DNA of 64,000 nt from Candidatus Liberimonas magnetica (lineage in GTDB: Bacteria; Elusimicrobiota; Endomicrobiia; Endomicrobiales; JAFGIL01), in NCBI GenBank assembly GCA_020523885.1, contig JAJAPY010000003.1:1-64000 (forward strand), in the 5' to 3' direction. How positions within the stretch are numbered: the stretch's first letter is position 1; each line of letters opens with the position of its first letter. Shown piece by piece: positions 1-64,000 of the stretch. A program made the translations under genes and the position numbers. The notes under the pieces are model-generated. The model had not been told where the DNA came from. It did no database searches and was given only the letters and a program-made list of their open reading frames with translations.

Positions 1-79
1 CAAAGACACCGAAGACGAAAGAGTGTCGTATGATATTCGACTTAACGAAGTAGTGCTATATTTTGACTAAATTCACAAA

Positions 80-118
80 AAAATACTCTCAAGGCTTTTG
101 TCCCTGAGAGTATTTTTT
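80..118. terminator. bidirectional intrinsic terminator
   Basis: Inverted repeat with 15-nt arms (80-94 and 102-116, one mismatch) around a seven-base loop. It is flanked by an A-run on the left and a T-run on the right, so it can terminate transcription in either direction. It lies just past the end of the leftward gene stopping at 147 and probably ends that transcript. Confidence 0.75.
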
Positions 119-146
119 CACCTGTAAAGGCTGTTTCATTGTTTCT

Positions 147-497
147 TTATTTTTCGTTCTCGGGTTCCGGTTCGGATTCTTCTTTCTGCATCATACCGCA
201 TTTTCCGCCCGTCATACCTTTATTTTCCAACATTCCGGGGCCACAGGGCATTTTAAAACATTTCTTGCCCCATTTACCATGTTTCATCATTCCCATGTGA
301 TGGCCGCCCATCATACCAGGGCAGCAAATAGGAGAAAGCAGACAAAAAACCAAAGCTATAGTTGTAACTACTATAATTACATAGCCAATTATGCTTCCAA
401 GCGTTTTTAGGCCTTTATGCTGTTCTTTGTAGGCTGTGATAAGCACCCAATAACCGATCGCTGTTACTACCAAAATAGGAACTGCTAATATCATCAT
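147..497 (-). CDS. small membrane protein with Met/His/Cys-rich tail
   Basis: Predicted 116-residue protein with two hydrophobic segments (about residues 2-22 and 34-56) and a tail very rich in Met, His, Cys and Gly (MMGGHHMGMM, CCPGMM, CGMMQ), ending in an acidic stretch. The tail looks suited to binding soft metal ions such as Cu(I), but no named family was recognised and the role is inference. I chose the ATG at 497 because an AAGGAGG Shine-Dalgarno lies about eight bases upstream; an upstream GTG at 506 would overlap that site. A GC-rich dyad (519-537) sits in the leader. It is transcribed leftward, divergently from the ferredoxin gene at 646. Confidence 0.7.
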   Translation of the reverse strand: MMILAVPILVVTAIGYWVLITAYKEQHKGLKTLGSIIGYVIIVVTTIALVFCLLSPICCPGMMGGHHMGMMKHGKWGKKCFKMPCGPGMLENKGMTGGKCGMMQKEESEPEPENEK

Positions 498-518
498 ACT
501 ATTCACCTCCTTAGCCGC

Positions 519-537
519 GTCCCGCCAAAGGTGGGAC
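519..537. repeat. mini-palindrome in leader of the leftward gene
   Basis: GTCCCGCC and GGTGGGAC separated by AAA (one G-T pair). It lies directly upstream of the ribosome binding site of the gene starting at 497, so it could form a hairpin in that leader. Two similar CCACC-N5-GGTGG dyads occur at 1490-1504 and 41886-41900. Confidence 0.5.
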
Positions 538-598
538 TTACTCTTGCTTTATTATATCTTAATTTGCAGCATTTAGTGCAAAAAATAAAAATAAATTG

Positions 599-604
599 TA
601 TAAT
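599..604 (+). promoter_or_regulatory. putative -10 element for the ferredoxin gene at 646
   Basis: Perfect TATAAT hexamer 42 bases before the ATG at 646. No convincing -35 hexamer is seen at 16-18 bases upstream. A TTTGCA/TGCAAA dyad lies just upstream (about 563-582). Confidence 0.4.
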
Positions 605-645
605 ACTTCAAATTAAATCGGAAAAATATGAAATGGAGTTTTTAA

Positions 646-1476
646 ATGTGTGAATTCTGCCAGAAACACGGGGAAGGAAAAAAGTGGTACCTGAATATAA
701 AAAATTATTCCCATGACCTGTTGAGCGATATAAGAAGAAAAGAGTTCATACATACATTTTATCATAAGGTTATAGGCCGGGGGCATAACGAATTAACTAA
801 ATTAGAAAAGCTTTTTAACGGAAAAAAAGCTCCTAAGTTTTTGGCAAGCCGTTTCATCAAGAAAAACAAAGACATCCATTACGGCCAGGTTATACCTCTT
901 GAAGACGTACGCTCCATATTTGAAATGAGCTCAAGCATTTCGCGGATAGCCTGCGGCTGCCGCTGGGCCTCAAAGAAAAAAGAAGAACGCTGCTGTTTTG
1001 GCATAACTCTTAACCCGGCACTCTGGTATGAAGAGTTTGACATGGATTATTTCGGAAGCCCTGACCTGTCAAAACATGAATCTATGACAGTTGAACAGGC
1101 TATGGAAACGGTATCAAGGTATGACGCTCAGGGGCTGATCCACTCTGTATGGACATTTATGACGCCGTTTATCGGCGGGATATGTAATTGCGGCCTGGAA
1201 GATTGCCTTGCGATGCGCTCTACACACGGGCTTGGATTGTCGTCGCTTTTCCGTTCAGAATATATCGCTCAGGTCGATCAGTTAAAATGCATTGGATGCC
1301 TGAAGTGCGAAAAACTATGCCCTGTAAAAGCCATAGATCATATAGCGTTAGAAAATAAATGTAAGGTCGATAAAACAAAGTGTTTTGGCTGCGGCGTATG
1401 CCGGGCAATGTGCCCTGCCTCTTCGATTTCGCTTATTGACCGTTCAAGCGATCCCGTCAGCGCAAATCTATGGTGA
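646..1476 (+). CDS. 2x[4Fe-4S] ferredoxin-domain protein
   Basis: 276-residue protein. The C-terminal part carries two classic ferredoxin motifs, CIGCLKCEKLCP near residue 215 and CFGCGVCRAMCP near residue 246, which should hold two [4Fe-4S] clusters. The N-terminal 200 residues contain further Cys groups (CEFCQ at the start, CGCRW near residue 103, CC near 116, CNCG near 181) and do not match a family I can name, so the electron partner is unknown. The start has a GGAG Shine-Dalgarno eight bases upstream. It is probably a cytoplasmic electron carrier or the iron-sulfur part of an uncharacterised oxidoreductase. The downstream neighbour is TspO, about 100 bases away. Confidence 0.8.
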   Translation: MCEFCQKHGEGKKWYLNIKNYSHDLLSDIRRKEFIHTFYHKVIGRGHNELTKLEKLFNGKKAPKFLASRFIKKNKDIHYGQVIPLEDVRSIFEMSSSISRIACGCRWASKKKEERCCFGITLNPALWYEEFDMDYFGSPDLSKHESMTVEQAMETVSRYDAQGLIHSVWTFMTPFIGGICNCGLEDCLAMRSTHGLGLSSLFRSEYIAQVDQLKCIGCLKCEKLCPVKAIDHIALENKCKVDKTKCFGCGVCRAMCPASSISLIDRSSDPVSANLW

Positions 1477-1489
1477 ATAAAACCTGCTG

Positions 1490-1504
1490 CCACCCCGGAG
1501 GTGG
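1490..1504. repeat. CCACC-N5-GGTGG mini-palindrome
   Basis: Perfect 5-bp GC arms around CCGGA, 14 bases after the ferredoxin gene. The same arm sequences and loop length recur at 41886-41900. It may be a small mobile or processing hairpin; no T-run follows, so it is not a typical terminator. Confidence 0.45.
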
Positions 1505-1582
1505 TAATGGTAATTTTATGAAAAGAGATATAAGAATAAACCAGGCTTAAAATTCTCTCAATAGGCAAAAATAAAGGAATAT

Positions 1583-2059
1583 ATGCAAAAAACATTTAGA
1601 CTTATTGGGTGTATCCTTATAGCACAGATGGCGGGGTTAATAGGAAGCTTGTATACAACCGATGCCATATCCAGCTGGTATGAGACTCTTAATAAGCCAT
1701 CTTTTAACCCGCCTAACTGGGTTTTTGGGCCGGTATGGACAATACTTTTTACGCTCATGGGGATAGCTCTTTTTATTATCTGGGAAAAAGAGGTTCAAAA
1801 TATCTGGCAAAAAAGAAGGGCTATTCTTGTATTTTTTATTCAACTTTGTTTAAATACATTATGGTCCATAGTGTTTTTCGGCATGCACTCATTTGCAGGT
1901 GCGATGATCGTAATAGTTTTGCTTTGGATCTCGATTTTGCTTAATATTATTTCTTTTTATAAAATATCCAAGTATTCAGGGGCACTTCTTATTCCTTACA
2001 TCCTTTGGGTAAGTTTTGCCTTAGTCCTGAATGGAGCGTTTGTATTCCTGAATAAATAA
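1583..2059 (+). CDS. tspO: TspO/MBR family tryptophan-rich sensory protein
   Basis: 158 residues, the usual TspO length, with five predicted membrane helices. The family signature KPSFNPPNWVFGPVWTILF follows the first helix (residues 37-56), and the conserved WSIVFFGMHSF stretch lies in the fourth-helix region. TspO proteins bind porphyrins and other hydrophobic ligands and are linked to tetrapyrrole handling and stress signalling; the ligand here cannot be read from sequence. An AAAGGA ribosome site precedes the ATG. No tetrapyrrole genes are adjacent. Confidence 0.93.
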   Translation: MQKTFRLIGCILIAQMAGLIGSLYTTDAISSWYETLNKPSFNPPNWVFGPVWTILFTLMGIALFIIWEKEVQNIWQKRRAILVFFIQLCLNTLWSIVFFGMHSFAGAMIVIVLLWISILLNIISFYKISKYSGALLIPYILWVSFALVLNGAFVFLNK

Positions 2060-2083
2060 AAATCTATGAGAGGAGAAAATTAA

Positions 2084-2422
2084 ATGTACTGTCCAAAATG
2101 CAGAACCGAGTATATCGATGAAATAAAGAAGTGCGATGAGTGCGGAGCTGACCTTGTTAATGAACTGCCTCAGGAAGACGAAATACAATTTGAAAACATG
2201 GTTGAGGTTTTTACTACTAACAATTCGATTGAAGCTAATTTTATAAAATCGCTTCTCGGTTCAAACAGTATTGAATGTACTATAATAAACGAACATCTTG
2301 TTTCAATAAACATATTTTTAAGCAATGCCATACCAATAAAGGTAGCGGTTGATAAAAAACATGAAGCCAGGGCAAAAGAAGTAATAACGCAGTATTACAA
2401 GGATATGCAGGACAAAAAATAG
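2084..2422 (+). CDS. zinc-ribbon plus DUF2007 protein
   Basis: 112 residues. The N-terminus is a four-cysteine zinc ribbon (CPKCRTEY near residue 3, CDECGAD near 17). Residues 38-105 match the DUF2007 putative signal-transducing fold: a hydrophobic strand VEVFTTNN, a helix EANFIKSLLGSNSIEC, and a strand IPIKVAVDKKHEARAKEVI. The function of this family is not known. A strong GAGGAG site precedes the start. It follows tspO closely and could share its transcript. Confidence 0.8.
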   Translation: MYCPKCRTEYIDEIKKCDECGADLVNELPQEDEIQFENMVEVFTTNNSIEANFIKSLLGSNSIECTIINEHLVSINIFLSNAIPIKVAVDKKHEARAKEVITQYYKDMQDKK

Positions 2423-2452
2423 CGTTCAGCGGATAGCGTAGAGCGGATAGGA
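2423..2452. repeat. short word-repeat spacer (AGCGGATAG words)
   Basis: The word AGCGGATAG occurs twice (2428-2436 and 2442-2450) within a run of related GCG-TAG words directly after the stop codon. It is a short, one-armed member of the word-repeat spacers seen throughout the window; the spacer at 3400-3511 uses a similar word. Confidence 0.5.
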
Positions 2453-2477
2453 AATCAACATTGACAACAAAAATAAA

Positions 2478-2753
2478 ATGTCTAAACTTCAATTAGAATT
2501 AACTAAGATTTACAAGCGTGGTGGGGACATAGAAGCAGAGCTTAATGCCATAATAGCAGCAGCACAAGAAAAAAGAATTAATATAGTTGAGATTATTCCG
2601 GGTAAATATAATGAGGACTTAAGAAGGCGTATTTTAAGGTTTTTATTAAAACCTGAAGTTAAAAACCTTTACCAAAGAATAGAAAAAAATCTTAAAAATA
2701 CAGACAGGATATATCTTCATTTCAGGCATAAAAATCCTAAGGCTTATCATTAA
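2478..2753 (+). CDS. Smr (MutS2 C-terminal-like) domain protein
   Basis: 91 residues, essentially a stand-alone Smr domain. The family core VEIIPGKYNEDLRRRILRFL is present (residues 32-52), although the usual GKGSG turn is GKYNE here, and the closing strand reads RIYLHFRHKNPKAYH. Smr domains are nucleases or nucleic-acid-binding modules; in MutS2 they act in ribosome rescue and recombination control. A lone domain this short is common in candidate-phylum genomes and its substrate is unknown. No clear ribosome binding site precedes the ATG. Confidence 0.75.
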   Translation: MSKLQLELTKIYKRGGDIEAELNAIIAAAQEKRINIVEIIPGKYNEDLRRRILRFLLKPEVKNLYQRIEKNLKNTDRIYLHFRHKNPKAYH

Positions 2754-2757
2754 CTTT

Positions 2758-3149
2758 AGATTGCTGAAAAACCCCAGCAATCTCTGATTACGGTGATTAA
2801 CTTCAAGATGCCGGTGATTATTTAGAGTCTATAGATCATTGTAATCGCAGTCTAAAATCGTTGTAATCAAGACCGTTGATGATTTTTTCAGCGGTCTCCA
2901 CTTGCTTTTTTAATACAAAAAAAACTAAAATGAAGCTCTATGGCCTTCCTCCTTCGCTAAAGCTTCGGAAGGACACGTACGGCCATAGTATCTTCATTTT
3001 CTTAGGGGGGAGCGGAATCCCCCGAAGCATCCGCCTACGCTAAACATATTGCCGATAATCACGGCTATTCGCCGTATCGGCAATATAGCTTCGGCGGATC
3101 CCATTCTTCGCATCCATCTGCGGACTTACGTCCGCAGTTTTCTGCGAAG
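2758..3149. repeat. block of five consecutive palindromes, no gene
   Basis: The 460-bp gap between the Smr and histone-like genes holds no coding sequence but is almost wholly palindromic: AGATTGCTG/CAGCAATCT (2758-2783), a 10-bp hairpin starting AGACCG (2870-2897), a long hairpin 2930-2997 with inner CCTTCC/GGAAGG, a nested hairpin 3029-3099 with a perfect 12-bp stem ATATTGCCGATA (3046-3057 with 3075-3086), and CTTCGCA/TGCGAAG (3106-3149) enclosing CTGCGGAC/GTCCGCAG. The piece 3012-3028 recurs inside the gene at 24080, and 2784-2797 recurs inverted at 43176-43189. It is either a composite of palindromic repeats or a structured RNA. Confidence 0.75.
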
Positions 3150-3213
3150 GGGGATAAATAAAAATGTGCTATATTAAACATCAAAATAGCAAATAAAACA
3201 AGGAGGCAGTATC

Positions 3214-3396
3214 ATGGCAGAAGTATTAGTAGTTACCAGCAAAGTGAAGAAGATGGTTAAGGAAGCGGGTTTCAGAACAGGTGCGGATTACATTGTTGCT
3301 CTTTCGAACAAAGTAGATCAAATAGTTAAAGCATCTATAGAGAAGATTAAGGCTGAAGGCGGAAAAATGACCCTTGGCCAGGAAGACATAGTATAA
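3214..3396 (+). CDS. bacterial histone-fold DNA-binding protein
   Basis: 60 residues that look like a single histone fold: MAEVLVVTSKVKKMVKE, then a long central helix around ADYIVALSNKVDQIVKASIEKIKAEG, then GGKMTLGQEDIV, the usual place of the RKT-x-x-x-x-DI loop and last short helix. It resembles the short one-domain bacterial histones of the Bdellovibrio Bd0055 type. Such proteins dimerise and bind DNA as nucleoid proteins. Here the usual GRKT is GGKMT, so the loop that contacts DNA is altered. A strong AAGGAGG site precedes the ATG. The family call is from pattern only. Confidence 0.75.
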   Translation: MAEVLVVTSKVKKMVKEAGFRTGADYIVALSNKVDQIVKASIEKIKAEGGKMTLGQEDIV

Positions 3397-3399
3397 TAA

Positions 3400-3511
3400 A
3401 AAGTGTAGAGCGGACAAACACAGCGTGTAGCGGCTAGCGTATAGTAAAAAAAAGATAAATTGTAATTTTATTTTTTCTATAGGCTAAACGCTATATGCTG
3501 ATCGCTAAATC
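3400..3511. repeat. self-complementary word-repeat spacer (TAGCG words)
   Basis: The left arm reiterates GTGTAGAGCGG / TAGCGGCTAGCGTATAG; an A/T-rich centre follows; the right arm holds the complements (CTATAGGCTAAACGCTATATG...GATCGCTA). It lies between the histone-like gene and the DUF2892 gene. Confidence 0.6.
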
Positions 3512-3522
3512 AGAGGTGGTCC

Positions 3523-3756
3523 ATGAAAAAGAATATAGGTTCGCTGGACAGATTGATAAGGGCCATGCTTGCTGTCATAATAGGGATTCTGTTATTCAAG
3601 GGAATTCTGACAAGCAGTATCGCTCTTATTCTAGGGATTCTTGCTGTTCTGCTTCTTATCACAAGTGCGATAGGATTCTGCCCATTGTATAAACTGATTG
3701 GGATATCTTCTTGTTGTTGTGATGAATGTTCTATTCCCGAAGAAAATAAACAATAG
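3523..3756 (+). CDS. DUF2892 (YgaP-type) small membrane protein
   Basis: 77 residues. The N-terminus KNIGSLDRLIRAMLAVIIGILLF and the later TSAIGFCPLYKLIGIS are the DUF2892 signature: two membrane helices joined by a short loop and ending in FCPLY. In other bacteria this domain is found alone or fused to rhodanese domains and is associated with sulfur handling. A Cys cluster SSCCCDECS near the C-terminus is unusual and could bind metal or sulfur. GAGGTGG lies just before the ATG. Confidence 0.85.
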   Translation: MKKNIGSLDRLIRAMLAVIIGILLFKGILTSSIALILGILAVLLLITSAIGFCPLYKLIGISSCCCDECSIPEENKQ

Positions 3757-3789
3757 GAAGCCCGATTTAGACAAGCAGGCATGACATCC

Positions 3790-3806
3790 CCATACCTTGT
3801 ATGGTG
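3790..3806. repeat. hairpin between convergent genes
   Basis: CCATAC-CTT-GTATGG sits in the gap between the rightward gene ending at 3756 and the leftward gene ending at 3818. A terminator role is plausible from position, but no T-run follows in either direction. Confidence 0.4.
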
Positions 3807-3817
3807 CAACAGGCAGG

Positions 3818-4708
3818 TTATAATTCTATAATATATTTTTCGACCATACCGGACGGGTGATAAGACAATTTTGCTTTTCTTAAACCTTCATCTCCTATGT
3901 CCTGTTCGCGGTTCACAAATTCAAATTTTCCTAAAAGATCATTTTTGCAGAAGAGGTTGTTCACTGCCTGATATATCCCTCTAAAACCGTTATCAGCTTT
4001 TTCTACATGGACCAGGGCTGTAGTTTCATTCATTTTTTCAGCTATATTAAATGCCCCGATAACTCCCTTAACTTTTATAACACAGCCAAACAAATTCAAC
4101 TTCTCAAAATTATCCAAAAGCTCTATTACAACGCTGTTTTCTGCATTCAGCGAAAAATCATCTTTGCAGCGTTTCTTTTCACACCATATTTTCTGAAAGC
4201 TCTTACATTCCTCTGCAAGTTCAGGGGTCAACTTTAAATATTCAAACTCATATTTATTGATGAACCCTTTAACAAAATTTCTCTTTGCCTGGTAATTTGA
4301 ACCTGTAAGATATGCGAGGTCGCTTACTCGGTACACATAATCATAATTGCTTCTATCGGGCCTGACAGTTAAACCTAGTTTGTCAAGGGAGGGAACTGCT
4401 TTTGGGTCTATGGAATAAAGGCAGCCTTTAGAATGTTTTTGTTCAATATATTTAAAACATTCATATATCGTTGCAGGTATAAGGTTATTTCCGATAGGCG
4501 CAAGAAATGACGGGTTCTTATCTATTAGGCCGTAAACACAGATGTTTGAATTTATTCTTGTCAATTTAAATTCAAAGGATTCTCTGTAGCCATATAGAAA
4601 ACCTAGTGAAAACTCTGATGCCCTTAAGTTAAAGGCATTTATGGCATTTGACAAATCATCCTTATGTAAATAAGAAAGGTTTTCAAAAACAGGGTACTCT
4701 GTTATCAT
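3818..4708 (-). CDS. DUF2156 (phosphatidylglycerol lysyltransferase C-terminal-like) protein
   Basis: 296 residues resembling the DUF2156 acyltransferase fold, a double GNAT-like module related to the catalytic part of aminoacyl-phosphatidylglycerol synthases. Supporting pieces are DYVYRVSDLAYLTGSNYQAKRN (about 121-142), followed by a helical region ending in IWCEKKRC, then GAFNIAEKMNETTALVHVEKA and FEFVNREQDIGDEGLRKAKLSYHP near the C-terminus. Stand-alone members lack the membrane flippase domain, as here, and their substrates are unknown. It is the only leftward gene between 498 and 43239 and is divergent from the promoter at 4754. Confidence 0.8.
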   Translation of the reverse strand: MITEYPVFENLSYLHKDDLSNAINAFNLRASEFSLGFLYGYRESFEFKLTRINSNICVYGLIDKNPSFLAPIGNNLIPATIYECFKYIEQKHSKGCLYSIDPKAVPSLDKLGLTVRPDRSNYDYVYRVSDLAYLTGSNYQAKRNFVKGFINKYEFEYLKLTPELAEECKSFQKIWCEKKRCKDDFSLNAENSVVIELLDNFEKLNLFGCVIKVKGVIGAFNIAEKMNETTALVHVEKADNGFRGIYQAVNNLFCKNDLLGKFEFVNREQDIGDEGLRKAKLSYHPSGMVEKYIIEL

Positions 4709-4753
4709 ATAAAATATATTTTACAAAATTTCGAACAAAGACACAATTTTTCC

Positions 4754-4782
4754 TTGATATTATCACCAAAAAATAGTAGAAT
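4754..4782 (+). promoter_or_regulatory. sigma70-type promoter
   Basis: TTGATA (4754-4759), 17-base spacer, TAGAAT (4777-4782), upstream of the genes at 4823 and 5116. Confidence 0.6.
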
Positions 4783-4822
4783 ACTTTTAGGAAAAGAAGT
4801 ATTAATTTCATGAACGCAGCAT

Positions 4823-5119
4823 ATGAAATATTGTTATAAATGTCTAGAAGTCTGGAAAGAGCCCATAGAGCCCGGGTCAAGGAAAACCTGCACCGGTTGC
4901 CAATCCGATCTTCATGTCTGTCAAAATTGCCTTTTTTATAATCCATCAAAATCCAATCAATGTGAAGTCAACGATATAGAAGCCATAGTTGACAAACAAA
5001 AGGCCAATTATTGCGAAGAGTTCCGATTTGTTGACAAACCATTTCCTACAAAGACAAATAAGGAAAAAATACCCAGCGCCCCCGATGCCTTTGATAAATT
5101 ATTCAAGAAAAATAAATGA
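4823..5119 (+). CDS. small Cys-rich zinc-ribbon-like protein
   Basis: 98 residues with CYKCLEVW and CTGCQSDLHVCQNC early on, then FYNPSKSNQCEVND and KANYCEEF. This Cys spacing is seen in conserved small hypothetical proteins and implies one or two zinc sites. The last 30 residues are charged and low in complexity. The function is unknown. Its stop codon overlaps the start of the next gene (ATGA), so the two are translationally coupled. No Shine-Dalgarno is visible. Confidence 0.65.
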   Translation: MKYCYKCLEVWKEPIEPGSRKTCTGCQSDLHVCQNCLFYNPSKSNQCEVNDIEAIVDKQKANYCEEFRFVDKPFPTKTNKEKIPSAPDAFDKLFKKNK

Positions 5120-5649
5120 AAATTAAAATCATTATTTTGCTGGCCTTTTTCTTAAGCTGTTCTGGGTCTTTGCTGGCCGAAACAAAAGTATTTTATTCAC
5201 CGAACGGCGGTATATTGAAAGAAGTCCTTAAAAACGTAAATGAAAGCAAACACTCCATTGATCTAATGATATTTCATATAACTTACAAACGGATAGCGAA
5301 CGCACTTATAAAAGCAAAAGAAAAAGGTGTTAGCATAAGGCTGATAGTAGACGAGTCTCAGAGCCTGGAAGAAAACTCAATGGCAGTTTTTTTAAAGAAT
5401 AGCGGCATAAAAATAAAATCTCTTGCAGGCCAAAAGGGTGGCTTGATGCACAATAAAGTTGCTATATTCGACAATAAAACAGTTATGACCGGTTCATACA
5501 ACTGGACTTACAGCGCTGAAAAGTTCAACTATGAAAATGCTGTTTTTATTGACGACCCTCAAGTTATACAGTCTTATAAAAAAGAATTCAATAAGCTCTG
5601 GGTCGAGATAAACATTCCAAAACCGCATATCAAGAAAATTTGGCGGTGA
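5116..5649 (+). CDS. secreted phospholipase D-like (single HKD) nuclease family protein
   Basis: 177 residues with a signal peptide (about 1-21, cleavage after SLLA). One complete HKD motif is present: HNKVAIFDNKTVMTGSYNW (about residues 112-130), followed by NYENAVFI. Single-motif members of this family dimerise to form the active site and include the Nuc endonuclease and mitochondrial PLD type. The protein is probably exported and cleaves a phosphodiester in nucleic acid or lipid; which one cannot be told. It overlaps the upstream zinc-ribbon gene by four bases, suggesting a two-gene unit. Confidence 0.88.
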   Translation: MKIKIIILLAFFLSCSGSLLAETKVFYSPNGGILKEVLKNVNESKHSIDLMIFHITYKRIANALIKAKEKGVSIRLIVDESQSLEENSMAVFLKNSGIKIKSLAGQKGGLMHNKVAIFDNKTVMTGSYNWTYSAEKFNYENAVFIDDPQVIQSYKKEFNKLWVEINIPKPHIKKIWR

Positions 5650-5756
5650 CAGTTTTCCAAAGAGTAGTTAAAATAATTTTATTAGCCTTGCAGTGGATCA
5701 ATAATCTGTTGATTTTATGCATAAATAATAATTTATTTTGAGTCCTTTTAAGGTAT

Positions 5757-5785
5757 TTGACATAGGCAATTTTATTTTATACCAT
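5757..5785 (+). promoter_or_regulatory. putative promoter for 5857-8180
   Basis: Perfect TTGACA (5757-5762), 17-base spacer, then TACCAT (5780-5785), which matches four of six -10 positions. It is the only -35-like hexamer in the 207-bp gap before the gene at 5857. Confidence 0.4.
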
Positions 5786-5856
5786 TTGTAAAAAACATCT
5801 TACTCTGTTTCGTCAAACTATTTCCTGGGAATACATCTTCAAAAGGGAAGGGGAAA

Positions 5857-6678
5857 ATGCCAAAAATCTGGTTTTATATGTCTCTATTTTGTTTTGAAGT
5901 ACTGGCCGTAGTGATCTTGCAGGTTAAAAACTTCTTTGATCCGGCGGAGATAATGCTAAGGACCATTCTTGCTTTGGCTGTCTCGTTGGTCATAGGCGCT
6001 GCTTTCATGGCGGTAGCTGGAGGCATCATAAAAAATATTCTAGATAAATGTAACCTTTTTCTATATAAAATAGGTTTTTCCGCAGCTGAACAGAGAGGTG
6101 AAACATTGCTTGGGATTATAGCCATTGCTGTAATTATAAACGGTGGAACCCATGGTTATATATCAACAAAACCTTCAGTAGGATACAGGTATATCCAAAG
6201 CGAAAGGGCTACAGGCAGCACCTTAAAGTCTCTTGCCTTACTAAACAGTACAAATTATGAACAAATCGCAGAAGAACTTAAAGTTTTTATAAGTTATAAG
6301 AACATCAAAAAAATACAAAAACTAGCCATTGACAGGATGGATGACCCGAAAGATATGGTTGAAGTAGCGATACGGCTTAGTAAATCATATATGCCGGGCG
6401 GAAGAGAAAGCAATGGCTTTAATATTCTTATTAAAAAGCTTTACGACAAGGGAAATCAGGATATACTATATTCTATTTATAAAGACGCACTTGTTCTAAA
6501 CAGAGATTCTGTAGGATTTGTAGGCGCTCCAGCACTTTCAGAAGTTGTAAAAGCTATAGATAAAAAAGAATTCCTGCAAGAAATACTCGGGAACAATCAA
6601 ACACCTGATTTTTTGGCAAAGATAGTAAAAAGTAAACTGGCAAAAAAAGAACAACAGATAATTCCTAATAATCAATAA
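5857..6678 (+). CDS. membrane protein of unknown function
   Basis: 273 residues. Three or four hydrophobic segments occupy the first 105 residues (around 5-23, 31-59, 83-96), and the rest is a soluble, Lys- and Ile-rich helical domain. I recognise no family. The helical part has a repeat-like rhythm (short paired helices) that might be a protein-binding scaffold. It is followed after two bases by the PHP-kinase fusion, and a good AAGGGGA ribosome site precedes it, so the two genes probably form one unit and may share a pathway. Confidence 0.6.
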   Translation: MPKIWFYMSLFCFEVLAVVILQVKNFFDPAEIMLRTILALAVSLVIGAAFMAVAGGIIKNILDKCNLFLYKIGFSAAEQRGETLLGIIAIAVIINGGTHGYISTKPSVGYRYIQSERATGSTLKSLALLNSTNYEQIAEELKVFISYKNIKKIQKLAIDRMDDPKDMVEVAIRLSKSYMPGGRESNGFNILIKKLYDKGNQDILYSIYKDALVLNRDSVGFVGAPALSEVVKAIDKKEFLQEILGNNQTPDFLAKIVKSKLAKKEQQIIPNNQ

Positions 6679-6680
6679 TT

Positions 6681-8180
6681 ATGCTTCTTGAATTGCATTC
6701 CCACACATCCAAGCATTCCTCATGTTCTACAATTGATCCTATAACTATTGTTAAACAAACAGTTTTAAAAGGCCTTCAGGGAATAATAATCACTGAACAT
6801 AATTACCTTTGGAGTGATGAAGAGCTAAATGAATTAAGGAAAAAAGCAGAAATAAGCGAAAACTTTCTTATACTTTCCGCTCAGGAAGTTCAGACTGACA
6901 TGGGACACATACTTATCTATGGCGCTGACAAGTCAATCACAGACAAAATATCGTTAAGTAGCTTAAGGGAGCAATACCCGGACGCGGCCGTTATATGGGC
7001 ACATCCTTTCAGGAACGGTTTTATTCCGGAGAAAGGCAAGCTTTTCAATCCTTTATTAGATGCTATCGAGATTTTTTCGTCTAATCAGACCCATAAAGAA
7101 AACTATCTGGGCTTAAAACTGTGGCATGAATACAAATTTACAGCCACGAGCGGCTCAGATACTCATGACAATGAAAGAATAGCTATACTTCCTTCCCAGT
7201 TTGACCATCCGGTAAATAATATTAATGACGTAGTTACAGAACTAAGGGCAGGCAGGGTACGGCCTTTTTTCAAGGAGATACCCAGGTCGGGAAGCCATTT
7301 AATCGTTACTGAGGTTACTTTCGGTACAAAGGGTGAGGACGAAGAAAGAAACAGAATAATAATAAAAAAGATCTCAAATACTGCAAAATGGGAAAAGGAA
7401 AAACTCTCCGTAGATATAAACAAAGCTATTTATGAAAAAGGTTTTAACTCTACAAGCAAGTACAGGGTTCCGCAGATCATAGATATCAGTCCGAAAGAAA
7501 ACCTGGTAATAGAGGAAGGCCAGAGAGGCAAAAATTTATTCGAGGTTCTTCTTAACACTAAGAGCGATGCCGGGCTTGAATACTTTAAACTAACGGCAAA
7601 ATGGCTTGCCAGGCTCCATAATGCAAAACTAAAACTTACTACAAAGGAAGACTCGGCAAAAAGGGAAATGAAAAGATTTGAATCTTATAAAAATGTGTTC
7701 ATCAGTACAAACAGCCCGTTTAAAAAGAAAGCACTTGAGGCAATCGAGTTCGTTAAAATTGGAGAAAACGCCCTATTCGCAGGGCCGGATGCAGGTTTTG
7801 TGCAATGCCACGGCGATTTCCATCCAAAAAACATAATAATCGGTTTTGATAAAACCCATGACCCAAGCACTCTTTTTGTGTCGGTTATAGATTTCAATAA
7901 CTCCATTGTAATGCCCCCTGAGTTTGACGTAGGGTATTTTCTTGCACAGTTCAAAGCTCAGTTTGACAATTACCCCAAAATCCAGGAGAAATACAAGGAC
8001 AGCACCTTTTTAAAGGCTTACCAGGAAGAATCTTCAGCAGCTCTGAAAAGCGGTTTCAAGGCTCAAGTAGAATTATTTAAACTCAGGGCACAATTAAGTA
8101 TAGCCTCGTTTTATATAAAGGTAGGAAAAGGTGAGAGCTTTGAAATGGATGAACTAATTTCTAAAATAAAAACAACTTAA
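6681..8180 (+). CDS. PHP phosphoesterase domain fused to aminoglycoside-phosphotransferase-like kinase
   Basis: 499 residues in two parts. Residues 1-210 form a PHP domain: ELHSHTSKHS (metal-binding HxH), ITEHNYLW, AQEVQTDMGH, WAHPFRN and SGSDTHDNE are the expected metal ligands in order. Residues about 230-499 resemble the APH/choline kinase fold: a Lys in a weak N-lobe strand, then the catalytic loop QCHGDFHPKNIII (about 376-388) and IDFNNSIVMPPEFDVGYFL, where the usual D-x-D/E metal motif is DFN. The PHP half should hydrolyse a phosphoester and the kinase half phosphorylate a small molecule. The combination is uncommon and no substrate is evident. Confidence 0.8.
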   Translation: MLLELHSHTSKHSSCSTIDPITIVKQTVLKGLQGIIITEHNYLWSDEELNELRKKAEISENFLILSAQEVQTDMGHILIYGADKSITDKISLSSLREQYPDAAVIWAHPFRNGFIPEKGKLFNPLLDAIEIFSSNQTHKENYLGLKLWHEYKFTATSGSDTHDNERIAILPSQFDHPVNNINDVVTELRAGRVRPFFKEIPRSGSHLIVTEVTFGTKGEDEERNRIIIKKISNTAKWEKEKLSVDINKAIYEKGFNSTSKYRVPQIIDISPKENLVIEEGQRGKNLFEVLLNTKSDAGLEYFKLTAKWLARLHNAKLKLTTKEDSAKREMKRFESYKNVFISTNSPFKKKALEAIEFVKIGENALFAGPDAGFVQCHGDFHPKNIIIGFDKTHDPSTLFVSVIDFNNSIVMPPEFDVGYFLAQFKAQFDNYPKIQEKYKDSTFLKAYQEESSAALKSGFKAQVELFKLRAQLSIASFYIKVGKGESFEMDELISKIKTT

Positions 8181-8230
8181 TCACTCCTTAATCTAATATG
8201 TGTTTAAAGGCACATGTGCTAAAAAACACA

Positions 8231-8259
8231 TTGCTTTTTAAAAAAAATTGTTATAGAAT
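8231..8259 (+). promoter_or_regulatory. promoter of first CsgG-like/propeller pair
   Basis: TTGCTT (8231-8236), 17 bases, TAGAAT (8254-8259). The ATG is at 8272, only 12 bases after the -10, so the transcript would have a leader of about six bases with no ribosome binding site. The second copy has the same -10 and spacing. Confidence 0.6.
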
Positions 8260-8271
8260 GATATTGCATAC

Positions 8272-9672
8272 ATGAAAAAAACCTCAAGCTACATCATAAC
8301 AAATCGTTTTTTACCAACTGTTTTGATAATATGTACAGCGTTTAATTTTTCCTATTGTAGCGAAGGCCAGCCTGCACCGTCACCAGCTGCCCAGCCAGGC
8401 GGGAAAGTTACGGTAGCAGTTTCCGATCTTAACGCAAAAGGTGTTTCTGCTATGGAGGCATCGGTTGTTTCAGATTTTCTGCGTGATTCACTGACAAACA
8501 CCGGTGTTTATAACCTGGTTGAGCGGAGCAGCATGGAGCAAGTCCTGGCCGAGCAGAAGTTCCAGAGCAGCGGCTGCACAACCGATGAATGCGCTGTTAA
8601 AATGGGAAAGATGCTTAATGTTCAAAGGATGATACTGGGAAGCTTATCGAAACTTGGAGATATCTATTATGTAAGCGTAAGGATAGTTGATGTTGAGAAA
8701 GGCACCATTATAAATGCCGAAACAGTCAGTGCAAATTCCCTGCAGGAGATACAGCCTGCTTGTATACAGTTAGCAGACAGGATTACTGGTAGAACAACGA
8801 AATCATTTGTGCCTCCAGCAGCGCCAACAACCGCAGCGCCTGTTTCGGTAGTAAAAGAAAAGGGCACGCTCATAATTAAGTCTAATCCTATAGGTGCAGA
8901 GCTGATTATAGATGGTAATTCCATAGGCAACACACCAGCTGAGATACAGCTTACGGCAGAGTCTCACATCATTGAGCTTAAAAAAGGCAATATGTATTGG
9001 ACTGACAAGGTAATTATACAGGCCAATAAAATCAAAAATCTCAACCCTTTTTTACAGGTACTGCCAACGGTGATAGAAATAACTACAGAACCGAAAGAAT
9101 TAAAGATCTATTTAAACGATAAATCATATGGCTACAGCCCGCTAAAACAAGAGATAGCACCCGGCAAATATAAAGTCAGGATAAAGAAGGGCGGGTATAA
9201 AATTTACGAAGATGAGCTGACTGTTTTAGCGAACAAAACAAACAGTTTTGACATAGCCCTTGATAAGATAATCAAGCCTCCGGTAAGAACGAGGTTTGGT
9301 TTAGGCCTTCACTCTGGTGGAGCGTCGTTAAGATGGCTGCCCGGAGTATTAGGTTTTGAAGCAAAAGCCGATTCAGGCGATAACATTAATATCACAACTG
9401 GCAGGTTGTACATAAACTTTAACCCGCGCTCAAGCGTTATCGTATATATGGGTATTGAAGGCGGCCATATTGAGGGCGAAACAACAATCCAGAAATTTCA
9501 GGGTAACCTGGGTGGCGGTTTCTTAGGCATGGAATTCATGATAAAAAAACATTTTTCGTTCAACATGGATATAGGACAGTATGCTATTGGGCTAAATAAT
9601 AAAGAATTTAAGGAAACAAAGATAGAAGAATCCTACTTAGTGGGGAACGTAGGCTTTAATATTTATTTCTAA
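8272..9672 (+). CDS. CsgG-like plus PEGA plus C-terminal barrel-like protein, copy 1
   Basis: 466 residues. A signal peptide (about 1-30) is followed by a CsgG/LpoB-like domain (about 45-175; VAVSDLNAKGVSAMEASVVS and a GCTTDEC pair), two PEGA domains (about 197-262 and 264-335; SNPIGAELIIDGNSIGNTP and TEPKELKIYLNDKSYGYSP), and a beta-rich C-terminus of 120 residues ending in NIYF. A terminal Phe is typical of outer-membrane barrels. I infer an envelope protein that anchors or helps export its partner, the giant propeller gene five bases downstream. The last 1,002 bases of the gene are identical to the copy at 13477, while the first 400 bases differ at scattered positions. Confidence 0.8.
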   Translation: MKKTSSYIITNRFLPTVLIICTAFNFSYCSEGQPAPSPAAQPGGKVTVAVSDLNAKGVSAMEASVVSDFLRDSLTNTGVYNLVERSSMEQVLAEQKFQSSGCTTDECAVKMGKMLNVQRMILGSLSKLGDIYYVSVRIVDVEKGTIINAETVSANSLQEIQPACIQLADRITGRTTKSFVPPAAPTTAAPVSVVKEKGTLIIKSNPIGAELIIDGNSIGNTPAEIQLTAESHIIELKKGNMYWTDKVIIQANKIKNLNPFLQVLPTVIEITTEPKELKIYLNDKSYGYSPLKQEIAPGKYKVRIKKGGYKIYEDELTVLANKTNSFDIALDKIIKPPVRTRFGLGLHSGGASLRWLPGVLGFEAKADSGDNINITTGRLYINFNPRSSVIVYMGIEGGHIEGETTIQKFQGNLGGGFLGMEFMIKKHFSFNMDIGQYAIGLNNKEFKETKIEESYLVGNVGFNIYF

Positions 9673-9853
9673 AAAATATGAAAAAACTAACACTCTTAAC
9701 ACTAACCGCTGTGCTGTTGTCAACAATGAGTTGTTTTGCTGACTTCAAGTTTGGCTTGCTTGAAGCAGTTAAAGACGCCAGCAAAAAACTTGACGCTGCT
9801 TATGTCAAGCAGGGCGGGCCTATACCTAAGGCACCGAGCAATTTAAGCGGTAT
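8671..9853. repeat. 1,183-bp perfect direct repeat, copy 1
   Basis: Identical by eye to 13867-15049 (offset 5,196), covering the 3' two-thirds of the CsgG-like gene, the five-base gap and the first 176 bases of the propeller gene. Flanks on both sides diverge abruptly. Confidence 0.9.
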
Positions 9854-12800
9854 TGCTGTATCTATCAGCCAGGTCAATCTAACCTGGAGCGATAATTCAG
9901 ATAACGAGTTTGGTTTTAAGATAAAACGTGCAAGCAACGGCTCTCCCTTTTCTACGATTGCCACGATAGATAAAAATGTCACTTCATTCTCAGATACAAG
10001 CGTAAGCCCCAATACAACATATAATTATAGAATTCATGCTTATAATGACACAGGTGAATCCTATGAAGATTCAGGAGCAAATACAAGTGTTACAACAAGA
10101 GCCTTAACCATAACTAAACTGGGAACATTTACATCAGCGGGGAAGACATTTTATAAAGTTTCCTGTTTAAGTAATTATGCCTATATTTTAATGGACAGCG
10201 CTATGTCCATAGTAAATATTTCAAACACTGCCAATCCAACTCAAGTTGGGATATTATCATCCGGTTTGAGTTCAACACCCAAAAATATATCTGTAAGCGG
10301 TAATTATGCCTATGTGGCAGATGGCGCTTCCGGATTAATTGTAATTAACTGTTCAAATCCCGCTGCTCCTACGATAGCTGGAACTTATACCACTTCAAAC
10401 GCATCAAGTAATCAAGGTTTTACGGCTGTCCAGGTTTCCGGAAATTATGCGTATATTGGCGATAACCTGGGCTTTGAGATACTGGATGTTTCTAACCCGT
10501 CTTCTCCTACCTTGATCAAGACATTGGCTGCAAACGCTAATACAATTCATGACATATTTATTTCCGGCGACTACGCGTATCTGGCAAATGGAGTTGATGG
10601 AATCAGGATTGAAAACATCAGTAACCCCTCTTCCGCATACCAGGTTTCACAATTCAGCAAATATTCGACAAATCCAAATGATAATATTATTGTTAACACA
10701 AAAAATGTATATAAAAACGGAAACTATTTATATGTAACTGATGAAGTTTGGGGCCTGATAATAATAGATGTGTCAAATCCGGCGAACCCGCAGTTTGCGG
10801 GAAAATATACGAATTTAAGCGGTTATAGCATGTATGATATGTGTGCAAAAAACAATATAGCCTATCTGCCTGATTATAATTATGGACTAAGGATGATATC
10901 TGTGGCCGACCCTGAAAATCCTGTCGAAGCAGGCAGTTATACAGCTACCAAAAATTGCCGCGGCCTCTGCCTTTATGGAAACTATCTATGCGCTGCAAAT
11001 GACATTAACGGGCTGGATATTTATGAAATCAATGTTTCATCCGTTCCAGTATCTGCTCCGGCAGCCCCAGGCAACCTCCGGCTGTCAACCAGGACAAAAA
11101 CCTCAATAACGATTGCCTGGCAGGACAATTCTGATAATGAAACAGGGTTTGATATCCAGAGAAAAACAAATTCCGGCGGCACATATACTTGGCTTGATAC
11201 TACGGGAGAAAACTCAACTTTATATACCGATTCATCCGGCCTGGTTCAAGGAACGTCTTATTATTACCGTATCAGAGCTTATAATTCCGTAGCTGCAACT
11301 TTTTCAGGTGAAATCGGGCCTGTAATTTTATCCACAGACCCACTTATTGGAAAATACTCTACATACGGAACAGTTTATGATATTTTTATATCAAGCCCGT
11401 ATGCCTTCTTAGCTGCCGGGAACCATGGCCTTTCTGTTTTAGATATTACTGACCCTGCAAATCCGGTAATAGCAGGAAACTATACTATAAGTTCCAACGC
11501 AAATAGTGTACATGTGTCCGGTAACTACGTTTATGTAGCTTACGGATATTACGGGATAGAAGCTTATGACATAACTACTCTGCCAACTACTTCTATGTCC
11601 ACGTTTGGGAACTATGCCACTTACGGCAATGCCAACGGTGTTACTGTAAGCGGAAATTATGCTTATCTTTCAGACAGCAGCTCTTCAAATGACCTGTCAA
11701 TTTTTGATATATCCGACCCTTCCAGCCTGAATGGATCTTCACCTAAAACGTATAGCGCAAGCGGGAGCGCCCAGGCTATCGCCGTTTCCGGTAACTATGC
11801 ATATCTTGCCTTTGATTCTAACCAGGGATTTCGAATACTTAATATCAGCAATCACTCAGCAAACCCGGTTTTAGTATCTCAGACAACAATTACCGGGGCA
11901 TGCAAGAGTATTAGTGTAAGCGGTAATTACCTGTATATTGGCGGCTCATTTGGCTTGAAGATCTATGATATAACAAACCCGGCATCACCCATATTAGTTA
12001 AAACATATACAACTTCCGCCTGTGATAAAATTTATGTCTATGGAAACTACATATATCTGGCAGAAACCTCCAACGGTATTGAGATACTTGACATTTCAAA
12101 CCCGGCATTGCCAACATTGGTTAAAAGCTTTACACCCACAGGAGGCACTGGCTCTTATGTACACAGTATTTACGCAAAAGGCAAATATGTATATTGCGGC
12201 CTGAGCGGCGGCGATTTGAATATTTTTGATTTTGGCATTGTGCCGTCTACAAGTTCTATAGTGCCGGATAAACCTATAAATTTCCAGGTTGCAAAGGCTT
12301 CATATACTTTTGTCAACTTGGCCTGGACAGATGTTTCCAGCAATGAAACTGGATATAGATTATACAAGTCAACATCGGCCAATTCATACGGAGTTATAAT
12401 CGCAACTCTTGCTGCTAACAGTTCCACTTACTCCAACACCGGCCTAATGCCTAATACTTCATATTATTACAGGTTATATGCCTATAACTCTGCGGGTAAT
12501 TCTATTGCTACTGATACTGTTATTGGTTTTACAAAAGCGGTTCCTATAGTTGAAATCGGCAGTTATAACCCCTCAGAAAATATTTATCATGTATATGTTA
12601 CTTCCGGTTATGCTTATGCTTCAACATCCGAGAGCTATAGTTTTCAAATCATTAATATATCTACTCCAACAAACCCTACCATAGTTGGAAATTATACCTC
12701 CATACCTCCTTCGAAATCATTTGTTACAGATAAAAAAGCGTACGTTTGCGCAAACAATTTAACTATTCTCGACGTTTCTGTTTCATCTTCACCTGTGTTA

Positions 12801-13418
12801 AAAGGTTCGGCCGGGAATATGTCGTGGGGCGTTGATATAATAGGGAATAAGGCATATTCAGCTGCTGCTCCAAATGGGCTTCAAATAATAGATATTTCAG
12901 TTTCAACAAATCCTGTATTACTTGGATCCTTTATTACATCAGGTTCAGCTTGCAACGTTGATGTTGTTGGCAATTATGCATATCTTGCGACATATAATTA
13001 TGGATTAAGAATAATAGATATTTCAAATCCAGCGTCACCATCTGAAACCGGTTATTATGACCTCGGATATAGCCATAATGCATTTGCTGTCAAGGTTTTA
13101 GGAAATTATGCATATATAGCTTATCATGGTAACGGATTAAGAATAGTTGACATATCAAATCCTGCAAGTCCAACTGAAGTTGGTTCAGCTCCAGTGAGTT
13201 ATGCCAATGATGTTTATCTTAATGGAAATTATGCCTATGTGTCTAATGTATATGGCACATTACATATAATAAACATTGCTGATCCAAAGAATCCACACGA
13301 AGTGGCCAGATATCAAGGGCCCGGTACCAATATGAATAGCGTGTTTGTTTTGGGTAACTATATTTATATCGGGGATACGCAGGCCGGCCTTAGGATTCTA
13401 AAAACAAATCTTCCATAA
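9678..13418 (+). CDS. secreted FN3 plus LVIVD beta-propeller repeat protein, copy 1
   Basis: 1,246 residues with a signal peptide (about 1-21). The architecture is three units, each an FN3 domain followed by about 300 residues of LVIVD-type repeats (NYAYVA-DxxGLxIIDISNPxxPxxxGxY): FN3 at about 51-142, 460-553 and 861-952; propellers at 145-455, 555-858 and 955-1246. Each propeller segment holds six or seven blades. No sortase motif, membrane anchor or other sorting domain follows, so attachment must depend on another protein, possibly the upstream CsgG/PEGA partner. Propellers of this kind are usually binding surfaces for glycan or protein. The ligand is unknown. Confidence 0.88.
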   Translation: MKKLTLLTLTAVLLSTMSCFADFKFGLLEAVKDASKKLDAAYVKQGGPIPKAPSNLSGIAVSISQVNLTWSDNSDNEFGFKIKRASNGSPFSTIATIDKNVTSFSDTSVSPNTTYNYRIHAYNDTGESYEDSGANTSVTTRALTITKLGTFTSAGKTFYKVSCLSNYAYILMDSAMSIVNISNTANPTQVGILSSGLSSTPKNISVSGNYAYVADGASGLIVINCSNPAAPTIAGTYTTSNASSNQGFTAVQVSGNYAYIGDNLGFEILDVSNPSSPTLIKTLAANANTIHDIFISGDYAYLANGVDGIRIENISNPSSAYQVSQFSKYSTNPNDNIIVNTKNVYKNGNYLYVTDEVWGLIIIDVSNPANPQFAGKYTNLSGYSMYDMCAKNNIAYLPDYNYGLRMISVADPENPVEAGSYTATKNCRGLCLYGNYLCAANDINGLDIYEINVSSVPVSAPAAPGNLRLSTRTKTSITIAWQDNSDNETGFDIQRKTNSGGTYTWLDTTGENSTLYTDSSGLVQGTSYYYRIRAYNSVAATFSGEIGPVILSTDPLIGKYSTYGTVYDIFISSPYAFLAAGNHGLSVLDITDPANPVIAGNYTISSNANSVHVSGNYVYVAYGYYGIEAYDITTLPTTSMSTFGNYATYGNANGVTVSGNYAYLSDSSSSNDLSIFDISDPSSLNGSSPKTYSASGSAQAIAVSGNYAYLAFDSNQGFRILNISNHSANPVLVSQTTITGACKSISVSGNYLYIGGSFGLKIYDITNPASPILVKTYTTSACDKIYVYGNYIYLAETSNGIEILDISNPALPTLVKSFTPTGGTGSYVHSIYAKGKYVYCGLSGGDLNIFDFGIVPSTSSIVPDKPINFQVAKASYTFVNLAWTDVSSNETGYRLYKSTSANSYGVIIATLAANSSTYSNTGLMPNTSYYYRLYAYNSAGNSIATDTVIGFTKAVPIVEIGSYNPSENIYHVYVTSGYAYASTSESYSFQIINISTPTNPTIVGNYTSIPPSKSFVTDKKAYVCANNLTILDVSVSSSPVLKGSAGNMSWGVDIIGNKAYSAAAPNGLQIIDISVSTNPVLLGSFITSGSACNVDVVGNYAYLATYNYGLRIIDISNPASPSETGYYDLGYSHNAFAVKVLGNYAYIAYHGNGLRIVDISNPASPTEVGSAPVSYANDVYLNGNYAYVSNVYGTLHIINIADPKNPHEVARYQGPGTNMNSVFVLGNYIYIGDTQAGLRILKTNLP

Positions 13419-13435
13419 TTTATTGCATTTTGACA

Positions 13436-13464
13436 TTGACTTTTTAAAACATATTTAATAGAAT
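13436..13464 (+). promoter_or_regulatory. promoter of second CsgG-like/propeller pair
   Basis: TTGACT (13436-13441), 17 bases, TAGAAT (13459-13464); ATG at 13477. As at 8231, the leader would be about six bases and lacks a Shine-Dalgarno. Confidence 0.65.
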
Positions 13465-13476
13465 AGTTTTGCTTTT

Positions 13477-14868
13477 ATGAAAAAAACCGTATATCTTATA
13501 ACAAGCCATCTCATATTAACCGTGCTGATATTAGGCACGGCATTTAATATGTCATATTCTGAAAATCAACCCACCCAGCCGCAGGCAGCAGCAAATACAA
13601 AATTAACCGTAGCTGTTTCAGACCTTAACGCAAAAGGCGTTTCTGCCATGGAAGCATCGGTCGTTTCAGACTTTTTGCGTGATGCATTGACAAATACCGG
13701 GGTTTTTAATCTTGTTGAGCGAAGCAGCATGGAGCAGGTGCTTGCCGAGCAGAAGTTCCAGAGCAGCGGATGCACTACGGATGAATGCGCCGTTAAAATG
13801 GGAAAGATGCTTAATGTTCAAAGGATGATACTGGGAAGCCTGTCAAAACTCGGAGAGATATATTACGTAAGCGTAAGGATAGTTGATGTTGAGAAAGGCA
13901 CCATTATAAATGCCGAAACAGTCAGTGCAAATTCCCTGCAGGAGATACAGCCTGCTTGTATACAGTTAGCAGACAGGATTACTGGTAGAACAACGAAATC
14001 ATTTGTGCCTCCAGCAGCGCCAACAACCGCAGCGCCTGTTTCGGTAGTAAAAGAAAAGGGCACGCTCATAATTAAGTCTAATCCTATAGGTGCAGAGCTG
14101 ATTATAGATGGTAATTCCATAGGCAACACACCAGCTGAGATACAGCTTACGGCAGAGTCTCACATCATTGAGCTTAAAAAAGGCAATATGTATTGGACTG
14201 ACAAGGTAATTATACAGGCCAATAAAATCAAAAATCTCAACCCTTTTTTACAGGTACTGCCAACGGTGATAGAAATAACTACAGAACCGAAAGAATTAAA
14301 GATCTATTTAAACGATAAATCATATGGCTACAGCCCGCTAAAACAAGAGATAGCACCCGGCAAATATAAAGTCAGGATAAAGAAGGGCGGGTATAAAATT
14401 TACGAAGATGAGCTGACTGTTTTAGCGAACAAAACAAACAGTTTTGACATAGCCCTTGATAAGATAATCAAGCCTCCGGTAAGAACGAGGTTTGGTTTAG
14501 GCCTTCACTCTGGTGGAGCGTCGTTAAGATGGCTGCCCGGAGTATTAGGTTTTGAAGCAAAAGCCGATTCAGGCGATAACATTAATATCACAACTGGCAG
14601 GTTGTACATAAACTTTAACCCGCGCTCAAGCGTTATCGTATATATGGGTATTGAAGGCGGCCATATTGAGGGCGAAACAACAATCCAGAAATTTCAGGGT
14701 AACCTGGGTGGCGGTTTCTTAGGCATGGAATTCATGATAAAAAAACATTTTTCGTTCAACATGGATATAGGACAGTATGCTATTGGGCTAAATAATAAAG
14801 AATTTAAGGAAACAAAGATAGAAGAATCCTACTTAGTGGGGAACGTAGGCTTTAATATTTATTTCTAA
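13477..14868 (+). CDS. CsgG-like plus PEGA plus C-terminal barrel-like protein, copy 2
   Basis: 463 residues with the same domain order as the gene at 8272: signal peptide, CsgG/LpoB-like domain, two PEGA domains, beta-rich C-terminus ending in NIYF. Only the first 130 residues differ (for example ENQPTQPQAAAN replaces the Pro-rich linker), and residues from about 131 onward are identical to copy 1 at both protein and DNA level. The Cys after the signal peptide of copy 1 is absent here, which argues against lipoprotein processing in either copy. It is followed after five bases by the second propeller gene. Confidence 0.8.
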   Translation: MKKTVYLITSHLILTVLILGTAFNMSYSENQPTQPQAAANTKLTVAVSDLNAKGVSAMEASVVSDFLRDALTNTGVFNLVERSSMEQVLAEQKFQSSGCTTDECAVKMGKMLNVQRMILGSLSKLGEIYYVSVRIVDVEKGTIINAETVSANSLQEIQPACIQLADRITGRTTKSFVPPAAPTTAAPVSVVKEKGTLIIKSNPIGAELIIDGNSIGNTPAEIQLTAESHIIELKKGNMYWTDKVIIQANKIKNLNPFLQVLPTVIEITTEPKELKIYLNDKSYGYSPLKQEIAPGKYKVRIKKGGYKIYEDELTVLANKTNSFDIALDKIIKPPVRTRFGLGLHSGGASLRWLPGVLGFEAKADSGDNINITTGRLYINFNPRSSVIVYMGIEGGHIEGETTIQKFQGNLGGGFLGMEFMIKKHFSFNMDIGQYAIGLNNKEFKETKIEESYLVGNVGFNIYF

Positions 14869-15049
14869 AAAATATGAAAAAACTAACACTCTTAACACTA
14901 ACCGCTGTGCTGTTGTCAACAATGAGTTGTTTTGCTGACTTCAAGTTTGGCTTGCTTGAAGCAGTTAAAGACGCCAGCAAAAAACTTGACGCTGCTTATG
15001 TCAAGCAGGGCGGGCCTATACCTAAGGCACCGAGCAATTTAAGCGGTAT
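13867..15049. repeat. 1,183-bp perfect direct repeat, copy 2
   Basis: Partner of 8671-9853. The remainder of the duplicated pair is clearly diverged (many synonymous and replacement changes), so this block has been homogenised recently or is an assembly effect. Confidence 0.9.
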
Positions 15050-18000
15050 CGCTACATCTATCACCCAGGTAAATTTAACCTGGTCTGATAATTCTGATAA
15101 CGAGTTTGGTTTTAAAATAAAACGGTCAAACAACGGTTCGCCCTTTTCTACTATTGCCACGGTGGATAAAAATATCACTACATATTCCGATACAAGTGTC
15201 AGCCCTAATACCGGTTATTATTATAGACTACAAGCTTATAATGACACCGGCGAATCAGAGCAAAATGATCCGGGCGCAAATACAAGTGTTACAACGGGAG
15301 TGCTTTCAATATCTAAACTCGGCACATATACTGCTTCCGGAACCTTTTATAAAGTCGCATGTTTAGGAAATTATGCTTACCTTGCGATGGACAGCGCATT
15401 CTCAATAGTTGACATCTCCAATATCGCGGTTCCTGTACTTTCGGGAAGTATATCATCCGGATTAAGCTCAGCGCCAAAAAATATCGCAGTAAACGGAAAC
15501 TATGCTTATGTAGCAGAGGGCACATCAGGTTTGACTATAATTAATTGCTTAAATCCAACTGCTCCTGTAATAGTTGGCACTTATGCCAATACCAGCGGGA
15601 ACGGTGTAACAGCTGTCAAGGTTTCCGGCAATTATGCATATGTAGGGGATAACAACGGATTTGAAATACTTGATGTTTCAAATCCGAATGCACCTACAGT
15701 AATAAAAACCCTGGCTACAAACGGCATCATAGTCAATGATATATTTATTTCAGGCGATTATGCATATTTGGCGAACGGAGGAGACGGCATTAGAATTGAA
15801 AATATAAGCTCTCCATCTTCCGCATACCAGGTTACGCAGTTCAGCAATTTCTCAAATGACAACAGCTATAATAGTGTTAATGCAAAAGCATTATATAAAA
15901 GCGGAAATTATTTATATGTAATTGACAATAACAACGGATTGGTAGTAATTGATGTATCAAATCCAGCAAGCCCGCAATTTAAAGGCAAATACACAGCAGT
16001 AAGCGGTTATAATATGTATGATGTATGCGTGAAAAATAATATGGCATACCTTGCAGACTATTATTACGGGCTTAGAATAATATCTTTTGCTGACCCTGAA
16101 AATCCAGTTGAAGCCGGAAGCTATACTACTACAAAAAACTGTCGTGGATTATGTATTTATGGAAATTATGTTTATTCAGCAAATACATCCTATGGAATGG
16201 AGATTTACCAGTCAAATGCATCTTCAACCACAGCTTCAAGTACTGCGCCCACAGCTCCAACTAACCTGAGGCTGTCAAACAGGACAAAAGTATCAATATC
16301 CATTGCCTGGCATGACAATTCTGACAATGAAACCGGGTTCGATATACAGAGAAAAACAAATTCCGGCGGCACCTATGCCTGGCTTGCTACTATGGGAGAA
16401 AATTCAACTTTATATACTGATTCCTCCGGGTTGAATGCAGGAACATCCTATTATTACCGTATCAGGGCTTATAATTCTATAGACGCAACTTTTTCAGATG
16501 AAATTGGGCCTGTAATTTTATCTATAGATCCTCTTGTGGGAAAATACGATACACCAGGACAATCTTATGGTGTATTTGTTTCAAGCCCCTATGCTTATGT
16601 TGCTGATTATAACGGCCTAAGGATAATAAATATCTCCAACCCGACAAACCCTGCTAATGTTGGAAGTTACGATATAAGTTCCAGTTATCCAACAAATAAT
16701 GTAACTGTATCCGGAAACTATGCCTATGTCACTGCTGGCTATTATGGCTTGTATGTGTTAGATATTTCAAATCCGGCAAGTATAAGTTATGCAAGCAATT
16801 CTTCAGCTTATTCTAATGCAAATGATGTCTGTATTAAAGGCAATTATGCATTCGTATCAGATAGTGGCGGCTCATATGATATGAGGGTTTTTAATATTAC
16901 CAACCCAACAAGCATATCGCAAGTCGGATACCACAGTGTTGCTGGGAATGCTCAATGTATATTTGTTTCTGGAAATTATGCTTATATCGGATTAGATAGT
17001 TCGTACGGATTTCAAGTGCTTAATGTGGCAAACCCTGTAAACTCTAACAATTTTCAGGCGCTTGGCCAGCAATCCGTTTCCGGGACATGCTATGATATTT
17101 ATGTAGAAAATAATTATGCTTATGTGGCAAATGGGGCATATGGTTTGAAGATATATAATGTTTCTAATCCGTCTTCAATGAGCCTTGTTGCTTCTTACAG
17201 CACGGCAGGTTTATGCAAGGGTGTCTATGTATATGGTAACCGGTTATACCTGGCCGAAGAATCAAGCGGCATAGAAATCCTGGACATCACAAACCCCGCT
17301 GCACCTTCTCTTTTAAAAAGTTACCAGACATCCGCAACTGCAAGGGGAGTTTTTGCAAAAGGGAACTACGTTTATGTTGCTGATGACACATCAGGGCTTG
17401 ACATATGTGATTTCGGAATAGCCCCTTCATCCGGAAGTTTTGTACCGGATAACCCGGCAAACTTCCAGGTAACACAAGCATCTACAACCTTCGTTAACTT
17501 AAGCTGGACAGATAATTCAAATAATGAACTTGGATTCAGGCTATACAGGTCAACTTCAATAACGAGCTATGGAGTAATCATAGCTACCATAGCTGCAAAT
17601 TCCTCAAGTTATTCAAATACAAGTTTAATGCCTAATACCTCTTTCTATTATACTTTATGTGCTTATAACAGCGCAGGCAACTCAACAAATCCAACAACGA
17701 CTCTTGGCCTGACAAAAATGGTTCCGATAGTTGAAATAGGCAACTATAACCCAAGCGAAAATTACTATAAAGTCTTTGTCACTTCCGGTATAGCCTATGC
17801 ATCATGCCAGACCGGCGGCCTGCATATTATAAATGTTACTAATCCAGCAAGCCCGACAAAAAAAGCCGGTTTTACATCCAAATATTCATACGCAGCATTT
17901 GTCGGCAATGATAAAGCCTATCTTGCCACAGGCGGTTATTATGATTTAACAGTCCTTAATGTCTCTATTTCTTCTTCGCCTGTTGAAAGAGGTTCTGTGA

Positions 18001-18623
18001 ATATCGGGAACACGGGCTACGGTGTTGAAGTCGCTGGTAATAAAGCTTATGTCGCAGCTGGTGGCAGCGGCCTTAAGATAGTAAATATCTCGGTTTCTTC
18101 TTCTCCTGTGGTCCTGGGCACCTACGATACATATACGGCATATGATGTAGCTGTTGTAGGAAATTATGCATATGTATCTGACTCATACTACGGACTTAGA
18201 ATCATAAATATATCAAATACTTCATCCCTTACTGAAACGGGCTCATATAACCCTACAACCAATTATACTGCGTATACAACAAAAGTCTCAGGGAACTATG
18301 CCTATGTTGCTTATGGTGGATACGGGTTAAGGGTAGTTGACATATCTAACCCGTCATCACCCACTGAAGTCGGCTCATTTTACCCGAATGTTTACAGTTC
18401 CAATATATATGATGTCTTCATTAAAGGGAATTATGCTTATGTAATAGACAGTTATTATAACTATTTGCGCATTCTAAACATTTCCGATCCAACCAGGCCA
18501 TGGGAAGTTGCAAGATTTAAAACTTCCAGCCAGAACCTGTACGGCGTTTATGTATCAGGTAATTATATTTATCTTGCTGCCAATGACACAGGTCTCAGAA
18601 TTCTAAGAGCCAATCTTCCTTAG
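14874..18623 (+). CDS. secreted FN3 plus LVIVD beta-propeller repeat protein, copy 2
   Basis: 1,249 residues, same plan as the gene at 9678: signal peptide, FN3 at about 51-145, 460-553 and 855-945, with LVIVD propeller segments after each. The first 58 residues are identical to copy 1; beyond that the sequence is similar but steadily diverged, most of all in the blade loops, as expected if the two proteins bind different ligands. The C-terminus (LRILRANLP) is the end of the last blade and shows no anchor. It lies directly after its CsgG/PEGA partner and is the last gene of the duplicated unit. Confidence 0.88.
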   Translation: MKKLTLLTLTAVLLSTMSCFADFKFGLLEAVKDASKKLDAAYVKQGGPIPKAPSNLSGIATSITQVNLTWSDNSDNEFGFKIKRSNNGSPFSTIATVDKNITTYSDTSVSPNTGYYYRLQAYNDTGESEQNDPGANTSVTTGVLSISKLGTYTASGTFYKVACLGNYAYLAMDSAFSIVDISNIAVPVLSGSISSGLSSAPKNIAVNGNYAYVAEGTSGLTIINCLNPTAPVIVGTYANTSGNGVTAVKVSGNYAYVGDNNGFEILDVSNPNAPTVIKTLATNGIIVNDIFISGDYAYLANGGDGIRIENISSPSSAYQVTQFSNFSNDNSYNSVNAKALYKSGNYLYVIDNNNGLVVIDVSNPASPQFKGKYTAVSGYNMYDVCVKNNMAYLADYYYGLRIISFADPENPVEAGSYTTTKNCRGLCIYGNYVYSANTSYGMEIYQSNASSTTASSTAPTAPTNLRLSNRTKVSISIAWHDNSDNETGFDIQRKTNSGGTYAWLATMGENSTLYTDSSGLNAGTSYYYRIRAYNSIDATFSDEIGPVILSIDPLVGKYDTPGQSYGVFVSSPYAYVADYNGLRIINISNPTNPANVGSYDISSSYPTNNVTVSGNYAYVTAGYYGLYVLDISNPASISYASNSSAYSNANDVCIKGNYAFVSDSGGSYDMRVFNITNPTSISQVGYHSVAGNAQCIFVSGNYAYIGLDSSYGFQVLNVANPVNSNNFQALGQQSVSGTCYDIYVENNYAYVANGAYGLKIYNVSNPSSMSLVASYSTAGLCKGVYVYGNRLYLAEESSGIEILDITNPAAPSLLKSYQTSATARGVFAKGNYVYVADDTSGLDICDFGIAPSSGSFVPDNPANFQVTQASTTFVNLSWTDNSNNELGFRLYRSTSITSYGVIIATIAANSSSYSNTSLMPNTSFYYTLCAYNSAGNSTNPTTTLGLTKMVPIVEIGNYNPSENYYKVFVTSGIAYASCQTGGLHIINVTNPASPTKKAGFTSKYSYAAFVGNDKAYLATGGYYDLTVLNVSISSSPVERGSVNIGNTGYGVEVAGNKAYVAAGGSGLKIVNISVSSSPVVLGTYDTYTAYDVAVVGNYAYVSDSYYGLRIINISNTSSLTETGSYNPTTNYTAYTTKVSGNYAYVAYGGYGLRVVDISNPSSPTEVGSFYPNVYSSNIYDVFIKGNYAYVIDSYYNYLRILNISDPTRPWEVARFKTSSQNLYGVYVSGNYIYLAANDTGLRILRANLP

Positions 18624-18655
18624 CTTTTCTCTTAATTACTTCCTTAACTTAAACC

Positions 18656-18684
18656 TTGACTAATTATTAATTTTACAATATAAT
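18656..18684 (+). promoter_or_regulatory. strong sigma70-type promoter for nusB-ligA
   Basis: TTGACT (18656-18661), 17-base spacer, perfect TATAAT (18679-18684). The nusB ATG is at 18715, giving a leader of about 24 bases. Confidence 0.8.
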
Positions 18685-18714
18685 CTATCAATCAAGCTTT
18701 CATTAATTTTTACA

Positions 18715-21256
<2,542 letters not shown>

Positions 21257-21402
21257 TTTGAAGAACCTTACAATTATACTTTCTTTTATAAGTGAATATT
21301 ATCACAATAAAATTATCATCAAAGATTTAATTGAAAATTATAGAAAACATCCCTAAGACAACAATACCTCTTAAAATATTGAATGGATAATTTAAGACGG
21401 GA

Positions 21403-21431
21403 TTGACAAATTATAAGTATAGATGTATAAT
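21403..21431 (+). promoter_or_regulatory. consensus promoter of rex and the hydrogenase cluster
   Basis: Perfect TTGACA (21403-21408), 17-base spacer, perfect TATAAT (21426-21431). It is the best promoter in the window and the only clear one seen ahead of the cluster, which supports a long transcript. Confidence 0.85.
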
Positions 21432-21460
21432 TGTTCCAATAATGTGAAATAAGGAACAAT
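21430..21460. promoter_or_regulatory. dyad ATTGTTCC-N15-GGAACAAT between -10 and rex start
   Basis: Perfect 8-bp inverted repeat (21430-21437 and 21453-21460). The left arm abuts the -10 and the right arm overlaps the AAGGA ribosome site and touches the ATG. It could be an operator for Rex (Rex sites begin TTGT and end ACAA, though normally with closer arms) or an RNA hairpin hiding the ribosome site. Confidence 0.55.
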
Positions 21461-22099
21461 ATGCTGCCTATAAACAGAAACTGTATAATTCGACTTTCAC
21501 AGTACCGCCATTCAATAAACAAATTCAAAGCACTGGGTTTTTTAAAGATCTTTTCTGACAATCTTGCTGAAGCCGTAGGTGTTACATCAACACAGGTGAG
21601 GAAAGATTTCTCATTGTTCAAAATATCCGGAAATAAACGCGGAGGGTACGACCTGGATGCTCTTTCCAACAGGTTAAACGAAATCCTGGGCAAAAATGAA
21701 ATTCATAAATGTATACTTGTAGGTGCGGGAAAAATCGGCACGGCTCTTCTCAAATACAAGGGGTTTGAAAGCCAGGGTATTGAAATAATCGCAGCATTTG
21801 ATATCGACCCTTCCAAAATGACGGGAAGCGGAAGCATTCCGGTCCTAAGTCTTGAGGAACTTGACAGTTTTGTTAAGAAAAATCATGTTAAGATAGGAAT
21901 TATTACAGCGCCTGACATAGCTGCCCAGCAAATTGCAGATAAACTAGTTAATTCTGGGATAAAAGGCATCCTAAATTTTGCGCCAATTCAATTGCGCTGC
22001 CCCTCCGATGTTATTATTAATAATGTCAACCTGGTAGCCGAACTTGAAAATGTTATCTATTTTGTGAATATCTCCGAAAAATCAAAAGGCAGGCAGTGA
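21461..22099 (+). CDS. rex: redox-sensing transcriptional repressor Rex
   Basis: 212 residues. The N-terminal winged helix reads CIIRLSQYRHSINKF and SDNLAEAVGVTSTQVRKDFSLF, and GGYDLDAL links it to the Rossmann domain with VGAGKIGTAL and AAFDIDPSK. Rex dimers bind DNA when the NADH/NAD+ ratio is low and release it when NADH accumulates. It is the first gene of the hydrogenase cluster, so it probably de-represses H2 production when reducing power builds up, and may control itself through the dyad at 21430-21460. The stop overlaps the start of the next gene. Confidence 0.96.
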   Translation: MLPINRNCIIRLSQYRHSINKFKALGFLKIFSDNLAEAVGVTSTQVRKDFSLFKISGNKRGGYDLDALSNRLNEILGKNEIHKCILVGAGKIGTALLKYKGFESQGIEIIAAFDIDPSKMTGSGSIPVLSLEELDSFVKKNHVKIGIITAPDIAAQQIADKLVNSGIKGILNFAPIQLRCPSDVIINNVNLVAELENVIYFVNISEKSKGRQ

Positions 22100-23103
22100 T
22101 GTCTCTGTATTACATAACTACTTCAGATTGGGAAAGTTTTCTTTGCCGGCTGGCAGAAGGATTTTCTCTTTACGGCCTTAGAGCAGTTGAGGAAAAACTC
22201 TTTTGGGAAGAAGTAGCTCCTGATAGAGTAAACGAAATAACCGTAAATCGATACCGGGCACTCCAACCGGTAAAGAGTTTTTTCTTCCCTGTAAAAGAAG
22301 AAGTTACGCTTGCCCCAAAAGAAAAAAAAGTGGCCTTATTAGGCGTTAAAGAATGCGATATCGAGCATCTTAAAACGATGGATGCTATATTTATCGGAGG
22401 AGCCCTTGTTGACCCTTATTATGCAGTTAGAAGGGGGGATACTTTTATAATATCTTGTGATTGCGACGATTACCTGCCGAGCTGCTTTTGTACTTTAATA
22501 GAAGGAAAGCCTTATCCCTCAAAGGGTTTTGACATTAACATAAGCCCCCTAAAAACAGGTTTTATCGCAGAAACAGGAAGCGCTTGGGGTGAAAAGATCG
22601 TTTCTTCTTCTAAGGAACTATTTAGCGAAGCTCAGCCGCAACATCTTGAAGAAAGGGAAAAACAAAGGCTTAAAATAACCGAAGCTGTAAAAGAAAACAA
22701 TAAAGATTATACCTGGAGTAATCCAAAAATAATAGTCGACAGCGAGTTCGTTTCAAAAGTATGGGAGACCGGCGTTGCAAAGACCTGCGTGGAATGCGAT
22801 GCATGCCGTTTTGCCTGTGGGACCTGTTATTGTTTCCTTCTTTCTGAAACTTCTAAAGAGTGGTCCAGGATACGCACCTGGGATTCATGCCAGTCAACAG
22901 GTTACGGACGCGTAGCCGGAGGTGCTAACCCGAGAAAAACAAAAAGCGAACGGTTAAGGAATTGGTATACTTGCAAACTCCTGTACAGGCCTGAAAATTT
23001 TGGATTTTATGCCTGCACAGGATGCGGAAGATGCATAACGGTCTGCCAGGGGAAAATCGACATAAGAAGAAGCCTTCAGAGGCTTAAAGATAAGATAGTT
23101 TAG
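22099..23103 (+). CDS. AsrA/sulfhydrogenase beta-like iron-sulfur subunit
   Basis: 334 residues. The N-terminal 200 residues resemble the family of sulfhydrogenase beta subunit and anaerobic sulfite reductase subunit A (KKVALLGVKECDIEHLKTMD; FIISCDCDDYLPSCFCTL). Two 4Fe-4S motifs follow: CVECDACRFACGTC from residue 230 and CTGCGRCITVCQ from residue 306; the first has an extra Cys-rich turn. In known complexes this subunit passes electrons between a flavoprotein (gamma/AsrB) and a catalytic subunit. Here it is placed before the membrane hydrogenase. The ATG at 22099 overlaps the rex stop (TGATG). Confidence 0.85.
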   Translation: MSLYYITTSDWESFLCRLAEGFSLYGLRAVEEKLFWEEVAPDRVNEITVNRYRALQPVKSFFFPVKEEVTLAPKEKKVALLGVKECDIEHLKTMDAIFIGGALVDPYYAVRRGDTFIISCDCDDYLPSCFCTLIEGKPYPSKGFDINISPLKTGFIAETGSAWGEKIVSSSKELFSEAQPQHLEEREKQRLKITEAVKENNKDYTWSNPKIIVDSEFVSKVWETGVAKTCVECDACRFACGTCYCFLLSETSKEWSRIRTWDSCQSTGYGRVAGGANPRKTKSERLRNWYTCKLLYRPENFGFYACTGCGRCITVCQGKIDIRRSLQRLKDKIV

Positions 23104-23168
23104 TGTTTAGAATTGAGAGTTTAGAGATTTTTGAAGTTGATTATCTTTGAACTCTAAACTAACTAAGA
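23097..23168. repeat. self-complementary word-repeat spacer (GTTTAGAG words)
   Basis: The left arm repeats TTTAG words (TAGTTTAGTGTTTAGAATTGAG...GTTTAGAG), the right arm is CTCTAAACTAACTAA. The stop codon of the upstream gene lies in the left arm. Confidence 0.65.
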
Positions 23169-23174
23169 GGAATA

Positions 23175-23996
23175 ATGTTTCCAAGCCCTTATCACTCAAT
23201 ACAGGCAAAAGTAGAAAAAGTCATTACTGAGACTTCAAATATAAAGACTTTCACGCTAAGGCCTGAACAAAATTTCAGATTTGCAACCGGGCAGTTCATT
23301 GAATTGTCCGTGCCCGGATTGGGAGAAGCCCCGTTCACACCGTCTTCTTCGCCTTTTGAAACAGACACCATTGATGTGACCATAATGAAAGTCGGACATT
23401 TAACAGAGCACCTTCACCAATTAAGAGGGGGAGAGACCTTGGGCATGCGCGGCCCTTACGGCCATGGCTATCCGATAAAGGAGTTTTACGGAAAAGAAGT
23501 TTTGATCCTGGGCGGCGGAGTAGGGATGGCACCTTTAAGGTCCTTCTTGCTTACCTTAATTGTTCTGCAGGAGCACTTTAAAAAGATAATTTTGTGTTAT
23601 GGATCTAAAACCCCCGAAGACGTAGTCTATAAATATCTTTTTCCTCATTGGAAAAGAATCAATAAGCTTAATATTTTGAGAAGCGTTGACAAATGCCCTA
23701 TAGGAGCATGGGATGAAACTGTAGGCCTGGTTACCTGCCTTCTTGATAATTTAAAAGCAGATCTTTCAAATGCCGTAGCCGTTGTTTGTGGCCCGCCTAT
23801 AATGATGAAGTTCGGCACTATGAAACTCATTGAAATAGGTTTTAAACCGAAAGATATATATCTTTCTATGGAAGCAAATATGTCGTGCGGCCTTGGTAAG
23901 TGCGGGCATTGCCAGCTTGGGCCACATTTTATTTGTAAAGACGGCCCTGTATTTACCTACGAGCAAATTAAGAAAATTCACGACCCGTTTGCGTAA
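23175..23996 (+). CDS. AsrB/sulfhydrogenase gamma-like FAD/NAD(P)H oxidoreductase
   Basis: 273 residues, ferredoxin-NADP reductase superfamily. The FAD-binding barrel holds TGQFIELSVPGLGEAPFTPS and RGPYGHGYP; the NAD(P) domain has LGGGVGMAPLRSFL (about 113-126) and VCGPPIMMKF; a C-terminal [2Fe-2S] site reads CGLGKCGHC (from 238) with a further Cys in HFICKDGPVF. In Pyrococcus-type sulfhydrogenases and Asr this subunit oxidises or reduces NAD(P)H. With the preceding gene it forms a likely NAD(P)H:ferredoxin (or NAD(P)H:hydrogenase) module. AGAGGAA precedes the ATG. Confidence 0.9.
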   Translation: MFPSPYHSIQAKVEKVITETSNIKTFTLRPEQNFRFATGQFIELSVPGLGEAPFTPSSSPFETDTIDVTIMKVGHLTEHLHQLRGGETLGMRGPYGHGYPIKEFYGKEVLILGGGVGMAPLRSFLLTLIVLQEHFKKIILCYGSKTPEDVVYKYLFPHWKRINKLNILRSVDKCPIGAWDETVGLVTCLLDNLKADLSNAVAVVCGPPIMMKFGTMKLIEIGFKPKDIYLSMEANMSCGLGKCGHCQLGPHFICKDGPVFTYEQIKKIHDPFA

Positions 23997-24000
23997 ATGA

Positions 24001-24069
24001 AGTTCGGAGTAATTAGTTCGTAGTAAAGGCTTTATTTACTCCGAACTACGAACTCCATACTACGAACTT
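24001..24069. repeat. self-complementary word-repeat spacer (GTTCGTAGT words)
   Basis: AGTTCGGAGTAATTAGTTCG and TAGT on the left; ACTCCGAACTACGAACTCC and ACTACGAACT on the right. One of the GTTCGNAGT spacers of the cluster. Confidence 0.75.
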
Positions 24070-24079
24070 AATAATTTTT

Positions 24080-24700
24080 ATGAAAAAACTGTTTATTGAC
24101 CTTGAAAAATGCTATAAATGTGGAGCATCTTCAGCTTGTTCTTCAGATGAACTGCGGAATCCGCCGAAGCTTATAAACCCATCAGAAGCTTTGCAGTTAG
24201 GAGGACAGCCCACTTCGCATTCCCCCTCTGATATGGGTCAGATGCCTTCTGCGAAGACGGGCAAAAAGTGCGCTGCAAGGTGCAGCTATTATTTTCATCC
24301 TGAAAATGACGGCTATATCCGGTGCATAGCCCTCGGTGTTCAGGAACACGTATGCAGGCGGTGTGAAGAGCCCCCGTGCGTAGCCTCATGCCCCCAGAAC
24401 GCACTGGGGCAGAGAGAGGCCGATCTAAGGCTTGAAAGATATTCGATGAGATGCACATCGTGCAAGACCTGCACAGCGGCCTGCCCGTTCGGGGTCATAA
24501 TACCTGAGATAGTGGAATACAAGACCACGATGTGCGACTATTGTTTTGACCGTTCGGATGACAAGACTCCGCCTATCTGTACCCAGACGTGCCCCGAAGG
24601 CGCTCTTGAATGGAAAGAAGTAAATGAAGACCCAAAACAAAATATTTATGCAGTAAGAGACGGCCTTTTTTATGTACGCACTATTAAATGGAAAGAATAA
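24080..24700 (+). CDS. HydN/HycB-like polyferredoxin with in-frame insertion
   Basis: 206 residues. After CYKC at residue 11 come the usual motifs: CAARCSYY, CRRCEEPPCVASCP, CTSCKTCTAACP and CDYCFDRSDDKTPPICTQTCP, enough for four [4Fe-4S] clusters. It probably ferries electrons between the flavoprotein pair and the hydrogenase. Residues about 15-61 (24122-24262) interrupt the first cluster motif between CYKC and KKCAARC with a low-complexity Ser/Pro stretch. That DNA is palindromic (CTTCGCA...TGCGAAG) and shares a 17-base piece, one mismatch, with the palindromic block at 3012-3028. The insertion keeps frame. No clear ribosome site precedes the ATG. Confidence 0.85.
   Translation: MKKLFIDLEKCYKCGASSACSSDELRNPPKLINPSEALQLGGQPTSHSPSDMGQMPSAKTGKKCAARCSYYFHPENDGYIRCIALGVQEHVCRRCEEPPCVASCPQNALGQREADLRLERYSMRCTSCKTCTAACPFGVIIPEIVEYKTTMCDYCFDRSDDKTPPICTQTCPEGALEWKEVNEDPKQNIYAVRDGLFYVRTIKWKE
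24122..24262. repeat. palindromic element inserted in frame in the polyferredoxin gene
   Basis: About 141 bases between the second and third Cys codons of the first cluster motif. It contains CTTCGCA (about 24214) and TGCGAAG (about 24250) as outer arms and GAAGCTT repeats; 24154-24170 matches 3012-3028 except at one base. Length divisible by three, no stops. Confidence 0.65.
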
Positions 24701-24714
24701 AAGGAGATACAATT

Positions 24715-24848
24715 TCGAATAGGCAAATTCGAATCTCGAAAAAATATCAAATAGGCAAAAAGGCAAACAACAAAAACTTTTCTTGATTTTTGAATATTTA
24801 ATATTGCAGTTTTTTTCGGAATTCGTGTTTCGGATTTCGAAATTATAA
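24715..24848. repeat. self-complementary word-repeat spacer (TTCGAAT words)
   Basis: The left side reiterates TTCGAATAGGCAAATTCGAAT, CTCGAAAAA and AAATAGGCAAA; the right side has GAATTCGTGTTTCGGATTTCG. No gene is visible in this 153-bp gap. Confidence 0.6.
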
Positions 24849-24853
24849 AAATT

Positions 24854-25765
24854 ATGTTAAAAATATTATTTAATTACTTTATTTTTCCGGGATTTATTTT
24901 TCTATCCATTCTAGGGATGTTCGTAAGCTGGGTAGACAGGAAAGTCACAGCCAGGGTGCAGTGGCGCCTTGGTCCTCCTATCCTGCAGCCCTTTTATGAC
25001 CTAAGGAAATTGTTGTTAAAGGAAACTATAATACCAAAGCAGGGGAACACGTTGTTGTTCGTTCTGTCTCCGGTGTTGTCGCTCCTTTCAGTGATACTGG
25101 TATCAAATATACTGGTTTTGACGTACCTGTACCCGCAGAGGAGCTTTATGGGAGATATGATAGTCGTTATCTATCTTTTACTTATTCCCGCCCTGACAAC
25201 TATCATAGGCGCTTCGGCGTCTTTTAACCCGTTATCTTCCCTTGGCGCAAGCCGTGAGATAAAACTCATTCTAAGCTATGAACTGCCGTTCATCTTAGCT
25301 CTGCTCGTACCAATAATAAGGTCTCACAGCATACTTCTTGGCGACATTATAAGGTTTCAGCAAAGCTCGGGCTCTTTTGCCTCCAGCCTTTCAGGAATGC
25401 TCGCTTTTGCCGTAGCCTTGTTATGCATGCACGCGAAGATCGGGCTTGTCCCTTTTGACCTGGCCGAAGCCGAAACAGAGCTTGCAGGCGGCGTATCTAT
25501 AGAGTATTCAGGACCTCTGCTTGCCTTTTGGAAACTCTCAAAGATGATGATGCTTATCGTAGCTCCTGTTTTTCTTATCGTTGCTTTTCTTGCCGGAGGA
25601 GGTATTACGGGTTTTATCATTAAATTTCTTTTGATCACCGTAGCCTTTATTCTGATAAAAAACACTAACCCGCGTGTGAGGATAGACCAGGCAATGAGAT
25701 TCTTTTGGGGGCCTGTCGCTATTTTAGGTTTTGTTTCAGTGCTGCTTGCTTTGATGGGATTTTAG
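24854..25765 (+). CDS. group-4 [NiFe] hydrogenase membrane subunit (NuoH/EchB/MbhM-like)
   Basis: 303 residues, about eight membrane helices. Family marks are the first-loop WVDRKVTARVQWRLGPPILQPFYDLRKLL (residues 26-54), EIKLILSYELPF, and KIGLVPFDLAEAETELAGGVSIEYSG (about 196-221), whose acidic residues lie on the proton path of complex I-like enzymes. It anchors the hydrogenase module to the membrane. Neighbours supply the small (25858), NuoC-like (26274) and large (26855) subunits. Confidence 0.93.
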   Translation: MLKILFNYFIFPGFIFLSILGMFVSWVDRKVTARVQWRLGPPILQPFYDLRKLLLKETIIPKQGNTLLFVLSPVLSLLSVILVSNILVLTYLYPQRSFMGDMIVVIYLLLIPALTTIIGASASFNPLSSLGASREIKLILSYELPFILALLVPIIRSHSILLGDIIRFQQSSGSFASSLSGMLAFAVALLCMHAKIGLVPFDLAEAETELAGGVSIEYSGPLLAFWKLSKMMMLIVAPVFLIVAFLAGGGITGFIIKFLLITVAFILIKNTNPRVRIDQAMRFFWGPVAILGFVSVLLALMGF

Positions 25766-25771
25766 AATAGA

Positions 25772-25848
25772 AGAGTTCGGAGTTATTAGTAATTAGTTCG
25801 TAGTACAGACTTTACAAACTCAGAACTACAAACTCCATACTCCGAACT
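25772..25848. repeat. self-complementary word-repeat spacer (GTTCGNAGT words)
   Basis: AGAGTTCGGAGTTATTAGTAA and TTAGTTCGTAGT on the left; CAGAACTACAAACTCC and ATACTCCGAACT on the right, filling almost the whole gap. Confidence 0.75.
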
Positions 25849-25857
25849 GGATAAAAA

Positions 25858-26277
25858 ATGTTTGAAAAAACAAAAACTTTAACCAAATCACTGTTCGCTT
25901 TTCACGTGGGCGCAAGCGCCTGCAACAATTGCGATATTGAAATACTAGACTGCCTCACTCCCAAATATGACCTGGAGCGGTTCGGGGTTGTTCTTGTGGG
26001 TTCTATCAGGCATGCAGATATACTTCTCGTTACAGGTGTGGTCAATAAGAAAATAATACCGAAGCTGAAAAAAATTTACGAACAGGCTCCAAGGCCGTGT
26101 TTTGTGGTAGCAATAGGCGGTTGTTCCTGTTCAGGGATAACCTTCCGTGACTCATACAACTTTGCGGGTCCCCTTGATAAAATAATACCGGTAGATGCCT
26201 ATATCCCGGGATGTCCGCCCAAGCCGGAAGCTATAATAGCAGGCCTGGCTAAATTGATTAACTCGGTGAAATCATGA
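25858..26277 (+). CDS. group-4 [NiFe] hydrogenase small subunit (NuoB/MbhJ-like)
   Basis: 139 residues. The proximal [4Fe-4S] ligands are in place: Cys22 and Cys25 (SACNNCDIEILDC), the GGCSCSG pair (89 and 91) and Cys119 in YIPGCPPKPEAI. It lies between the membrane subunit and the NuoC-like subunit and overlaps the latter by four bases. It is short, as in Ech/Mbh enzymes. Confidence 0.94.
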   Translation: MFEKTKTLTKSLFAFHVGASACNNCDIEILDCLTPKYDLERFGVVLVGSIRHADILLVTGVVNKKIIPKLKKIYEQAPRPCFVVAIGGCSCSGITFRDSYNFAGPLDKIIPVDAYIPGCPPKPEAIIAGLAKLINSVKS

Positions 26278-26708
26278 ACCTAATAGAAGAATTAAAATCT
26301 AAGTTTGATAAAGAAATACTGAAGTTTGAGCAAAAAAAAGCAAAGAGGGTTTATATTGACATAGACCCGAAGAACATAATTCCGTTCGGGTCATATTTAT
26401 TTAATAAGCCGGCGCTCAGGTTCATGATCGCAAGCGGGATGGATACACGCTCCGGCATAGAGATAATGTATCATTTTTCTGATGATTCAACAGGAGTCAT
26501 AATAACTTTACGGGTCATATTGACGAACAAAGAAAAACCTGAGATCGACTCTTTGTCAAACATTATCAAAGGCACTAACTGGATAGAGCGGGAAATGCAT
26601 GAACTTTTAGGAATAATCTTTATCGGCCATAAAAACTTGAAGCATCTGATACTTCCTGATGACTGGCCGAAAGACGACTACCCCTTACGGCAAAAAGAGA
26701 GGAAATAA
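26274..26708 (+). CDS. hydrogenase NuoC/MbhK-like subunit
   Basis: 144 residues. It carries the 30-kDa complex I subunit pattern: RFMIASGMDTRSGIEIMYHF, then TNWIEREMHELLGIIFIGHKNL and the terminal LPDDWPKDDYPLRQ. The subunit docks on the large subunit and contains no cofactor. It starts by ATGA overlap with the small-subunit gene. Confidence 0.92.
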   Translation: MNLIEELKSKFDKEILKFEQKKAKRVYIDIDPKNIIPFGSYLFNKPALRFMIASGMDTRSGIEIMYHFSDDSTGVIITLRVILTNKEKPEIDSLSNIIKGTNWIEREMHELLGIIFIGHKNLKHLILPDDWPKDDYPLRQKERK

Positions 26709-26712
26709 CAAA

Positions 26713-26830
26713 ATAATTGCAAATTGCAAATCGAGAAAATGCAAATTTCAAATTGAAAGACAAAAAATAAACAAATGTATAAAAGGCCGTTAAATTTGCA
26801 TTTTTCAATTTACAATTTTCATTTTGCACT
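26713..26830. repeat. self-complementary word-repeat spacer (TGCAAATT words)
   Basis: TTGCAAATTGCAAAT, AAATGCAAATTTCAAATTG on the left; TTTGCATTTTTCAATTTACA and CATTTTGCA on the right. It separates the NuoC-like gene from the large-subunit gene; no coding sequence. Confidence 0.7.
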
Positions 26831-26854
26831 TAAGTAGTAATAGAGAGGTTTATC

Positions 26855-28060
26855 TTGGACAAAAAATGCGTAATACCTATCGGGCCTTTCCATCCGCTGC
26901 AGGAAGAACCGGAATTTTTCCGGCTCCATGTTGACGGCGAGAAAGTTACCGGTGTAGACATAGAGATAGGCTATAACCACAGAGGCATAGAGAAACTTTC
27001 CGAGTCAAAGACGTACGATCAGGGGCTTTTTCTTGTTGAGCGGATCTGCGGGATATGTTCGTGCTCGCATCCCTTTGCTTATGTAAACGCCATCGAAGAA
27101 CTCGCAGGTATCGAAATACCGGAAAGGGCAAGATATGTGCGCAGTTTAGTGGGAGAGCTGGAGAGGATACATTCGCACCTTTTATGGCTGGGCCTTGCCG
27201 GCCATTTTTTAGGGTACAACACTGTCTGGATGTGGTCATGGAAATACAGGGAACTTGTCCTTGATATATTTGAGAAAATATCCGGCAACAGGCAGCATTA
27301 CGGAGCGATGAAAGTAGGGGGTACCAGGTTTGATATTACAGGAGAAGATATAGGCTGGATAGAAAAACAGCTTGACGAACTTTTGCCGGCAGTGGACATG
27401 TTTAAAGGCGCTGTTATGGATGACCCTGTTATCCATGCAAGGACAAAAGGTGTAGGTATTATAACAGCACAGGACGTGAAAGATTACGGGGCTGTTGGCC
27501 CTATAGCCCGTTCATCCGGAGTTGCTATTGATGTAAGAAAAGATGACCCTTATGCAGCCTACGGCCTGGTTGATTGGAATATAGTAACAATGAACACCTG
27601 TGACGTCTTTGGAAGAGCAGGGGTAAGGATCCTTGAATTATATGAAAGTATCAAAATAATAAAGCAATGCCTGGCACACTTAAAAACCACCCCGGGGCCT
27701 GTAGACCTGAATATAAAGGATATACCTCCGGGCGAAGGCATCGGCCGCCATGAAGCTCCGAGAGGCGAAGTTGTACATTACGTAAGGGGAGATAAAACAA
27801 ACTCACCTACACGGCATAAGATAAGGGCTCCTTCATATATGAACATCGCAACAAACGAAAAATCCGTAATCGGCTACAATGTCTCAGATGCACTCATAAT
27901 ACTTGCAGCCGCTGACCCGTGCTATTGCTGTACGGAAAGGATCGCTGTGGTAGATGCCTTTAACAGGAAAATGTTGATGAACGGCAATGACTTGATACGT
28001 AAGTCTCAGGAAAAGACCAAAAAATTAAGGAGCAGAAAGTTCGGAGTCAGTAGTTCGTAG
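26855..28060 (+). CDS. group-4 [NiFe] hydrogenase large (catalytic) subunit
   Basis: 401 residues. Both Ni-binding motifs are intact: RICGICSCSH (Cys65, Cys68, His72) and DPCYCCTER (Cys356, Cys359, Arg362), so this is a true hydrogenase and not a NuoD-type relic. An extra Cys358 sits between the two Ni ligands of L2. The fold otherwise follows NuoD/EchE/MbhL (GPFHP near the start; GYNHRGIEK). A 39-residue tail after Arg362 is the likely substrate of the HycI-type protease at 34784; its last seven residues (KFGVSSS) are encoded by the GTTCGGAGT spacer. Translation appears to start at TTG 26855, preceded by AGAGAGG. Confidence 0.95.
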   Translation: MDKKCVIPIGPFHPLQEEPEFFRLHVDGEKVTGVDIEIGYNHRGIEKLSESKTYDQGLFLVERICGICSCSHPFAYVNAIEELAGIEIPERARYVRSLVGELERIHSHLLWLGLAGHFLGYNTVWMWSWKYRELVLDIFEKISGNRQHYGAMKVGGTRFDITGEDIGWIEKQLDELLPAVDMFKGAVMDDPVIHARTKGVGIITAQDVKDYGAVGPIARSSGVAIDVRKDDPYAAYGLVDWNIVTMNTCDVFGRAGVRILELYESIKIIKQCLAHLKTTPGPVDLNIKDIPPGEGIGRHEAPRGEVVHYVRGDKTNSPTRHKIRAPSYMNIATNEKSVIGYNVSDALIILAAADPCYCCTERIAVVDAFNRKMLMNGNDLIRKSQEKTKKLRSRKFGVSSS

Positions 28061-28112
28061 TTATTAACTATTAGTTGTTTAAGATTTTACTCTGAACTCC
28101 CTACTCCGAACT
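28038..28112. repeat. word-repeat spacer entering the 3' end of the large-subunit gene
   Basis: GTTCGGAGTCAGTAGTTCGTAG on the left contains the stop codon; CTCTGAACTCCCTACTCCGAACT closes the right arm. Confidence 0.75.
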
Positions 28113-28124
28113 AATAAACTATTT

Positions 28125-29900
28125 ATGTACCAGATATTTATACCCACTCTATTTACCATTGCCCTTGGATTTTATGCTATGCTTGTTCCTAAAAAGAACA
28201 CATATTTGCATAAAATCATACTTGTCTGTGCTACCCTTAACAATTTTATTCTTGGCATTTATTTATTTATAAAACAACCTTACTACACTTCTGACTTTAT
28301 TCGCGTTGACAATTTAGCCCTTCTAACTTTATTAGCCGTAGGTTTTTTTGGTTTCTTCATTTCTGTATATTCATTAAAATATTTTTCAGATGATTTTAAC
28401 TTCAAAGGATATTCTATTTATACCCTCTTTACTATCGGCGCTGCCTCAGCCGTAGGTTTTGTCAATAATTTTATTCTTTTAGTTTTTTTCTGGGGATTTT
28501 TAGGCCTTCCGTTATATCTTTTAATAAGCCTTTCACAAGAAGCTACGGCAGCAGCCAAAAAAGCTTTTATCTTTATCGGAGGGTCAGATGCATTGATGAT
28601 AGTCGGAATAGCTATTATCTACTTTACAAGAGGAACCTGGACTATATCAGGATTTCCTATTCCAGCTGCAGGGTTCGGATTCCTTGCTTTTATCTTTTTG
28701 TTAGTTGCTTCTCTTGCCAAAGCGGGTGCTGTGCCTGTTCATACCTGGGTACCGGATGTAAGCCAAAAAGCTTTTATACCCGTTACAGCCCTTCTTATTG
28801 CGACCCTGGACAAACTGCTCGGCATATATCTTCTGGCAAGAATCGTAAATGATGTGTTTATTAATAGTCCTTCCGTTACAAGCATTCTTTTGATAGTAGG
28901 TGCATCAACGATCATTATAGCCGTAATGATGGCACTAGTACAACATGACTTCAAGAAACTTCTGGGATATCATGCGGTTTCTCAGGTAGGCTACATGGTC
29001 GTAGGTATAGGAACGGGAAATCCAGTCGGCTTTATCGGCGGGATTTTTCATATGATAAATCATACTTTATATAAATCTACTTTATTTTTGTCAGGCGGGG
29101 CTGTTGAAAAACAAACAGGCACTGCAAACCTTGATGAACTTGGCGGGCTTTCAAAACTAATGCCGCTTACTTTTTTAAGCGCACTGGTAGCGTCCCTGTC
29201 GATATCAGGGATCCCGCCTTTTAACGGATTTGTTTCCAAATGGCTTATATACCAGGGGCTTATAACCTCCTTTAACAATAACCATTCTTTAATTACGATA
29301 CTTGTTTTGGTTACAGCCATGATAGGCTCTGCACTTACCCTTGCCAGCTTTATGAAACTTATACATGCTACCTACCTTGCTGCACCTAAGAAACCCATGG
29401 ATTTTATTAAGGAAGCTCATTGGGCAATGTTATTGCCAATGGTATTATTTTCCGGCCTCTGTATTATTTTCGGTGTTTTTTCCTATCAAATCCCTTTAAA
29501 ACTGTTAATAAAAGGAAATTTTGATACTTCTATAGGCATTTGGCAGCCTACACTTGCAACATTCATGGTAATTTCCGGGCTTGTTCTTGGATTCGTACTG
29601 TATTTTATTTTCTTTAAAAAATACGCTGTAAGGTTCGATGACTCTTTTGTAGGCGGCGAGACCCAAAGATCCGATGAAAACCCGTCCGGAACGGAGTTCT
29701 ATAATACCATAACTAATATAAAGATTTTTGATATGTTATATAAGGGAGCCGAACAGAAATTCTTTGACATCTATGACCTTTCATCGAGATTTATTTTCTT
29801 TATCGGCGGGATAGCATCAAAGATGCACACCGGAATAATCCATACTTACCTTGCCTGGTGCTTAATCGGCATATTATTTTTATTCTGGATCTTATTATGA
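28125..29900 (+). CDS. antiporter-like membrane subunit 1 (NuoL/HycC/MrpA-N-like)
   Basis: 591 residues, about 16 membrane helices. Core motifs of the antiporter-like family are LAKAGAVPVHTWVPDVSQKA (about 203-222, with the key Lys), DFKKLLGYHAVSQVGYM and FHMINHTLYKSTLF. A long C-terminal extension with FVGGETQ and GTEFYNT, ending in a last helix, matches the lateral-helix type seen in Ech, Hyc and Mbx complexes. It should form one ion channel of the complex. Together with MrpD at 31296 it gives two antiporter-like subunits, one more than classical Mbh. Confidence 0.92.
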   Translation: MYQIFIPTLFTIALGFYAMLVPKKNTYLHKIILVCATLNNFILGIYLFIKQPYYTSDFIRVDNLALLTLLAVGFFGFFISVYSLKYFSDDFNFKGYSIYTLFTIGAASAVGFVNNFILLVFFWGFLGLPLYLLISLSQEATAAAKKAFIFIGGSDALMIVGIAIIYFTRGTWTISGFPIPAAGFGFLAFIFLLVASLAKAGAVPVHTWVPDVSQKAFIPVTALLIATLDKLLGIYLLARIVNDVFINSPSVTSILLIVGASTIIIAVMMALVQHDFKKLLGYHAVSQVGYMVVGIGTGNPVGFIGGIFHMINHTLYKSTLFLSGGAVEKQTGTANLDELGGLSKLMPLTFLSALVASLSISGIPPFNGFVSKWLIYQGLITSFNNNHSLITILVLVTAMIGSALTLASFMKLIHATYLAAPKKPMDFIKEAHWAMLLPMVLFSGLCIIFGVFSYQIPLKLLIKGNFDTSIGIWQPTLATFMVISGLVLGFVLYFIFFKKYAVRFDDSFVGGETQRSDENPSGTEFYNTITNIKIFDMLYKGAEQKFFDIYDLSSRFIFFIGGIASKMHTGIIHTYLAWCLIGILFLFWILL

Positions 29901-30427
29901 TAGAAATTGAATTAAGCTTTTTATTGACATTTATGATCCTGGGGGCAATGTTAGCCATCTTCCTCAGCGACCTGTTGTCCAGTGTCATTGCCCTTGGAAC
30001 GGTAGGGCTCGGGTTGTCTTTGGCATTTCTGCTGCTGCAGGCACCAGACATAGCCGCGACCCAGCTGGTTGTTGAGATATTATGCCTTATAATCCTTGTC
30101 AGAGCTACCATCCAAAAGGATCTTCCTGATAAAAAACCGTTTAAAGATTATTTTTCAGCTTTCACTGCAATTATTTTTTTGATCGTTTTTTTATCGGTGG
30201 CATACCAGGTCTTAAAGTTATTGCCGGGTTTCGGTTCGGCTATGATGAAGGTATCCGGCAGTTATATAAAAGAAGCCTTTGATAAACTGGGGTCCAGAAA
30301 TATCATATCAAGCATTATCCTTGAATTTAGGATCCTTGATACATTGTGCGAGGCAACTATACTTTTTACGGCAGTCATAGGTTCTATAGCTGTCTTAAGA
30401 GAAGTAGGGAAAATTAGGAAGAAGTAA
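29897..30427 (+). CDS. MrpA C-terminal/MbhD-MbhE-like subunit (DUF4040)
   Basis: 176 residues. The first half is the DUF4040 domain (LLTFMILGAMLAIFLSDLLS; QAPDIAATQLVVEILCLIIL), corresponding to MbhD; the second half, with two or three helices (ILDTLCEATILFTAVIGSIAVLR), corresponds to MbhE. Together these equal the C-terminus of MrpA. I chose ATG 29897 because it overlaps the previous stop as ATGA; an in-frame ATG at 29858 would give 13 extra residues inside the upstream gene. So MrpA is split here into two genes. Confidence 0.9.
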   Translation: MIEIELSFLLTFMILGAMLAIFLSDLLSSVIALGTVGLGLSLAFLLLQAPDIAATQLVVEILCLIILVRATIQKDLPDKKPFKDYFSAFTAIIFLIVFLSVAYQVLKLLPGFGSAMMKVSGSYIKEAFDKLGSRNIISSIILEFRILDTLCEATILFTAVIGSIAVLREVGKIRKK

Positions 30428-30441
30428 AAAACACTGGCTTT

Positions 30442-30474
30442 TACTACGAACTCCGGACTAATTACTCCGAACTA
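30442..30474. repeat. half spacer of ACTACGAACTCC words
   Basis: Only the right-arm type is present: TTACTACGAACTCCGGAC and ATTACTCCGAACT. The complementary left arm seen elsewhere is missing. Confidence 0.65.
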
Positions 30475-30487
30475 TAATTGGTGTTAT

Positions 30488-30946
30488 ATGAACAATCCAA
30501 GAAGAGGGATGACATTAATAGTAAAAACAGTCGCACGGCTTACTACCGGGCTTATTTTACTTTTTGCTGTTTATTCCATAATCAATGAGCAGATGAGGCC
30601 CGGCGGCGGTTTCCCGGGCGGAATAATCTTTGCCTTGGCACTAATACTTCTTCTTCTTTCTTTCGGAAAAGCCGGAGTGCTTGAAAAATTACCTGAAGAA
30701 ATTAACAGGTTTGTTGAAGGAGCTATAGCTATTATAAGCTCTGCCCTTATTCTTCTTGCAGGAAGTTATTTCCTTTTTAATTTAATTTACCCCGCAAACC
30801 CGCATAGGCCGTTTAGCCTGGGGATCGTTCCTTTTTGCAATTTTGCTATCGCTATAAACGTAGGCTTGGGCCTTTTTACGGTTTTTTCCGCCATGGTACT
30901 TTTTAAGTCAAAAATAAATGACCTTAAAGACAAGGATAAAAATTAA
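30488..30946 (+). CDS. mrpB: Mrp antiporter subunit B (MnhB domain)
   Basis: 152 residues with four helices. The MnhB signature EQMRPGGGFPGGIIFALALIL lies at about residues 36-56 and the second conserved block NFAIAINVGLGLFTVFSAM near the end. It equals MbhF in Mbh. It belongs to the ion-translocating module. Confidence 0.94.
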   Translation: MNNPRRGMTLIVKTVARLTTGLILLFAVYSIINEQMRPGGGFPGGIIFALALILLLLSFGKAGVLEKLPEEINRFVEGAIAIISSALILLAGSYFLFNLIYPANPHRPFSLGIVPFCNFAIAINVGLGLFTVFSAMVLFKSKINDLKDKDKN

Positions 30947-30949
30947 AAA

Positions 30950-31288
30950 ATGTTATTATATTTCTTGGCTTTCATTCTATTTTCAGTAGGGGTTTTCGGG
31001 CTTCTTTCCAGAAGGAACCTGATAAAGATCATCATCAGCGTAGCCATCATGGAATATGCAGTAAACCTGTTTTTTGTGCTGATCGGATATAAACAGAACG
31101 GTGTTTTGCCTATCCTGGCAAAGAATGGACAAACCGCTCAAATGGTTGACCCGCTGCCTCAAGCTATGGTGCTTACGACCATAGTCATAGGCCTTTCTTT
31201 AATAATACTAATGGTTTCTATAGCAATTCGGATTTATGAGAAATACGGGACTTTTGACCTCACAAAGATAAGGAAATTAAAAGGATAA
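30950..31288 (+). CDS. mrpC: Mrp antiporter subunit C (NuoK-like)
   Basis: 112 residues, three helices. The NuoK/MnhC pattern is clear: GVFGLLSRRNLIKIIISVAI, then NLFFVLIGY, then DPLPQAMVLTTIVIGLSLI. Three bases separate it from mrpB. Confidence 0.95.
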   Translation: MLLYFLAFILFSVGVFGLLSRRNLIKIIISVAIMEYAVNLFFVLIGYKQNGVLPILAKNGQTAQMVDPLPQAMVLTTIVIGLSLIILMVSIAIRIYEKYGTFDLTKIRKLKG

Positions 31289-31295
31289 AAGATAG

Positions 31296-32786
31296 ATGAT
31301 CCATTCACCGGTACTTTTTATTGCAGTTCCAGTCTTAAGTGCATTCTTCGTGGCACTGGCACACTCCTGGGCTAAACGCCTTGACAGGATAATTGCGATC
31401 CTATGCGCAACGATACTTCTTGTTATCTCACTTCTTTCTATTAAATTTAACGGGCAAACCATAGTTTACTCCATGGGCGGTTGGCTGCCGCCGTTTGGGA
31501 TAAGCCTTGTAATAGATGCTTTGACTTCTTTCATGCTTGTTACTATTAATACTATCGCCTTTGCTATAACTATATATTCATGGAATTACATCGAACAGTA
31601 TACCGACCAATGGAAATACTACACTCTGCTCCTTCTTATGCTTACAGGGATGAACGGCGTGGTTATAACGGGCGACTTGTTCAACCTTTACCTGTTCTTG
31701 GAAATAACATCCCTGGCTTCCTATTCATTGGTGGCCTACGGCTGTGAACAGGAAGAGCTTGAAGCATCTTTCAAATATTTGATCATGGGCACATTTGCAT
31801 CTTCAATGATCTTGATAGCCATAGGGATCATATACAAAATAACTTCAACCCTGAACCTTGCTGATATATGCGTTAACCTGCCAAGGGATGGGAACCTCGC
31901 GGTCATGTTTGCCTGCGTGCTTTTTATCACAGGTTTTGCTCTAAAATCCGCCTTAGTCCCTTTTCACGGATGGCTTCCGGATGCACACCCAGCAGCACCT
32001 GCTCCTGTTTCAGCTATGCTTTCAGGCGTAATGATAAAATCCCTGGGCGTTTATGCGCTTATAAGGATAACTTTTAACATCTTTGGACTAACCCCGGAAA
32101 TAACGAAAATATTTTTGATACTCGGCACGCTTTCGATGATCGTCGGCGTAATACTTGCCATTTATCAATGGGATTTTAAAAGACTTCTGGCATACCATTC
32201 CATAAGCCAGATAGGGTATGTGATCATAGGTCTAGGCCTTGCGACACCCTTGGGAATTTTAGGCGGGCTTTTCCATTTATTCAACCATGCTGTTTTTAAA
32301 TCCCTTTTGTTTTTAAGCGCAGGTTCTGTTGAATATGCAACAGGTACAAGAAAGCTCGATAAGCTGGGAGGGTTAAAAGAGAAAATGCCAGTTACCGCAG
32401 GCACATCCCTTATTGCCTCGATGTCCATAGCAGGAGTACCGCCTTTTAACGGTTTCTGGTCCAAACTATTGATCATCATTGCCTGCGTGCAGGCTGATCA
32501 TGTAGGACTGGCAATAGTATGTGCTCTTGTAAGTATTATAACATTATCATCTTTCTTAAAGATACAGAAATACGCTTTTTTCGGAGCATTAGATAAAGCA
32601 TTAGAAAATGTAAAAGAAGCACCGCTCCCGATGCTATCTGCGATGGTATTTCTTGCGTGCTTATGTATATTAGGCGCTTTGCTGGTTTTACCCGGTTTGA
32701 GAACTGTTTTTCTTGACCCTGCTCAAAATATTTTATTGTCCGGGACCGGTTACGGGCAAAGTGTTTTTGACAGTTTACCGAAATAG
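31296..32786 (+). CDS. mrpD: Mrp antiporter subunit D (second antiporter-like subunit)
   Basis: 496 residues, about 14 helices. Key pieces: GDLFNLYLFLEITSLASYSL with the conserved Glu of helix 5, ALKSALVPFHGWLPDAHPAA with the channel Lys, DFKRLLAYHSISQIGYVIIG and LFHLFNHAVFKSLLFL. It is the MrpD/MbhH type that docks next to the hydrogenase module. It follows mrpC by seven bases. Confidence 0.95.
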   Translation: MIHSPVLFIAVPVLSAFFVALAHSWAKRLDRIIAILCATILLVISLLSIKFNGQTIVYSMGGWLPPFGISLVIDALTSFMLVTINTIAFAITIYSWNYIEQYTDQWKYYTLLLLMLTGMNGVVITGDLFNLYLFLEITSLASYSLVAYGCEQEELEASFKYLIMGTFASSMILIAIGIIYKITSTLNLADICVNLPRDGNLAVMFACVLFITGFALKSALVPFHGWLPDAHPAAPAPVSAMLSGVMIKSLGVYALIRITFNIFGLTPEITKIFLILGTLSMIVGVILAIYQWDFKRLLAYHSISQIGYVIIGLGLATPLGILGGLFHLFNHAVFKSLLFLSAGSVEYATGTRKLDKLGGLKEKMPVTAGTSLIASMSIAGVPPFNGFWSKLLIIIACVQADHVGLAIVCALVSIITLSSFLKIQKYAFFGALDKALENVKEAPLPMLSAMVFLACLCILGALLVLPGLRTVFLDPAQNILLSGTGYGQSVFDSLPK

Positions 32787-32790
32787 CACC

Positions 32791-32870
32791 TCGGAGCAGG
32801 GAGTTCGTAGTTCATAGTTGAAAAGACATTGATTTTTTTCTCAGAACTGCGAACTAACTACTCCGAACTT
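32791..32870. repeat. self-complementary word-repeat spacer (GTTCGTAGT words)
   Basis: CTCGGAGCAGGGAGTTCGTA and GTTCATAGTTG on the left; CAGAACTGCGAACTAACTA and CTCCGAACT on the right; ends just before the mrpE ribosome site. Confidence 0.75.
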
Positions 32871-32886
32871 TTTAAGGAGTTTGTTT

Positions 32887-33381
32887 GTGAAGAGTAAAAT
32901 TGTATTTTTTATTATGGCCTTAGTTATGTGGAGCCTGCTTAGCTGGGACTTAAGCCTGCAAAATATCCTGATAGGGTTATTGGTTTCATTGACCTTAACC
33001 TGGATACTTGGAGGGATGTTTTCAAAAGGGCCTGATAAATTCATACAAGTTTCAAGATACCTGTGGTTTTTATATTACATTCCCGTCTTCGGCTGGGAGA
33101 TGCTTAAAGCTAACCTAGACGTTGCTTACAGGGTGCTGCACCCAGACATGCCTATAAATCCTGGAATTGTAAAGGTAAAGACTAAATTAAAAAGCGAGAC
33201 AGGCATCACTTTTCTGGCAAACTCAATTACTCTTAAACCGGGCACAATTACCATTGACTGCGACCCTGTAAACGGTTATCTTTACGTTCATTGCATAAAT
33301 GTCAAAAGCCAGGATGTAGATGAAGCAACAAAGATAATAGTTGAAAAATTTGAAAAAATATTGACACATATTTTTGAGTGA
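32887..33381 (+). CDS. mrpE: Mrp antiporter subunit E
   Basis: 164 residues, two N-terminal helices and a soluble C-terminus. MrpE pattern: WSLLSWDLSLQNILIGLLVS, FLYYIPVFGWEMLKANLDVA and LANSITLKPGTITIDCDP. I place the start at GTG 32887, seven bases after AAGGAG; an in-frame TTG at 32881 is too close to that site. It equals MbhA. Confidence 0.93.
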   Translation: MKSKIVFFIMALVMWSLLSWDLSLQNILIGLLVSLTLTWILGGMFSKGPDKFIQVSRYLWFLYYIPVFGWEMLKANLDVAYRVLHPDMPINPGIVKVKTKLKSETGITFLANSITLKPGTITIDCDPVNGYLYVHCINVKSQDVDEATKIIVEKFEKILTHIFE

Positions 33382-33400
33382 GCCTTGGAGTTTAAATAGT

Positions 33401-33736
33401 ATGAAGAAAATTTACTGGATATTAATATTAATTTTTTTAGCTGCTTTTGCAGTAATGAATTTAGCGATCGAGATACCTCTCTTATTCCGGTTTCTAAATC
33501 CATTGATCCTTACTGCTTTCCTTTGCCTGTTAAGGATATGCTACGGGCCAACACCTGCCGACAGGGCTGTATCTATAGATATAATGGGGATATTGATAAT
33601 AAGTTTCTGCGGCATATTTACGATATTTTCAAAATTCGATTTTTTTATTGACATAGCGATTGCCTGGGCACTGCAGTCTTATATAGCAACCCTGGCTATG
33701 GCAAAATACCTGGAAGGAAGAACTTTTGATGAATGA
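33401..33736 (+). CDS. mrpF: Mrp antiporter subunit F
   Basis: 111 residues, three helices. The MrpF core LRICYGPTPADRAVSIDIMG is present. The ATG at 33401 follows GGAG by ten bases and is preferred to an in-frame TTG 27 bases upstream. It overlaps mrpG by eight bases. It equals MbhB. Confidence 0.93.
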   Translation: MKKIYWILILIFLAAFAVMNLAIEIPLLFRFLNPLILTAFLCLLRICYGPTPADRAVSIDIMGILIISFCGIFTIFSKFDFFIDIAIAWALQSYIATLAMAKYLEGRTFDE

Positions 33737-34064
33737 AATTATCGCCTATATTCTTGTCAGTATCGGGTTGATTTTTGATATCCTGGGATGTATCGGCCTA
33801 TTGAGGCTCCCGGACCTTTATACACGTCTTCAGGCAGCGACAAAATGCGTTACGCTCGGTACTTGCGGGGTCATGCTTGGAGTTTTTTTCTACTTTGGTT
33901 TTCATGTAGAGGGGATAAAAGCCCTTCTCTGTATATTTTTTCTGCTTTTTACAGCTGCAACAGGTTCCCATGCCCTGGTAAGGGCAGCCTATTTATCCGG
34001 CGAGAAACTCTGGGAAAAATCAGTTTGCGACAAGCTGAAAGAAGACCTTGAAGTTCGGAGTTAA
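33729..34064 (+). CDS. mrpG: Mrp antiporter subunit G
   Basis: 111 residues, three helices. The MrpG signature LGCIGLLRLPDLYTRLQAATK, with a later GSHALVRAAY, is clear. The ATG at 33729 is preceded by AAGGAAG. The last four residues (EVRS) and the stop are encoded by the first GTTCGGAGT word of the next spacer. It equals MbhC. Confidence 0.93.
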   Translation: MNEIIAYILVSIGLIFDILGCIGLLRLPDLYTRLQAATKCVTLGTCGVMLGVFFYFGFHVEGIKALLCIFFLLFTAATGSHALVRAAYLSGEKLWEKSVCDKLKEDLEVRS

Positions 34065-34152
34065 GAGTAATTAGTTCGGAGTAAAAAACTGCGAACTAAA
34101 CAGGTTTAATTAGTCCTTACTACGAACTCCGAACTAATTACTAATAACTAAT
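34051..34152. repeat. self-complementary word-repeat spacer (GTTCGGAGT words)
   Basis: AAGTTCGGAGTTAAGAGTAA and TTAGTTCGGAGT on the left, with CTTACTACGAACTCCGAACT and AATTACTAATAACTAAT on the right; starts inside the 3' end of mrpG. Confidence 0.75.
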
Positions 34153-34776
34153 ATGAGATATCCAAAATTAAGAGAATTAAAAGAAGCTATAAAAGCATTG
34201 ATCCAAGGGCCTGTTACAACAAAATACCCCCAGGCTCCGCATATTCCTTTTCCTGCATTTAGAGGCAGGCCGGTGCCAAGCAGCGAAGACTGCATCGCCT
34301 GCGGCGCATGCGCCCTTGTTTGCCCGGCGAGGGCCATAGAGGTAAAAGAAAACCTGGATAAACGGCCGGCTACAAGGGAAGTCATCTGGCATTATGATAT
34401 ATGCATATTCTGCAAACAGTGCGAAAGGCTTTGCACAACCTTAACAGGTGTGCATCTTGGCCAGGAGTTTGACCTTGCTACAACTGACCGCTCGGTTCTT
34501 TTTGAAGGTATAGAGAAGGAACTAATACTCTGTGAAGATTGCGGTGAGATAATTGTACCGAAAGCACAGCTTCTTTGGATGATCAAGAAACTTGGGCCCC
34601 TGTCAAGCGGAAATTTTAACCTCATATATACTGCCCAAAAAGAGCTTTTGCTTGCCGAAGACCTAAATAGCGGACTTCCTTCTGAACCGCACCAACGCAC
34701 TGACCTGTACCGTATTATCTGTCCAAAATGCAGGCATCAGGTGTTAGTTTTCAACCAAACTGGAAAACAATTATAA
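34153..34776 (+). CDS. hydrogenase ferredoxin-like subunit (NuoI/MbhN-like) with zinc-ribbon tail
   Basis: 207 residues. Two [4Fe-4S] motifs: CIACGACALVCP (about 44-55) and CIFCKQCERLCT (about 86-97), the latter with Thr where Pro is usual. The N-terminal GPVTTKYP and FRGRPVPS resemble complex I and HycF subunits. A C-terminal part adds CEDCGEIIVPK and CPKCRHQVLVF, a likely structural zinc site, as in HycF/HyfH-like proteins. It should link electron input to the small subunit. Confidence 0.9.
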   Translation: MRYPKLRELKEAIKALIQGPVTTKYPQAPHIPFPAFRGRPVPSSEDCIACGACALVCPARAIEVKENLDKRPATREVIWHYDICIFCKQCERLCTTLTGVHLGQEFDLATTDRSVLFEGIEKELILCEDCGEIIVPKAQLLWMIKKLGPLSSGNFNLIYTAQKELLLAEDLNSGLPSEPHQRTDLYRIICPKCRHQVLVFNQTGKQL

Positions 34777-34783
34777 CCTCCAA

Positions 34784-35233
34784 ATGAAAACTTTATTGAA
34801 CAAATTAAAAACGCCTGTACTGTTTTTAGGCATTGGGAACATCTTAAAAGGCGATGATGCCGCAGGCCCAAAGCTGGTTTCTTTGCTAGAACCAAAACAA
34901 TCTGTGAAATTACTGACTATCGATTGTGGGGATGTCCCAGAGAACTATATAGGAAAAATAAAATCACTTAAACCCGCCAGTATAATATTTGTCGACGCAG
35001 TAGAAATGAACAAAAAACCAGGAACTGTAAAGTTATTCAGGACAGACGAAATAATTAATTTTAACATTTCTACGCATGGCATGCCGTTAACTATGCTCTC
35101 GGGACACCTTGTAAAAGAAACCAGTGCAAAGATATATTTGCTTGGGATACAGCCAAAGTCCCTTAATATGGGGGAGGAAATATCCATAGAAGTTGAATGG
35201 TCAATTAATAAACTGGCTGAATCGCTTATATAG
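34784..35233 (+). CDS. hycI: [NiFe] hydrogenase maturation protease (HycI type)
   Basis: 149 residues, normal length. GIGNILKGDDAAGP contains the first Ni-sensing acidic residue; FVDAVEMNKKPGTVKLF holds the second; STHGMPLTML holds the His. It removes the C-terminal peptide of the large subunit once Ni is inserted. Its presence fits the 39-residue tail of the large subunit at 26855. It begins eight bases after the NuoI-like gene. Confidence 0.94.
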   Translation: MKTLLNKLKTPVLFLGIGNILKGDDAAGPKLVSLLEPKQSVKLLTIDCGDVPENYIGKIKSLKPASIIFVDAVEMNKKPGTVKLFRTDEIINFNISTHGMPLTMLSGHLVKETSAKIYLLGIQPKSLNMGEEISIEVEWSINKLAESLI

Positions 35234-35234
35234 T

Positions 35235-35253
35235 TTAATACAGCCTGTATTAA
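35235..35253. promoter_or_regulatory. 19-bp near-perfect DNA dyad
   Basis: TTAATACAG-C-CTGTATTAA right after the protease stop codon. The one-base centre makes it a poor RNA hairpin but a good site for a dimeric DNA-binding protein. A perfect TTGACA lies about 30 bases downstream (near 35291) but no matching -10 was found. Confidence 0.45.
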
Positions 35254-35376
35254 TAACGGAGGTAAAGACCTTAGGACATTGTTTGACAAGTAGAAAAGTT
35301 TAAAGGTGCTTTAAGTTGTCGTCGGAAAATCGATTTTTGTGAAGGGCACAAAATATAGAACGACCGGAGGGCTAAT

Positions 35377-36171
35377 ATGCTGGATTTTAATGTTTTAAAA
35401 AAAGTTGCATTAATTGTTTTGGCTGTTATGGTGCTTGTAAACATTAACCCCGTATTTGTTGTGGGGCCTGGAGAAGTCGGAGTTACTTTTAACCGTCTTA
35501 GCGGAAAAACCGCATCCTATTCCCAGGGAATGCATTTTCGTATACCGGGCATACATTGGGTAACTAAGTTTGACGTAAAAACTCAACGCATAGATATCGT
35601 GGCGTATTCAGCTTCTAAAGACCTGCAGAAGGTTGAAGTGGAGATCGTTATCAACACTCATCTACAGTATGAAAAAGTTAACGATTTGTTTATAAAGGTA
35701 GGCAAAGATTACGTTGTGAAAGTTATTCAGCCTGCAGTTAATGAGTGCGTAAAAGCTGCCTCTGCCCAGTTCCCTGTCGAAGATATTATTGTAAAACGCG
35801 AAGTGTTAAAACAACAGATTGAAGATACCCTACGGGTAAAACTTATGGTGTATAACATCGTTGTTGAAAATGTGAACCTGGTGAATATAAAGTTTGACCC
35901 GGAATTTGAAAAAGTTGTCGAGGCAAAACAGATAGAAGAACAGAAAATCAAAACCGCGGAATATGTCAAGCAGCAGGCCGAACAAAACAAGCTGGCAACT
36001 ATAGCCCGGGCGGAAGGCGATGCTAAGGCACAACAGCTCTTGCGTGAGTCCGTTAACGAAAAGACCATTGCTTACAAATGGATAGACAAATGGGACGGCA
36101 AACTACCTGAGACAATGCTGGGCAGTAACTCTTCCATACTATTTACACCTAAAACCACAGATAAACAATGA
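35377..36171 (+). CDS. SPFH/prohibitin-family membrane protein
   Basis: 264 residues. One N-terminal helix (about 8-30), then the SPFH/Band 7 domain (VVGPGEVGVTFNRLSGKT; GMHFRIPGIHWVTKFDVKTQ; VVKVIQPAVNECVKAASAQF), then a Glu/Lys/Gln-rich coiled coil (about 180-235) with ARAEGDAKAQQLLRES. Prohibitins form ring assemblies that shape membranes and control proteases. Its position between the hydrogenase protease gene and hypA suggests a role in assembly or stability of the large membrane complex, which is inference. GGAGGG precedes the ATG. Confidence 0.92.
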   Translation: MLDFNVLKKVALIVLAVMVLVNINPVFVVGPGEVGVTFNRLSGKTASYSQGMHFRIPGIHWVTKFDVKTQRIDIVAYSASKDLQKVEVEIVINTHLQYEKVNDLFIKVGKDYVVKVIQPAVNECVKAASAQFPVEDIIVKREVLKQQIEDTLRVKLMVYNIVVENVNLVNIKFDPEFEKVVEAKQIEEQKIKTAEYVKQQAEQNKLATIARAEGDAKAQQLLRESVNEKTIAYKWIDKWDGKLPETMLGSNSSILFTPKTTDKQ

Positions 36172-36214
36172 TGTGGCCAGGCCTCAACTATTAATTAATT
36201 TAATAGGAGATAAA

Positions 36215-36565
36215 ATGCACGAACTGGGTATGGCAAAAGACTTATGGAATGTAATAAATATAAAAGTAAACGAAAACAAACTTAAAAAAATCACTAAAGT
36301 AAGTATTATTCTTGGAGAAGCCAGCGGGATAGAAGAGGATTTTTTGCGTCATTCTCTGCTGGAGCATGTGTTCCCTGGAACTATAGCCAGAAAGGCAAAA
36401 CTTGAAATAATAAAAGAAAGGCTTTCTGCAAAATGCAATCTGTGCAACAGAAAAATAATTAAAGAAAACCTGCTTGATTTTTCCTGCCCCAAATGCAGGA
36501 GCACGGACCTTGCAATAATTTCTGGAAGAGAAGTATTTGTAAAAAATATAGAAGGTGTAAAATGA
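36215..36565 (+). CDS. hypA: hydrogenase nickel chaperone HypA
   Basis: 116 residues. MHELGMAKDLWN places the Ni-binding His at position 2, which fixes the start at 36215, preceded by AGGAG; an in-frame upstream ATG at 36173 would bury this residue. The zinc site is CNLCNRK and CPKCRSTDL (about 76-100). It delivers Ni with HypB; no hypB is present in the window. It follows the prohibitin gene. Confidence 0.95.
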   Translation: MHELGMAKDLWNVINIKVNENKLKKITKVSIILGEASGIEEDFLRHSLLEHVFPGTIARKAKLEIIKERLSAKCNLCNRKIIKENLLDFSCPKCRSTDLAIISGREVFVKNIEGVK

Positions 36566-36570
36566 ACAGC

Positions 36571-36597
36571 CATTACCGATCCTGCATAGGTAATGGC
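36571..36597. repeat. hairpin between hypA and hypF
   Basis: CCATTACC and GGTAATGG around an eleven-base loop, five bases after the hypA stop. No T-run follows; it may limit or process the transcript. Confidence 0.5.
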
Positions 36598-36616
36598 ACT
36601 AACAAGGTATTTCACC

Positions 36617-37834
36617 ATGAAAACTTATAAGATAAATATAAACGGCAGGAGCAGGGTTGGCGCATGTGCTGGGCCTATAATTTCCTTAAGGGGCGTTAAT
36701 AAATCTCGGTCAATTTTAGCGGCAGGCGCTGAATTTAAAAACGTTTTTTGTCTGACAAAATCCGGCAAGGCCTATATGTCGCAATATATAGGAGATTTGA
36801 ATAACAAAGAAACATTTGGTTTCTATAAAAAAGCTATCAAACGATATAAATATTCTCTTAAAGTGAAACCAAAAATAATAGCCCATGACCTTCACCCAAA
36901 CTATCTATCCAGCCTTTTTGCCTCTCAACTCAAAACTCATGACTCAAGACTCATAACTCTTCCCGTCCAGCATCATCAAGCCCATATCGCATCAGTTATT
37001 GCAGAAAAAAATATAAATAAGCCTGTGATAGGTTTTGCTTTTGACGGCGCAGGTTATGGATTGGATGGCAATATCTGGGGAGGGGAATGTTTCATTTATT
37101 CTAAAAGGACTTTTACAAGAGCTGCTCACTTTGAATATTTTGAATTACCGGGCGGAGATATCGCAACAAAGGAAATCTGGCGGTTAGCTGTCTCTATTTT
37201 AAGAAAAGCCGGAGTTTCTAAACTTCCTAAACATATAAGATCCGAAAAATATTGTAAAGAAATAGTAGCTATGATTGAAAAACACATAAATTCTCCTTTG
37301 TGCTGCAGCGTAGGCAGGATATTTGACGCTGTTGCATCAATAATCGGCATACGTAACGAAGTAACTTTTGAAGCACAGGCAGCAATGGAGCTTGAATCCC
37401 TATCATTAGACATTCCGGTAAAAAAAGGTTATAATTTTAAAATCAGAGGGCAGGGATCAGGGGGCAGGGATCAGAAAAAAAGAGACTCTGAAAATCATAA
37501 CAACCCGCTTATTGTTTCCACAACAGAAATAATAAAACAAATATGGCAGGATAAAAAATCCGGAGTCAAACCAGGAGTAATAGGTGCTAGATTCCATCTA
37601 ACCCTGGCTGAAATAATCCTTGAATTATCAATTAGATTTAGAGATAAATATAAGATAAATGATATAGTTTTAAGCGGAGGAGTATTTCAAAATAATCTCC
37701 TTTTATCCCATGTCAAAAATAAACTGAAGTTATATAAATTCAATCTATATTACAACCAGCTTGTACCTATAAATGATGGAGGAATTTCACTGGGACAGGC
37801 CTGGATAGCAGCAAAACAAGTTCGGAGTTTTTGA
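36617..37834 (+). CDS. hypF: HypF C-terminal carbamoyltransferase (Kae1-like) domain only
   Basis: 405 residues matching only the last part of HypF, which is normally about 750. Present: GAEFKNVFCLTKSGKAYMSQ, the metal-binding VQHHQAHIASV, FDGAGYGLDGNIWGGECF, GRIFDAVASIIGI, LSGGVFQNNLLL and INDGGISLGQ. Missing: the acylphosphatase, zinc-finger and YrdC-like domains that convert carbamoyl phosphate into carbamoyl-AMP. So a separate N-terminal protein must exist elsewhere, or the enzyme is impaired. Two stretches look like repeat DNA read in frame: 36922-36959 (residues SQLKTHDSRLI) and a tandem 13-mer at 37448-37474 (GQGSGGRDQ). The C-terminal VRSF comes from the following spacer. ATG 36617 is my preferred start. 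Confidence 0.88.
   Translation: MKTYKININGRSRVGACAGPIISLRGVNKSRSILAAGAEFKNVFCLTKSGKAYMSQYIGDLNNKETFGFYKKAIKRYKYSLKVKPKIIAHDLHPNYLSSLFASQLKTHDSRLITLPVQHHQAHIASVIAEKNINKPVIGFAFDGAGYGLDGNIWGGECFIYSKRTFTRAAHFEYFELPGGDIATKEIWRLAVSILRKAGVSKLPKHIRSEKYCKEIVAMIEKHINSPLCCSVGRIFDAVASIIGIRNEVTFEAQAAMELESLSLDIPVKKGYNFKIRGQGSGGRDQKKRDSENHNNPLIVSTTEIIKQIWQDKKSGVKPGVIGARFHLTLAEIILELSIRFRDKYKINDIVLSGGVFQNNLLLSHVKNKLKLYKFNLYYNQLVPINDGGISLGQAWIAAKQVRSF
37448..37474. repeat. tandem 13-mer inside hypF
   Basis: GGGCAGGGATCAG occurs twice (37448-37460 and 37462-37474), one base apart, in a variable linker of the carbamoyltransferase. It reads through in frame as a Gly-rich segment. Confidence 0.75.
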
Positions 37835-37903
37835 TTTTTAGGTTTTACTACTAACTCCGAACTCCCTACTACGAACTCTTTGGACTCTGAATTAATAACT
37901 ACT
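37819..37903. repeat. self-complementary word-repeat spacer (GTTCGGAGT words)
   Basis: The left arm GTTCGGAGT contains the end of hypF; the right arm holds ACTACTAACTCCGAACTCC and CTACTACGAACTC; the spacer runs to the hypC start codon. Confidence 0.7.
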
Positions 37904-38122
37904 ATGTGTTTAGCGATACCCGGAAAAATCATTAAAATAAACAAGGACAAAAGTGCTATTGTGGACTTTGGAGGGGTGAAAAGGTCTGTTCAATTGACTC
38001 TTTTACCTGTTGCAAAACTTGGGGATTACGTCATCGTCCATGCTGGTTTTGCTATCCAGAAACTCAAGCAAAAAGATGCAGAAACTACTTTAAGTATATT
38101 GCAAAAGGCATTCAATAATTAA
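37904..38122 (+). CDS. hypC: hydrogenase maturation chaperone HypC
   Basis: 72 residues. MCLAIPGKII gives the essential N-terminal Cys2, which fixes the start at 37904 rather than an in-frame ATG 24 bases upstream. The rest (VDFGGVKRSVQLTLL; GDYVIVHAGFAIQKL) is typical. HypC carries the Fe(CN)2CO unit with HypD. Confidence 0.95.
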   Translation: MCLAIPGKIIKINKDKSAIVDFGGVKRSVQLTLLPVAKLGDYVIVHAGFAIQKLKQKDAETTLSILQKAFNN

Positions 38123-38253
38123 TTAGTTTAGATTGTAGAATTAAAGTTTAGAGAAAAATTAAATTCAAAGACTCAAAGGGCATTATCTCTAAACACTAAA
38201 CTATAAACTCACTTTATGATCTCTCAACTCTCAACTCAAAACTCAAAACTAAA
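38123..38253. repeat. self-complementary word-repeat spacer (GTTTAGAG / CTCAACTC words)
   Basis: TTAGTTTAGATTGTAGAATT and AAAGTTTAGAG on the left, CTCTAAACACTAAACTATAA on the right, then a CTCAACTC run (38221-38251) that continues into the translated 5' end of hypD. 38228-38245 is identical to 36922-36939 inside hypF. Confidence 0.7.
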
Positions 38254-39247
38254 TATAATGGAAGTATGCGGCACCCATACCATGTCGATAGCCAGACATG
38301 GGCTTAAGAAACTCCTTCCGCCTACTGTTAACTTAATATCCGGGCCTGGATGCCCGATATGTGTCACACCTGTCGAATATATAGATTTAGCAATCCAGCT
38401 TAGTTCTATAAACGATGTTATAGTAACTACATTTGGGGACATGTACAATGTGCCAGGCTCAAAATCAAACATGGCAAAGGAACATGCAAAAGGCTCTGAT
38501 ATCCGAATTGTTTACTCAAGCCACGATTCTTTGGATATAGCAGAGTATAATCCTAAAAAAGAGGTTGTTTTTCTTGGGGTCGGCTTTGAGACAACATCTC
38601 CTACTATAGCTGCTACAATATTAGCTGCAAAACAAAGAAAAATAGAGAATTTCAGCGTTCTTCCGATGTTCAAGGTAATACCGCCTGCTTTAAAAGAAAT
38701 TTTGAATATAAAAGAAAGAAAGATAGATGCTTTTCTTCTGCCCGGACATGTTTCAACTATCATAGGCTCAAAACCCTATGATTTTATTTCAAGAGATTAC
38801 GGTATTCCCGGGGTTATTTCCGGATTTGAACCACAAGATATACTAAACTCCGTTGATATGATAATCGCCCAGATAAAAAGTAACAGGGCAAAAATCGAGA
38901 TACAATACAAGCGTTCCGTTGAGCCTTCAGGCAACAAGACAGCACAAAATATACTGAAGAAAGTTTATAAAATAGTTGACTCTAACTGGCGCGGTATCGG
39001 CAAAATGCCAAAAAGCGGGATGACTTTAAATAAAGACTTTGAAGAGTTCGACGCTTCAAAGAGGTTCAAGCTAAAGGTTAAGAAAGCGCCTGAACCTAAG
39101 GGATGCTTATGCGGAAAGGTCCTGCTCGGGCTTAAAGCCCCGAAAGATTGCGCCTTATTTGGCAATGCGTGCACCCCGGGCGACCCCATAGGCCCATGCA
39201 TGGTATCTTCTGAAGGAACATGCGCGGCAGAGTATAAATACGGATAA
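38216..39247 (+). CDS. hypD: hydrogenase maturation protein HypD
   Basis: 343 residues if started at 38216. The core is intact: MEVCGTHTMSIARHG, SGPGCPICVTP, the FGDMYNVPGS and GVGFETTSPT blocks, and the C-terminal 4Fe-4S Cys set (CLCGKVLLG, CALFGNACTPGDPIGPCMVSSEGTCAA). HypD holds a [4Fe-4S] cluster and builds the Fe(CN)2CO unit with HypC. The normal N-terminal helix before MEVCGTH (about 35-40 residues) is lacking; in its place are 14 residues encoded by the CTCAACTC spacer. Translation may really start at ATG 38258. Neither start has a clear ribosome site. Confidence 0.93.
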   Translation: MISQLSTQNSKLNIMEVCGTHTMSIARHGLKKLLPPTVNLISGPGCPICVTPVEYIDLAIQLSSINDVIVTTFGDMYNVPGSKSNMAKEHAKGSDIRIVYSSHDSLDIAEYNPKKEVVFLGVGFETTSPTIAATILAAKQRKIENFSVLPMFKVIPPALKEILNIKERKIDAFLLPGHVSTIIGSKPYDFISRDYGIPGVISGFEPQDILNSVDMIIAQIKSNRAKIEIQYKRSVEPSGNKTAQNILKKVYKIVDSNWRGIGKMPKSGMTLNKDFEEFDASKRFKLKVKKAPEPKGCLCGKVLLGLKAPKDCALFGNACTPGDPIGPCMVSSEGTCAAEYKYG

Positions 39248-39253
39248 CACTGT

Positions 39254-39287
39254 AGTGGTAAGTAATAAGGGGTAAGGGATAAGTAAA
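39254..39287. repeat. one-armed word-repeat spacer (GGTAAG words)
   Basis: GGTAAGTAATAAGGGGTAAG and GGATAAG in the hypD-hypE gap. No complementary arm is present. Confidence 0.5.
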
Positions 39288-39311
39288 AAACAAACGAAAA
39301 ACGGCATAGCC

Positions 39312-40331
39312 ATGAAAGAAAACAAATCTATTATTACGCTGGCTCACGGTTCAGGCGGAAGGTTAACTCACGAACTGATCAATTCTCTGTTTAAAAAACA
39401 TTTCTCTAATCCATACCTGAATAAAATGGATGATGCAGCAGCATTTTGTCTGAAAAAAAATGAAAATCGTCTTGCTTTTACGACTGACTCGTTTGTTGTA
39501 GACCCTCTCTTCTTTCCGGGCGGGGATATCGGGAAACTATCCATCTGCGGGACTGTAAATGACCTGGCAATGAAAGGAGCCGTGCCTCTCTATATAGCCA
39601 TAGGCGCTATAATCGAAGAAGGCCTTGAAATAGATATCCTCGAAAAAGTGGTTATATCAATAAAAAAAGCCGCTGTAGAAGCAAAAGTGTTTATTGTTGC
39701 AGGAGATACAAAGGTAGTTGAAAAGGGCAAGGCTGACAAATTGTTTCTTACAACATCAGGTATTGGAGCTATCTATAAAGATATTTTTGTGTCCGGAAGC
39801 AATACCTGTCCCGGTGATACGGTTATAATCAACGGTTCGATAGGAGAACATGGAATCGCTGTTTTGACTGCCAGGAATGATTTCAAACTGGCAAATTCTG
39901 TAAAAAGCGACTGCTCTCCCTTGAACAACCTTGTAAAAAGGATGCTGTCTGCAACAAACACTATACACACCCTGCGCGACCCGACACGCGGCGGCGTAGC
40001 AACAACTTTAAATGAAATAGCTCAAGCTTCAAATGTCGGCATAATAGTAGAAGAAGACCTTCTCCCGATAAAAAAACAGGTCAGCATAGCATGCAATATT
40101 TTAGGTATTGACCCCTTGTATGTTGCAAATGAAGGTAAATTGATCGCCACCTGCCCTCAAATACTTGCAAATAAAATAATTAAATCCATGAAAAATGACA
40201 AATACGGCAGGGGCTCCGTAATTATAGGAAAAGCCGTCAGGAACCCTAAAGGTGTATGGCTAAGTACTAAAATAGGGGGCTTAAGGCCGCTAATAATGCT
40301 TGAAGGGGAACAACTGCCGAGGATATGTTAA
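39312..40331 (+). CDS. hypE: hydrogenase maturation protein HypE
   Basis: 339 residues, full length. The N-terminal LAHGSGGRLTHELI and DDAAAF blocks, the ATP-binding VAGDTKVVEKG, the DPTRGGVATTLNEIA stretch, and the C-terminal PRIC are all present. Cys339 is the residue that receives the carbamoyl group from HypF and is dehydrated to thiocyanate. It is the last gene of the hydrogenase cluster. Confidence 0.96.
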   Translation: MKENKSIITLAHGSGGRLTHELINSLFKKHFSNPYLNKMDDAAAFCLKKNENRLAFTTDSFVVDPLFFPGGDIGKLSICGTVNDLAMKGAVPLYIAIGAIIEEGLEIDILEKVVISIKKAAVEAKVFIVAGDTKVVEKGKADKLFLTTSGIGAIYKDIFVSGSNTCPGDTVIINGSIGEHGIAVLTARNDFKLANSVKSDCSPLNNLVKRMLSATNTIHTLRDPTRGGVATTLNEIAQASNVGIIVEEDLLPIKKQVSIACNILGIDPLYVANEGKLIATCPQILANKIIKSMKNDKYGRGSVIIGKAVRNPKGVWLSTKIGGLRPLIMLEGEQLPRIC

Positions 40332-40339
40332 ATATTGGC

Positions 40340-40417
40340 GTAGGGCGTTCAGTGTATAGGGTATAGAACAAAAAAAAACATTAAAGTCTTTGACTTTCCT
40401 ATACACTATATGATAGA
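40340..40417. repeat. self-complementary word-repeat spacer (GTATAGG words)
   Basis: TTCAGTGTATAGGGTATAG on the left, an A-run, then CCTATACACTATATGATAG on the right. Confidence 0.65.
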
Positions 40418-40431
40418 AAAAGGGGATAAAA

Positions 40432-40812
40432 ATGTACAAGGTAAAACTTGAAAACAAGGGCGACAGCAAGTATTATGTCACTTCAAAGGATTATAAATTT
40501 ACGATAGATACGGAAGGCAGCGGCATTACCCCTCTCGATACGTTCTTATCAGGGCTTGGGGCATGTGTAGGGGTATACACACGTTATTACTCTGCTAAAA
40601 ACCCGCTCCCGTTCAAGGAATTCTCTGTAGAAGTAGAAGCAGAACTTACAAAAGCAAAACCCGTCCATTTTGACAAAATAAATGTGACCATCACTCCTAA
40701 CGGCGGGGCTCTTGAAGAATCAGTAAGAACAAAACTAATAGAATTCATAAAGAATTGCCCTGCGCATAATACGCTAAAAAACAATCCTGAAATTGACATA
40801 AAAATATCATAA
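40432..40812 (+). CDS. OsmC/Ohr-family protein
   Basis: 126 residues. The OsmC fold is shown by GSGITPLDTFLSGLGACVGV (first Cys) and IKNCPAHNTLKNNPEI (second Cys). The two Cys form the peroxidatic and resolving pair of this thiol peroxidase family. It probably removes organic hydroperoxides; YhfA-like members with unknown function are the alternative. GGGGAT precedes the ATG. Confidence 0.9.
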   Translation: MYKVKLENKGDSKYYVTSKDYKFTIDTEGSGITPLDTFLSGLGACVGVYTRYYSAKNPLPFKEFSVEVEAELTKAKPVHFDKINVTITPNGGALEESVRTKLIEFIKNCPAHNTLKNNPEIDIKIS

Positions 40813-40829
40813 ACTGCTTAGGATGAAAT

Positions 40830-41873
40830 ATGTCCAGTAATGTATATTTTCTTCAATGGGAACAAGTTGACAAACTTGGTGAATGGCTTAAATCGACCGG
40901 CCTTTTTAAGAAAATCAGAAATAGGGATTTTACAGCCTTAAAGATCCACTTCGGCGAAAAAGGTAATAAGGGTTATATTAAGCCTGAATATGCAAAAACA
41001 GTGGTCGACAAGGTGAAACTCCAGTGTGCCTTGCCGTTCTTAACTGATGCAAGTACCATCTATGTCGGCGAACGTGCAGATGCCGTGCATCATTTAACGG
41101 TCGCTAATAAACACGGATTTTCAATTGAAAATTGTGGGTGCCCTGTCATAATATCTGACGGGCTAAGAGGCAACGCCGGTGTGGAGGTAGAAGTTAATCT
41201 AAAACATTTCAAGCATGTTTCAATATCAAATGCGATATATTATTCGGATTTTATAATATTCCTGAACCATTTCAAGGGCCATGAAATATCAGGTTTTGGC
41301 GGCGTTTTAAAAAACATGGGTATGGGGTGCGGAACCCGCTCAGGTAAGTATTCTATGCATGATAAGGTTCATCCAAAAACGATATATGACAGGTGTATAG
41401 GCTGCGGCAACTGCCTTAAGTGGTGCAGTGCTTGTGCTCTTCACTTAAAGAACAAGAAGATAAGTCTTGACGATAAAAAATGCGTAGGCTGCGGCGAGTG
41501 TATTTTAAGTTGTCCGCAAGGAGTGTTCCAGATACCCTGGGATGAAAATACAAGTGCAGCCCAGGAAAAAATAGTCGAATATGCCTATGGAGTAGTCAAA
41601 AATAAGCCTAATTTCGGGATAAATTTCCTTAATTTCATTACCAAATTTTGTGATTGTTACAGGACTAAGGAAGACCCCCTGTTAAAGGACATCGGGGTTC
41701 TGGCAAGTGACGACCCTGTAGCCCTCGATCAGGCAAGCGCAGATATGGTTAATAAAGCATTTGGCAGTGATTTTTTTAAATTCATATTTCCTCAGATAGA
41801 TTGGGAAGTCCAGCTTAACTATGCTGAAAAATTAGGCTTAGGCTCAAGGCAGTATAAAGTCATTAACTTTTAA
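40830..41873 (+). CDS. DUF362 protein with 2x[4Fe-4S] ferredoxin domain
   Basis: 347 residues. The DUF362 part (FTALKIHFGEKGNKGYIKP; LTDASTIYVGER; FIIFLNHFKGHEISGFGGVLKNMGMGC) surrounds two ferredoxin motifs, CIGCGNCLKWCSACAL (about 190) and CVGCGECILSCP (about 216), and closes with GVLASDDPVALDQASADMV. Members are common in anaerobes next to redox enzymes, but no reaction is established. It starts 17 bases after the OsmC-like gene. Confidence 0.9.
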   Translation: MSSNVYFLQWEQVDKLGEWLKSTGLFKKIRNRDFTALKIHFGEKGNKGYIKPEYAKTVVDKVKLQCALPFLTDASTIYVGERADAVHHLTVANKHGFSIENCGCPVIISDGLRGNAGVEVEVNLKHFKHVSISNAIYYSDFIIFLNHFKGHEISGFGGVLKNMGMGCGTRSGKYSMHDKVHPKTIYDRCIGCGNCLKWCSACALHLKNKKISLDDKKCVGCGECILSCPQGVFQIPWDENTSAAQEKIVEYAYGVVKNKPNFGINFLNFITKFCDCYRTKEDPLLKDIGVLASDDPVALDQASADMVNKAFGSDFFKFIFPQIDWEVQLNYAEKLGLGSRQYKVINF

Positions 41874-41883
41874 CCAAATAAGA

Positions 41884-41912
41884 TACCACCGCGTAGGTGG
41901 GCTGTGGTTTTT
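41884..41912 (+). terminator. short hairpin with T-run
   Basis: CCACC-GCGTA-GGTGG (41886-41900) followed by a T-run at 41908-41912; ACCAC can alternatively pair with GTGGT to place the stem next to the T-run. It comes just after the DUF362 gene and lies at the 5' edge of the next gene, so it may terminate or attenuate. Confidence 0.4.
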
Positions 41913-41915
41913 ACA

Positions 41916-42398
41916 ATGAATCAGGATAAGGAACCAAAGTTTCTGGTTGATTTCATGCTGGGAAGGCTGGCTAAATGGCTTAGGATATTCGGGTATGACA
42001 CAGAATATGCCTTGAAAACCGGCAACAGAAACCTTCCTCTTGACAGTTTAAAAGAAGACAGGGTAATCCTTACAAGGAACCGAAGCCTCAGCAACAAAAG
42101 GTCCTATAAACTTATACTTATTAGAAGCGATTATCTTTTTGAACAGGCCAAACAGCTCATGAGTGAGCTTGATATTACGGTACAAAGCAGCAGGTTATTT
42201 ACAAGATGCACGACCTGTAACCTGCCGATCAAATCTGTTGAAAAAGAAGCTATAAAAAATAAGATCCCGGAATACATTTACGATACTATCAATGATTTTT
42301 CATACTGTTCTAAATGTAAAAAAGTCTTTTGGCACGGCACACATACTAAACTTCTCTATAAAGATCTAAAAAAAGCAGGGATCGAGGTAAAATGTTAG
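41916..42398 (+). CDS. Mut7-C (PIN-like) RNase domain protein
   Basis: 160 residues. FLVDFMLGRLAKWLRIFGYDTEY and DRVILTRNRSL are the Mut7-C signature with the acidic catalytic residues, and two CxxC pairs (CTTCNLPI; CSKCKKVFWHGTHTKLL) form the zinc ribbon. The family is predicted to be RNases. ATG 41916 is preferred to an in-frame GTG 12 bases upstream that falls inside the hairpin. It overlaps recX by seven bases. Confidence 0.88.
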   Translation: MNQDKEPKFLVDFMLGRLAKWLRIFGYDTEYALKTGNRNLPLDSLKEDRVILTRNRSLSNKRSYKLILIRSDYLFEQAKQLMSELDITVQSSRLFTRCTTCNLPIKSVEKEAIKNKIPEYIYDTINDFSYCSKCKKVFWHGTHTKLLYKDLKKAGIEVKC

Positions 42399-43039
42399 TT
42401 ACCGGGATTGAACCTCAGAAAAGAAATAAAAACAGGTTTTCTGTACATTTAGACGGCAAATATGCCTTTTCAATAAGCGATGAAACCCTATTTAAATTCC
42501 ACTTAAAGGAAAACCTGGAGCTTGGACAACAGGAACTCGGTAAATTACTTGAATATGAAAAAAAGCATTACGGCATGCAGTCGGCTTTCAGGCTGTTAAG
42601 CTACAGAGAGCGGAGTAAAAAAGAAATCTCTGAGAACCTCAAAAATAAAAACATAGATGAACCTATCATAGAACAAATATCAAACCGGCTTGAGGGACTT
42701 GGATACTTGAATGACGATAAATTCGCTCTTAACCTTGCAAATTACAGAAAATCGCAAGGTAAAGGGACAGAATTCATTAAAAACGAACTCAAAATAAAAG
42801 GGGTCGGAAGCGAAACGATAAATGATGTGTTATCAAAATTGTATTCTTCGGATAAAGAAGAAACAGCTCAGATCATAAATATAGCAAAGAAAAAACTGGA
42901 TACGATGAAAGGGCTAGGAGCAAACATTATTAGCCGGCGCCTGCTGGGGTTTTTAACGCGCCGAGGGTTCCCGTTAGATAGGGTTTTAAAAGCTTTAAAA
43001 GAATTAAGGAAGGATTTTAAAGAAGAAAATTTCGATTAA
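42392..43039 (+). CDS. recX: regulatory protein RecX
   Basis: 215 residues. The three-helix repeats include FRLLSYRERSKKEISENLK and the middle LEGLGYLNDDKFALNLANYRKSQGKG, the most conserved RecX region. RecX limits RecA filaments. No recA lies in the window, unlike the common recA-recX order. Confidence 0.92.
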   Translation: MLVTGIEPQKRNKNRFSVHLDGKYAFSISDETLFKFHLKENLELGQQELGKLLEYEKKHYGMQSAFRLLSYRERSKKEISENLKNKNIDEPIIEQISNRLEGLGYLNDDKFALNLANYRKSQGKGTEFIKNELKIKGVGSETINDVLSKLYSSDKEETAQIINIAKKKLDTMKGLGANIISRRLLGFLTRRGFPLDRVLKALKELRKDFKEENFD

Positions 43040-43064
43040 TATATTATTACATGCGACATGAAAA

Positions 43065-43084
43065 CCCCCGACTTCTGTTGGGGG
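43065..43084. mobile_element. possible IS200/IS605-type end hairpin remnant
   Basis: CCCCCGAC-TTCT-GTTGGGGG, an 8-bp stem with one G-T pair, followed by GGATGAATGC. The GC-rich stem around a CGACTTC core is like the subterminal hairpins at the right ends of IS605 elements. No transposase or TnpB gene is present, so this can only be a solo remnant. Confidence 0.3.
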
Positions 43085-43100
43085 ATGAATGCATAATGAT

Positions 43101-43223
43101 GTCGCAGTAGGCCGTGTTATCAAAGAAGCCTCCGGCTTCAGCCGGAGGAGCGTCACTGCGATTTGTAGCTGCCGTATCACCGTAATCAGTCTTTGTCGTT
43201 TCACTGCAATCAAGAGATTGCAG
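43101..43223. repeat. nested palindromic block
   Basis: TCGCAGT (43102) and ACTGCGA (43155) enclose CCTCCGGC-TTCA-GCCGGAGG (43129-43148); a separate hairpin CTGCAATC-AAGA-GATTGCAG lies at 43204-43223. The 14 bases 43176-43189 are the exact reverse complement of 2784-2797 in the other palindromic block. Confidence 0.65.
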
Positions 43224-43239
43224 AATTTATCAGCAATCC

Positions 43240-43539
43240 CTATTTTATATAATTTTTGTAGTTTTCTTTCAGCTTATTTTGCCAGTCACTGCCGTACTTA
43301 TCTTTATACTGGTTTATGATCTTATCTTTATAATTTTCAGTCCACGATATTTTGCCGCTCCCAAACCCTTGGAGTACTTTTGCTCTGGGATTTAAGTAAT
43401 TTGACAGGATTATGGATATCCAGCCCATTACCATCGAAACAAGCACAATAACAAGCATTATCTGAATACTCCTCGTTATCCCGGACAGTGTCATCCTTGG
43501 GCCTGTACGTTTCCTTACCAGCTCTCTTACCAGAGGCAT
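43240..43539 (-). CDS. small single-pass membrane protein, unknown
   Basis: 99 residues, with one hydrophobic helix (IQIMLVIVLVSMVMGWISIIL, about 24-44) after a basic N-terminus and a charged, Lys/Asn/Tyr-rich C-terminal tail. I recognise no family. ATG 43539 is chosen because AAGGGAG lies about eight bases upstream; a longer in-frame reading to 43659 has no ribosome site. It is leftward and divergent from the M23 peptidase gene. Confidence 0.6.
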   Translation of the reverse strand: MPLVRELVRKRTGPRMTLSGITRSIQIMLVIVLVSMVMGWISIILSNYLNPRAKVLQGFGSGKISWTENYKDKIINQYKDKYGSDWQNKLKENYKNYIK

Positions 43540-43660
43540 AGTTTGTCTCCCTTGCATTATATTATGCAAACTTAATAAAATATTTGCAAGCCCATCTAAA
43601 GCGCATATTTTTTTAAATCCATAAAATGTTGTATAATACAGACCTTGCATACCCAACACA

Positions 43661-44647
43661 ATGAATAATATCTTTGATTGGTTATTGAAATTAAAGTTCT
43701 TCTATATTCTTCTCAACAAAGAGAAATGGTTTGTTGCTTCTTTAACGGTATTTTTGATTCTGGCTTTGGCAGGGATAAAATACACCTACTCTTACTTCCT
43801 GAATAAACTCCCTGTCCAAGAGGAAATAATCCTTCCCAGTTTTCCGCCGCCTGCTTTAATTGCTGACTTAAAAAACCGCCTTTCCTTCCTTACTTCTCAT
43901 GTAAACGGAGTGCGTTTTACTATCTATAAAATAAAAATGAGGGATAACCTGTGGAAAATAGCCAAAAGGAACGGATATTCCGTACATACGATAATAGGCT
44001 GTAACCCTCAGCTTGAGACTTATAATGTACAGTACAATGAAAAAATAGTACTTCCGTCAAAGCCGGGGACGCTTCATATAATACAGGCAGATGATACTTT
44101 CGATAAAATAAGCAAACGTTATGACACAAGCATATATGTGATTAAAAAATTAAACCCTTACATGAAAGACCTTGTTTCAGGAGGAATGCTTTTTATCCCG
44201 GACAGGAGACCGAGTATCGCTCTAATGAACGAGCCCATGAGAAAGAAATATGAACTGCGCTCCCTATTCACCTCTCCGCTTGGCGGCAGGCTTTCAAGCG
44301 TATTCGGGATGAGGAAGCACCCTGTAACAAGAATTCGCAGTTTGCACGGCGGGATAGATATAGCGGTAAAAAGCGGTACCTGGGTAGGGGCTGCAGCAAG
44401 CGGGGTAGTCGTACTGGCATCTCATGACATCGGACACTACGGCACAGCCATTTTCATTGACCACGGCAACGGGTATGTTACGCATTACGGCCACCTTTCA
44501 AAGATCTATGTTCGTGTAGGGCAGAAAGTCAAAGCCCGCCAGCTTATAGCAAAAAGCGGCTCAACAGGCCGTTCAACCGGCCCTCACCTCCACTTTACAA
44601 TAAAAAAGAACGATGCTTCCTTAGATCCCCTGAAATTTATCTGGTAA
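43661..44647 (+). CDS. M23 peptidase with LysM repeats
   Basis: 328 residues. One N-terminal membrane helix (about 24-45), two LysM-like repeats (YKIKMRDNLWKIAKRNGYSV around 90; IQADDTFDKISKRYDTSI around 142), then an M23 metallopeptidase domain (about 205-328): SSVFGMRKHPVTRIRSLHGGIDI gives the first His/Asp zinc ligands and GPHLHFTI the last. It is an endopeptidase or, if partnered, a hydrolase activator acting on peptidoglycan cross-links in the periplasm. All zinc ligands are present. Confidence 0.93.
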   Translation: MNNIFDWLLKLKFFYILLNKEKWFVASLTVFLILALAGIKYTYSYFLNKLPVQEEIILPSFPPPALIADLKNRLSFLTSHVNGVRFTIYKIKMRDNLWKIAKRNGYSVHTIIGCNPQLETYNVQYNEKIVLPSKPGTLHIIQADDTFDKISKRYDTSIYVIKKLNPYMKDLVSGGMLFIPDRRPSIALMNEPMRKKYELRSLFTSPLGGRLSSVFGMRKHPVTRIRSLHGGIDIAVKSGTWVGAAASGVVVLASHDIGHYGTAIFIDHGNGYVTHYGHLSKIYVRVGQKVKARQLIAKSGSTGRSTGPHLHFTIKKNDASLDPLKFIW

Positions 44648-44650
44648 AGA

Positions 44651-44756
44651 ATATGCAATATTTTGTATAATGGTGCATATTAATTATACTTAAAATCCTG
44701 ATAAGCCTTTTCTAATCAGGACCCCGGCAATAAAAGCGACGGGAAAGGGATTTCCT
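44651..44756 (+). promoter_or_regulatory. structured leader of purH
   Basis: ATATGCA-N16-TGCATAT (44651-44657, 44674-44680) brackets a TATAAT at 44666-44671, suggesting an operator around a promoter. Another possible promoter is TTGTAT/16/TATACT (44663-44690). A CCTGAT/ATCAGG hairpin follows (44697-44720). I recognise no known riboswitch. Confidence 0.4.
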
Positions 44757-46316
44757 ATGAAAATTAAACAGGCCTTGATCAGCGTTTCTGACAAAACAGG
44801 CGTAGTTGAATTTGCAAAAGAACTCGAAGCACTTAAAACCAAAATCATTTCAAGCGGCGGGACTGCAAAGAAGTTGAAAGAAAACGGAATAAAATGCCGT
44901 GAAGTTTCTGAGGTTACTAATTTTCCCGAGATACTTGATGGCAGGGTAAAGACCTTAAACCCGAAAATTCACGGCGGGATACTGGCAAGAAGGGATATCC
45001 CGGCTCATCTTGATGAGCTTAAGGAACACTCAATAGATGAAATTGACCTGGTAGCAGTAAACCTTTATCCATTCGAAGATACCAGCAGGAAATTTATTTC
45101 AAAAAGACACGGAGAAATCCCGGGCGAAGTTATAGAAGATATCGATATAGGAGGCGTGGCTTTGATACGCGCTGCAGCAAAAAACTTTATTGATGTTCTG
45201 ATAATAACTGAACCTTCAGACTACGGTTTAGTTATTGAAAAATTAAAAGAAGGCAAAATTGATTATGTATTTAAAAGAGAACTTGCGGCAAAAGCTTTCC
45301 GGCATACCGCTTATTATGATTCCCTGATATCTTCCTATTTTACGCTTGATAAATTTCCTGAAAAAGTTTCGATACCCCTTAAAAAAATATCTAAATTAAG
45401 GTACGGCGAGAACCCTCACCAGGAAGCTTCTTTATATGCTAACCCTCTTCAGGGCCACCAGCCCAGTGTTATCACTGCCAAACAAATACAAGGAAAAGAA
45501 CTCTCTTACAATAATTACCAGGACCTTGAGTCAGCCTGGCGCCTTGTATGCGAGTTTGACGAGATTTGCTGTGCTATAATCAAGCATTCAAACCCGTGCG
45601 GATGTTCCCAGGGATTAACACCAATTGATGCTTACAAAAAGGCCCTCTCCTGCGACCCTGTAAGTGCTTTCGGAGGGATAATAGCTCTAAACAGAGGAAT
45701 TGATGAAGAACTAGCTAAAGAAATAGTTAAAATATTTACCGAATGCGTTATAGCTCCAAAACTATCAGATAAAGCAAAAGAGATATTTGCGTCAAGGAAA
45801 AATATAAGGGTCCTCGAACAGGCAGTCTGCATGGAAAAATCAGTAAATTCTGATATTTCCACCTATTCCATGCAGTCAGGCATGCTTTTCCAGGACAGGG
45901 ATAACCTTCTTTTAAACGAAGAAAAAATAGTTACAAAAAGAAAACCAAGTCAAAATGAAACACAATCACTGCTTTTTGCATGGAAAGTGGCAAAGCATGT
46001 AAAATCAAACGCCATAGTCCTTGTAAGAGGGCTTCAAACAGTAGGCATAGGCGCAGGCCAGATGTCAAGGATCGATTCATTAAAGATCGCCTCGGAGAAA
46101 ATGCGGTTTGTGGATTTTAAATTCAAGGATGAGCCTCTTGTGCTTGCCTCGGACGCATTCTTCCCTTTCCCTGATGTTGTGAACGAATCATCAAAAATCG
46201 AGGTAAGCGCTATTATCCAGCCGGGCGGCTCTATACATGATGAAGACTCGATAAAAGCATGCGATGAACACAACATGGCGATGATTTTTACCGGAATGAG
46301 ACATTTCAGGCATTAA
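44757..46316 (+). CDS. purH: bifunctional AICAR transformylase/IMP cyclohydrolase
   Basis: 519 residues, full length. The N-terminal MGS-like IMP cyclohydrolase domain has VSDKTGVVEFAKELEAL, the SSGGTAK loop and GRVKTLNPKIHGGIL. The C-terminal transformylase domain has KLRYGENPHQEASLY, IIKHSNPCG with the catalytic Lys-His, and DAFFPFPD. It makes the last two steps of IMP synthesis. No other purine gene is nearby. Confidence 0.97.
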   Translation: MKIKQALISVSDKTGVVEFAKELEALKTKIISSGGTAKKLKENGIKCREVSEVTNFPEILDGRVKTLNPKIHGGILARRDIPAHLDELKEHSIDEIDLVAVNLYPFEDTSRKFISKRHGEIPGEVIEDIDIGGVALIRAAAKNFIDVLIITEPSDYGLVIEKLKEGKIDYVFKRELAAKAFRHTAYYDSLISSYFTLDKFPEKVSIPLKKISKLRYGENPHQEASLYANPLQGHQPSVITAKQIQGKELSYNNYQDLESAWRLVCEFDEICCAIIKHSNPCGCSQGLTPIDAYKKALSCDPVSAFGGIIALNRGIDEELAKEIVKIFTECVIAPKLSDKAKEIFASRKNIRVLEQAVCMEKSVNSDISTYSMQSGMLFQDRDNLLLNEEKIVTKRKPSQNETQSLLFAWKVAKHVKSNAIVLVRGLQTVGIGAGQMSRIDSLKIASEKMRFVDFKFKDEPLVLASDAFFPFPDVVNESSKIEVSAIIQPGGSIHDEDSIKACDEHNMAMIFTGMRHFRH

Positions 46317-46330
46317 TAACGGCAGATATA

Positions 46331-46411
46331 AACTGTAAGCTATAAGCAAGCAACTTCACACAACATTATTTATGGTTTTTCTTACAGCTTATAGCTTATA
46401 ACTTACAGCTA
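46331..46411. repeat. self-complementary word-repeat spacer (GCTATAAGC words)
   Basis: ACTGTAAGCTATAAGCAAGC on the left, CTTACAGCTTATAGCTTATA and ACTTACAGCT on the right; fills the purH-lipA gap. Confidence 0.7.
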
Positions 46412-46417
46412 ATAAAT

Positions 46418-47275
46418 ATGAACACTTTAACCAAAAAACATATAAACCTGTCTCAATTATCCGAACTGAAAAAAATTCTTAGGAAAGCTTCGCTTCATAC
46501 TGTCTGCGAAGAAGCATTATGCCCGAACATAGGCGAATGTTTTCAAAGAGGAACGGCTACTTTTTTAATAGCAGGAAAGATATGTACAAGAAACTGCGGT
46601 TTTTGCTCTATAGAAAAAGGAGAAACTTTGCCTCTTGACCCTGAAGAACCTAAAAGGATTGCAGAAACTGTAAAAAAGCTAAACTTGAAATATGTTGTTA
46701 TAACTTCAGTTACGAGGGATGACTTAAACGATGGAGGGGCGGAACATTTTGTAAATACCATAAATTCAATAAGGCAGATAAATCCAGATATAAAAATAGA
46801 AGTGCTTGTCCCAGACTTTAGAGGCGACAAAGAAGCAGCTATGAAGATCTTTACCTCAAAACCATATATTTTTAACCATAATCTTGAGACTGTGCCAAGG
46901 CTTTACCAAAAGGTAAGGCCAAAAGCAGATTATGAAAGGTCATTGAAACTTATTTTTTGGGCAAAAGAAAATAACTTGTCCACAAAATCCGGTTTGATGC
47001 TTGGTATGGGTGAAAAGGAGCAGGAAGTTATGCGTGTAATGGATGACTTAAGGCGGTCCGGATGCGATATCCTTACTCTCGGTCAATACCTTGCACCCAC
47101 GAAGAACCGTTACCCTGTAAAAGAATACCTGAAAAAAGAAATATTTGAATTTTACAGAAAAAAAGCTTTGGAGATAGGATTCATTAATTGCCAAAGTTCA
47201 ACTTATGTCAGGAGTTCATATATGGCCGATATGACTTCAGACTTCAGACCACAGGTTACAGACAATAAATACTGA
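46418..47275 (+). CDS. lipA: lipoyl synthase
   Basis: 285 residues. The auxiliary cluster motif CEEALCPNIGEC (Cys at about 30, 35, 41) and the radical SAM motif CTRNCGFC (about 56-63) are intact, and the cluster-ligating Arg-Ser-Ser is in TYVRSSYMAD near the C-terminus. It inserts sulfur into protein-bound octanoate. The last dozen residues (SDFRPQVTDNKY) lie in repeat DNA of the following spacer and are not part of the usual fold. Confidence 0.96.
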   Translation: MNTLTKKHINLSQLSELKKILRKASLHTVCEEALCPNIGECFQRGTATFLIAGKICTRNCGFCSIEKGETLPLDPEEPKRIAETVKKLNLKYVVITSVTRDDLNDGGAEHFVNTINSIRQINPDIKIEVLVPDFRGDKEAAMKIFTSKPYIFNHNLETVPRLYQKVRPKADYERSLKLIFWAKENNLSTKSGLMLGMGEKEQEVMRVMDDLRRSGCDILTLGQYLAPTKNRYPVKEYLKKEIFEFYRKKALEIGFINCQSSTYVRSSYMADMTSDFRPQVTDNKY

Positions 47276-47317
47276 CAATGATCTGCAGTCTCAAGTCTGC
47301 AGCCTGTTGTCTGTGGT
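47232..47317. repeat. word-repeat spacer overlapping the lipA 3' end
   Basis: Left arm GACTTCAGACTTCAGACCAC and GGTTACAGAC is coding; right arm CTGCAGTCTCAAGTCTGCAG and GTTGTCTGTGGT pairs with it. A T-run follows, so it could double as the lipA terminator. Confidence 0.65.
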
Positions 47318-47322
47318 TTTTA

Positions 47323-47351
47323 TTGACACTTCGTTAATATTGTAATAAAAT
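47323..47351 (+). promoter_or_regulatory. sigma70-type promoter
   Basis: Perfect TTGACA (47323-47328), 17-base spacer, TAAAAT (47346-47351), upstream of the Spy-like gene and alaS. Confidence 0.75.
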
Positions 47352-47400
47352 ATTGATTCAAATACATAGTTAAAAACTGATAAAAAATCGGAGGATACCC

Positions 47401-47874
47401 ATGAAGAAAGTTATTATTGTAATGTTAGCTCTTGTTTTACTGATGCCTATAATTTCCCTTGCTGAAATGCAGAGTGAACAGGCTGAAAAAACAGTGATGA
47501 GAAATCAAGCGATGACAGGTCATCCGAACCTTCTTAAATATATGAAGGAACTCGGCCTTACAGAAGCTCAAATCGCTAATATCAAGGAACTCCGTATAGG
47601 CCTTGATAAATCTATGATAAAGATACAGGCCGACATGAAAGCCGTAAAGATAGACCTTAAAGGCATCTACGGGCAGAGGGCCATAGATTTTAATGCAGCC
47701 AGAGAAAAGATATTGCAGCTGTCAAAAATTCAGTCGGATTTGGCCCTTGAGATGATAAATACGTTTGAAAAGTCATATAATATATTGACTGCAGAACAAA
47801 AAGACCTATTATCCAAAATATTGTCTCAACCCAAACCGGCCGTCATGAACGAGGCAAAGGAAGAAAAGAAGTAA
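47401..47874 (+). CDS. Spy/CpxP-like periplasmic protein
   Basis: 157 residues. Signal peptide about 1-20 (cleavage after SLA), then an all-helical domain with LTEAQIANIKELR and LTAEQKDLLSKIL, which match the two LTxxQ motifs of the Spy/CpxP family (heavy-metal resistance or periplasmic chaperone). The strong GGAGG site and own promoter suggest regulated, abundant expression. It overlaps alaS by one base. Confidence 0.8.
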   Translation: MKKVIIVMLALVLLMPIISLAEMQSEQAEKTVMRNQAMTGHPNLLKYMKELGLTEAQIANIKELRIGLDKSMIKIQADMKAVKIDLKGIYGQRAIDFNAAREKILQLSKIQSDLALEMINTFEKSYNILTAEQKDLLSKILSQPKPAVMNEAKEEKK

Positions 47875-50525
47875 TGCTATCTTCTGAAATACGTACCAGT
47901 TTCCTTCAATATTTTAAAGATAGGGGGCATACGGTCATTCCTTCCGATTCGCTTATACCCTCTGGCGACCCGACACTCCTTTTTACATCTGCCGGCATGG
48001 TACAGTTCAAAAAACATTTCCTGGGCCAGTCCAAAGACACTTTTACAAGAGCCTCTACCTGCCAGAAATGTTTCAGGACCTCTGACATAGACCGCGTGGG
48101 TTATACCAACAGACACCTTACATTCTTTGAGATGCTCGGAAATTTTTCTTTCGGCGATTATTTCAAGAAGGAAGCTATAGACTGGGGCTGGGAATTCCTG
48201 ACAAAAGAAATGGGGCTCAGCGAGAATAAACTTTACGCAACTATATACAAAAATGACGATGAAGCTTATAACCTCTGGAAAAAGATCGTCCCCGACTCAA
48301 AGATAATAAGGCTCAGCGAAGAGTCCAACTTCTGGAACATGGGTCCTACAGGCCCTTGCGGCCCGTGTTCCGAGATACTCATTGACCTCGGGGAAAAATT
48401 AAAATGTTCAAAGCCCGGCTGCGGGCCCGGGTGCGACTGCGACAGGTACCTTGAGATATGGAACCTAGTTTTTACGCAGTTTGACAGGCAGGAGAACGGC
48501 GAGCTAAAGAACCTGCCCAGAAAGAACATAGATACAGGTATGGGGCTTGAACGCCTTGTAACCGCTGTGAACGGAAAGGAATCTTCGTTCGAGACAGACC
48601 TCTTTGAACCTATCGTAAAAAATATAGCTGATATCCTTGAAATAAAAATGACCGACCACACCTCGAAGCTCAGGATGATGGCTGACCATGCAAGAGGCGT
48701 TACCTTCTTAGCATCCGACGGGATACTGCCGTCGAATGAAGGAAGAGGTTATGTGCTGCGCAGGCTGCTTCGCAGAGCGCTCCGCCAGGGAAAGATGCTC
48801 GGGATAACTGAGCCTTTCCTATATAAAATCACAGCCGAGATAGCACAGCAGATGAAAAGCGCATACCCGGAGCTTGAACAAAGAAGGGAAAATATAGCTT
48901 CGATTATAAAAATGGAAGAAGAAAACTTCCTTTCCACCCTTGAGACCGGAACACAGATGCTTAACGAAATAATAGATAAATACTCAAGTACCGACATAGT
49001 TAAAGGTAAAGAGGCCCTGAAGTCTAAATTTGTCATACCAGGGGACGAAGTATTCAAACTGTACGACACTTACGGGTTCCCGATGGAGCTTACCAAAGAA
49101 ATAGCAAAAGAAAAAGGGATAGATATTGATGAAGAAGGTTTTTTATCCTCACAAAAAAAAGCCCAGGAAAAATCGCGTTCAGCCTGGAGCGGGTCCGGAC
49201 AGAAAGACATTACTCTATATTCAAAACTCCAGAAAGAGCTCGGTGAATCAAAATTCTGCGGTTATGAAAAAACCTTATGCAAGTCTAAGGTAGTCGCTAT
49301 AATAAAGGATGGTAATAAGGTAGACTCTATCAGCGAAAACGAGCAGGCAGAGGTGGTCCTTGACAATACCCCGTTCTATGCAGAGTCAGGCGGCCAGGTC
49401 GGCGACACAGGCAGCTTTAAAACAGGCTCATTATCAGTAGAGGTTGTAAATACGGTTAAACCTATAGAGGGCTTGATAGTCCATCATGTTAAAGTCTTAA
49501 AAGGCGAGCTTAAAACAGGCCAGGTTATAGACGCTATAGTTGAGTTTGAACGCAGAAAAAAGATAAGGGCACACCATACAGCTACGCATCTTCTGCATAA
49601 AGCTTTAAGGCAGATACTCGGAACCCATGTAACCCAGGCTGGCTCTCTTGTCACACCCGATAATTTTCGTTTCGATTTCACGCATTTCCAGGCTTTAAAA
49701 GAAAATGAACTGCAGGCCGTTGAGGATATAGTAAATAAAGCCATCAGGGACAACATGGAAGTCTGCATATCAAGCATGAAAATCGATGAGGCAAGAAAAC
49801 AGGGGGCGATGGCCCTATTTAGCGAAAAGTACGGGGCTAATGTCCGCGCTGTATCTGTCATAGAGCCAGAGAACCAGACTCCTTTTTCCATGGAACTCTG
49901 CGGCGGAACACATACGGAGCGCACAGGCGACATAGGTTTTTTTAAAATACTCTCGGAGTCTTCCATAGCAAGCGGCACAAGAAGGATAGAGGGAGTTGCA
50001 GGCAGCCTTGCCGAGAAATACATAAGAAAGCTTGAAGACTCACTGAATTCGGCTGCTTTTAAGCTCAAATGCGATATTTTTAATGTACCTGAAAAAATAG
50101 ATAAAGTCCTCTTATTACAGAAAGAATCCGAAAAAGAGATAAAAAAGCTGAAATCACAGAGTTTTCAAGGAACAGCCGGTGACCCGCTGAAGGACGTAAA
50201 AGAAGTTAACGGCGTAAAGCTTCTTATTTCAAAACTTTCCGGCATGGATATAGATACCCTACGCACCATAGCCGATAAAATGCGTTCAAAACTCGGTTCA
50301 GGTATAGTAATTCTTGTAAATTCAAGTCCCGAAAAAGTTTCTTTTATCGTAAGTGTAACTCCGGATTTAATGAATTCAGGATATAATGCTGGAAAAATAG
50401 CTAAAGCGTTTGCTTCTCTTATAGAAGGTTCAGGTGGTGGGAAACCCGAATTTGCGCAAGGCGGCGGAAAAGACGCTTCAAAAATAGACTTCGCTATATC
50501 CAAGCTGCCCGATATTCTAAAATAA
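47874..50525 (+). CDS. alaS: alanyl-tRNA synthetase
   Basis: 883 residues, full length. Catalytic domain: SLIPSGDPTLLFTSAGMVQF, RHLTFFEMLGNFSFGDYF and MGPTGPCGPCSEI. The editing domain holds AHHTATHLLHKAL and the CGGTHTERTGDI zinc/editing site, and the C-Ala domain ends GGGKPEFAQGGGKD. It charges tRNA-Ala. The start overlaps the stop of the Spy-like gene. Confidence 0.98.
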   Translation: MLSSEIRTSFLQYFKDRGHTVIPSDSLIPSGDPTLLFTSAGMVQFKKHFLGQSKDTFTRASTCQKCFRTSDIDRVGYTNRHLTFFEMLGNFSFGDYFKKEAIDWGWEFLTKEMGLSENKLYATIYKNDDEAYNLWKKIVPDSKIIRLSEESNFWNMGPTGPCGPCSEILIDLGEKLKCSKPGCGPGCDCDRYLEIWNLVFTQFDRQENGELKNLPRKNIDTGMGLERLVTAVNGKESSFETDLFEPIVKNIADILEIKMTDHTSKLRMMADHARGVTFLASDGILPSNEGRGYVLRRLLRRALRQGKMLGITEPFLYKITAEIAQQMKSAYPELEQRRENIASIIKMEEENFLSTLETGTQMLNEIIDKYSSTDIVKGKEALKSKFVIPGDEVFKLYDTYGFPMELTKEIAKEKGIDIDEEGFLSSQKKAQEKSRSAWSGSGQKDITLYSKLQKELGESKFCGYEKTLCKSKVVAIIKDGNKVDSISENEQAEVVLDNTPFYAESGGQVGDTGSFKTGSLSVEVVNTVKPIEGLIVHHVKVLKGELKTGQVIDAIVEFERRKKIRAHHTATHLLHKALRQILGTHVTQAGSLVTPDNFRFDFTHFQALKENELQAVEDIVNKAIRDNMEVCISSMKIDEARKQGAMALFSEKYGANVRAVSVIEPENQTPFSMELCGGTHTERTGDIGFFKILSESSIASGTRRIEGVAGSLAEKYIRKLEDSLNSAAFKLKCDIFNVPEKIDKVLLLQKESEKEIKKLKSQSFQGTAGDPLKDVKEVNGVKLLISKLSGMDIDTLRTIADKMRSKLGSGIVILVNSSPEKVSFIVSVTPDLMNSGYNAGKIAKAFASLIEGSGGGKPEFAQGGGKDASKIDFAISKLPDILK

Positions 50526-50534
50526 ACATATTTC

Positions 50535-50573
50535 TTTCAATCCAGCATTGGATTAGACAATGCGGGATTGAAA
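50535..50573. repeat. 16-bp hairpin before the ACT-domain gene
   Basis: TTTCAATCCAGCATTG and CAATGCGGGATTGAAA around a seven-base loop, one mismatch. It begins ten bases after the alaS stop codon; no T-run follows directly. Confidence 0.7.
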
Positions 50574-50590
50574 TTGGCAATGGAGTTAAA

Positions 50591-51121
50591 ATGAAACAGG
50601 TAGCTATATCAGTTTTAGGAAAAGACAGACCAGGAATAGTTGCTAATGTGACAAAAGTGCTTTATGAAACAGGATGCAATATAGCCGATTCTTCAATGAC
50701 CCAGCTAAAGAGCGAATTTGCAATGATACTCATAGCTGAACTTCCTAAAAATATCTCAACCAACACTTTAATAAATAAGCTAAAATCACAGATAAATAAA
50801 CTACATCTTTCTTTGTCAGTCAGAGAATTAAAAGCATCTGAAATAAAGAAAGAAAAAACTGTTGGACAGGTTTATATCATCTCGGTTTTCGGTTCAGACA
50901 AACCTGGGATTGTCTATGGTATCAGCAATATCCTTGCAAAAAACAGGATAAATATTACCGATGTACAGACCAAAATAACTACAGGCACATACATCATGCT
51001 TCTCGAGATTAAAATTCCAACTAAAATTGATATAAATACATTGAAAAATCAAATGGAACAGCTTTCCTTAAAACTCAATGTTTCTGTTTCGATTAATCCA
51101 GTAGATACCCCTGAACTTTAG
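50591..51121 (+). CDS. tandem ACT-domain protein (GcvR-like)
   Basis: 176 residues with two ACT domains: VAISVLGKDRPGIVANVTKVL (about 4-24) and YIISVFGSDKPGIVYGISNIL (about 96-116). The D-x-PGIV turns are the usual ligand-binding loops. Relatives include the glycine cleavage repressor GcvR and other amino-acid sensors. No DNA-binding domain is present; its target is unknown. It is two bases from def. Confidence 0.88.
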   Translation: MKQVAISVLGKDRPGIVANVTKVLYETGCNIADSSMTQLKSEFAMILIAELPKNISTNTLINKLKSQINKLHLSLSVRELKASEIKKEKTVGQVYIISVFGSDKPGIVYGISNILAKNRINITDVQTKITTGTYIMLLEIKIPTKIDINTLKNQMEQLSLKLNVSVSINPVDTPEL

Positions 51122-51123
51122 CT

Positions 51124-51645
51124 ATGATTTTAAAAATCATTACTATCCCAAATCCCATCTTAAAAAAACTATCAGAACCAATAACAGAAATCACTCAGGA
51201 AATACAGAGTTTTGTATCAGATCTTATAGAAACTATGAAATCATACAAAAACTGCATAGGTTTAGCAGCGCCGCAGGTTGGTAGATCTTTGCAGATAGCA
51301 GTAATAGATGTATCTCTTTACCCTAAACCTTTCAACAACCACGGACAGATCATTCTTTTGAACCCGGAAATAATAAAGGCTGAAGGAACAAGGACAGGAA
51401 GAGAGGGGTGCCTGAGCGTACCGGATTTTACAGGCAATGTTTCTCGCAAGCAAAACATATCGGTCAAATATCTTGACTTAGCCGGAAATCCGGTTATTCT
51501 GGAAACTGATGATTTTGAAGCCACAGTCCTTCAGCATGAGATAGACCATTTAAACGGCATAGTTTTTTTAGACAGAGTCACGTCTCTTAAGACTGATGTT
51601 TTTAGAAGAAAATCCGGCATTGACAACAAAGACAAAAAGGAATAA
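51124..51645 (+). CDS. def: peptide deformylase
   Basis: 173 residues. All three motifs are present: GLAAPQVG (about 46), EGCLSVP (about 97) and QHEIDHLNG (about 138), giving the Cys and two His metal ligands and the catalytic Glu. It removes the N-formyl group from new proteins. Confidence 0.97.
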   Translation: MILKIITIPNPILKKLSEPITEITQEIQSFVSDLIETMKSYKNCIGLAAPQVGRSLQIAVIDVSLYPKPFNNHGQIILLNPEIIKAEGTRTGREGCLSVPDFTGNVSRKQNISVKYLDLAGNPVILETDDFEATVLQHEIDHLNGIVFLDRVTSLKTDVFRRKSGIDNKDKKE

Positions 51646-51657
51646 AATTTACATAAT

Positions 51658-51729
51658 GCGCTCATAGCTCAACGGATAGAGTAGCGGCCTCCGAAGCCGT
51701 TGATTCCGGTTCAAGTCCGGATGAGCGCA
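51658..51729 (+). tRNA. tRNA-Arg (CCG)
   Basis: Cloverleaf by eye: acceptor GCGCTCA/TGAGCGC, D arm GCTC/GAGT, anticodon arm GCGGC-CTCCGAA-GCCGT with anticodon CCG, T arm TCCGG-TTCAAGT-CCGGA, discriminator A at 51729. CCA is not encoded. It reads the Arg codon CGG. Confidence 0.95.
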
Positions 51730-51748
51730 TTTTTAAATTGGAGTAACT

Positions 51749-52597
51749 ATGACAGGTTCAATTACAGAGAAGGCCCGATATACCTGGGCTATTCTTTTTT
51801 TATCAGCAAAAAAGTTTTCGAATATTGACGGAGCACAACGCGCCGGAGCATTCGCTTTCTATGCTTTTGTCTCTCTTCTGCCTCTTATAATACTTCTTGT
51901 AATTGTCGTATCGGCTTTCATTACACATGCCAAAGCAGGTGTAGAAGTCGTCAATTACATAGATAATTATATAACATTAAGCCCCGAAATGAAGAGCCAA
52001 ATAGCACGTACATTGGCAGGGGTGATAAAAGCGCGCAGCCAGGCAGGGGTAATCGCTTTTCTCGTACTCATCTGGGGAGCTATGCAATTTGTTATGGCTC
52101 TTGTCCGTGCTACAAATCGTGCCTGGAGTACTGAATCCTATAATTGGTGGAGGCTGCCCATCAAAAGTTTTGCCTTATTTACCATCCTTGCATTCGTGGC
52201 GCTTATAGGGATGGCGCTCCCGTTTTTTCTTAAGCTCATAAAAACATTCCTGGTTCCATTAGGTTATAGCTTTACCTGGATATATGTCATCGGAAGTTTT
52301 TTTATACCTATCGTCATAATTTTTATCGGCCTGAGCCTGTTCTATAAACTGGCACCGCGGCGTAAAACAAGCTTCAGAGAAGTTTGGGCAGGTGCTGTCT
52401 TTGCCACATTCCTTTTACGTACAGGCGAAACATTGTTCCTTGTTTATCTAAAGAAATTTGTCGCCTTTAATATAGTCTATGGAACATTCGGCGGGATAAT
52501 GACGCTTCTATTGTCGATCTATATCGCAGGTTATATCTTTATTTTCGGAGCTTGCGTGTGCGCAAGCCAGGCAGAAGTTCTAGGGGCCGGACAATGA
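51749..52597 (+). CDS. YihY/BrkB family membrane protein
   Basis: 282 residues, six helices. AGAFAFYAFVSLLPLIILLVI, IWGAMQFVMALVRATNRAW, LFYKLAPRRKTSFREVWAGAVFATFLL and YGTFGGIMTLLLSIYIAGYI are the typical blocks. The family is widespread and was once misnamed RNase BN; its function is still unsettled. It overlaps the outer-membrane gene by four bases. Confidence 0.92.
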   Translation: MTGSITEKARYTWAILFLSAKKFSNIDGAQRAGAFAFYAFVSLLPLIILLVIVVSAFITHAKAGVEVVNYIDNYITLSPEMKSQIARTLAGVIKARSQAGVIAFLVLIWGAMQFVMALVRATNRAWSTESYNWWRLPIKSFALFTILAFVALIGMALPFFLKLIKTFLVPLGYSFTWIYVIGSFFIPIVIIFIGLSLFYKLAPRRKTSFREVWAGAVFATFLLRTGETLFLVYLKKFVAFNIVYGTFGGIMTLLLSIYIAGYIFIFGACVCASQAEVLGAGQ

Positions 52598-53241
52598 GAT
52601 ACAGGGTTGGAATATGTTTTATAATAAGCGTTTTATTTTATCCCTTATCAACTGCCTGGGCCGGAGATTTTTTTGGCAGTGTTTGCGCCGGCTATGGCCA
52701 ACTGCTGCAGCCGGATGCGGAAAGTTCCGCTAATGCTTCGCTTCGTAAAGGAGGAGTACAAGCATACTTTCAAGGGTTATGGGGTGAAGAACGTTTAAAA
52801 TACGGGGCGGAAACCGGAATTATGGAAGCCTATACAAACTGGGATAATAACGGTAATTTCCTTTTAAAACGTTCTTTAGCATTTATACCGATAAACGCCA
52901 TACTGCAATACGACTTTACAGGAGATCCCAAGAGCTTTATACCGTTTATATTCGGAGGGCCCGGATTTTATTTTCCGGTCGAAGGCGGTTCGTCCGATGA
53001 AAATGGAGGAGCGGCCCGGACATCTTCTTCATCAAAAATATACTCCGGTGCTGCAGCAGGTATAGGTGTACGCTTCCCGGCCGGACAGAAGTACAGTATT
53101 CTTTTGAACTTGCGTTACTCCAATATCAATGCTCCGGACAACGTATCAGTTTTCGGTCTATGCCTGGGTTTCGGCACCCGCCTTAATTTAATGAAAAAAG
53201 AAAAACCCGTTGAAATAAAGATTAGTACCCAGCCAAAGTAG
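52594..53241 (+). CDS. outer-membrane beta-barrel-like protein
   Basis: 215 residues with a signal peptide (about 1-20, cleavage after AWA). The mature part alternates short amphipathic strands (FGSVCAGYGQLL; ILLNLRYSNINAP; GLCLGFGTRLNLM), as in small 8-stranded outer-membrane barrels, with a poorly ordered Gly/Ser loop around residue 145. The ATG at 52594 is chosen because of its ATGA overlap with the BrkB-like gene and because signal-peptide features start there. Confidence 0.75.
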   Translation: MRYRVGICFIISVLFYPLSTAWAGDFFGSVCAGYGQLLQPDAESSANASLRKGGVQAYFQGLWGEERLKYGAETGIMEAYTNWDNNGNFLLKRSLAFIPINAILQYDFTGDPKSFIPFIFGGPGFYFPVEGGSSDENGGAARTSSSSKIYSGAAAGIGVRFPAGQKYSILLNLRYSNINAPDNVSVFGLCLGFGTRLNLMKKEKPVEIKISTQPK

Positions 53242-53267
53242 TTTCTTAAATCCATAAAATGTAAATT

Positions 53268-54611
53268 ATGCCTAAAATACCTCATTTATCACGGCAATTT
53301 AATGAAAAACCTTTAATAATCGGCTTCGGGCCTGCAGGCATGTTCGCTGCCCTTGAGCTTATCGAACGCGGGTTAAAACCCCTTATATTTGAGCAGGGGA
53401 AAAGGATAGAGGAGCGCTCAATTGATATTCAAAGGTTTATCGGTCAAAGAGTGCTTGATACAGAGTCAAACTTCCAATTCGGAGAAGGAGGCGCAGGGGC
53501 TTATTCCGACGGAAAACTTTTCTCAAAGATAAAAAATAATTCTAAACACGTAACAAAGGTATTCGATACTTTTATAAAATTCGGCGCACCGAAGGATATC
53601 GGCATTATACAAAAACCGCATCTTGGAACTGATGTACTTATAAGGATAGTAAAAAAAATAAGGGAATATATCCTTGAATCCGGCTGCGAGATACATTACG
53701 GTTCAAAGCTGACGCACATACTTGTATCTGGCGGCAAAGCGGCCGGCGTAGTGATAAACAACGAAAATGAATATAATTCTTCAAGGATATATCTTGCTAT
53801 CGGCCATTCAGCAAGAGACACATTTGAGATGCTTCACAAAAAGGGTATATGCTTAGAGCAGAAACCCATATCCGTAGGCCTGAGGATAGAGCACCCTGTT
53901 AAGATCATTAATTCAATAAGGCGCGCCGGTGAGATAAAAGATCCGTCTTCTATTGAAGCTTCCAACTATTCTTTCACCTATATGGACCGCAAAGCAAAAA
54001 GGGGAGTACATACTTTCTGCATGTGCCCCGGCGGAGAAATAGTAAATGCCTCATCCGAGAATGGGCTGCTGGTTTTAAACGGGATGAGCTATTCAACAAG
54101 GTCATCAGCCTATTCAAACTCCGCACTTGTCGTAACCTGCAATACTGAAGATTACACATCACCGGGCCCGTTAGCAGGGATCGAATTCCAGAGAGCTATC
54201 GAGCTGAAAGCTTTTATACAGGGCGGAGGAAAATGGCATGCACCTGCCCAGAACTTAATTGATTTTATGCTGGGTAGGATATCTTCTAATTTAAATGCAA
54301 ACTCGTATAAAATGGGAGTAGTTTCAGCAAACCTGAAAGATATATTTCCGCAGTTCATCATAGATATGCTTTTCTCTGCATTTAATTATTGGAAAAAAGA
54401 ATATCCTTTATTTGTTTCGGAGGAAGCCATACTTTTAGGAGCAGAAACAAGGACTTCCTGCCCTTTAATAATAAAGCGTAACGATGCTTATGAATCAGAA
54501 AATACAGAAAACCTGTTCCCTATCGGTGAGGGATCGGGCTATGCAGGCGGCATAACAAGTTCAGCTGCAGATGCCATAAAAGCTGTTGAAGCGAGCATTG
54601 ATAAAACGTGA
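53268..54611 (+). CDS. FAD-dependent dehydrogenase (COG2509 type)
   Basis: 447 residues. Rossmann FAD motif IIGFGPAGMFAALELIERG (about 17-35), then the family-typical FQFGEGGAGAYSDGKLFSKIK, and a C-terminal FAD-binding NLFPIGEGSGYAGGITSSAADAI. The family is common but biochemically undefined. It probably oxidises or reduces a small substrate with a flavin. Confidence 0.92.
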   Translation: MPKIPHLSRQFNEKPLIIGFGPAGMFAALELIERGLKPLIFEQGKRIEERSIDIQRFIGQRVLDTESNFQFGEGGAGAYSDGKLFSKIKNNSKHVTKVFDTFIKFGAPKDIGIIQKPHLGTDVLIRIVKKIREYILESGCEIHYGSKLTHILVSGGKAAGVVINNENEYNSSRIYLAIGHSARDTFEMLHKKGICLEQKPISVGLRIEHPVKIINSIRRAGEIKDPSSIEASNYSFTYMDRKAKRGVHTFCMCPGGEIVNASSENGLLVLNGMSYSTRSSAYSNSALVVTCNTEDYTSPGPLAGIEFQRAIELKAFIQGGGKWHAPAQNLIDFMLGRISSNLNANSYKMGVVSANLKDIFPQFIIDMLFSAFNYWKKEYPLFVSEEAILLGAETRTSCPLIIKRNDAYESENTENLFPIGEGSGYAGGITSSAADAIKAVEASIDKT

Positions 54612-54640
54612 CAAATAATATAAAATGGAATATTATTACC

Positions 54641-54708
54641 TACCCGCGAAAGCGGGTATCCAGCAGTTAAAACTTGTGCCGCTATGGATTCCTGCTTTCG
54701 CAGGAATG
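54641..54708. repeat. REP/BIME-like inverted hairpin pair
   Basis: Two hairpins with GAAA/TTTC loops in inverted orientation: ACCCGC-GAAA-GCGGGT (54642-54657) and ATTCCTGC-TTTC-GCAGGAAT (54688-54707). ATCCA/TGGAT lie on the inner sides, and the second is followed by GACAACC. This is the common CGGGTATCCA / TGGATTCC repeat found in many bacterial intergenic regions. A 66-codon reading frame over it is a repeat artefact. Confidence 0.85.
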
Positions 54709-54821
54709 ACAACCAAGGCTATTTCTAATCTAAAAAAGCTAATTCGAAAGAACCTGCTGTCCAATTTGGACATGTATGATATTAGAATAAAACTTGACTC
54801 GAATGAGCATGTGGAGGTAGA

Positions 54822-55337
54822 ATGAACAATAAACGCAGGCAATATCTTATTGACAAGGATTTTCAATTACCGTTTATTGTGCGGAATATTATACATATTC
54901 TTATTTACGCCGTTTTGATTTTTTTAATTGTTATCGGCTGGAACAGGTTCCAGTGCAAACAGGATTACCTGATGCTTACTCCGGACAGCGATAAGCTGCA
55001 AGCTTGGGCAGCAAAGAATAATGTTGCACCGGATAGTATTACCTATGCTTGCCAATTCATAGTTCAGGCAAAAGAGTACACTTTTACGCGCATCATCACA
55101 AAGCCTCTCCTTGCAGCCGTGCTTATTAATGCCCTGGTCTCTATCGTGACGAATCTTTACTTTTCGCACCGTATAGCAGGCCCGGTATTTAAGATAAAAA
55201 AAGCATTGAGGGATAAAATCGAAGGGAAAGAAGTAAGACCTATCCAGTTAAGAAAACACGATTATTTCACTGAACTTGCAGATATGACCAATGAAGCGTT
55301 TGGTTTTAGAAAAAGACAAGACGGGGACATTGTTTGA
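54822..55337 (+). CDS. membrane protein with HAMP-like segment
   Basis: 171 residues. Two helices (about 23-44 and 91-111) flank an extracytoplasmic loop of about 45 residues; after the second helix FSHRIAGPVFKIKKALRDKIEGKEVRPIQLRKHDYF is HAMP-like, of the kind seen in short methyl-accepting or sensor proteins. No kinase or signalling domain follows. A strong GGAGG site precedes the ATG. Confidence 0.7.
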   Translation: MNNKRRQYLIDKDFQLPFIVRNIIHILIYAVLIFLIVIGWNRFQCKQDYLMLTPDSDKLQAWAAKNNVAPDSITYACQFIVQAKEYTFTRIITKPLLAAVLINALVSIVTNLYFSHRIAGPVFKIKKALRDKIEGKEVRPIQLRKHDYFTELADMTNEAFGFRKRQDGDIV

Positions 55338-55388
55338 TAATACGATATTTAAAAGGGCTATGAGTTACATATATTTTGTCGATAAAAA

Positions 55389-55558
55389 TTAAACCCGGAT
55401 TTTGCAACAGGCATGAAGAACCGAGACGCAAAAGATGGGTATTTTTGCTAAGCAAAATAGTTTGAGAATACCGTTGTGTATTTGAAAACTATTTTGTGAC
55501 GCAAAAATGCCTTGATTTTGTGTCGAATTCCATGTCCTGTTGCAAATTCCGGGGTTAA
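55389..55558. repeat. 170-bp imperfect long hairpin
   Basis: Almost end-to-end self-complementary: AAACCCGGATTTTGCAACAG pairs with CTGTTGCAAATTCCGGGGTT; GACGCAAAAGATGGGTATTT pairs with the segment before TGTCGAATTC; GCAAAATAGTTTGAGAATAC pairs with GTATTTGAAAACTATTTTGT; the loop is about six bases near 55474. It ends 30 bases before the ribosome site of the next gene. Compare the word-repeat spacers. Confidence 0.8.
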
Positions 55559-55599
55559 ATCACGTATCACAAAATTCGCAGCAAAAGGAGAAACGTAAC

Positions 55600-55767
55600 A
55601 TGTCTATTTTCAGTGAAGGGGAGTACAAGGGTAATCCAATGGTTGTCATAAAGAATGCAGAGGAAGACAAGTTCCCGTTTTCATTCGGCTTAAAAAAAGC
55701 CAAGCTTGTCGTAGAACATATCGAAGAAATTAAGAAGTTTGTAGAAAAATACGACCTAAATAGTTAA
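55600..55767 (+). CDS. small conserved protein, copy 1
   Basis: 55 residues: begins MSIFSEGEYKGNPMVVIKN and continues with PFSFGLKKAKLVVEHIEEIKKF. An AAGGAG site sits 11 bases upstream of ATG 55600. It is soluble, charged, and of unknown function. A 53-residue copy lies at 57613, and 93 bases (55663-55755) are identical to 57676-57768. The two flank the first membrane glycosyltransferase. Confidence 0.8.
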   Translation: MSIFSEGEYKGNPMVVIKNAEEDKFPFSFGLKKAKLVVEHIEEIKKFVEKYDLNS

Positions 55768-55871
55768 TAAGTATCGGTGTAAAACTTGACTGCTTTAACT
55801 TAAAAATTGAAATCTATACAATAAAAACCTGGCGTAAAATTGTTGGAATATTTCAAAATCAGGAATACAAA

Positions 55872-57563
55872 GTGAATAATAGAAATACTGTATTAGCACT
55901 CATTATAGCGGCTATTTTTGTGTTACATATTGCCAATGCCTTATATCAAGGGAAAATGCTTCCCAACTGTGCAAGGACTAATGATGAGGGAATGAATTCC
56001 TGGGATATGCAATTCACAGATCCGTTTAGCGTAAATACAAGTTATCCGCCTTTATATGGATTTAACAGCTACTTTATAGAGAAACTAGTAGGCAAGAACT
56101 GGACTTTGCTGTATGTCTTCAACAATTCGATGTATTTTCTATTGCTTCTAATATTTCTTTACCTCCTCGGCAAAGCGGTAAAGGATACAGAGACAGGCTT
56201 GCTTTCTGCCTTGATAGTTTCATTGTACCCCTTGGTCGCTGCAGGCTATAACCGGTACTGTATGGATTTTGCCCTGTTATCCCTTATTGTGATCTTTCTT
56301 TATTTTCTTTACAGGTCTGACTATTTCTTAAATACCGGATATAGCGTCCTTGCAGGGGTTGCGGTAGTTTATGGTGTCATGCTTAAAGAGTCTTTCCCTG
56401 CTTTCATCGCAGGCCCGGTTTTATATGTTTTTTACCAATCGCTTAAAGACATTTTGAGAAGAAGCTTCAAACGAATTATTACGATCTCTGTTATTTTTAT
56501 TTCTACAGTAGCGGTAGCTATATCCTTTTTCGGGTTTAACTACTTCTATTTTTTGTTCTGGCAATCCATGTTATTAGAACCAGTCAATCATGTCTGGACC
56601 GGGTTTGGGACGTTCCTGTTTTATCATATCAGGTTGTTCTGGATAGGTCTTTGGGAAAGCCAGCTATCCATTCCCTTCTTCTTGCTACTGATACCCGGAA
56701 TATACTGTTTTGCAAAAGAAAAAGACACCCGCTTACAGATAACTGTTTTTTCTTCAATAATCATACCCAATTTATTCGTAATGCTGATGCCGCACTGGAA
56801 GTCGGAAAGACACCTCCTGCCCCAACTTGCAGTCTTAGCATTTATCAGTGCTTTTAGCCTCAGAAAGTTAATTGACAGCTATTCCGGAAAGGCTATTATA
56901 TCATTATTAATTATAGTAGGGATCTTGCAGGTATATGACTTTACCTATGATAAAATTGGGCTTTCAAAACTTGAATATAAAAGTTTTTATTATTGGCATA
57001 CGGAATACATGGAATTATCGGTTAATACCAAGCTTAAGAAGACTGAAACGTGCATAAATATCTTCAAAGCACTGCTGGACAATATCAATGAAACGGAACG
57101 AACCGGTATAAAAAAGAACAAATATAAAGTGCTTGTTCTGCCTGCTCATGCAATGGATAGTAAGGGGATAGTTTTACTGCATTCATATTTTCTTTTTAAT
57201 TTAGGCAAATATGTTAAAGATAAGGATTATTATAGCCTTGTCAGGCGTTTGAACGCTTCCGGAGACAAAACAGTAGGTATCGACTATATCATACAGGCGG
57301 CAACTAAAGACTCAAAACGTGAATCCTTATATAATTTGAATATGCTTGAGCAAATACTTAGAGAAACCGCCGAAAATGCTTCTGGCCAGGTTGACCTTAA
57401 AATAATGGAAAATAAATGGGCCAGCCTTGTAAAAAACTTTGAAGACCGAGGATTAATTTACAGGGGCAAAGAATATGATTTTTATCTTTATCAGCGTAGA
57501 GCGATATCAAGTTATATGCAGTTTTTCGTGCTGCCTCTAAAGATATATGGCGTTGCCAAATAA
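55872..57563 (+). CDS. GT-C type membrane glycosyltransferase, copy 1
   Basis: 563 residues, about 11-12 helices in the first 370 residues and a soluble C-terminal domain. The acidic NDEGMN pair in the first loop is the position of the catalytic Asp in GT-C enzymes (PMT/ArnT type), and PHWKSERHLLPQLAVLAFIS is the later conserved block. It probably moves a sugar from a polyprenyl-phosphate donor to a lipid, glycan or protein on the outer face of the membrane. Start is GTG 55872. The intact member of a three-copy family (61230, 63565). Confidence 0.82.
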   Translation: MNNRNTVLALIIAAIFVLHIANALYQGKMLPNCARTNDEGMNSWDMQFTDPFSVNTSYPPLYGFNSYFIEKLVGKNWTLLYVFNNSMYFLLLLIFLYLLGKAVKDTETGLLSALIVSLYPLVAAGYNRYCMDFALLSLIVIFLYFLYRSDYFLNTGYSVLAGVAVVYGVMLKESFPAFIAGPVLYVFYQSLKDILRRSFKRIITISVIFISTVAVAISFFGFNYFYFLFWQSMLLEPVNHVWTGFGTFLFYHIRLFWIGLWESQLSIPFFLLLIPGIYCFAKEKDTRLQITVFSSIIIPNLFVMLMPHWKSERHLLPQLAVLAFISAFSLRKLIDSYSGKAIISLLIIVGILQVYDFTYDKIGLSKLEYKSFYYWHTEYMELSVNTKLKKTETCINIFKALLDNINETERTGIKKNKYKVLVLPAHAMDSKGIVLLHSYFLFNLGKYVKDKDYYSLVRRLNASGDKTVGIDYIIQAATKDSKRESLYNLNMLEQILRETAENASGQVDLKIMENKWASLVKNFEDRGLIYRGKEYDFYLYQRRAISSYMQFFVLPLKIYGVAK

Positions 57564-57612
57564 TAATGTTTAAAAAATGCGCACAATAAATCTATCTTAT
57601 AAAGGAGAAATT

Positions 57613-57774
57613 ATGTCTATCCTAACTGAAGGGGAGTATAAGGGTAACCCGATGATCGTTATCAAGAACGCTGAAGAAGACAAGTTCCCGTTTTCATTCG
57701 GCTTAAAAAAAGCCAAGCTTGTCGTAGAACATATCGAAGAAATTAAGAAGTTTGTAGAAAAATACGACAAATAG
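57613..57774 (+). CDS. small conserved protein, copy 2
   Basis: 53 residues, nearly identical to the product of 55600 (differences only at the N-terminus and the last residues). ATG 57613 follows an AAAGGAG site by six bases. The 93 identical bases imply recent duplication or conversion. Confidence 0.8.
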   Translation: MSILTEGEYKGNPMIVIKNAEEDKFPFSFGLKKAKLVVEHIEEIKKFVEKYDK

Positions 57775-57849
57775 CTTAGTTTCCCAAAACCTCACATCCA
57801 GAGTTCATATTTCAAACAACACAATATTGCTTGCAGATTGGATTTTATA

Positions 57850-59019
57850 ATGAAATCAAAAAGAAAAGGTTTGATAGCTTTTGGAAGGCCTTTAATAGAA
57901 AACGATGAAATTAAAGAAGTTGTAAAAACTTTAAAATCAGGTTGGATAACTACCGGGCCAAAAGTAGCCGAATTTGAAAATTTGTTTAAAGAGTATGTGG
58001 GTTCAAAATATGCCTTAGCGGTAAACTCATGCACCTCCGGCTTGCATCTTGCCCTCTTGGTTGCGGGTATAAGGCCGGGAGATGAAGTAATAACATCACC
58101 TATGACCTTTGCTGCAACAGCTAATCAAATAATACATGCCGGTGCCGTTCCTGTCTTTGCGGATATCGACAGGAATTCAATGAACATCGATCCTAAAGAA
58201 ATCGAAAAAAAGATAACCGGCCGGACCAAGGCGATTTTGCCTGTACATTTTGCCGGAAGGGCCTGTGATATGGACGCTATATTGCGTATAGCAAAAAAAT
58301 ATAACTTTATAATTCTAAATGACGCAGCCCATGCAATAGAAACTAAATATAAGGGAAAGAATATAGGGTGTTATGGTAATATAACGGTTTACAGTTTTCA
58401 TGCAACAAAGAATATCACAACAGGTGAAGGCGGTATGGTAACGACAAACAATAAAGAATATGCAAAAAAAATCAAGATGTACGGCTTTCATGGAATAAAT
58501 AAAGATTCAACAAAAAGATATTCATTCAATAAATATAACCACTATTCGGTATCCTATCCCGGGTATAAATACAATATGATGGACATACAGGCGAGCCTTG
58601 GTATTCGCCAATTAAAAAAGATAGAAAGATATTCAAGAATAAGAAAATATATTTGGGATAAGTACAACGATGCGTTTAAGGATTTGCCTTGCTCTACCCC
58701 AAAAGAGGCAGAACCTCTGACAAGGCATGCATATCATCTCTATAATCTTTTAATAGATGTTGATAGTTTAAAAACCAGCCGCGACAGGATACTTAATGAA
58801 CTTATTAATGAAAACATAGGCGCCGGCGTTCATTATCTCGCTTTGCACCTTCATGAATTCTACGCTAAAACCTTCGGCTATAAAAGAGGGGATTTTCCAA
58901 ATGCGGAATATATCTCTGACAGGACTATTTCATTGCCTTTGTCTCCCGGATTAACGAATAAGAACGTAAATGATATCATAAGAAAAGTAAAAAAGGTTTT
59001 AAATTCACACAAAAGATGA
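57850..59019 (+). CDS. DegT/DnrJ/EryC1/StrS aminotransferase
   Basis: 389 residues. FGRPLIENDEIKEVVKTLKSGWITTGPKVAEFE opens the family; LAVNSCTSGLHLAL and AVPVFADID contact PLP; NDAAHAIETKYKGK and FHATKNITTGEGGMV hold the catalytic Lys. It aminates a keto-sugar nucleotide, consistent with glycan synthesis around it. ATG 57850 is preferred over a TTG at 57838. Confidence 0.95.
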   Translation: MKSKRKGLIAFGRPLIENDEIKEVVKTLKSGWITTGPKVAEFENLFKEYVGSKYALAVNSCTSGLHLALLVAGIRPGDEVITSPMTFAATANQIIHAGAVPVFADIDRNSMNIDPKEIEKKITGRTKAILPVHFAGRACDMDAILRIAKKYNFIILNDAAHAIETKYKGKNIGCYGNITVYSFHATKNITTGEGGMVTTNNKEYAKKIKMYGFHGINKDSTKRYSFNKYNHYSVSYPGYKYNMMDIQASLGIRQLKKIERYSRIRKYIWDKYNDAFKDLPCSTPKEAEPLTRHAYHLYNLLIDVDSLKTSRDRILNELINENIGAGVHYLALHLHEFYAKTFGYKRGDFPNAEYISDRTISLPLSPGLTNKNVNDIIRKVKKVLNSHKR

Positions 59020-59026
59020 GGGTATT

Positions 59027-59749
59027 TTGAATTACGACGTAAGCATAATAATAACAAGCTATAACGAAGAAAACCTGCTCGAGGCTGGCGTAAATGAAAT
59101 TATTAAGGTAATGGAACAGTCCGGGTATTCCCACGAGCTTATATTTATAGACGACTGCAGTTCGGACAAAACAAGATATTTAATTTTAAAGCTAGTAAAA
59201 GATAAACCGAATAGGAGCTATGTTTTTCATGAAATAAATGTCGGCCGGGGCGGTACTATTAATGAAGGGATCAAACTTGCAAAAGGTAAAATAGTCGGAT
59301 ATTTAGATATAGATTTGGAAGTGCACGCCAGAAACATACCTGTAATGATACATGCGATAAAAAGCGGCAATGATATCGCTACGGCTTTTAGAGTTTATAA
59401 GATCAGTTTGGCGCCATATGATATTTTACGCTATATATTAAGCATCGGCTATAGAAAACTTCTACGGCTTTTGCTGAAAACCCCGCTTCATGATACTGAA
59501 GCAGGCTGTAAGTTTTTTTCGAGGGAAAAAATACTGCCTCTAATTGATAAAACACAGAACAAACGCTGGTTCTGGGATACTGAAATAATGACGTTATCCT
59601 ACCTGTCCGGACTGAAAATAGTGGAAATACCCTGCCAGTTTATAAGAAGATTAGACAAAATATCCAGTATAAATTTATTTAAAGACATAAGGGACGACTT
59701 GCTATCTTTGCTGGAGTTTAAGAATACTTTAAAAGATAAAACAAAATAA
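59027..59749 (+). CDS. family 2 glycosyltransferase (dolichol-P-mannose synthase type)
   Basis: 240 residues. VSIIITSYNEENLLEAG, LIFIDDCSSDKT and YLDIDLEVHARNIPVMI (acidic metal site), then TPLHDTEAGCKFFSREKILPLI. Such enzymes put a sugar on polyprenyl phosphate and would supply the donor for the neighbouring GT-C enzymes. TTG 59027 appears to be the start, preceded by GAGGG. Confidence 0.9.
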   Translation: MNYDVSIIITSYNEENLLEAGVNEIIKVMEQSGYSHELIFIDDCSSDKTRYLILKLVKDKPNRSYVFHEINVGRGGTINEGIKLAKGKIVGYLDIDLEVHARNIPVMIHAIKSGNDIATAFRVYKISLAPYDILRYILSIGYRKLLRLLLKTPLHDTEAGCKFFSREKILPLIDKTQNKRWFWDTEIMTLSYLSGLKIVEIPCQFIRRLDKISSINLFKDIRDDLLSLLEFKNTLKDKTK

Positions 59750-59813
59750 AGAGGTTCTCTTTAATACGGCAGTAGTTCTAAGTCTCCAAATTAAGCTATT
59801 AAGTGAAGCGTGT

Positions 59814-61184
59814 ATGATTGATAGATTAAAAGTAAAAAATATATTACTTATTATAGAAACGCCTAAAATACAACATAATTATCCGAGCTCATTGCCACCC
59901 TTAGGGATTTTATATCTTTGTGCGGTACTTGAAAAAAATGGTTTCAACTGTGATGTTGTAGATGCAAATATTACCCCTTATGACATCGATATTATTGAGA
60001 ACTATGATCTTGTAGGATTTTCATTGTTTTGCTCTAATGTAGAATCAACTTTTGATAAAATTAAAATTGCACGAAACAAATATCCTGATAAACTTGTAAT
60101 TATGGGCGGACCGCATTGTGAAGCTTTTATCGAAGATTACTGTCAAAACCCTGACCTCAATGCTATATTTATCGGTGAAAGTGAAAATACTTTAATTCAA
60201 TATTTAACTATACCTATTAGCACAGATTTAAAAAGTGTTTATTATCGCGACGAGCTATCATCTAAATTCATATACAATGGCCCCAGCAGCGCTTTCCCTG
60301 ATTTAGATCAACTGCCTATACCTTCTTATAATAAGCTCCCTTTAAATAAATATAGCTTTAATGTCAGTAAAAAATCGCCGGTTGTTTCAATTATCACTTC
60401 GCGGGGATGCCCGTTTAATTGCTCCTTTTGCTATCACAGCCATGGGAAGAAATGGCGGCCAAGATCACCTAAAAACATAGTTGATGAAATTGAGTTCCTG
60501 AAAAATGAGATGAATGTAGATGAGATATCAATTCACGATGACAATTTTTCAATAGACAAACTGCGTGTTATTGATATCTGTAACTTGATTGTACAAAGAA
60601 ATATAAATGTATATATTCAAATTACAAGCGGTATTAGAGCCGATATGTGCGATGAAGAAATGTTAAAAAATCTTAAGAATGCAGGTTTATGGCTTATTAA
60701 TGTCAATCCAGAAAGCGGGAATGAGGATACCTTAAGTAAAATAAAAAAGGGGTCATCTTTAGGACATGTTAAAAATTTAGTAAATCTCTGCAGGAAACAC
60801 AAAATAAAGACTTTTGCTAATTTTATTATAGGGTTCCCCTGGGAAGGAGAAAAAGAGATAAGAAATACTCATGATTTTGCGTTAAAACTTAATACAGATT
60901 TTGCTCATTTTGCAAAACTGACCATATTTCCAAAAACTCAACTGTATTCTGATTTCCACAACTTGTTTTATATGTCTCCGTTTAAAGATATAGCTTTTTT
61001 TTCCGGTGAAACTTCCGCACCAAACCTTCATGGATTGACACCTGCAAAAATAGATAATTGGATCAAAAAATGTGTCAAAGATTTTTATTTACGGCCGCAA
61101 ACAATTATTTATTTACTGCAGACGCTCTCTTTCAAAAAACTATTACGTTTGTTTTTATTTACTCTAAAAACAAAAAACATTTAA
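59814..61184 (+). CDS. B12-binding radical SAM protein
   Basis: 456 residues. N-terminal cobalamin-binding Rossmann domain (about 1-150; SLPPLGILYLCAVLEKNG, GGPHCEAF), then radical SAM with CPFNCSFC (about 203-210). It lacks the DxHxxG B12 signature in a clear form, as many members do. Such enzymes methylate or rearrange carbons in cell-surface or natural-product pathways. Its place among glycan genes suggests sugar or lipid modification. Confidence 0.9.
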   Translation: MIDRLKVKNILLIIETPKIQHNYPSSLPPLGILYLCAVLEKNGFNCDVVDANITPYDIDIIENYDLVGFSLFCSNVESTFDKIKIARNKYPDKLVIMGGPHCEAFIEDYCQNPDLNAIFIGESENTLIQYLTIPISTDLKSVYYRDELSSKFIYNGPSSAFPDLDQLPIPSYNKLPLNKYSFNVSKKSPVVSIITSRGCPFNCSFCYHSHGKKWRPRSPKNIVDEIEFLKNEMNVDEISIHDDNFSIDKLRVIDICNLIVQRNINVYIQITSGIRADMCDEEMLKNLKNAGLWLINVNPESGNEDTLSKIKKGSSLGHVKNLVNLCRKHKIKTFANFIIGFPWEGEKEIRNTHDFALKLNTDFAHFAKLTIFPKTQLYSDFHNLFYMSPFKDIAFFSGETSAPNLHGLTPAKIDNWIKKCVKDFYLRPQTIIYLLQTLSFKKLLRLFLFTLKTKNI

Positions 61185-61229
61185 ACTTGCAGGAGCGTTT
61201 AAAAAATAAACAAAAGATAGGGATGTAAA

Positions 61230-62881
61230 GTGAATAAAAGAAATACTGTATTAGCGGCTATTATAGCGGCTATTTTTGTGTTACATATCGCCAATGCCTT
61301 ATATCAAGGGAAGATACTCCCCAACTGTGCAAGGAGCAATGATGAAGGCATGAATACTAGTCCTATGCATTTCCTACGCCCAATGGACGTAAATCCAAGT
61401 TATCCGCCCTTATATGGATTTAACTGGTATTTTATAGAGAAAGTAGTAGGCAAGAATTGGACTTTGATTTATCTTTGTAATAATTCCATATATTTTCTTC
61501 TGCTGCTCATATTCCTTTACCTCCTTGGCAAAGCAGTAAAGGATACCGAGACAGGTCTGCTTTCTGCGTTGATAGTTTCCTTGTACCCTTTGGTCGCCGC
61601 CGGTTTTAACAGGTATTGCATGGATTTTGCCCTGCTGCCCCTTATTATAATGTTCCTTTATTTTCTTTACAAGTCAGACTATTTCTTAAATACCGGATAC
61701 AGCGTCCTTGCGGGAGTTACGGTCATCTATGGAGTTATGCTTAAGGAGTCTTTTCCAGCTTTTATTGCTGGACCGGTTTTATATGTTTTTTTTATATCAA
61801 CTAAAGATATTCTAAAAAGAAGCTTCAAACGAATTATTACGGTTTCTATTATATTTATTTCTTCTGCGGCTACAGCAATAGCCTTTTTCGGTTTTAAATA
61901 CTTTTATTTTTTATTCTGGCAATGCATATTCCACGAACCTTCTGGACACGCCTGGTACCGTTTTCATAATCTCAGGTTGTTCTGGGTAGGGCTTTGGGAA
62001 AGCCAATTATCCGTTCTTTTCTTTTTAGTGCTGATATCCGGAATATTTTATTTTATGAAAGAAAAAGATATGCGTTTAAAAATAACGGTTATATCTTCGA
62101 TTATTATTCCCAATTTGATTTTAATATTGATGCCGCACTGGAAATCTGAAAGATATATTATGCCCCAGCTCTCAGTTTTAGCATTTATCAGCGCTTTTAG
62201 TCTCAGGAAAATAATTGAAAGCTCTTGGGGAAAGATTGTCATAGCTTTTCTTATTATAGCAGGGATTTTACAGGTATATGACCTTACCTACGACAAGATC
62301 GGGCTTTCAAAACTCCAATATAAAGGTTTATATTACTGGAATGAAGAACACATCAAGGACACATTGGATTGTCGGTCAATACTAAGCTTAAAAGAACTGA
62401 AACATGTGTAAATGTATTTAAAGTATTGTTGAACAATATTAGTGAAACGGAACATGCTGGAATAAAAAAGATCAAATATAGAGTACTTATTATTCCTGGC
62501 CGTGCATTGGATGGGATAGTTATCTCACACTCCTATTTCCTTTTTAATAGCGAAAAAAATGTTGAAATCAATAATTTTTTTGATCTTTTTAGGGATATGA
62601 ATATTTATAGAGACAGACCGATAGATATTGATTACCTTATCCAAGCTGTGCTTAAAGGTTCAAGCCGTGAATCCATCTATAATTTAAATATCATAAGGAC
62701 AGAGATTAATAGGAGCATTAAAGATAAAATCGTGAGCGATAAAGTGCCGGTTAATTGGGAAGAAATCGTGGGGACTAGGTGGTTTAATTGCATGAAAAAT
62801 TTTAAAGATTGTGGGTTAATATACAGTGACAAGAAATACGATTTTTATCTTTTTCAGCGTAAAGGTAATATCTTAATATAG
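61230..62881 (+). pseudogene. GT-C membrane glycosyltransferase, copy 2, frameshifted
   Basis: The first 393 codons (61230-62411) match the intact gene at 55872 through YYW and then leave the frame, ending DCRSILSLKELKHV. The remainder of the family resumes in another frame (62369-62881, SVNTKLKRTETCVN...). By alignment this copy has an 11-base excess near 62349-62368, where ACACAT is repeated 11 bases apart, as from a short tandem duplication. The membrane part with NDEG is intact, so a truncated enzyme is possible; a sequencing error is the alternative. Start is GTG 61230. Confidence 0.75.
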
Positions 62882-62944
62882 GATTTTAGGCAACGATATC
62901 GGGTAATAATGTTTTCAAAATTGCACAGCATAATTTAAAGCAAA

Positions 62945-63550
62945 ATGATAAAAAGAAGTTTTCTTTATTCTAGCCCGTCTATCTATAATATTTTAGTGAG
63001 GCTGCTGTACGGCATAAATTTCAATTCCAGATACGAAGCTATTGCCGAGATTATACCCGAAGGTGTGTCGGTAATGGAAGTATGCTGCGGCGACTGTTAT
63101 TTATACCTTAATTACCTAAAAAAAAAGAAGGTTAAGTATACCGGATTGGATATTAACACTTCATTTATTAAATCTGCTCTAGAAAGAGGGGTTAATGTAA
63201 AATATATCGACTTAAATAAAGGCTTGCTGCCAAACGCCCAATATGTGATTATGCAGGCAAGCCTTTATCAGTTCATTCCAAATCATAAGGCGATCGTAGA
63301 TAAACTATTGGATTCCGCTTTGGAAAAACTTATTATCGCAGAACCGGTTATGAACCTGTCCGATTCTCAAAACCCGGTTATCTCCTATATCGCAAAAAGG
63401 GCAGCTGACCCTGGAACAGGAAACGCCCTGAACAGGTTTAACGAACAAAGCCTAACGGTATTTTTTAGGAGTTACGGAGATAGGTTTAAAAGGTCCTTCA
63501 AGATAAAAGGCATGCGTGAAATGGTAGGAATAATCGATAAACAAGCATGA
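62945..63550 (+). CDS. class I SAM methyltransferase-like protein
   Basis: 201 residues. VSVMEVCCGDCYLY (about 42-55) is a divergent SAM-binding motif I (D/E-x-G-x-G normally), then YTGLDINTSFIKSALERG (motif II) and a motif around YVIMQASLYQF. The glycine-poor CCGD loop makes activity uncertain. It lies between two GT-C copies and may methylate a sugar. Confidence 0.7.
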   Translation: MIKRSFLYSSPSIYNILVRLLYGINFNSRYEAIAEIIPEGVSVMEVCCGDCYLYLNYLKKKKVKYTGLDINTSFIKSALERGVNVKYIDLNKGLLPNAQYVIMQASLYQFIPNHKAIVDKLLDSALEKLIIAEPVMNLSDSQNPVISYIAKRAADPGTGNALNRFNEQSLTVFFRSYGDRFKRSFKIKGMREMVGIIDKQA

Positions 63551-63564
63551 GTTAGGAATGCAAA

Positions 63565-64000
63565 TTGAATAAAAGAAATACTCTATTAGCGGTCATTATC
63601 TCTGTTATTTTTATATTACATATTGCCAATGCCTTATATCAAGGTAAAATTCTTCCCAACTGCGCAAGGACTTTTGATGAAGGCATGAATACCGACACAC
63701 TGCAATTCATACACCCGATTGACACAAGTTCAGAGTATCCGCCTTTATACAGGTTTAACTGCTACTTAATAAAGAAACTAACAGGCAATAACTGGACTTT
63801 TATATATGTCTTCAATAATTCCATATATTTTCTTCTGCTTCTCATATTCCTTTACCTTCTTGGCAAAGCGGTAAAGGATACAGAGACAGGTCTGCTTTCT
63901 GCATTGATAGTTTCATTGTACCCTTTGGTCACTGCAGGCTATAACCGGTACTGCATGGACTTTGCCTTATTATCCCTTATTATAATATTCCTTTTATTTC
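63565..64000 (+). CDS. GT-C membrane glycosyltransferase, copy 3 (partial, runs off the window)
   Basis: 145 codons, open to the window end. It begins TTG 63565 and matches the first 145 residues of the copies at 55872 and 61230 (NKRNTLLAVIISVIFILHIA; CARTFDEGMNTD in the acidic loop; GKAVKDTETGLLSALIVSLYP). The rest of the gene lies outside. Confidence 0.85.
   Translation, partial: MNKRNTLLAVIISVIFILHIANALYQGKILPNCARTFDEGMNTDTLQFIHPIDTSSEYPPLYRFNCYLIKKLTGNNWTFIYVFNNSIYFLLLLIFLYLLGKAVKDTETGLLSALIVSLYPLVTAGYNRYCMDFALLSLIIIFLLF

Follow-up and report, generated by a model that had tools for sequence, protein, structure and literature searches.

A putative Rex-repressed, NAD(P)H-linked group-4 [NiFe] hydrogenase operon in an Elusimicrobiota bacterium and its uncultured relatives

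In HydDB, the electron donors of Mrp-linked group-4 [NiFe] hydrogenases are reportedly given as ferredoxin, formate or CO, and group 4g is said to have been left unresolved. The membrane-bound hydrogenase Mbh of P. furiosus (group 4d; PDB 6cfw) is coupled to ferredoxin through an Mrp-type arm with one antiporter-like subunit and has no flavoprotein pair. The sulfhydrogenase SHI of the same organism (group 3b; 9nez) is soluble and joins a group-3b catalytic subunit to beta and gamma NADPH-diaphorase subunits. In the formate hydrogenlyase of E. coli (group 4a; 7z0s), the donor is formate dehydrogenase, attached through the HycB linker. P. furiosus Mbs and respiratory complex I share a NuoH/B/C/D/I core and two (or three) antiporter-like subunits, and complex I additionally carries a NADH side module, NuoEFG.

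One earlier record describes a gene association like the one analyzed here. In Saganbacteria RX5A, Matheus Carnevali et al. (2019; PMC6349859) placed a group-4 large subunit, Mrp-type subunits, cooF, asrA and asrB in one region, together with an extra molybdopterin oxidoreductase, and the sections of their account that describe the region name Zixibacteria and Omnitrophica as closest kin; those sections do not bring up Rex control, clade-wide fixation or arm loss. Group-4 enzymes designated 4g have also been described in the same phyla, in Omnitrophota, where they are Mrp-linked, and in Endomicrobium (PMC8542988, PMC11257099), but the Endomicrobium-type enzymes of the phylum form a separate clade at about 45% identity, in genomes without AsrA.

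We analyzed a 64-kb stretch of DNA from an Elusimicrobiota bacterium (hereafter, the window), together with 79 loci on contigs and 100 whole genomes. One cluster, from rex to hypE, occupies positions 21461-40331 on the + strand, on which all genes described below lie. Based on NCBIfam and Pfam profiles, it encodes Rex, a sulfhydrogenase beta/gamma-type (AsrAB-like) module, a CooF/HycB-like ferredoxin, NuoH/B/C/D, an Mrp set, a HycF-like NuoI, a protease and Hyp proteins, in agreement at every position with the gene families assigned in an earlier note on this DNA. Comparable operons were found in dozens of uncultured relatives. We consider it likely, with a probability of roughly two in three, that the operon encodes a membrane complex of the group-4 [NiFe] family and its maturation genes, which would act as a Rex-repressed NADH (or NAD(P)H):proton oxidoreductase and evolve H2 at high NADH.

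The donor module is encoded directly after rex. The Fe-S subunit at 22096..23103 matched the ShyB (155 bits) and AsrA (112 bits) profiles, while the FAD, NAD(P)H and [2Fe-2S] subunit at 23175..23996 matched the cytochrome-c3-hydrogenase gamma (213 bits) and AsrB (208 bits) profiles. Fifteen cysteines of AsrA are kept in at least 58 of the 59 aligned sequences, and the FAD, NAD and Fe-S motifs of the module are conserved among relatives. The sole PDB match of AsrA was the beta subunit of SHI, and the top match of AsrB was its gamma subunit (9nez); thus, the name AsrA/AsrB-like agrees with the profile matches, but sulfhydrogenase beta/gamma-like fits better. In SHI these subunits serve a soluble enzyme, whereas here they accompany a group-4 membrane enzyme, with catalytic subunits of the NuoB/NuoD type rather than of group 3. 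The third gene, at 24080..24700, encodes a CooF/HycB-like polyferredoxin whose 45-residue insert (~24128-24263) is specific to the window sequence; a repeat element was rejected as its origin, the insert being single-copy in the genome.

The order AsrA-AsrB-CooF-NuoH-B-C-D is conserved in relatives, while the genes upstream of asrA vary. Where the flanking sequence allows, a script count located CooF upstream of the large subunit in 60/60 loci, AsrB in 56/56 and AsrA in 45/46, the remaining locus (L042) having AsrA farther upstream. AsrA was present in 19 of the 100 genomes, always once, and all 19 belong to the 20 that have a close large subunit; none of the 13 genomes with only a group-4g-like paralog has it, and no sampled genome of the phylum had AsrA without the hydrogenase. 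Distances correlate with those of the large subunit at 0.81 for AsrA, 0.85 for AsrB and 0.87 for CooF, compared with 0.79, 0.85, 0.74 and 0.83 for the core subunits NuoB, NuoC, NuoH and NuoI, shared descent in one operon contributing to these values. Judged from these comparisons of sequence, AsrAB-CooF is an integral part of the hydrogenase, its divergence tracking the large subunit as closely as that of the core subunits does. The proposed link between the NAD(P)H module and the hydrogenase was therefore borne out by gene order in the 100 genomes and 79 loci. The pattern named as its refutation, AsrAB beside another enzyme and the hydrogenase without AsrAB, was absent from this sample with one exception, a deep contig from Dehalococcoidia on which a molybdopterin oxidoreductase occupies the place of AsrAB. 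In two loci (L068 and L082), a 3b-like set with a clearly distinct AsrAB adjoins the cluster.

The catalytic core comprises a NuoH/MbhM-like membrane anchor (24854..25765), a NuoB/MbhJ-like small subunit (25858..26277) whose proximal [4Fe-4S] cysteines C22, C25, C89 and C119 are invariant in 72/72 sequences, a NuoC/MbhK-like subunit (26274..26708), a NuoD/HycE-type large subunit (26855..28060) and a HycF/NuoI-like Fe-S subunit (34153..34776) with 12 invariant cysteines, which account for two [4Fe-4S] clusters and two extra CxxC pairs; these are the hallmarks of group 4. Both motifs that ligate NiFe, RICGICS and DPCYCCTER, are intact in the large subunit, and 75/75 relatives keep its cysteines C65, C68, C356 and C359, so that the enzyme is predicted to be catalytically intact, as the earlier note had claimed. 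The best solved match of the large subunit was Mbh (294 bits). It matched formate hydrogenlyase with 269 bits, and the enzyme also resembles formate hydrogenlyase in the CooF/HycB-like linker and the extra cysteines of NuoI; unlike formate hydrogenlyase, it combines a NAD(P)H diaphorase with a full Mrp arm. In a rapidly built tree, whose reference branches are long and include none of group 4b, the large subunit falls in a supported clade (75 rows; SH-aLRT 99) from Elusimicrobiota, Omnitrophota and scattered other phyla, separate from Mbh (6cfw_L), HycE and the group-4g paralogs. The Mrp-derived subunits of HydDB group 4d are present, but its description as ferredoxin-dependent, with no donor enzyme, does not apply to a clade in which AsrAB-CooF is fixed. 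In contrast to Mbs and complex I, the enzyme keeps the NiFe ligands, with protons as the predicted acceptor, and its NADH module is AsrAB rather than NuoEFG.

The membrane arm contains two antiporter-like subunits of the Proton_antipo_M family, both with Mbh as best solved match. The first, Ant1 (28125..29900), is MrpA-N/NuoL-like and is followed by the C-terminal part of MrpA (MbhD+MbhE; 29858..30427), MrpB (MnhB; 30488..30946), MrpC (30950..31288), the MrpD/MbhH-like second antiporter subunit (31296..32786), MrpE (32881..33381), MrpF (33374..33736) and MrpG (33726..34064). With MrpA split into two ORFs and MrpB-G present, the Mrp set A-G is complete, as had been proposed. In Ant1, a glycine replaces the TM5 glutamate, as in 59/70 rows of the alignment, and TM8 has Asp-Lys; this glutamate is usual in pumping subunits, and its absence counts against the reading proposed above. 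MrpD keeps the TM5 glutamate and the TM7 and TM8 lysines. The count of two antiporter-like subunits was right, but it is not new, since Mbs of P. furiosus (6u8y_H, 6u8y_X) and Mrp likewise have two. In the two nearest relatives, the Mrp set is gone and only half of the first antiporter is left, yet the NAD(P)H module is retained.

Downstream of NuoI are genes for a HycI-type maturation protease (34784..35233), a Band_7/SPFH protein (35377..36171) that was seen in no relative's cluster, HypA (36173..36565), the C-terminal half only of HypF, a Kae1-like carbamoyltransferase (36593..37834), HypC (37880..38122), HypD (38216..39247) and HypE (39312..40331). HypB is absent from the cluster, and no zf-HYPF domain was found anywhere in the genome.

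The rex gene (21461..22099; 245 bits) encodes the only Rex found in the genome. It is preceded by a putative sigma-70-like promoter, TTGACA-17-TATAAT (21403..21431), which matches the consensus at 12/12 positions. Between the -10 element and the start of rex lies an inverted repeat, ATTGTTCC-N15-GGAACAAT (21430..21460), which includes a degenerate Rex-like site, ATGTGAAATAAGGAACAA (21442-21459; 3 mismatches); a second Rex-like site, AAGTGAATATTATCACAA (21290..21307; 2 mismatches), is located ~100 bp upstream of the promoter. The element AATAATGTGAAA is common to this promoter and the rex promoter of one other genome (G003). The palindrome was rejected as a regulon signal, since the genome yielded just one further near-match and the reversed-motif control gave no fewer, and an RNA hairpin across the rex start was rejected because it was no more stable than shuffled sequences; an Rfam scan of the window found nothing except a tRNA.

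The canonical Rex operator is TTGTGAA-N4-TTCACAA, and perfect sites were counted as TTGTGA-N6-TCACAA. Among relatives, 24/55 loci have predicted operators, versus 1.1 (maximum 4) in shuffles. Perfect sites numbered 21 in 1.18 Mb, 20 of them at -72 to +14 of asrA and the remaining one before a linked rex-asrA pair. Wherever the promoter is strong (19/19 loci), the sites lie 5-48 bp downstream of the -10 element, a repressor position that supports Rex repression of the relatives' operons. In C. bescii, Rex sites downstream of the -10 element repress and serve the NADH-dependent hydrogenase, while the site of the ferredoxin-dependent MBH lies upstream and the gene is activated (PMC8579813). The earlier note's direct redox control is thus supported for relatives, but at the promoter in the window the Rex-like sites are all degenerate, and the genome has no perfect canonical operator. 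A rex gene at the head of the cluster did not hold up as a conserved or defining trait, being linked in about five of the 79 loci.

For the complex as a whole, we infer assembly, donor, direction and ion coupling, and the sequence does not separate NADH from NADPH. Hydride from NAD(P)H would pass to the FAD of AsrB, and electrons from its [2Fe-2S] cluster would cross the [4Fe-4S] clusters of AsrA and then, in turn, the CooF-like polyferredoxin, the HycF-like NuoI and the NuoB cluster; H2 would form at the NiFe site that they finally reach. CooF would provide the socket for AsrAB, as HycB does for formate dehydrogenase. NuoH, the split MrpA and MrpB-G would constitute a complex-I/Mrp-type arm coupling redox chemistry to H+/Na+ movement, and Rex repression of the operon would be lifted at high NADH/NAD+. 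Because the reaction with NADH as donor is near equilibrium, the arm would more likely spend an ion gradient to aid H2 release, or run reversibly, than store energy. That the complex pumps ions while making H2 from NADH, as proposed, is thus doubtful on energetic grounds, and the relatives without the Mrp set add to this doubt.

A rather unlikely alternative is a confurcating or ferredoxin-centered complex, in which NuoI/CooF would take electrons from reduced ferredoxin and AsrAB from NADH, both donors yielding H2 as in HydABC, or AsrAB would be a side exit producing NADPH from ferredoxin or H2 with ion pumping. The strong Fe-S wiring offers two possible entry points, ferredoxin would supply the energy for pumping, the closest relative with a solved structure, Mbh, is coupled to ferredoxin (PMC5037454), and Rnf genes in the genome link the NADH and ferredoxin pools. 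Nevertheless, AsrB resembles SHI gamma and no known bifurcating module, and the operator position matches the logic of NADH-dependent enzymes. The genome also has a candidate ferredoxin enzyme, a separate group-4 [NiFe] complex without AsrAB; since it has no match to an [FeFe] or group-3 hydrogenase either, a second NADH-linked hydrogenase is not apparent.

Operation in the H2-oxidizing direction, with NAD(P)+ reduced at high H2, ions pumped and biosynthesis fed, seems improbable. At high H2 pressure this reaction is weakly exergonic, which could cover the cost of pumping, and the reversibility of group 3b and 4e enzymes (PMC5037454) is in its favor, but a repressor relieved by NADH would then induce an enzyme yielding still more NADH, and relatives are predicted to ferment and to get rid of reductant as H2 (PMC8542988). 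Least probable, and very unlikely, is that AsrAB partners an anaerobic sulfite/sulfur reductase, or belongs to a formate-linked system with a molybdopterin enzyme, instead of forming a NAD(P)H module. Both subunits score with sulfite reductase models, and molybdopterin oxidoreductases occur in the region described for Saganbacteria RX5A (PMC6349859) and at the AsrAB position of locus L103. Sulfite reduction was rejected because neither AsrC nor another sulfite-reducing subunit is among the cluster families, and a formate dehydrogenase module of the Saganbacteria kind because the window cluster has no molybdopterin enzyme; moreover, the best solved matches of AsrAB are SHI beta and gamma.

Returning to the Rex-repressed NAD(P)H:proton oxidoreductase, a NAD(P)H module invariably accompanies the enzyme, and many relatives have a Rex site at the promoter, so cells probably dump surplus NADH as H2 through this hydrogenase. 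More tentatively, and at less than even odds, the complex may be a proton-reducing counterpart of complex I, in which sulfhydrogenase beta and gamma subunits joined a group-4/Mrp machine independently of NuoEFG, the arm mainly spends an ion gradient for H2 release, and half, two or three antiporter subunits would set different ion:electron ratios in enzymes that are otherwise alike. With the fixed module and the NADH-sensing operator, the identity of the donor becomes testable in a hydrogenase that is common among uncultured phyla of groundwater and sediment. The natural series of arms, in which one catalytic module carries half, two or three antiporter subunits, is useful for understanding how complex-I-type arms set ion stoichiometry, and the association suggests a second, independent attachment of NADH oxidation to the machine ancestral to complex I.

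The gene set that the earlier note had assigned to 21461-40331 was fully recovered by ORF calls and family profile matches: every gene lies on the + strand and belongs to the family stated. The genome that carries the window, on contig C3, measures 3.39 Mb. The large subunit (26855-28060) keeps both NiFe ligand motifs, and its best match among solved structures was MbhL of P. furiosus (6cfw, 294 bits), followed by HycE (7z0s, 269 bits), with complex I behind. For the asrA and asrB products (22096 and 23175), the best solved-structure matches were the beta and gamma subunits of P. furiosus soluble hydrogenase I (9nez), while the top family match of the 34153 product, which carries four extra and invariant cysteines, was formate-hydrogenlyase HycF. 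The large-subunit relatives are mostly Elusimicrobiota and Omnitrophota MAGs, the nearest rows being Elusimicrobia; in a quick tree with long reference branches, they form a 75-row clade (SH-aLRT 99) that excludes the Endomicrobium-type group as well as MbhL and HycE.

Our gene-order survey covered 79 public contigs that encode a close large subunit, and counts were taken only where the flank was sufficient. The order AsrA-AsrB-CooF-NuoH-NuoB-NuoC precedes the large subunit almost without exception (CooF in 60/60, AsrB in 56/56 and AsrA in 45/46); the sole AsrA miss, locus L042, has its AsrA past the 8-kb limit of the script. Among 100 whole genomes, AsrA homologs were found in 19, as a single copy each, all within the 20 genomes with a close large subunit, and in none of the 13 having solely a 45%-identical large-subunit paralog. 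The twentieth genome (G089), with no AsrA match, is a fragmented MAG. Additionally, the module co-diverges with the large subunit: pairwise distances of AsrA, AsrB and CooF correlate with its distances at r 0.81-0.87, compared with 0.74-0.85 for NuoB, NuoC, NuoH and NuoI. The antiporters track it less closely (Ant1, r 0.67; MrpD, 0.41), the low MrpD value probably being an effect of extra copies in some loci.

An exception lies at the clade edge, where a Dehalococcoidia locus (L103, 56% identity) carries, in the position of AsrAB, a molybdopterin oxidoreductase directly before CooF (L103 1-1575), at which point the contig ends. This arrangement resembles the published Saganbacteria RX5A region, which has a molybdopterin oxidoreductase together with asrAB (PMC6349859). 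Based on these arrangements, CooF appears to be a socket that accepts donor modules, the role that HycB has in formate hydrogenlyase. The CooF-like protein of the window has an in-frame 45-aa insert (24128-24263), missing from 61 relatives and present once in the genome. Just before asrA, L039 (4427-5639) and similar Omnitrophota loci have a conserved pair consisting of a 243-aa protein and a two-cluster ferredoxin that carries an additional domain at its N-terminus. In L068 and L082, a group-3b-like sulfhydrogenase set adjoins the cluster upstream and brings an AsrA and AsrB of its own, distinct from those of the cluster; in L082, a Rex gene sharing 55% identity with that of the window comes before this set.

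The gene association had been seen in one Saganbacteria MAG, whose authors suggested that these genes provide an Mbh-like enzyme with an oxidoreductase module (PMC6349859), and the Omnitrophota "group 4g, Mrp-linked" enzymes have been reported to function like other Mbh (PMC8542988). The cross-phylum fixation of the putative NAD(P)H module, its Rex operators and the arm-loss variants are apparently new, as no description was found in the searchable literature, outside which most subscription papers lie.

In the maturation part, HypF (36593-37834) consists of the C-terminal carbamoyltransferase half only, a form common to many cluster members (L036-L039, L045, L049, L052, L063 and L083). No zf-HYPF domain was found in the whole genome of the window or in 8 of 13 other cluster-bearing genomes; the remaining 5 have a full-length HypF. 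A Band_7/SPFH gene (35377-36171) lies in the same part and was not seen in the clusters of relatives. Upstream of the operon, 14874-18623 encodes a 1249-aa protein containing three fibronectin type III domains in addition to 13 LVIVD repeats.

The earlier note had described the cluster as Rex-headed, which does not extend to the family, since a linked rex gene is uncommon among the loci. Rex operators, by contrast, are not uncommon: the perfect sequence TTGTGA-N6-TCACAA occurs 21 times in the 1.18 Mb covered by the loci; 20 of these sites lie between -72 and +14 of asrA, and the remaining one precedes a linked rex-asrA. Allowing up to 2 mismatches between -300 and +30, 24 of 55 loci have an operator (Markov shuffles: mean 1.1, maximum 4), and the consensus agrees with the published one (PMC6391272). 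Nineteen loci have a promoter that scores at least 10/12, and in each of them the operator begins 5-48 bp downstream of the -10 element. In Caldicellulosiruptor, Rex sites at such positions serve an NADH-dependent hydrogenase and have been interpreted as repression; in contrast, activation has been proposed for the ferredoxin-dependent MBH, where the Rex site lies upstream (PMC8579813). By this analogy, the operator position argues for NADH as the substrate. In the window, the picture is less clear: a perfect promoter (21403-21431) is followed, 10 bp past its -10 element, by a degenerate Rex-like site; a two-mismatch site lies further upstream, and the element AATAATGTGAAA occupies the same place in the rex promoters of the window and of genome G003. 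The Rex of the window is the only one of its genome and may recognize a variant operator, because no perfect canonical site exists in the whole genome.

Most loci encode two antiporter-like subunits and some three. In MrpD (31296), the glutamate of TM5 and the lysines of TM7 and TM8 are all present. Ant1 (28125-29900), MrpA-N/NuoL-like by sequence and fold, has a glycine instead of the TM5 glutamate (residue 124) in 59 of 70 rows, and its TM8 contains a conserved Asp-Lys pair (residues 229-230). In L034 (4614-5495) and L063 (11188-12087), Ant1 is cut to its C-terminal half (residues 251-544), with the TM11 Lys lost and the TM12 Lys kept. Neither locus has Mrp genes, and no orthologous Mrp set was found elsewhere in the whole genomes G004 (that of L063, as matched by contig coordinates) and G007. 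These two Mrp-less relatives are the closest to the large subunit of the window (76%); a perfect Rex operator is present in L063. Most of the pump is lost in them and the module is kept; therefore, the NAD(P)H-hydrogenase link outlives this partial loss.

The potentials of NADH (about -300 mV) and of H2 at 1-10 Pa (about -270 to -300 mV) are so close that NADH-driven H2 formation leaves almost no energy for pumping, unlike that from ferredoxin (about -500 mV). Following the logic of Rex, the enzyme would be made when NADH is in excess, and the best reading is that its products assemble into a complex in which NADH would drive H2 evolution; the membrane arm would couple reversibly, probably lending an ion gradient to H2 evolution. 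A second group-4 [NiFe] complex of the same genome, L114, lacks AsrAB, resembles complex I, has three antiporters and is a candidate ferredoxin enzyme. The genome also encodes a hydrogenase-related complex without ligands (L115) and Rnf genes; no match to an [FeFe] or group-3 hydrogenase was found in it. This inventory is compatible with a division of labour that would leave NAD(P)H to the complex of the window.
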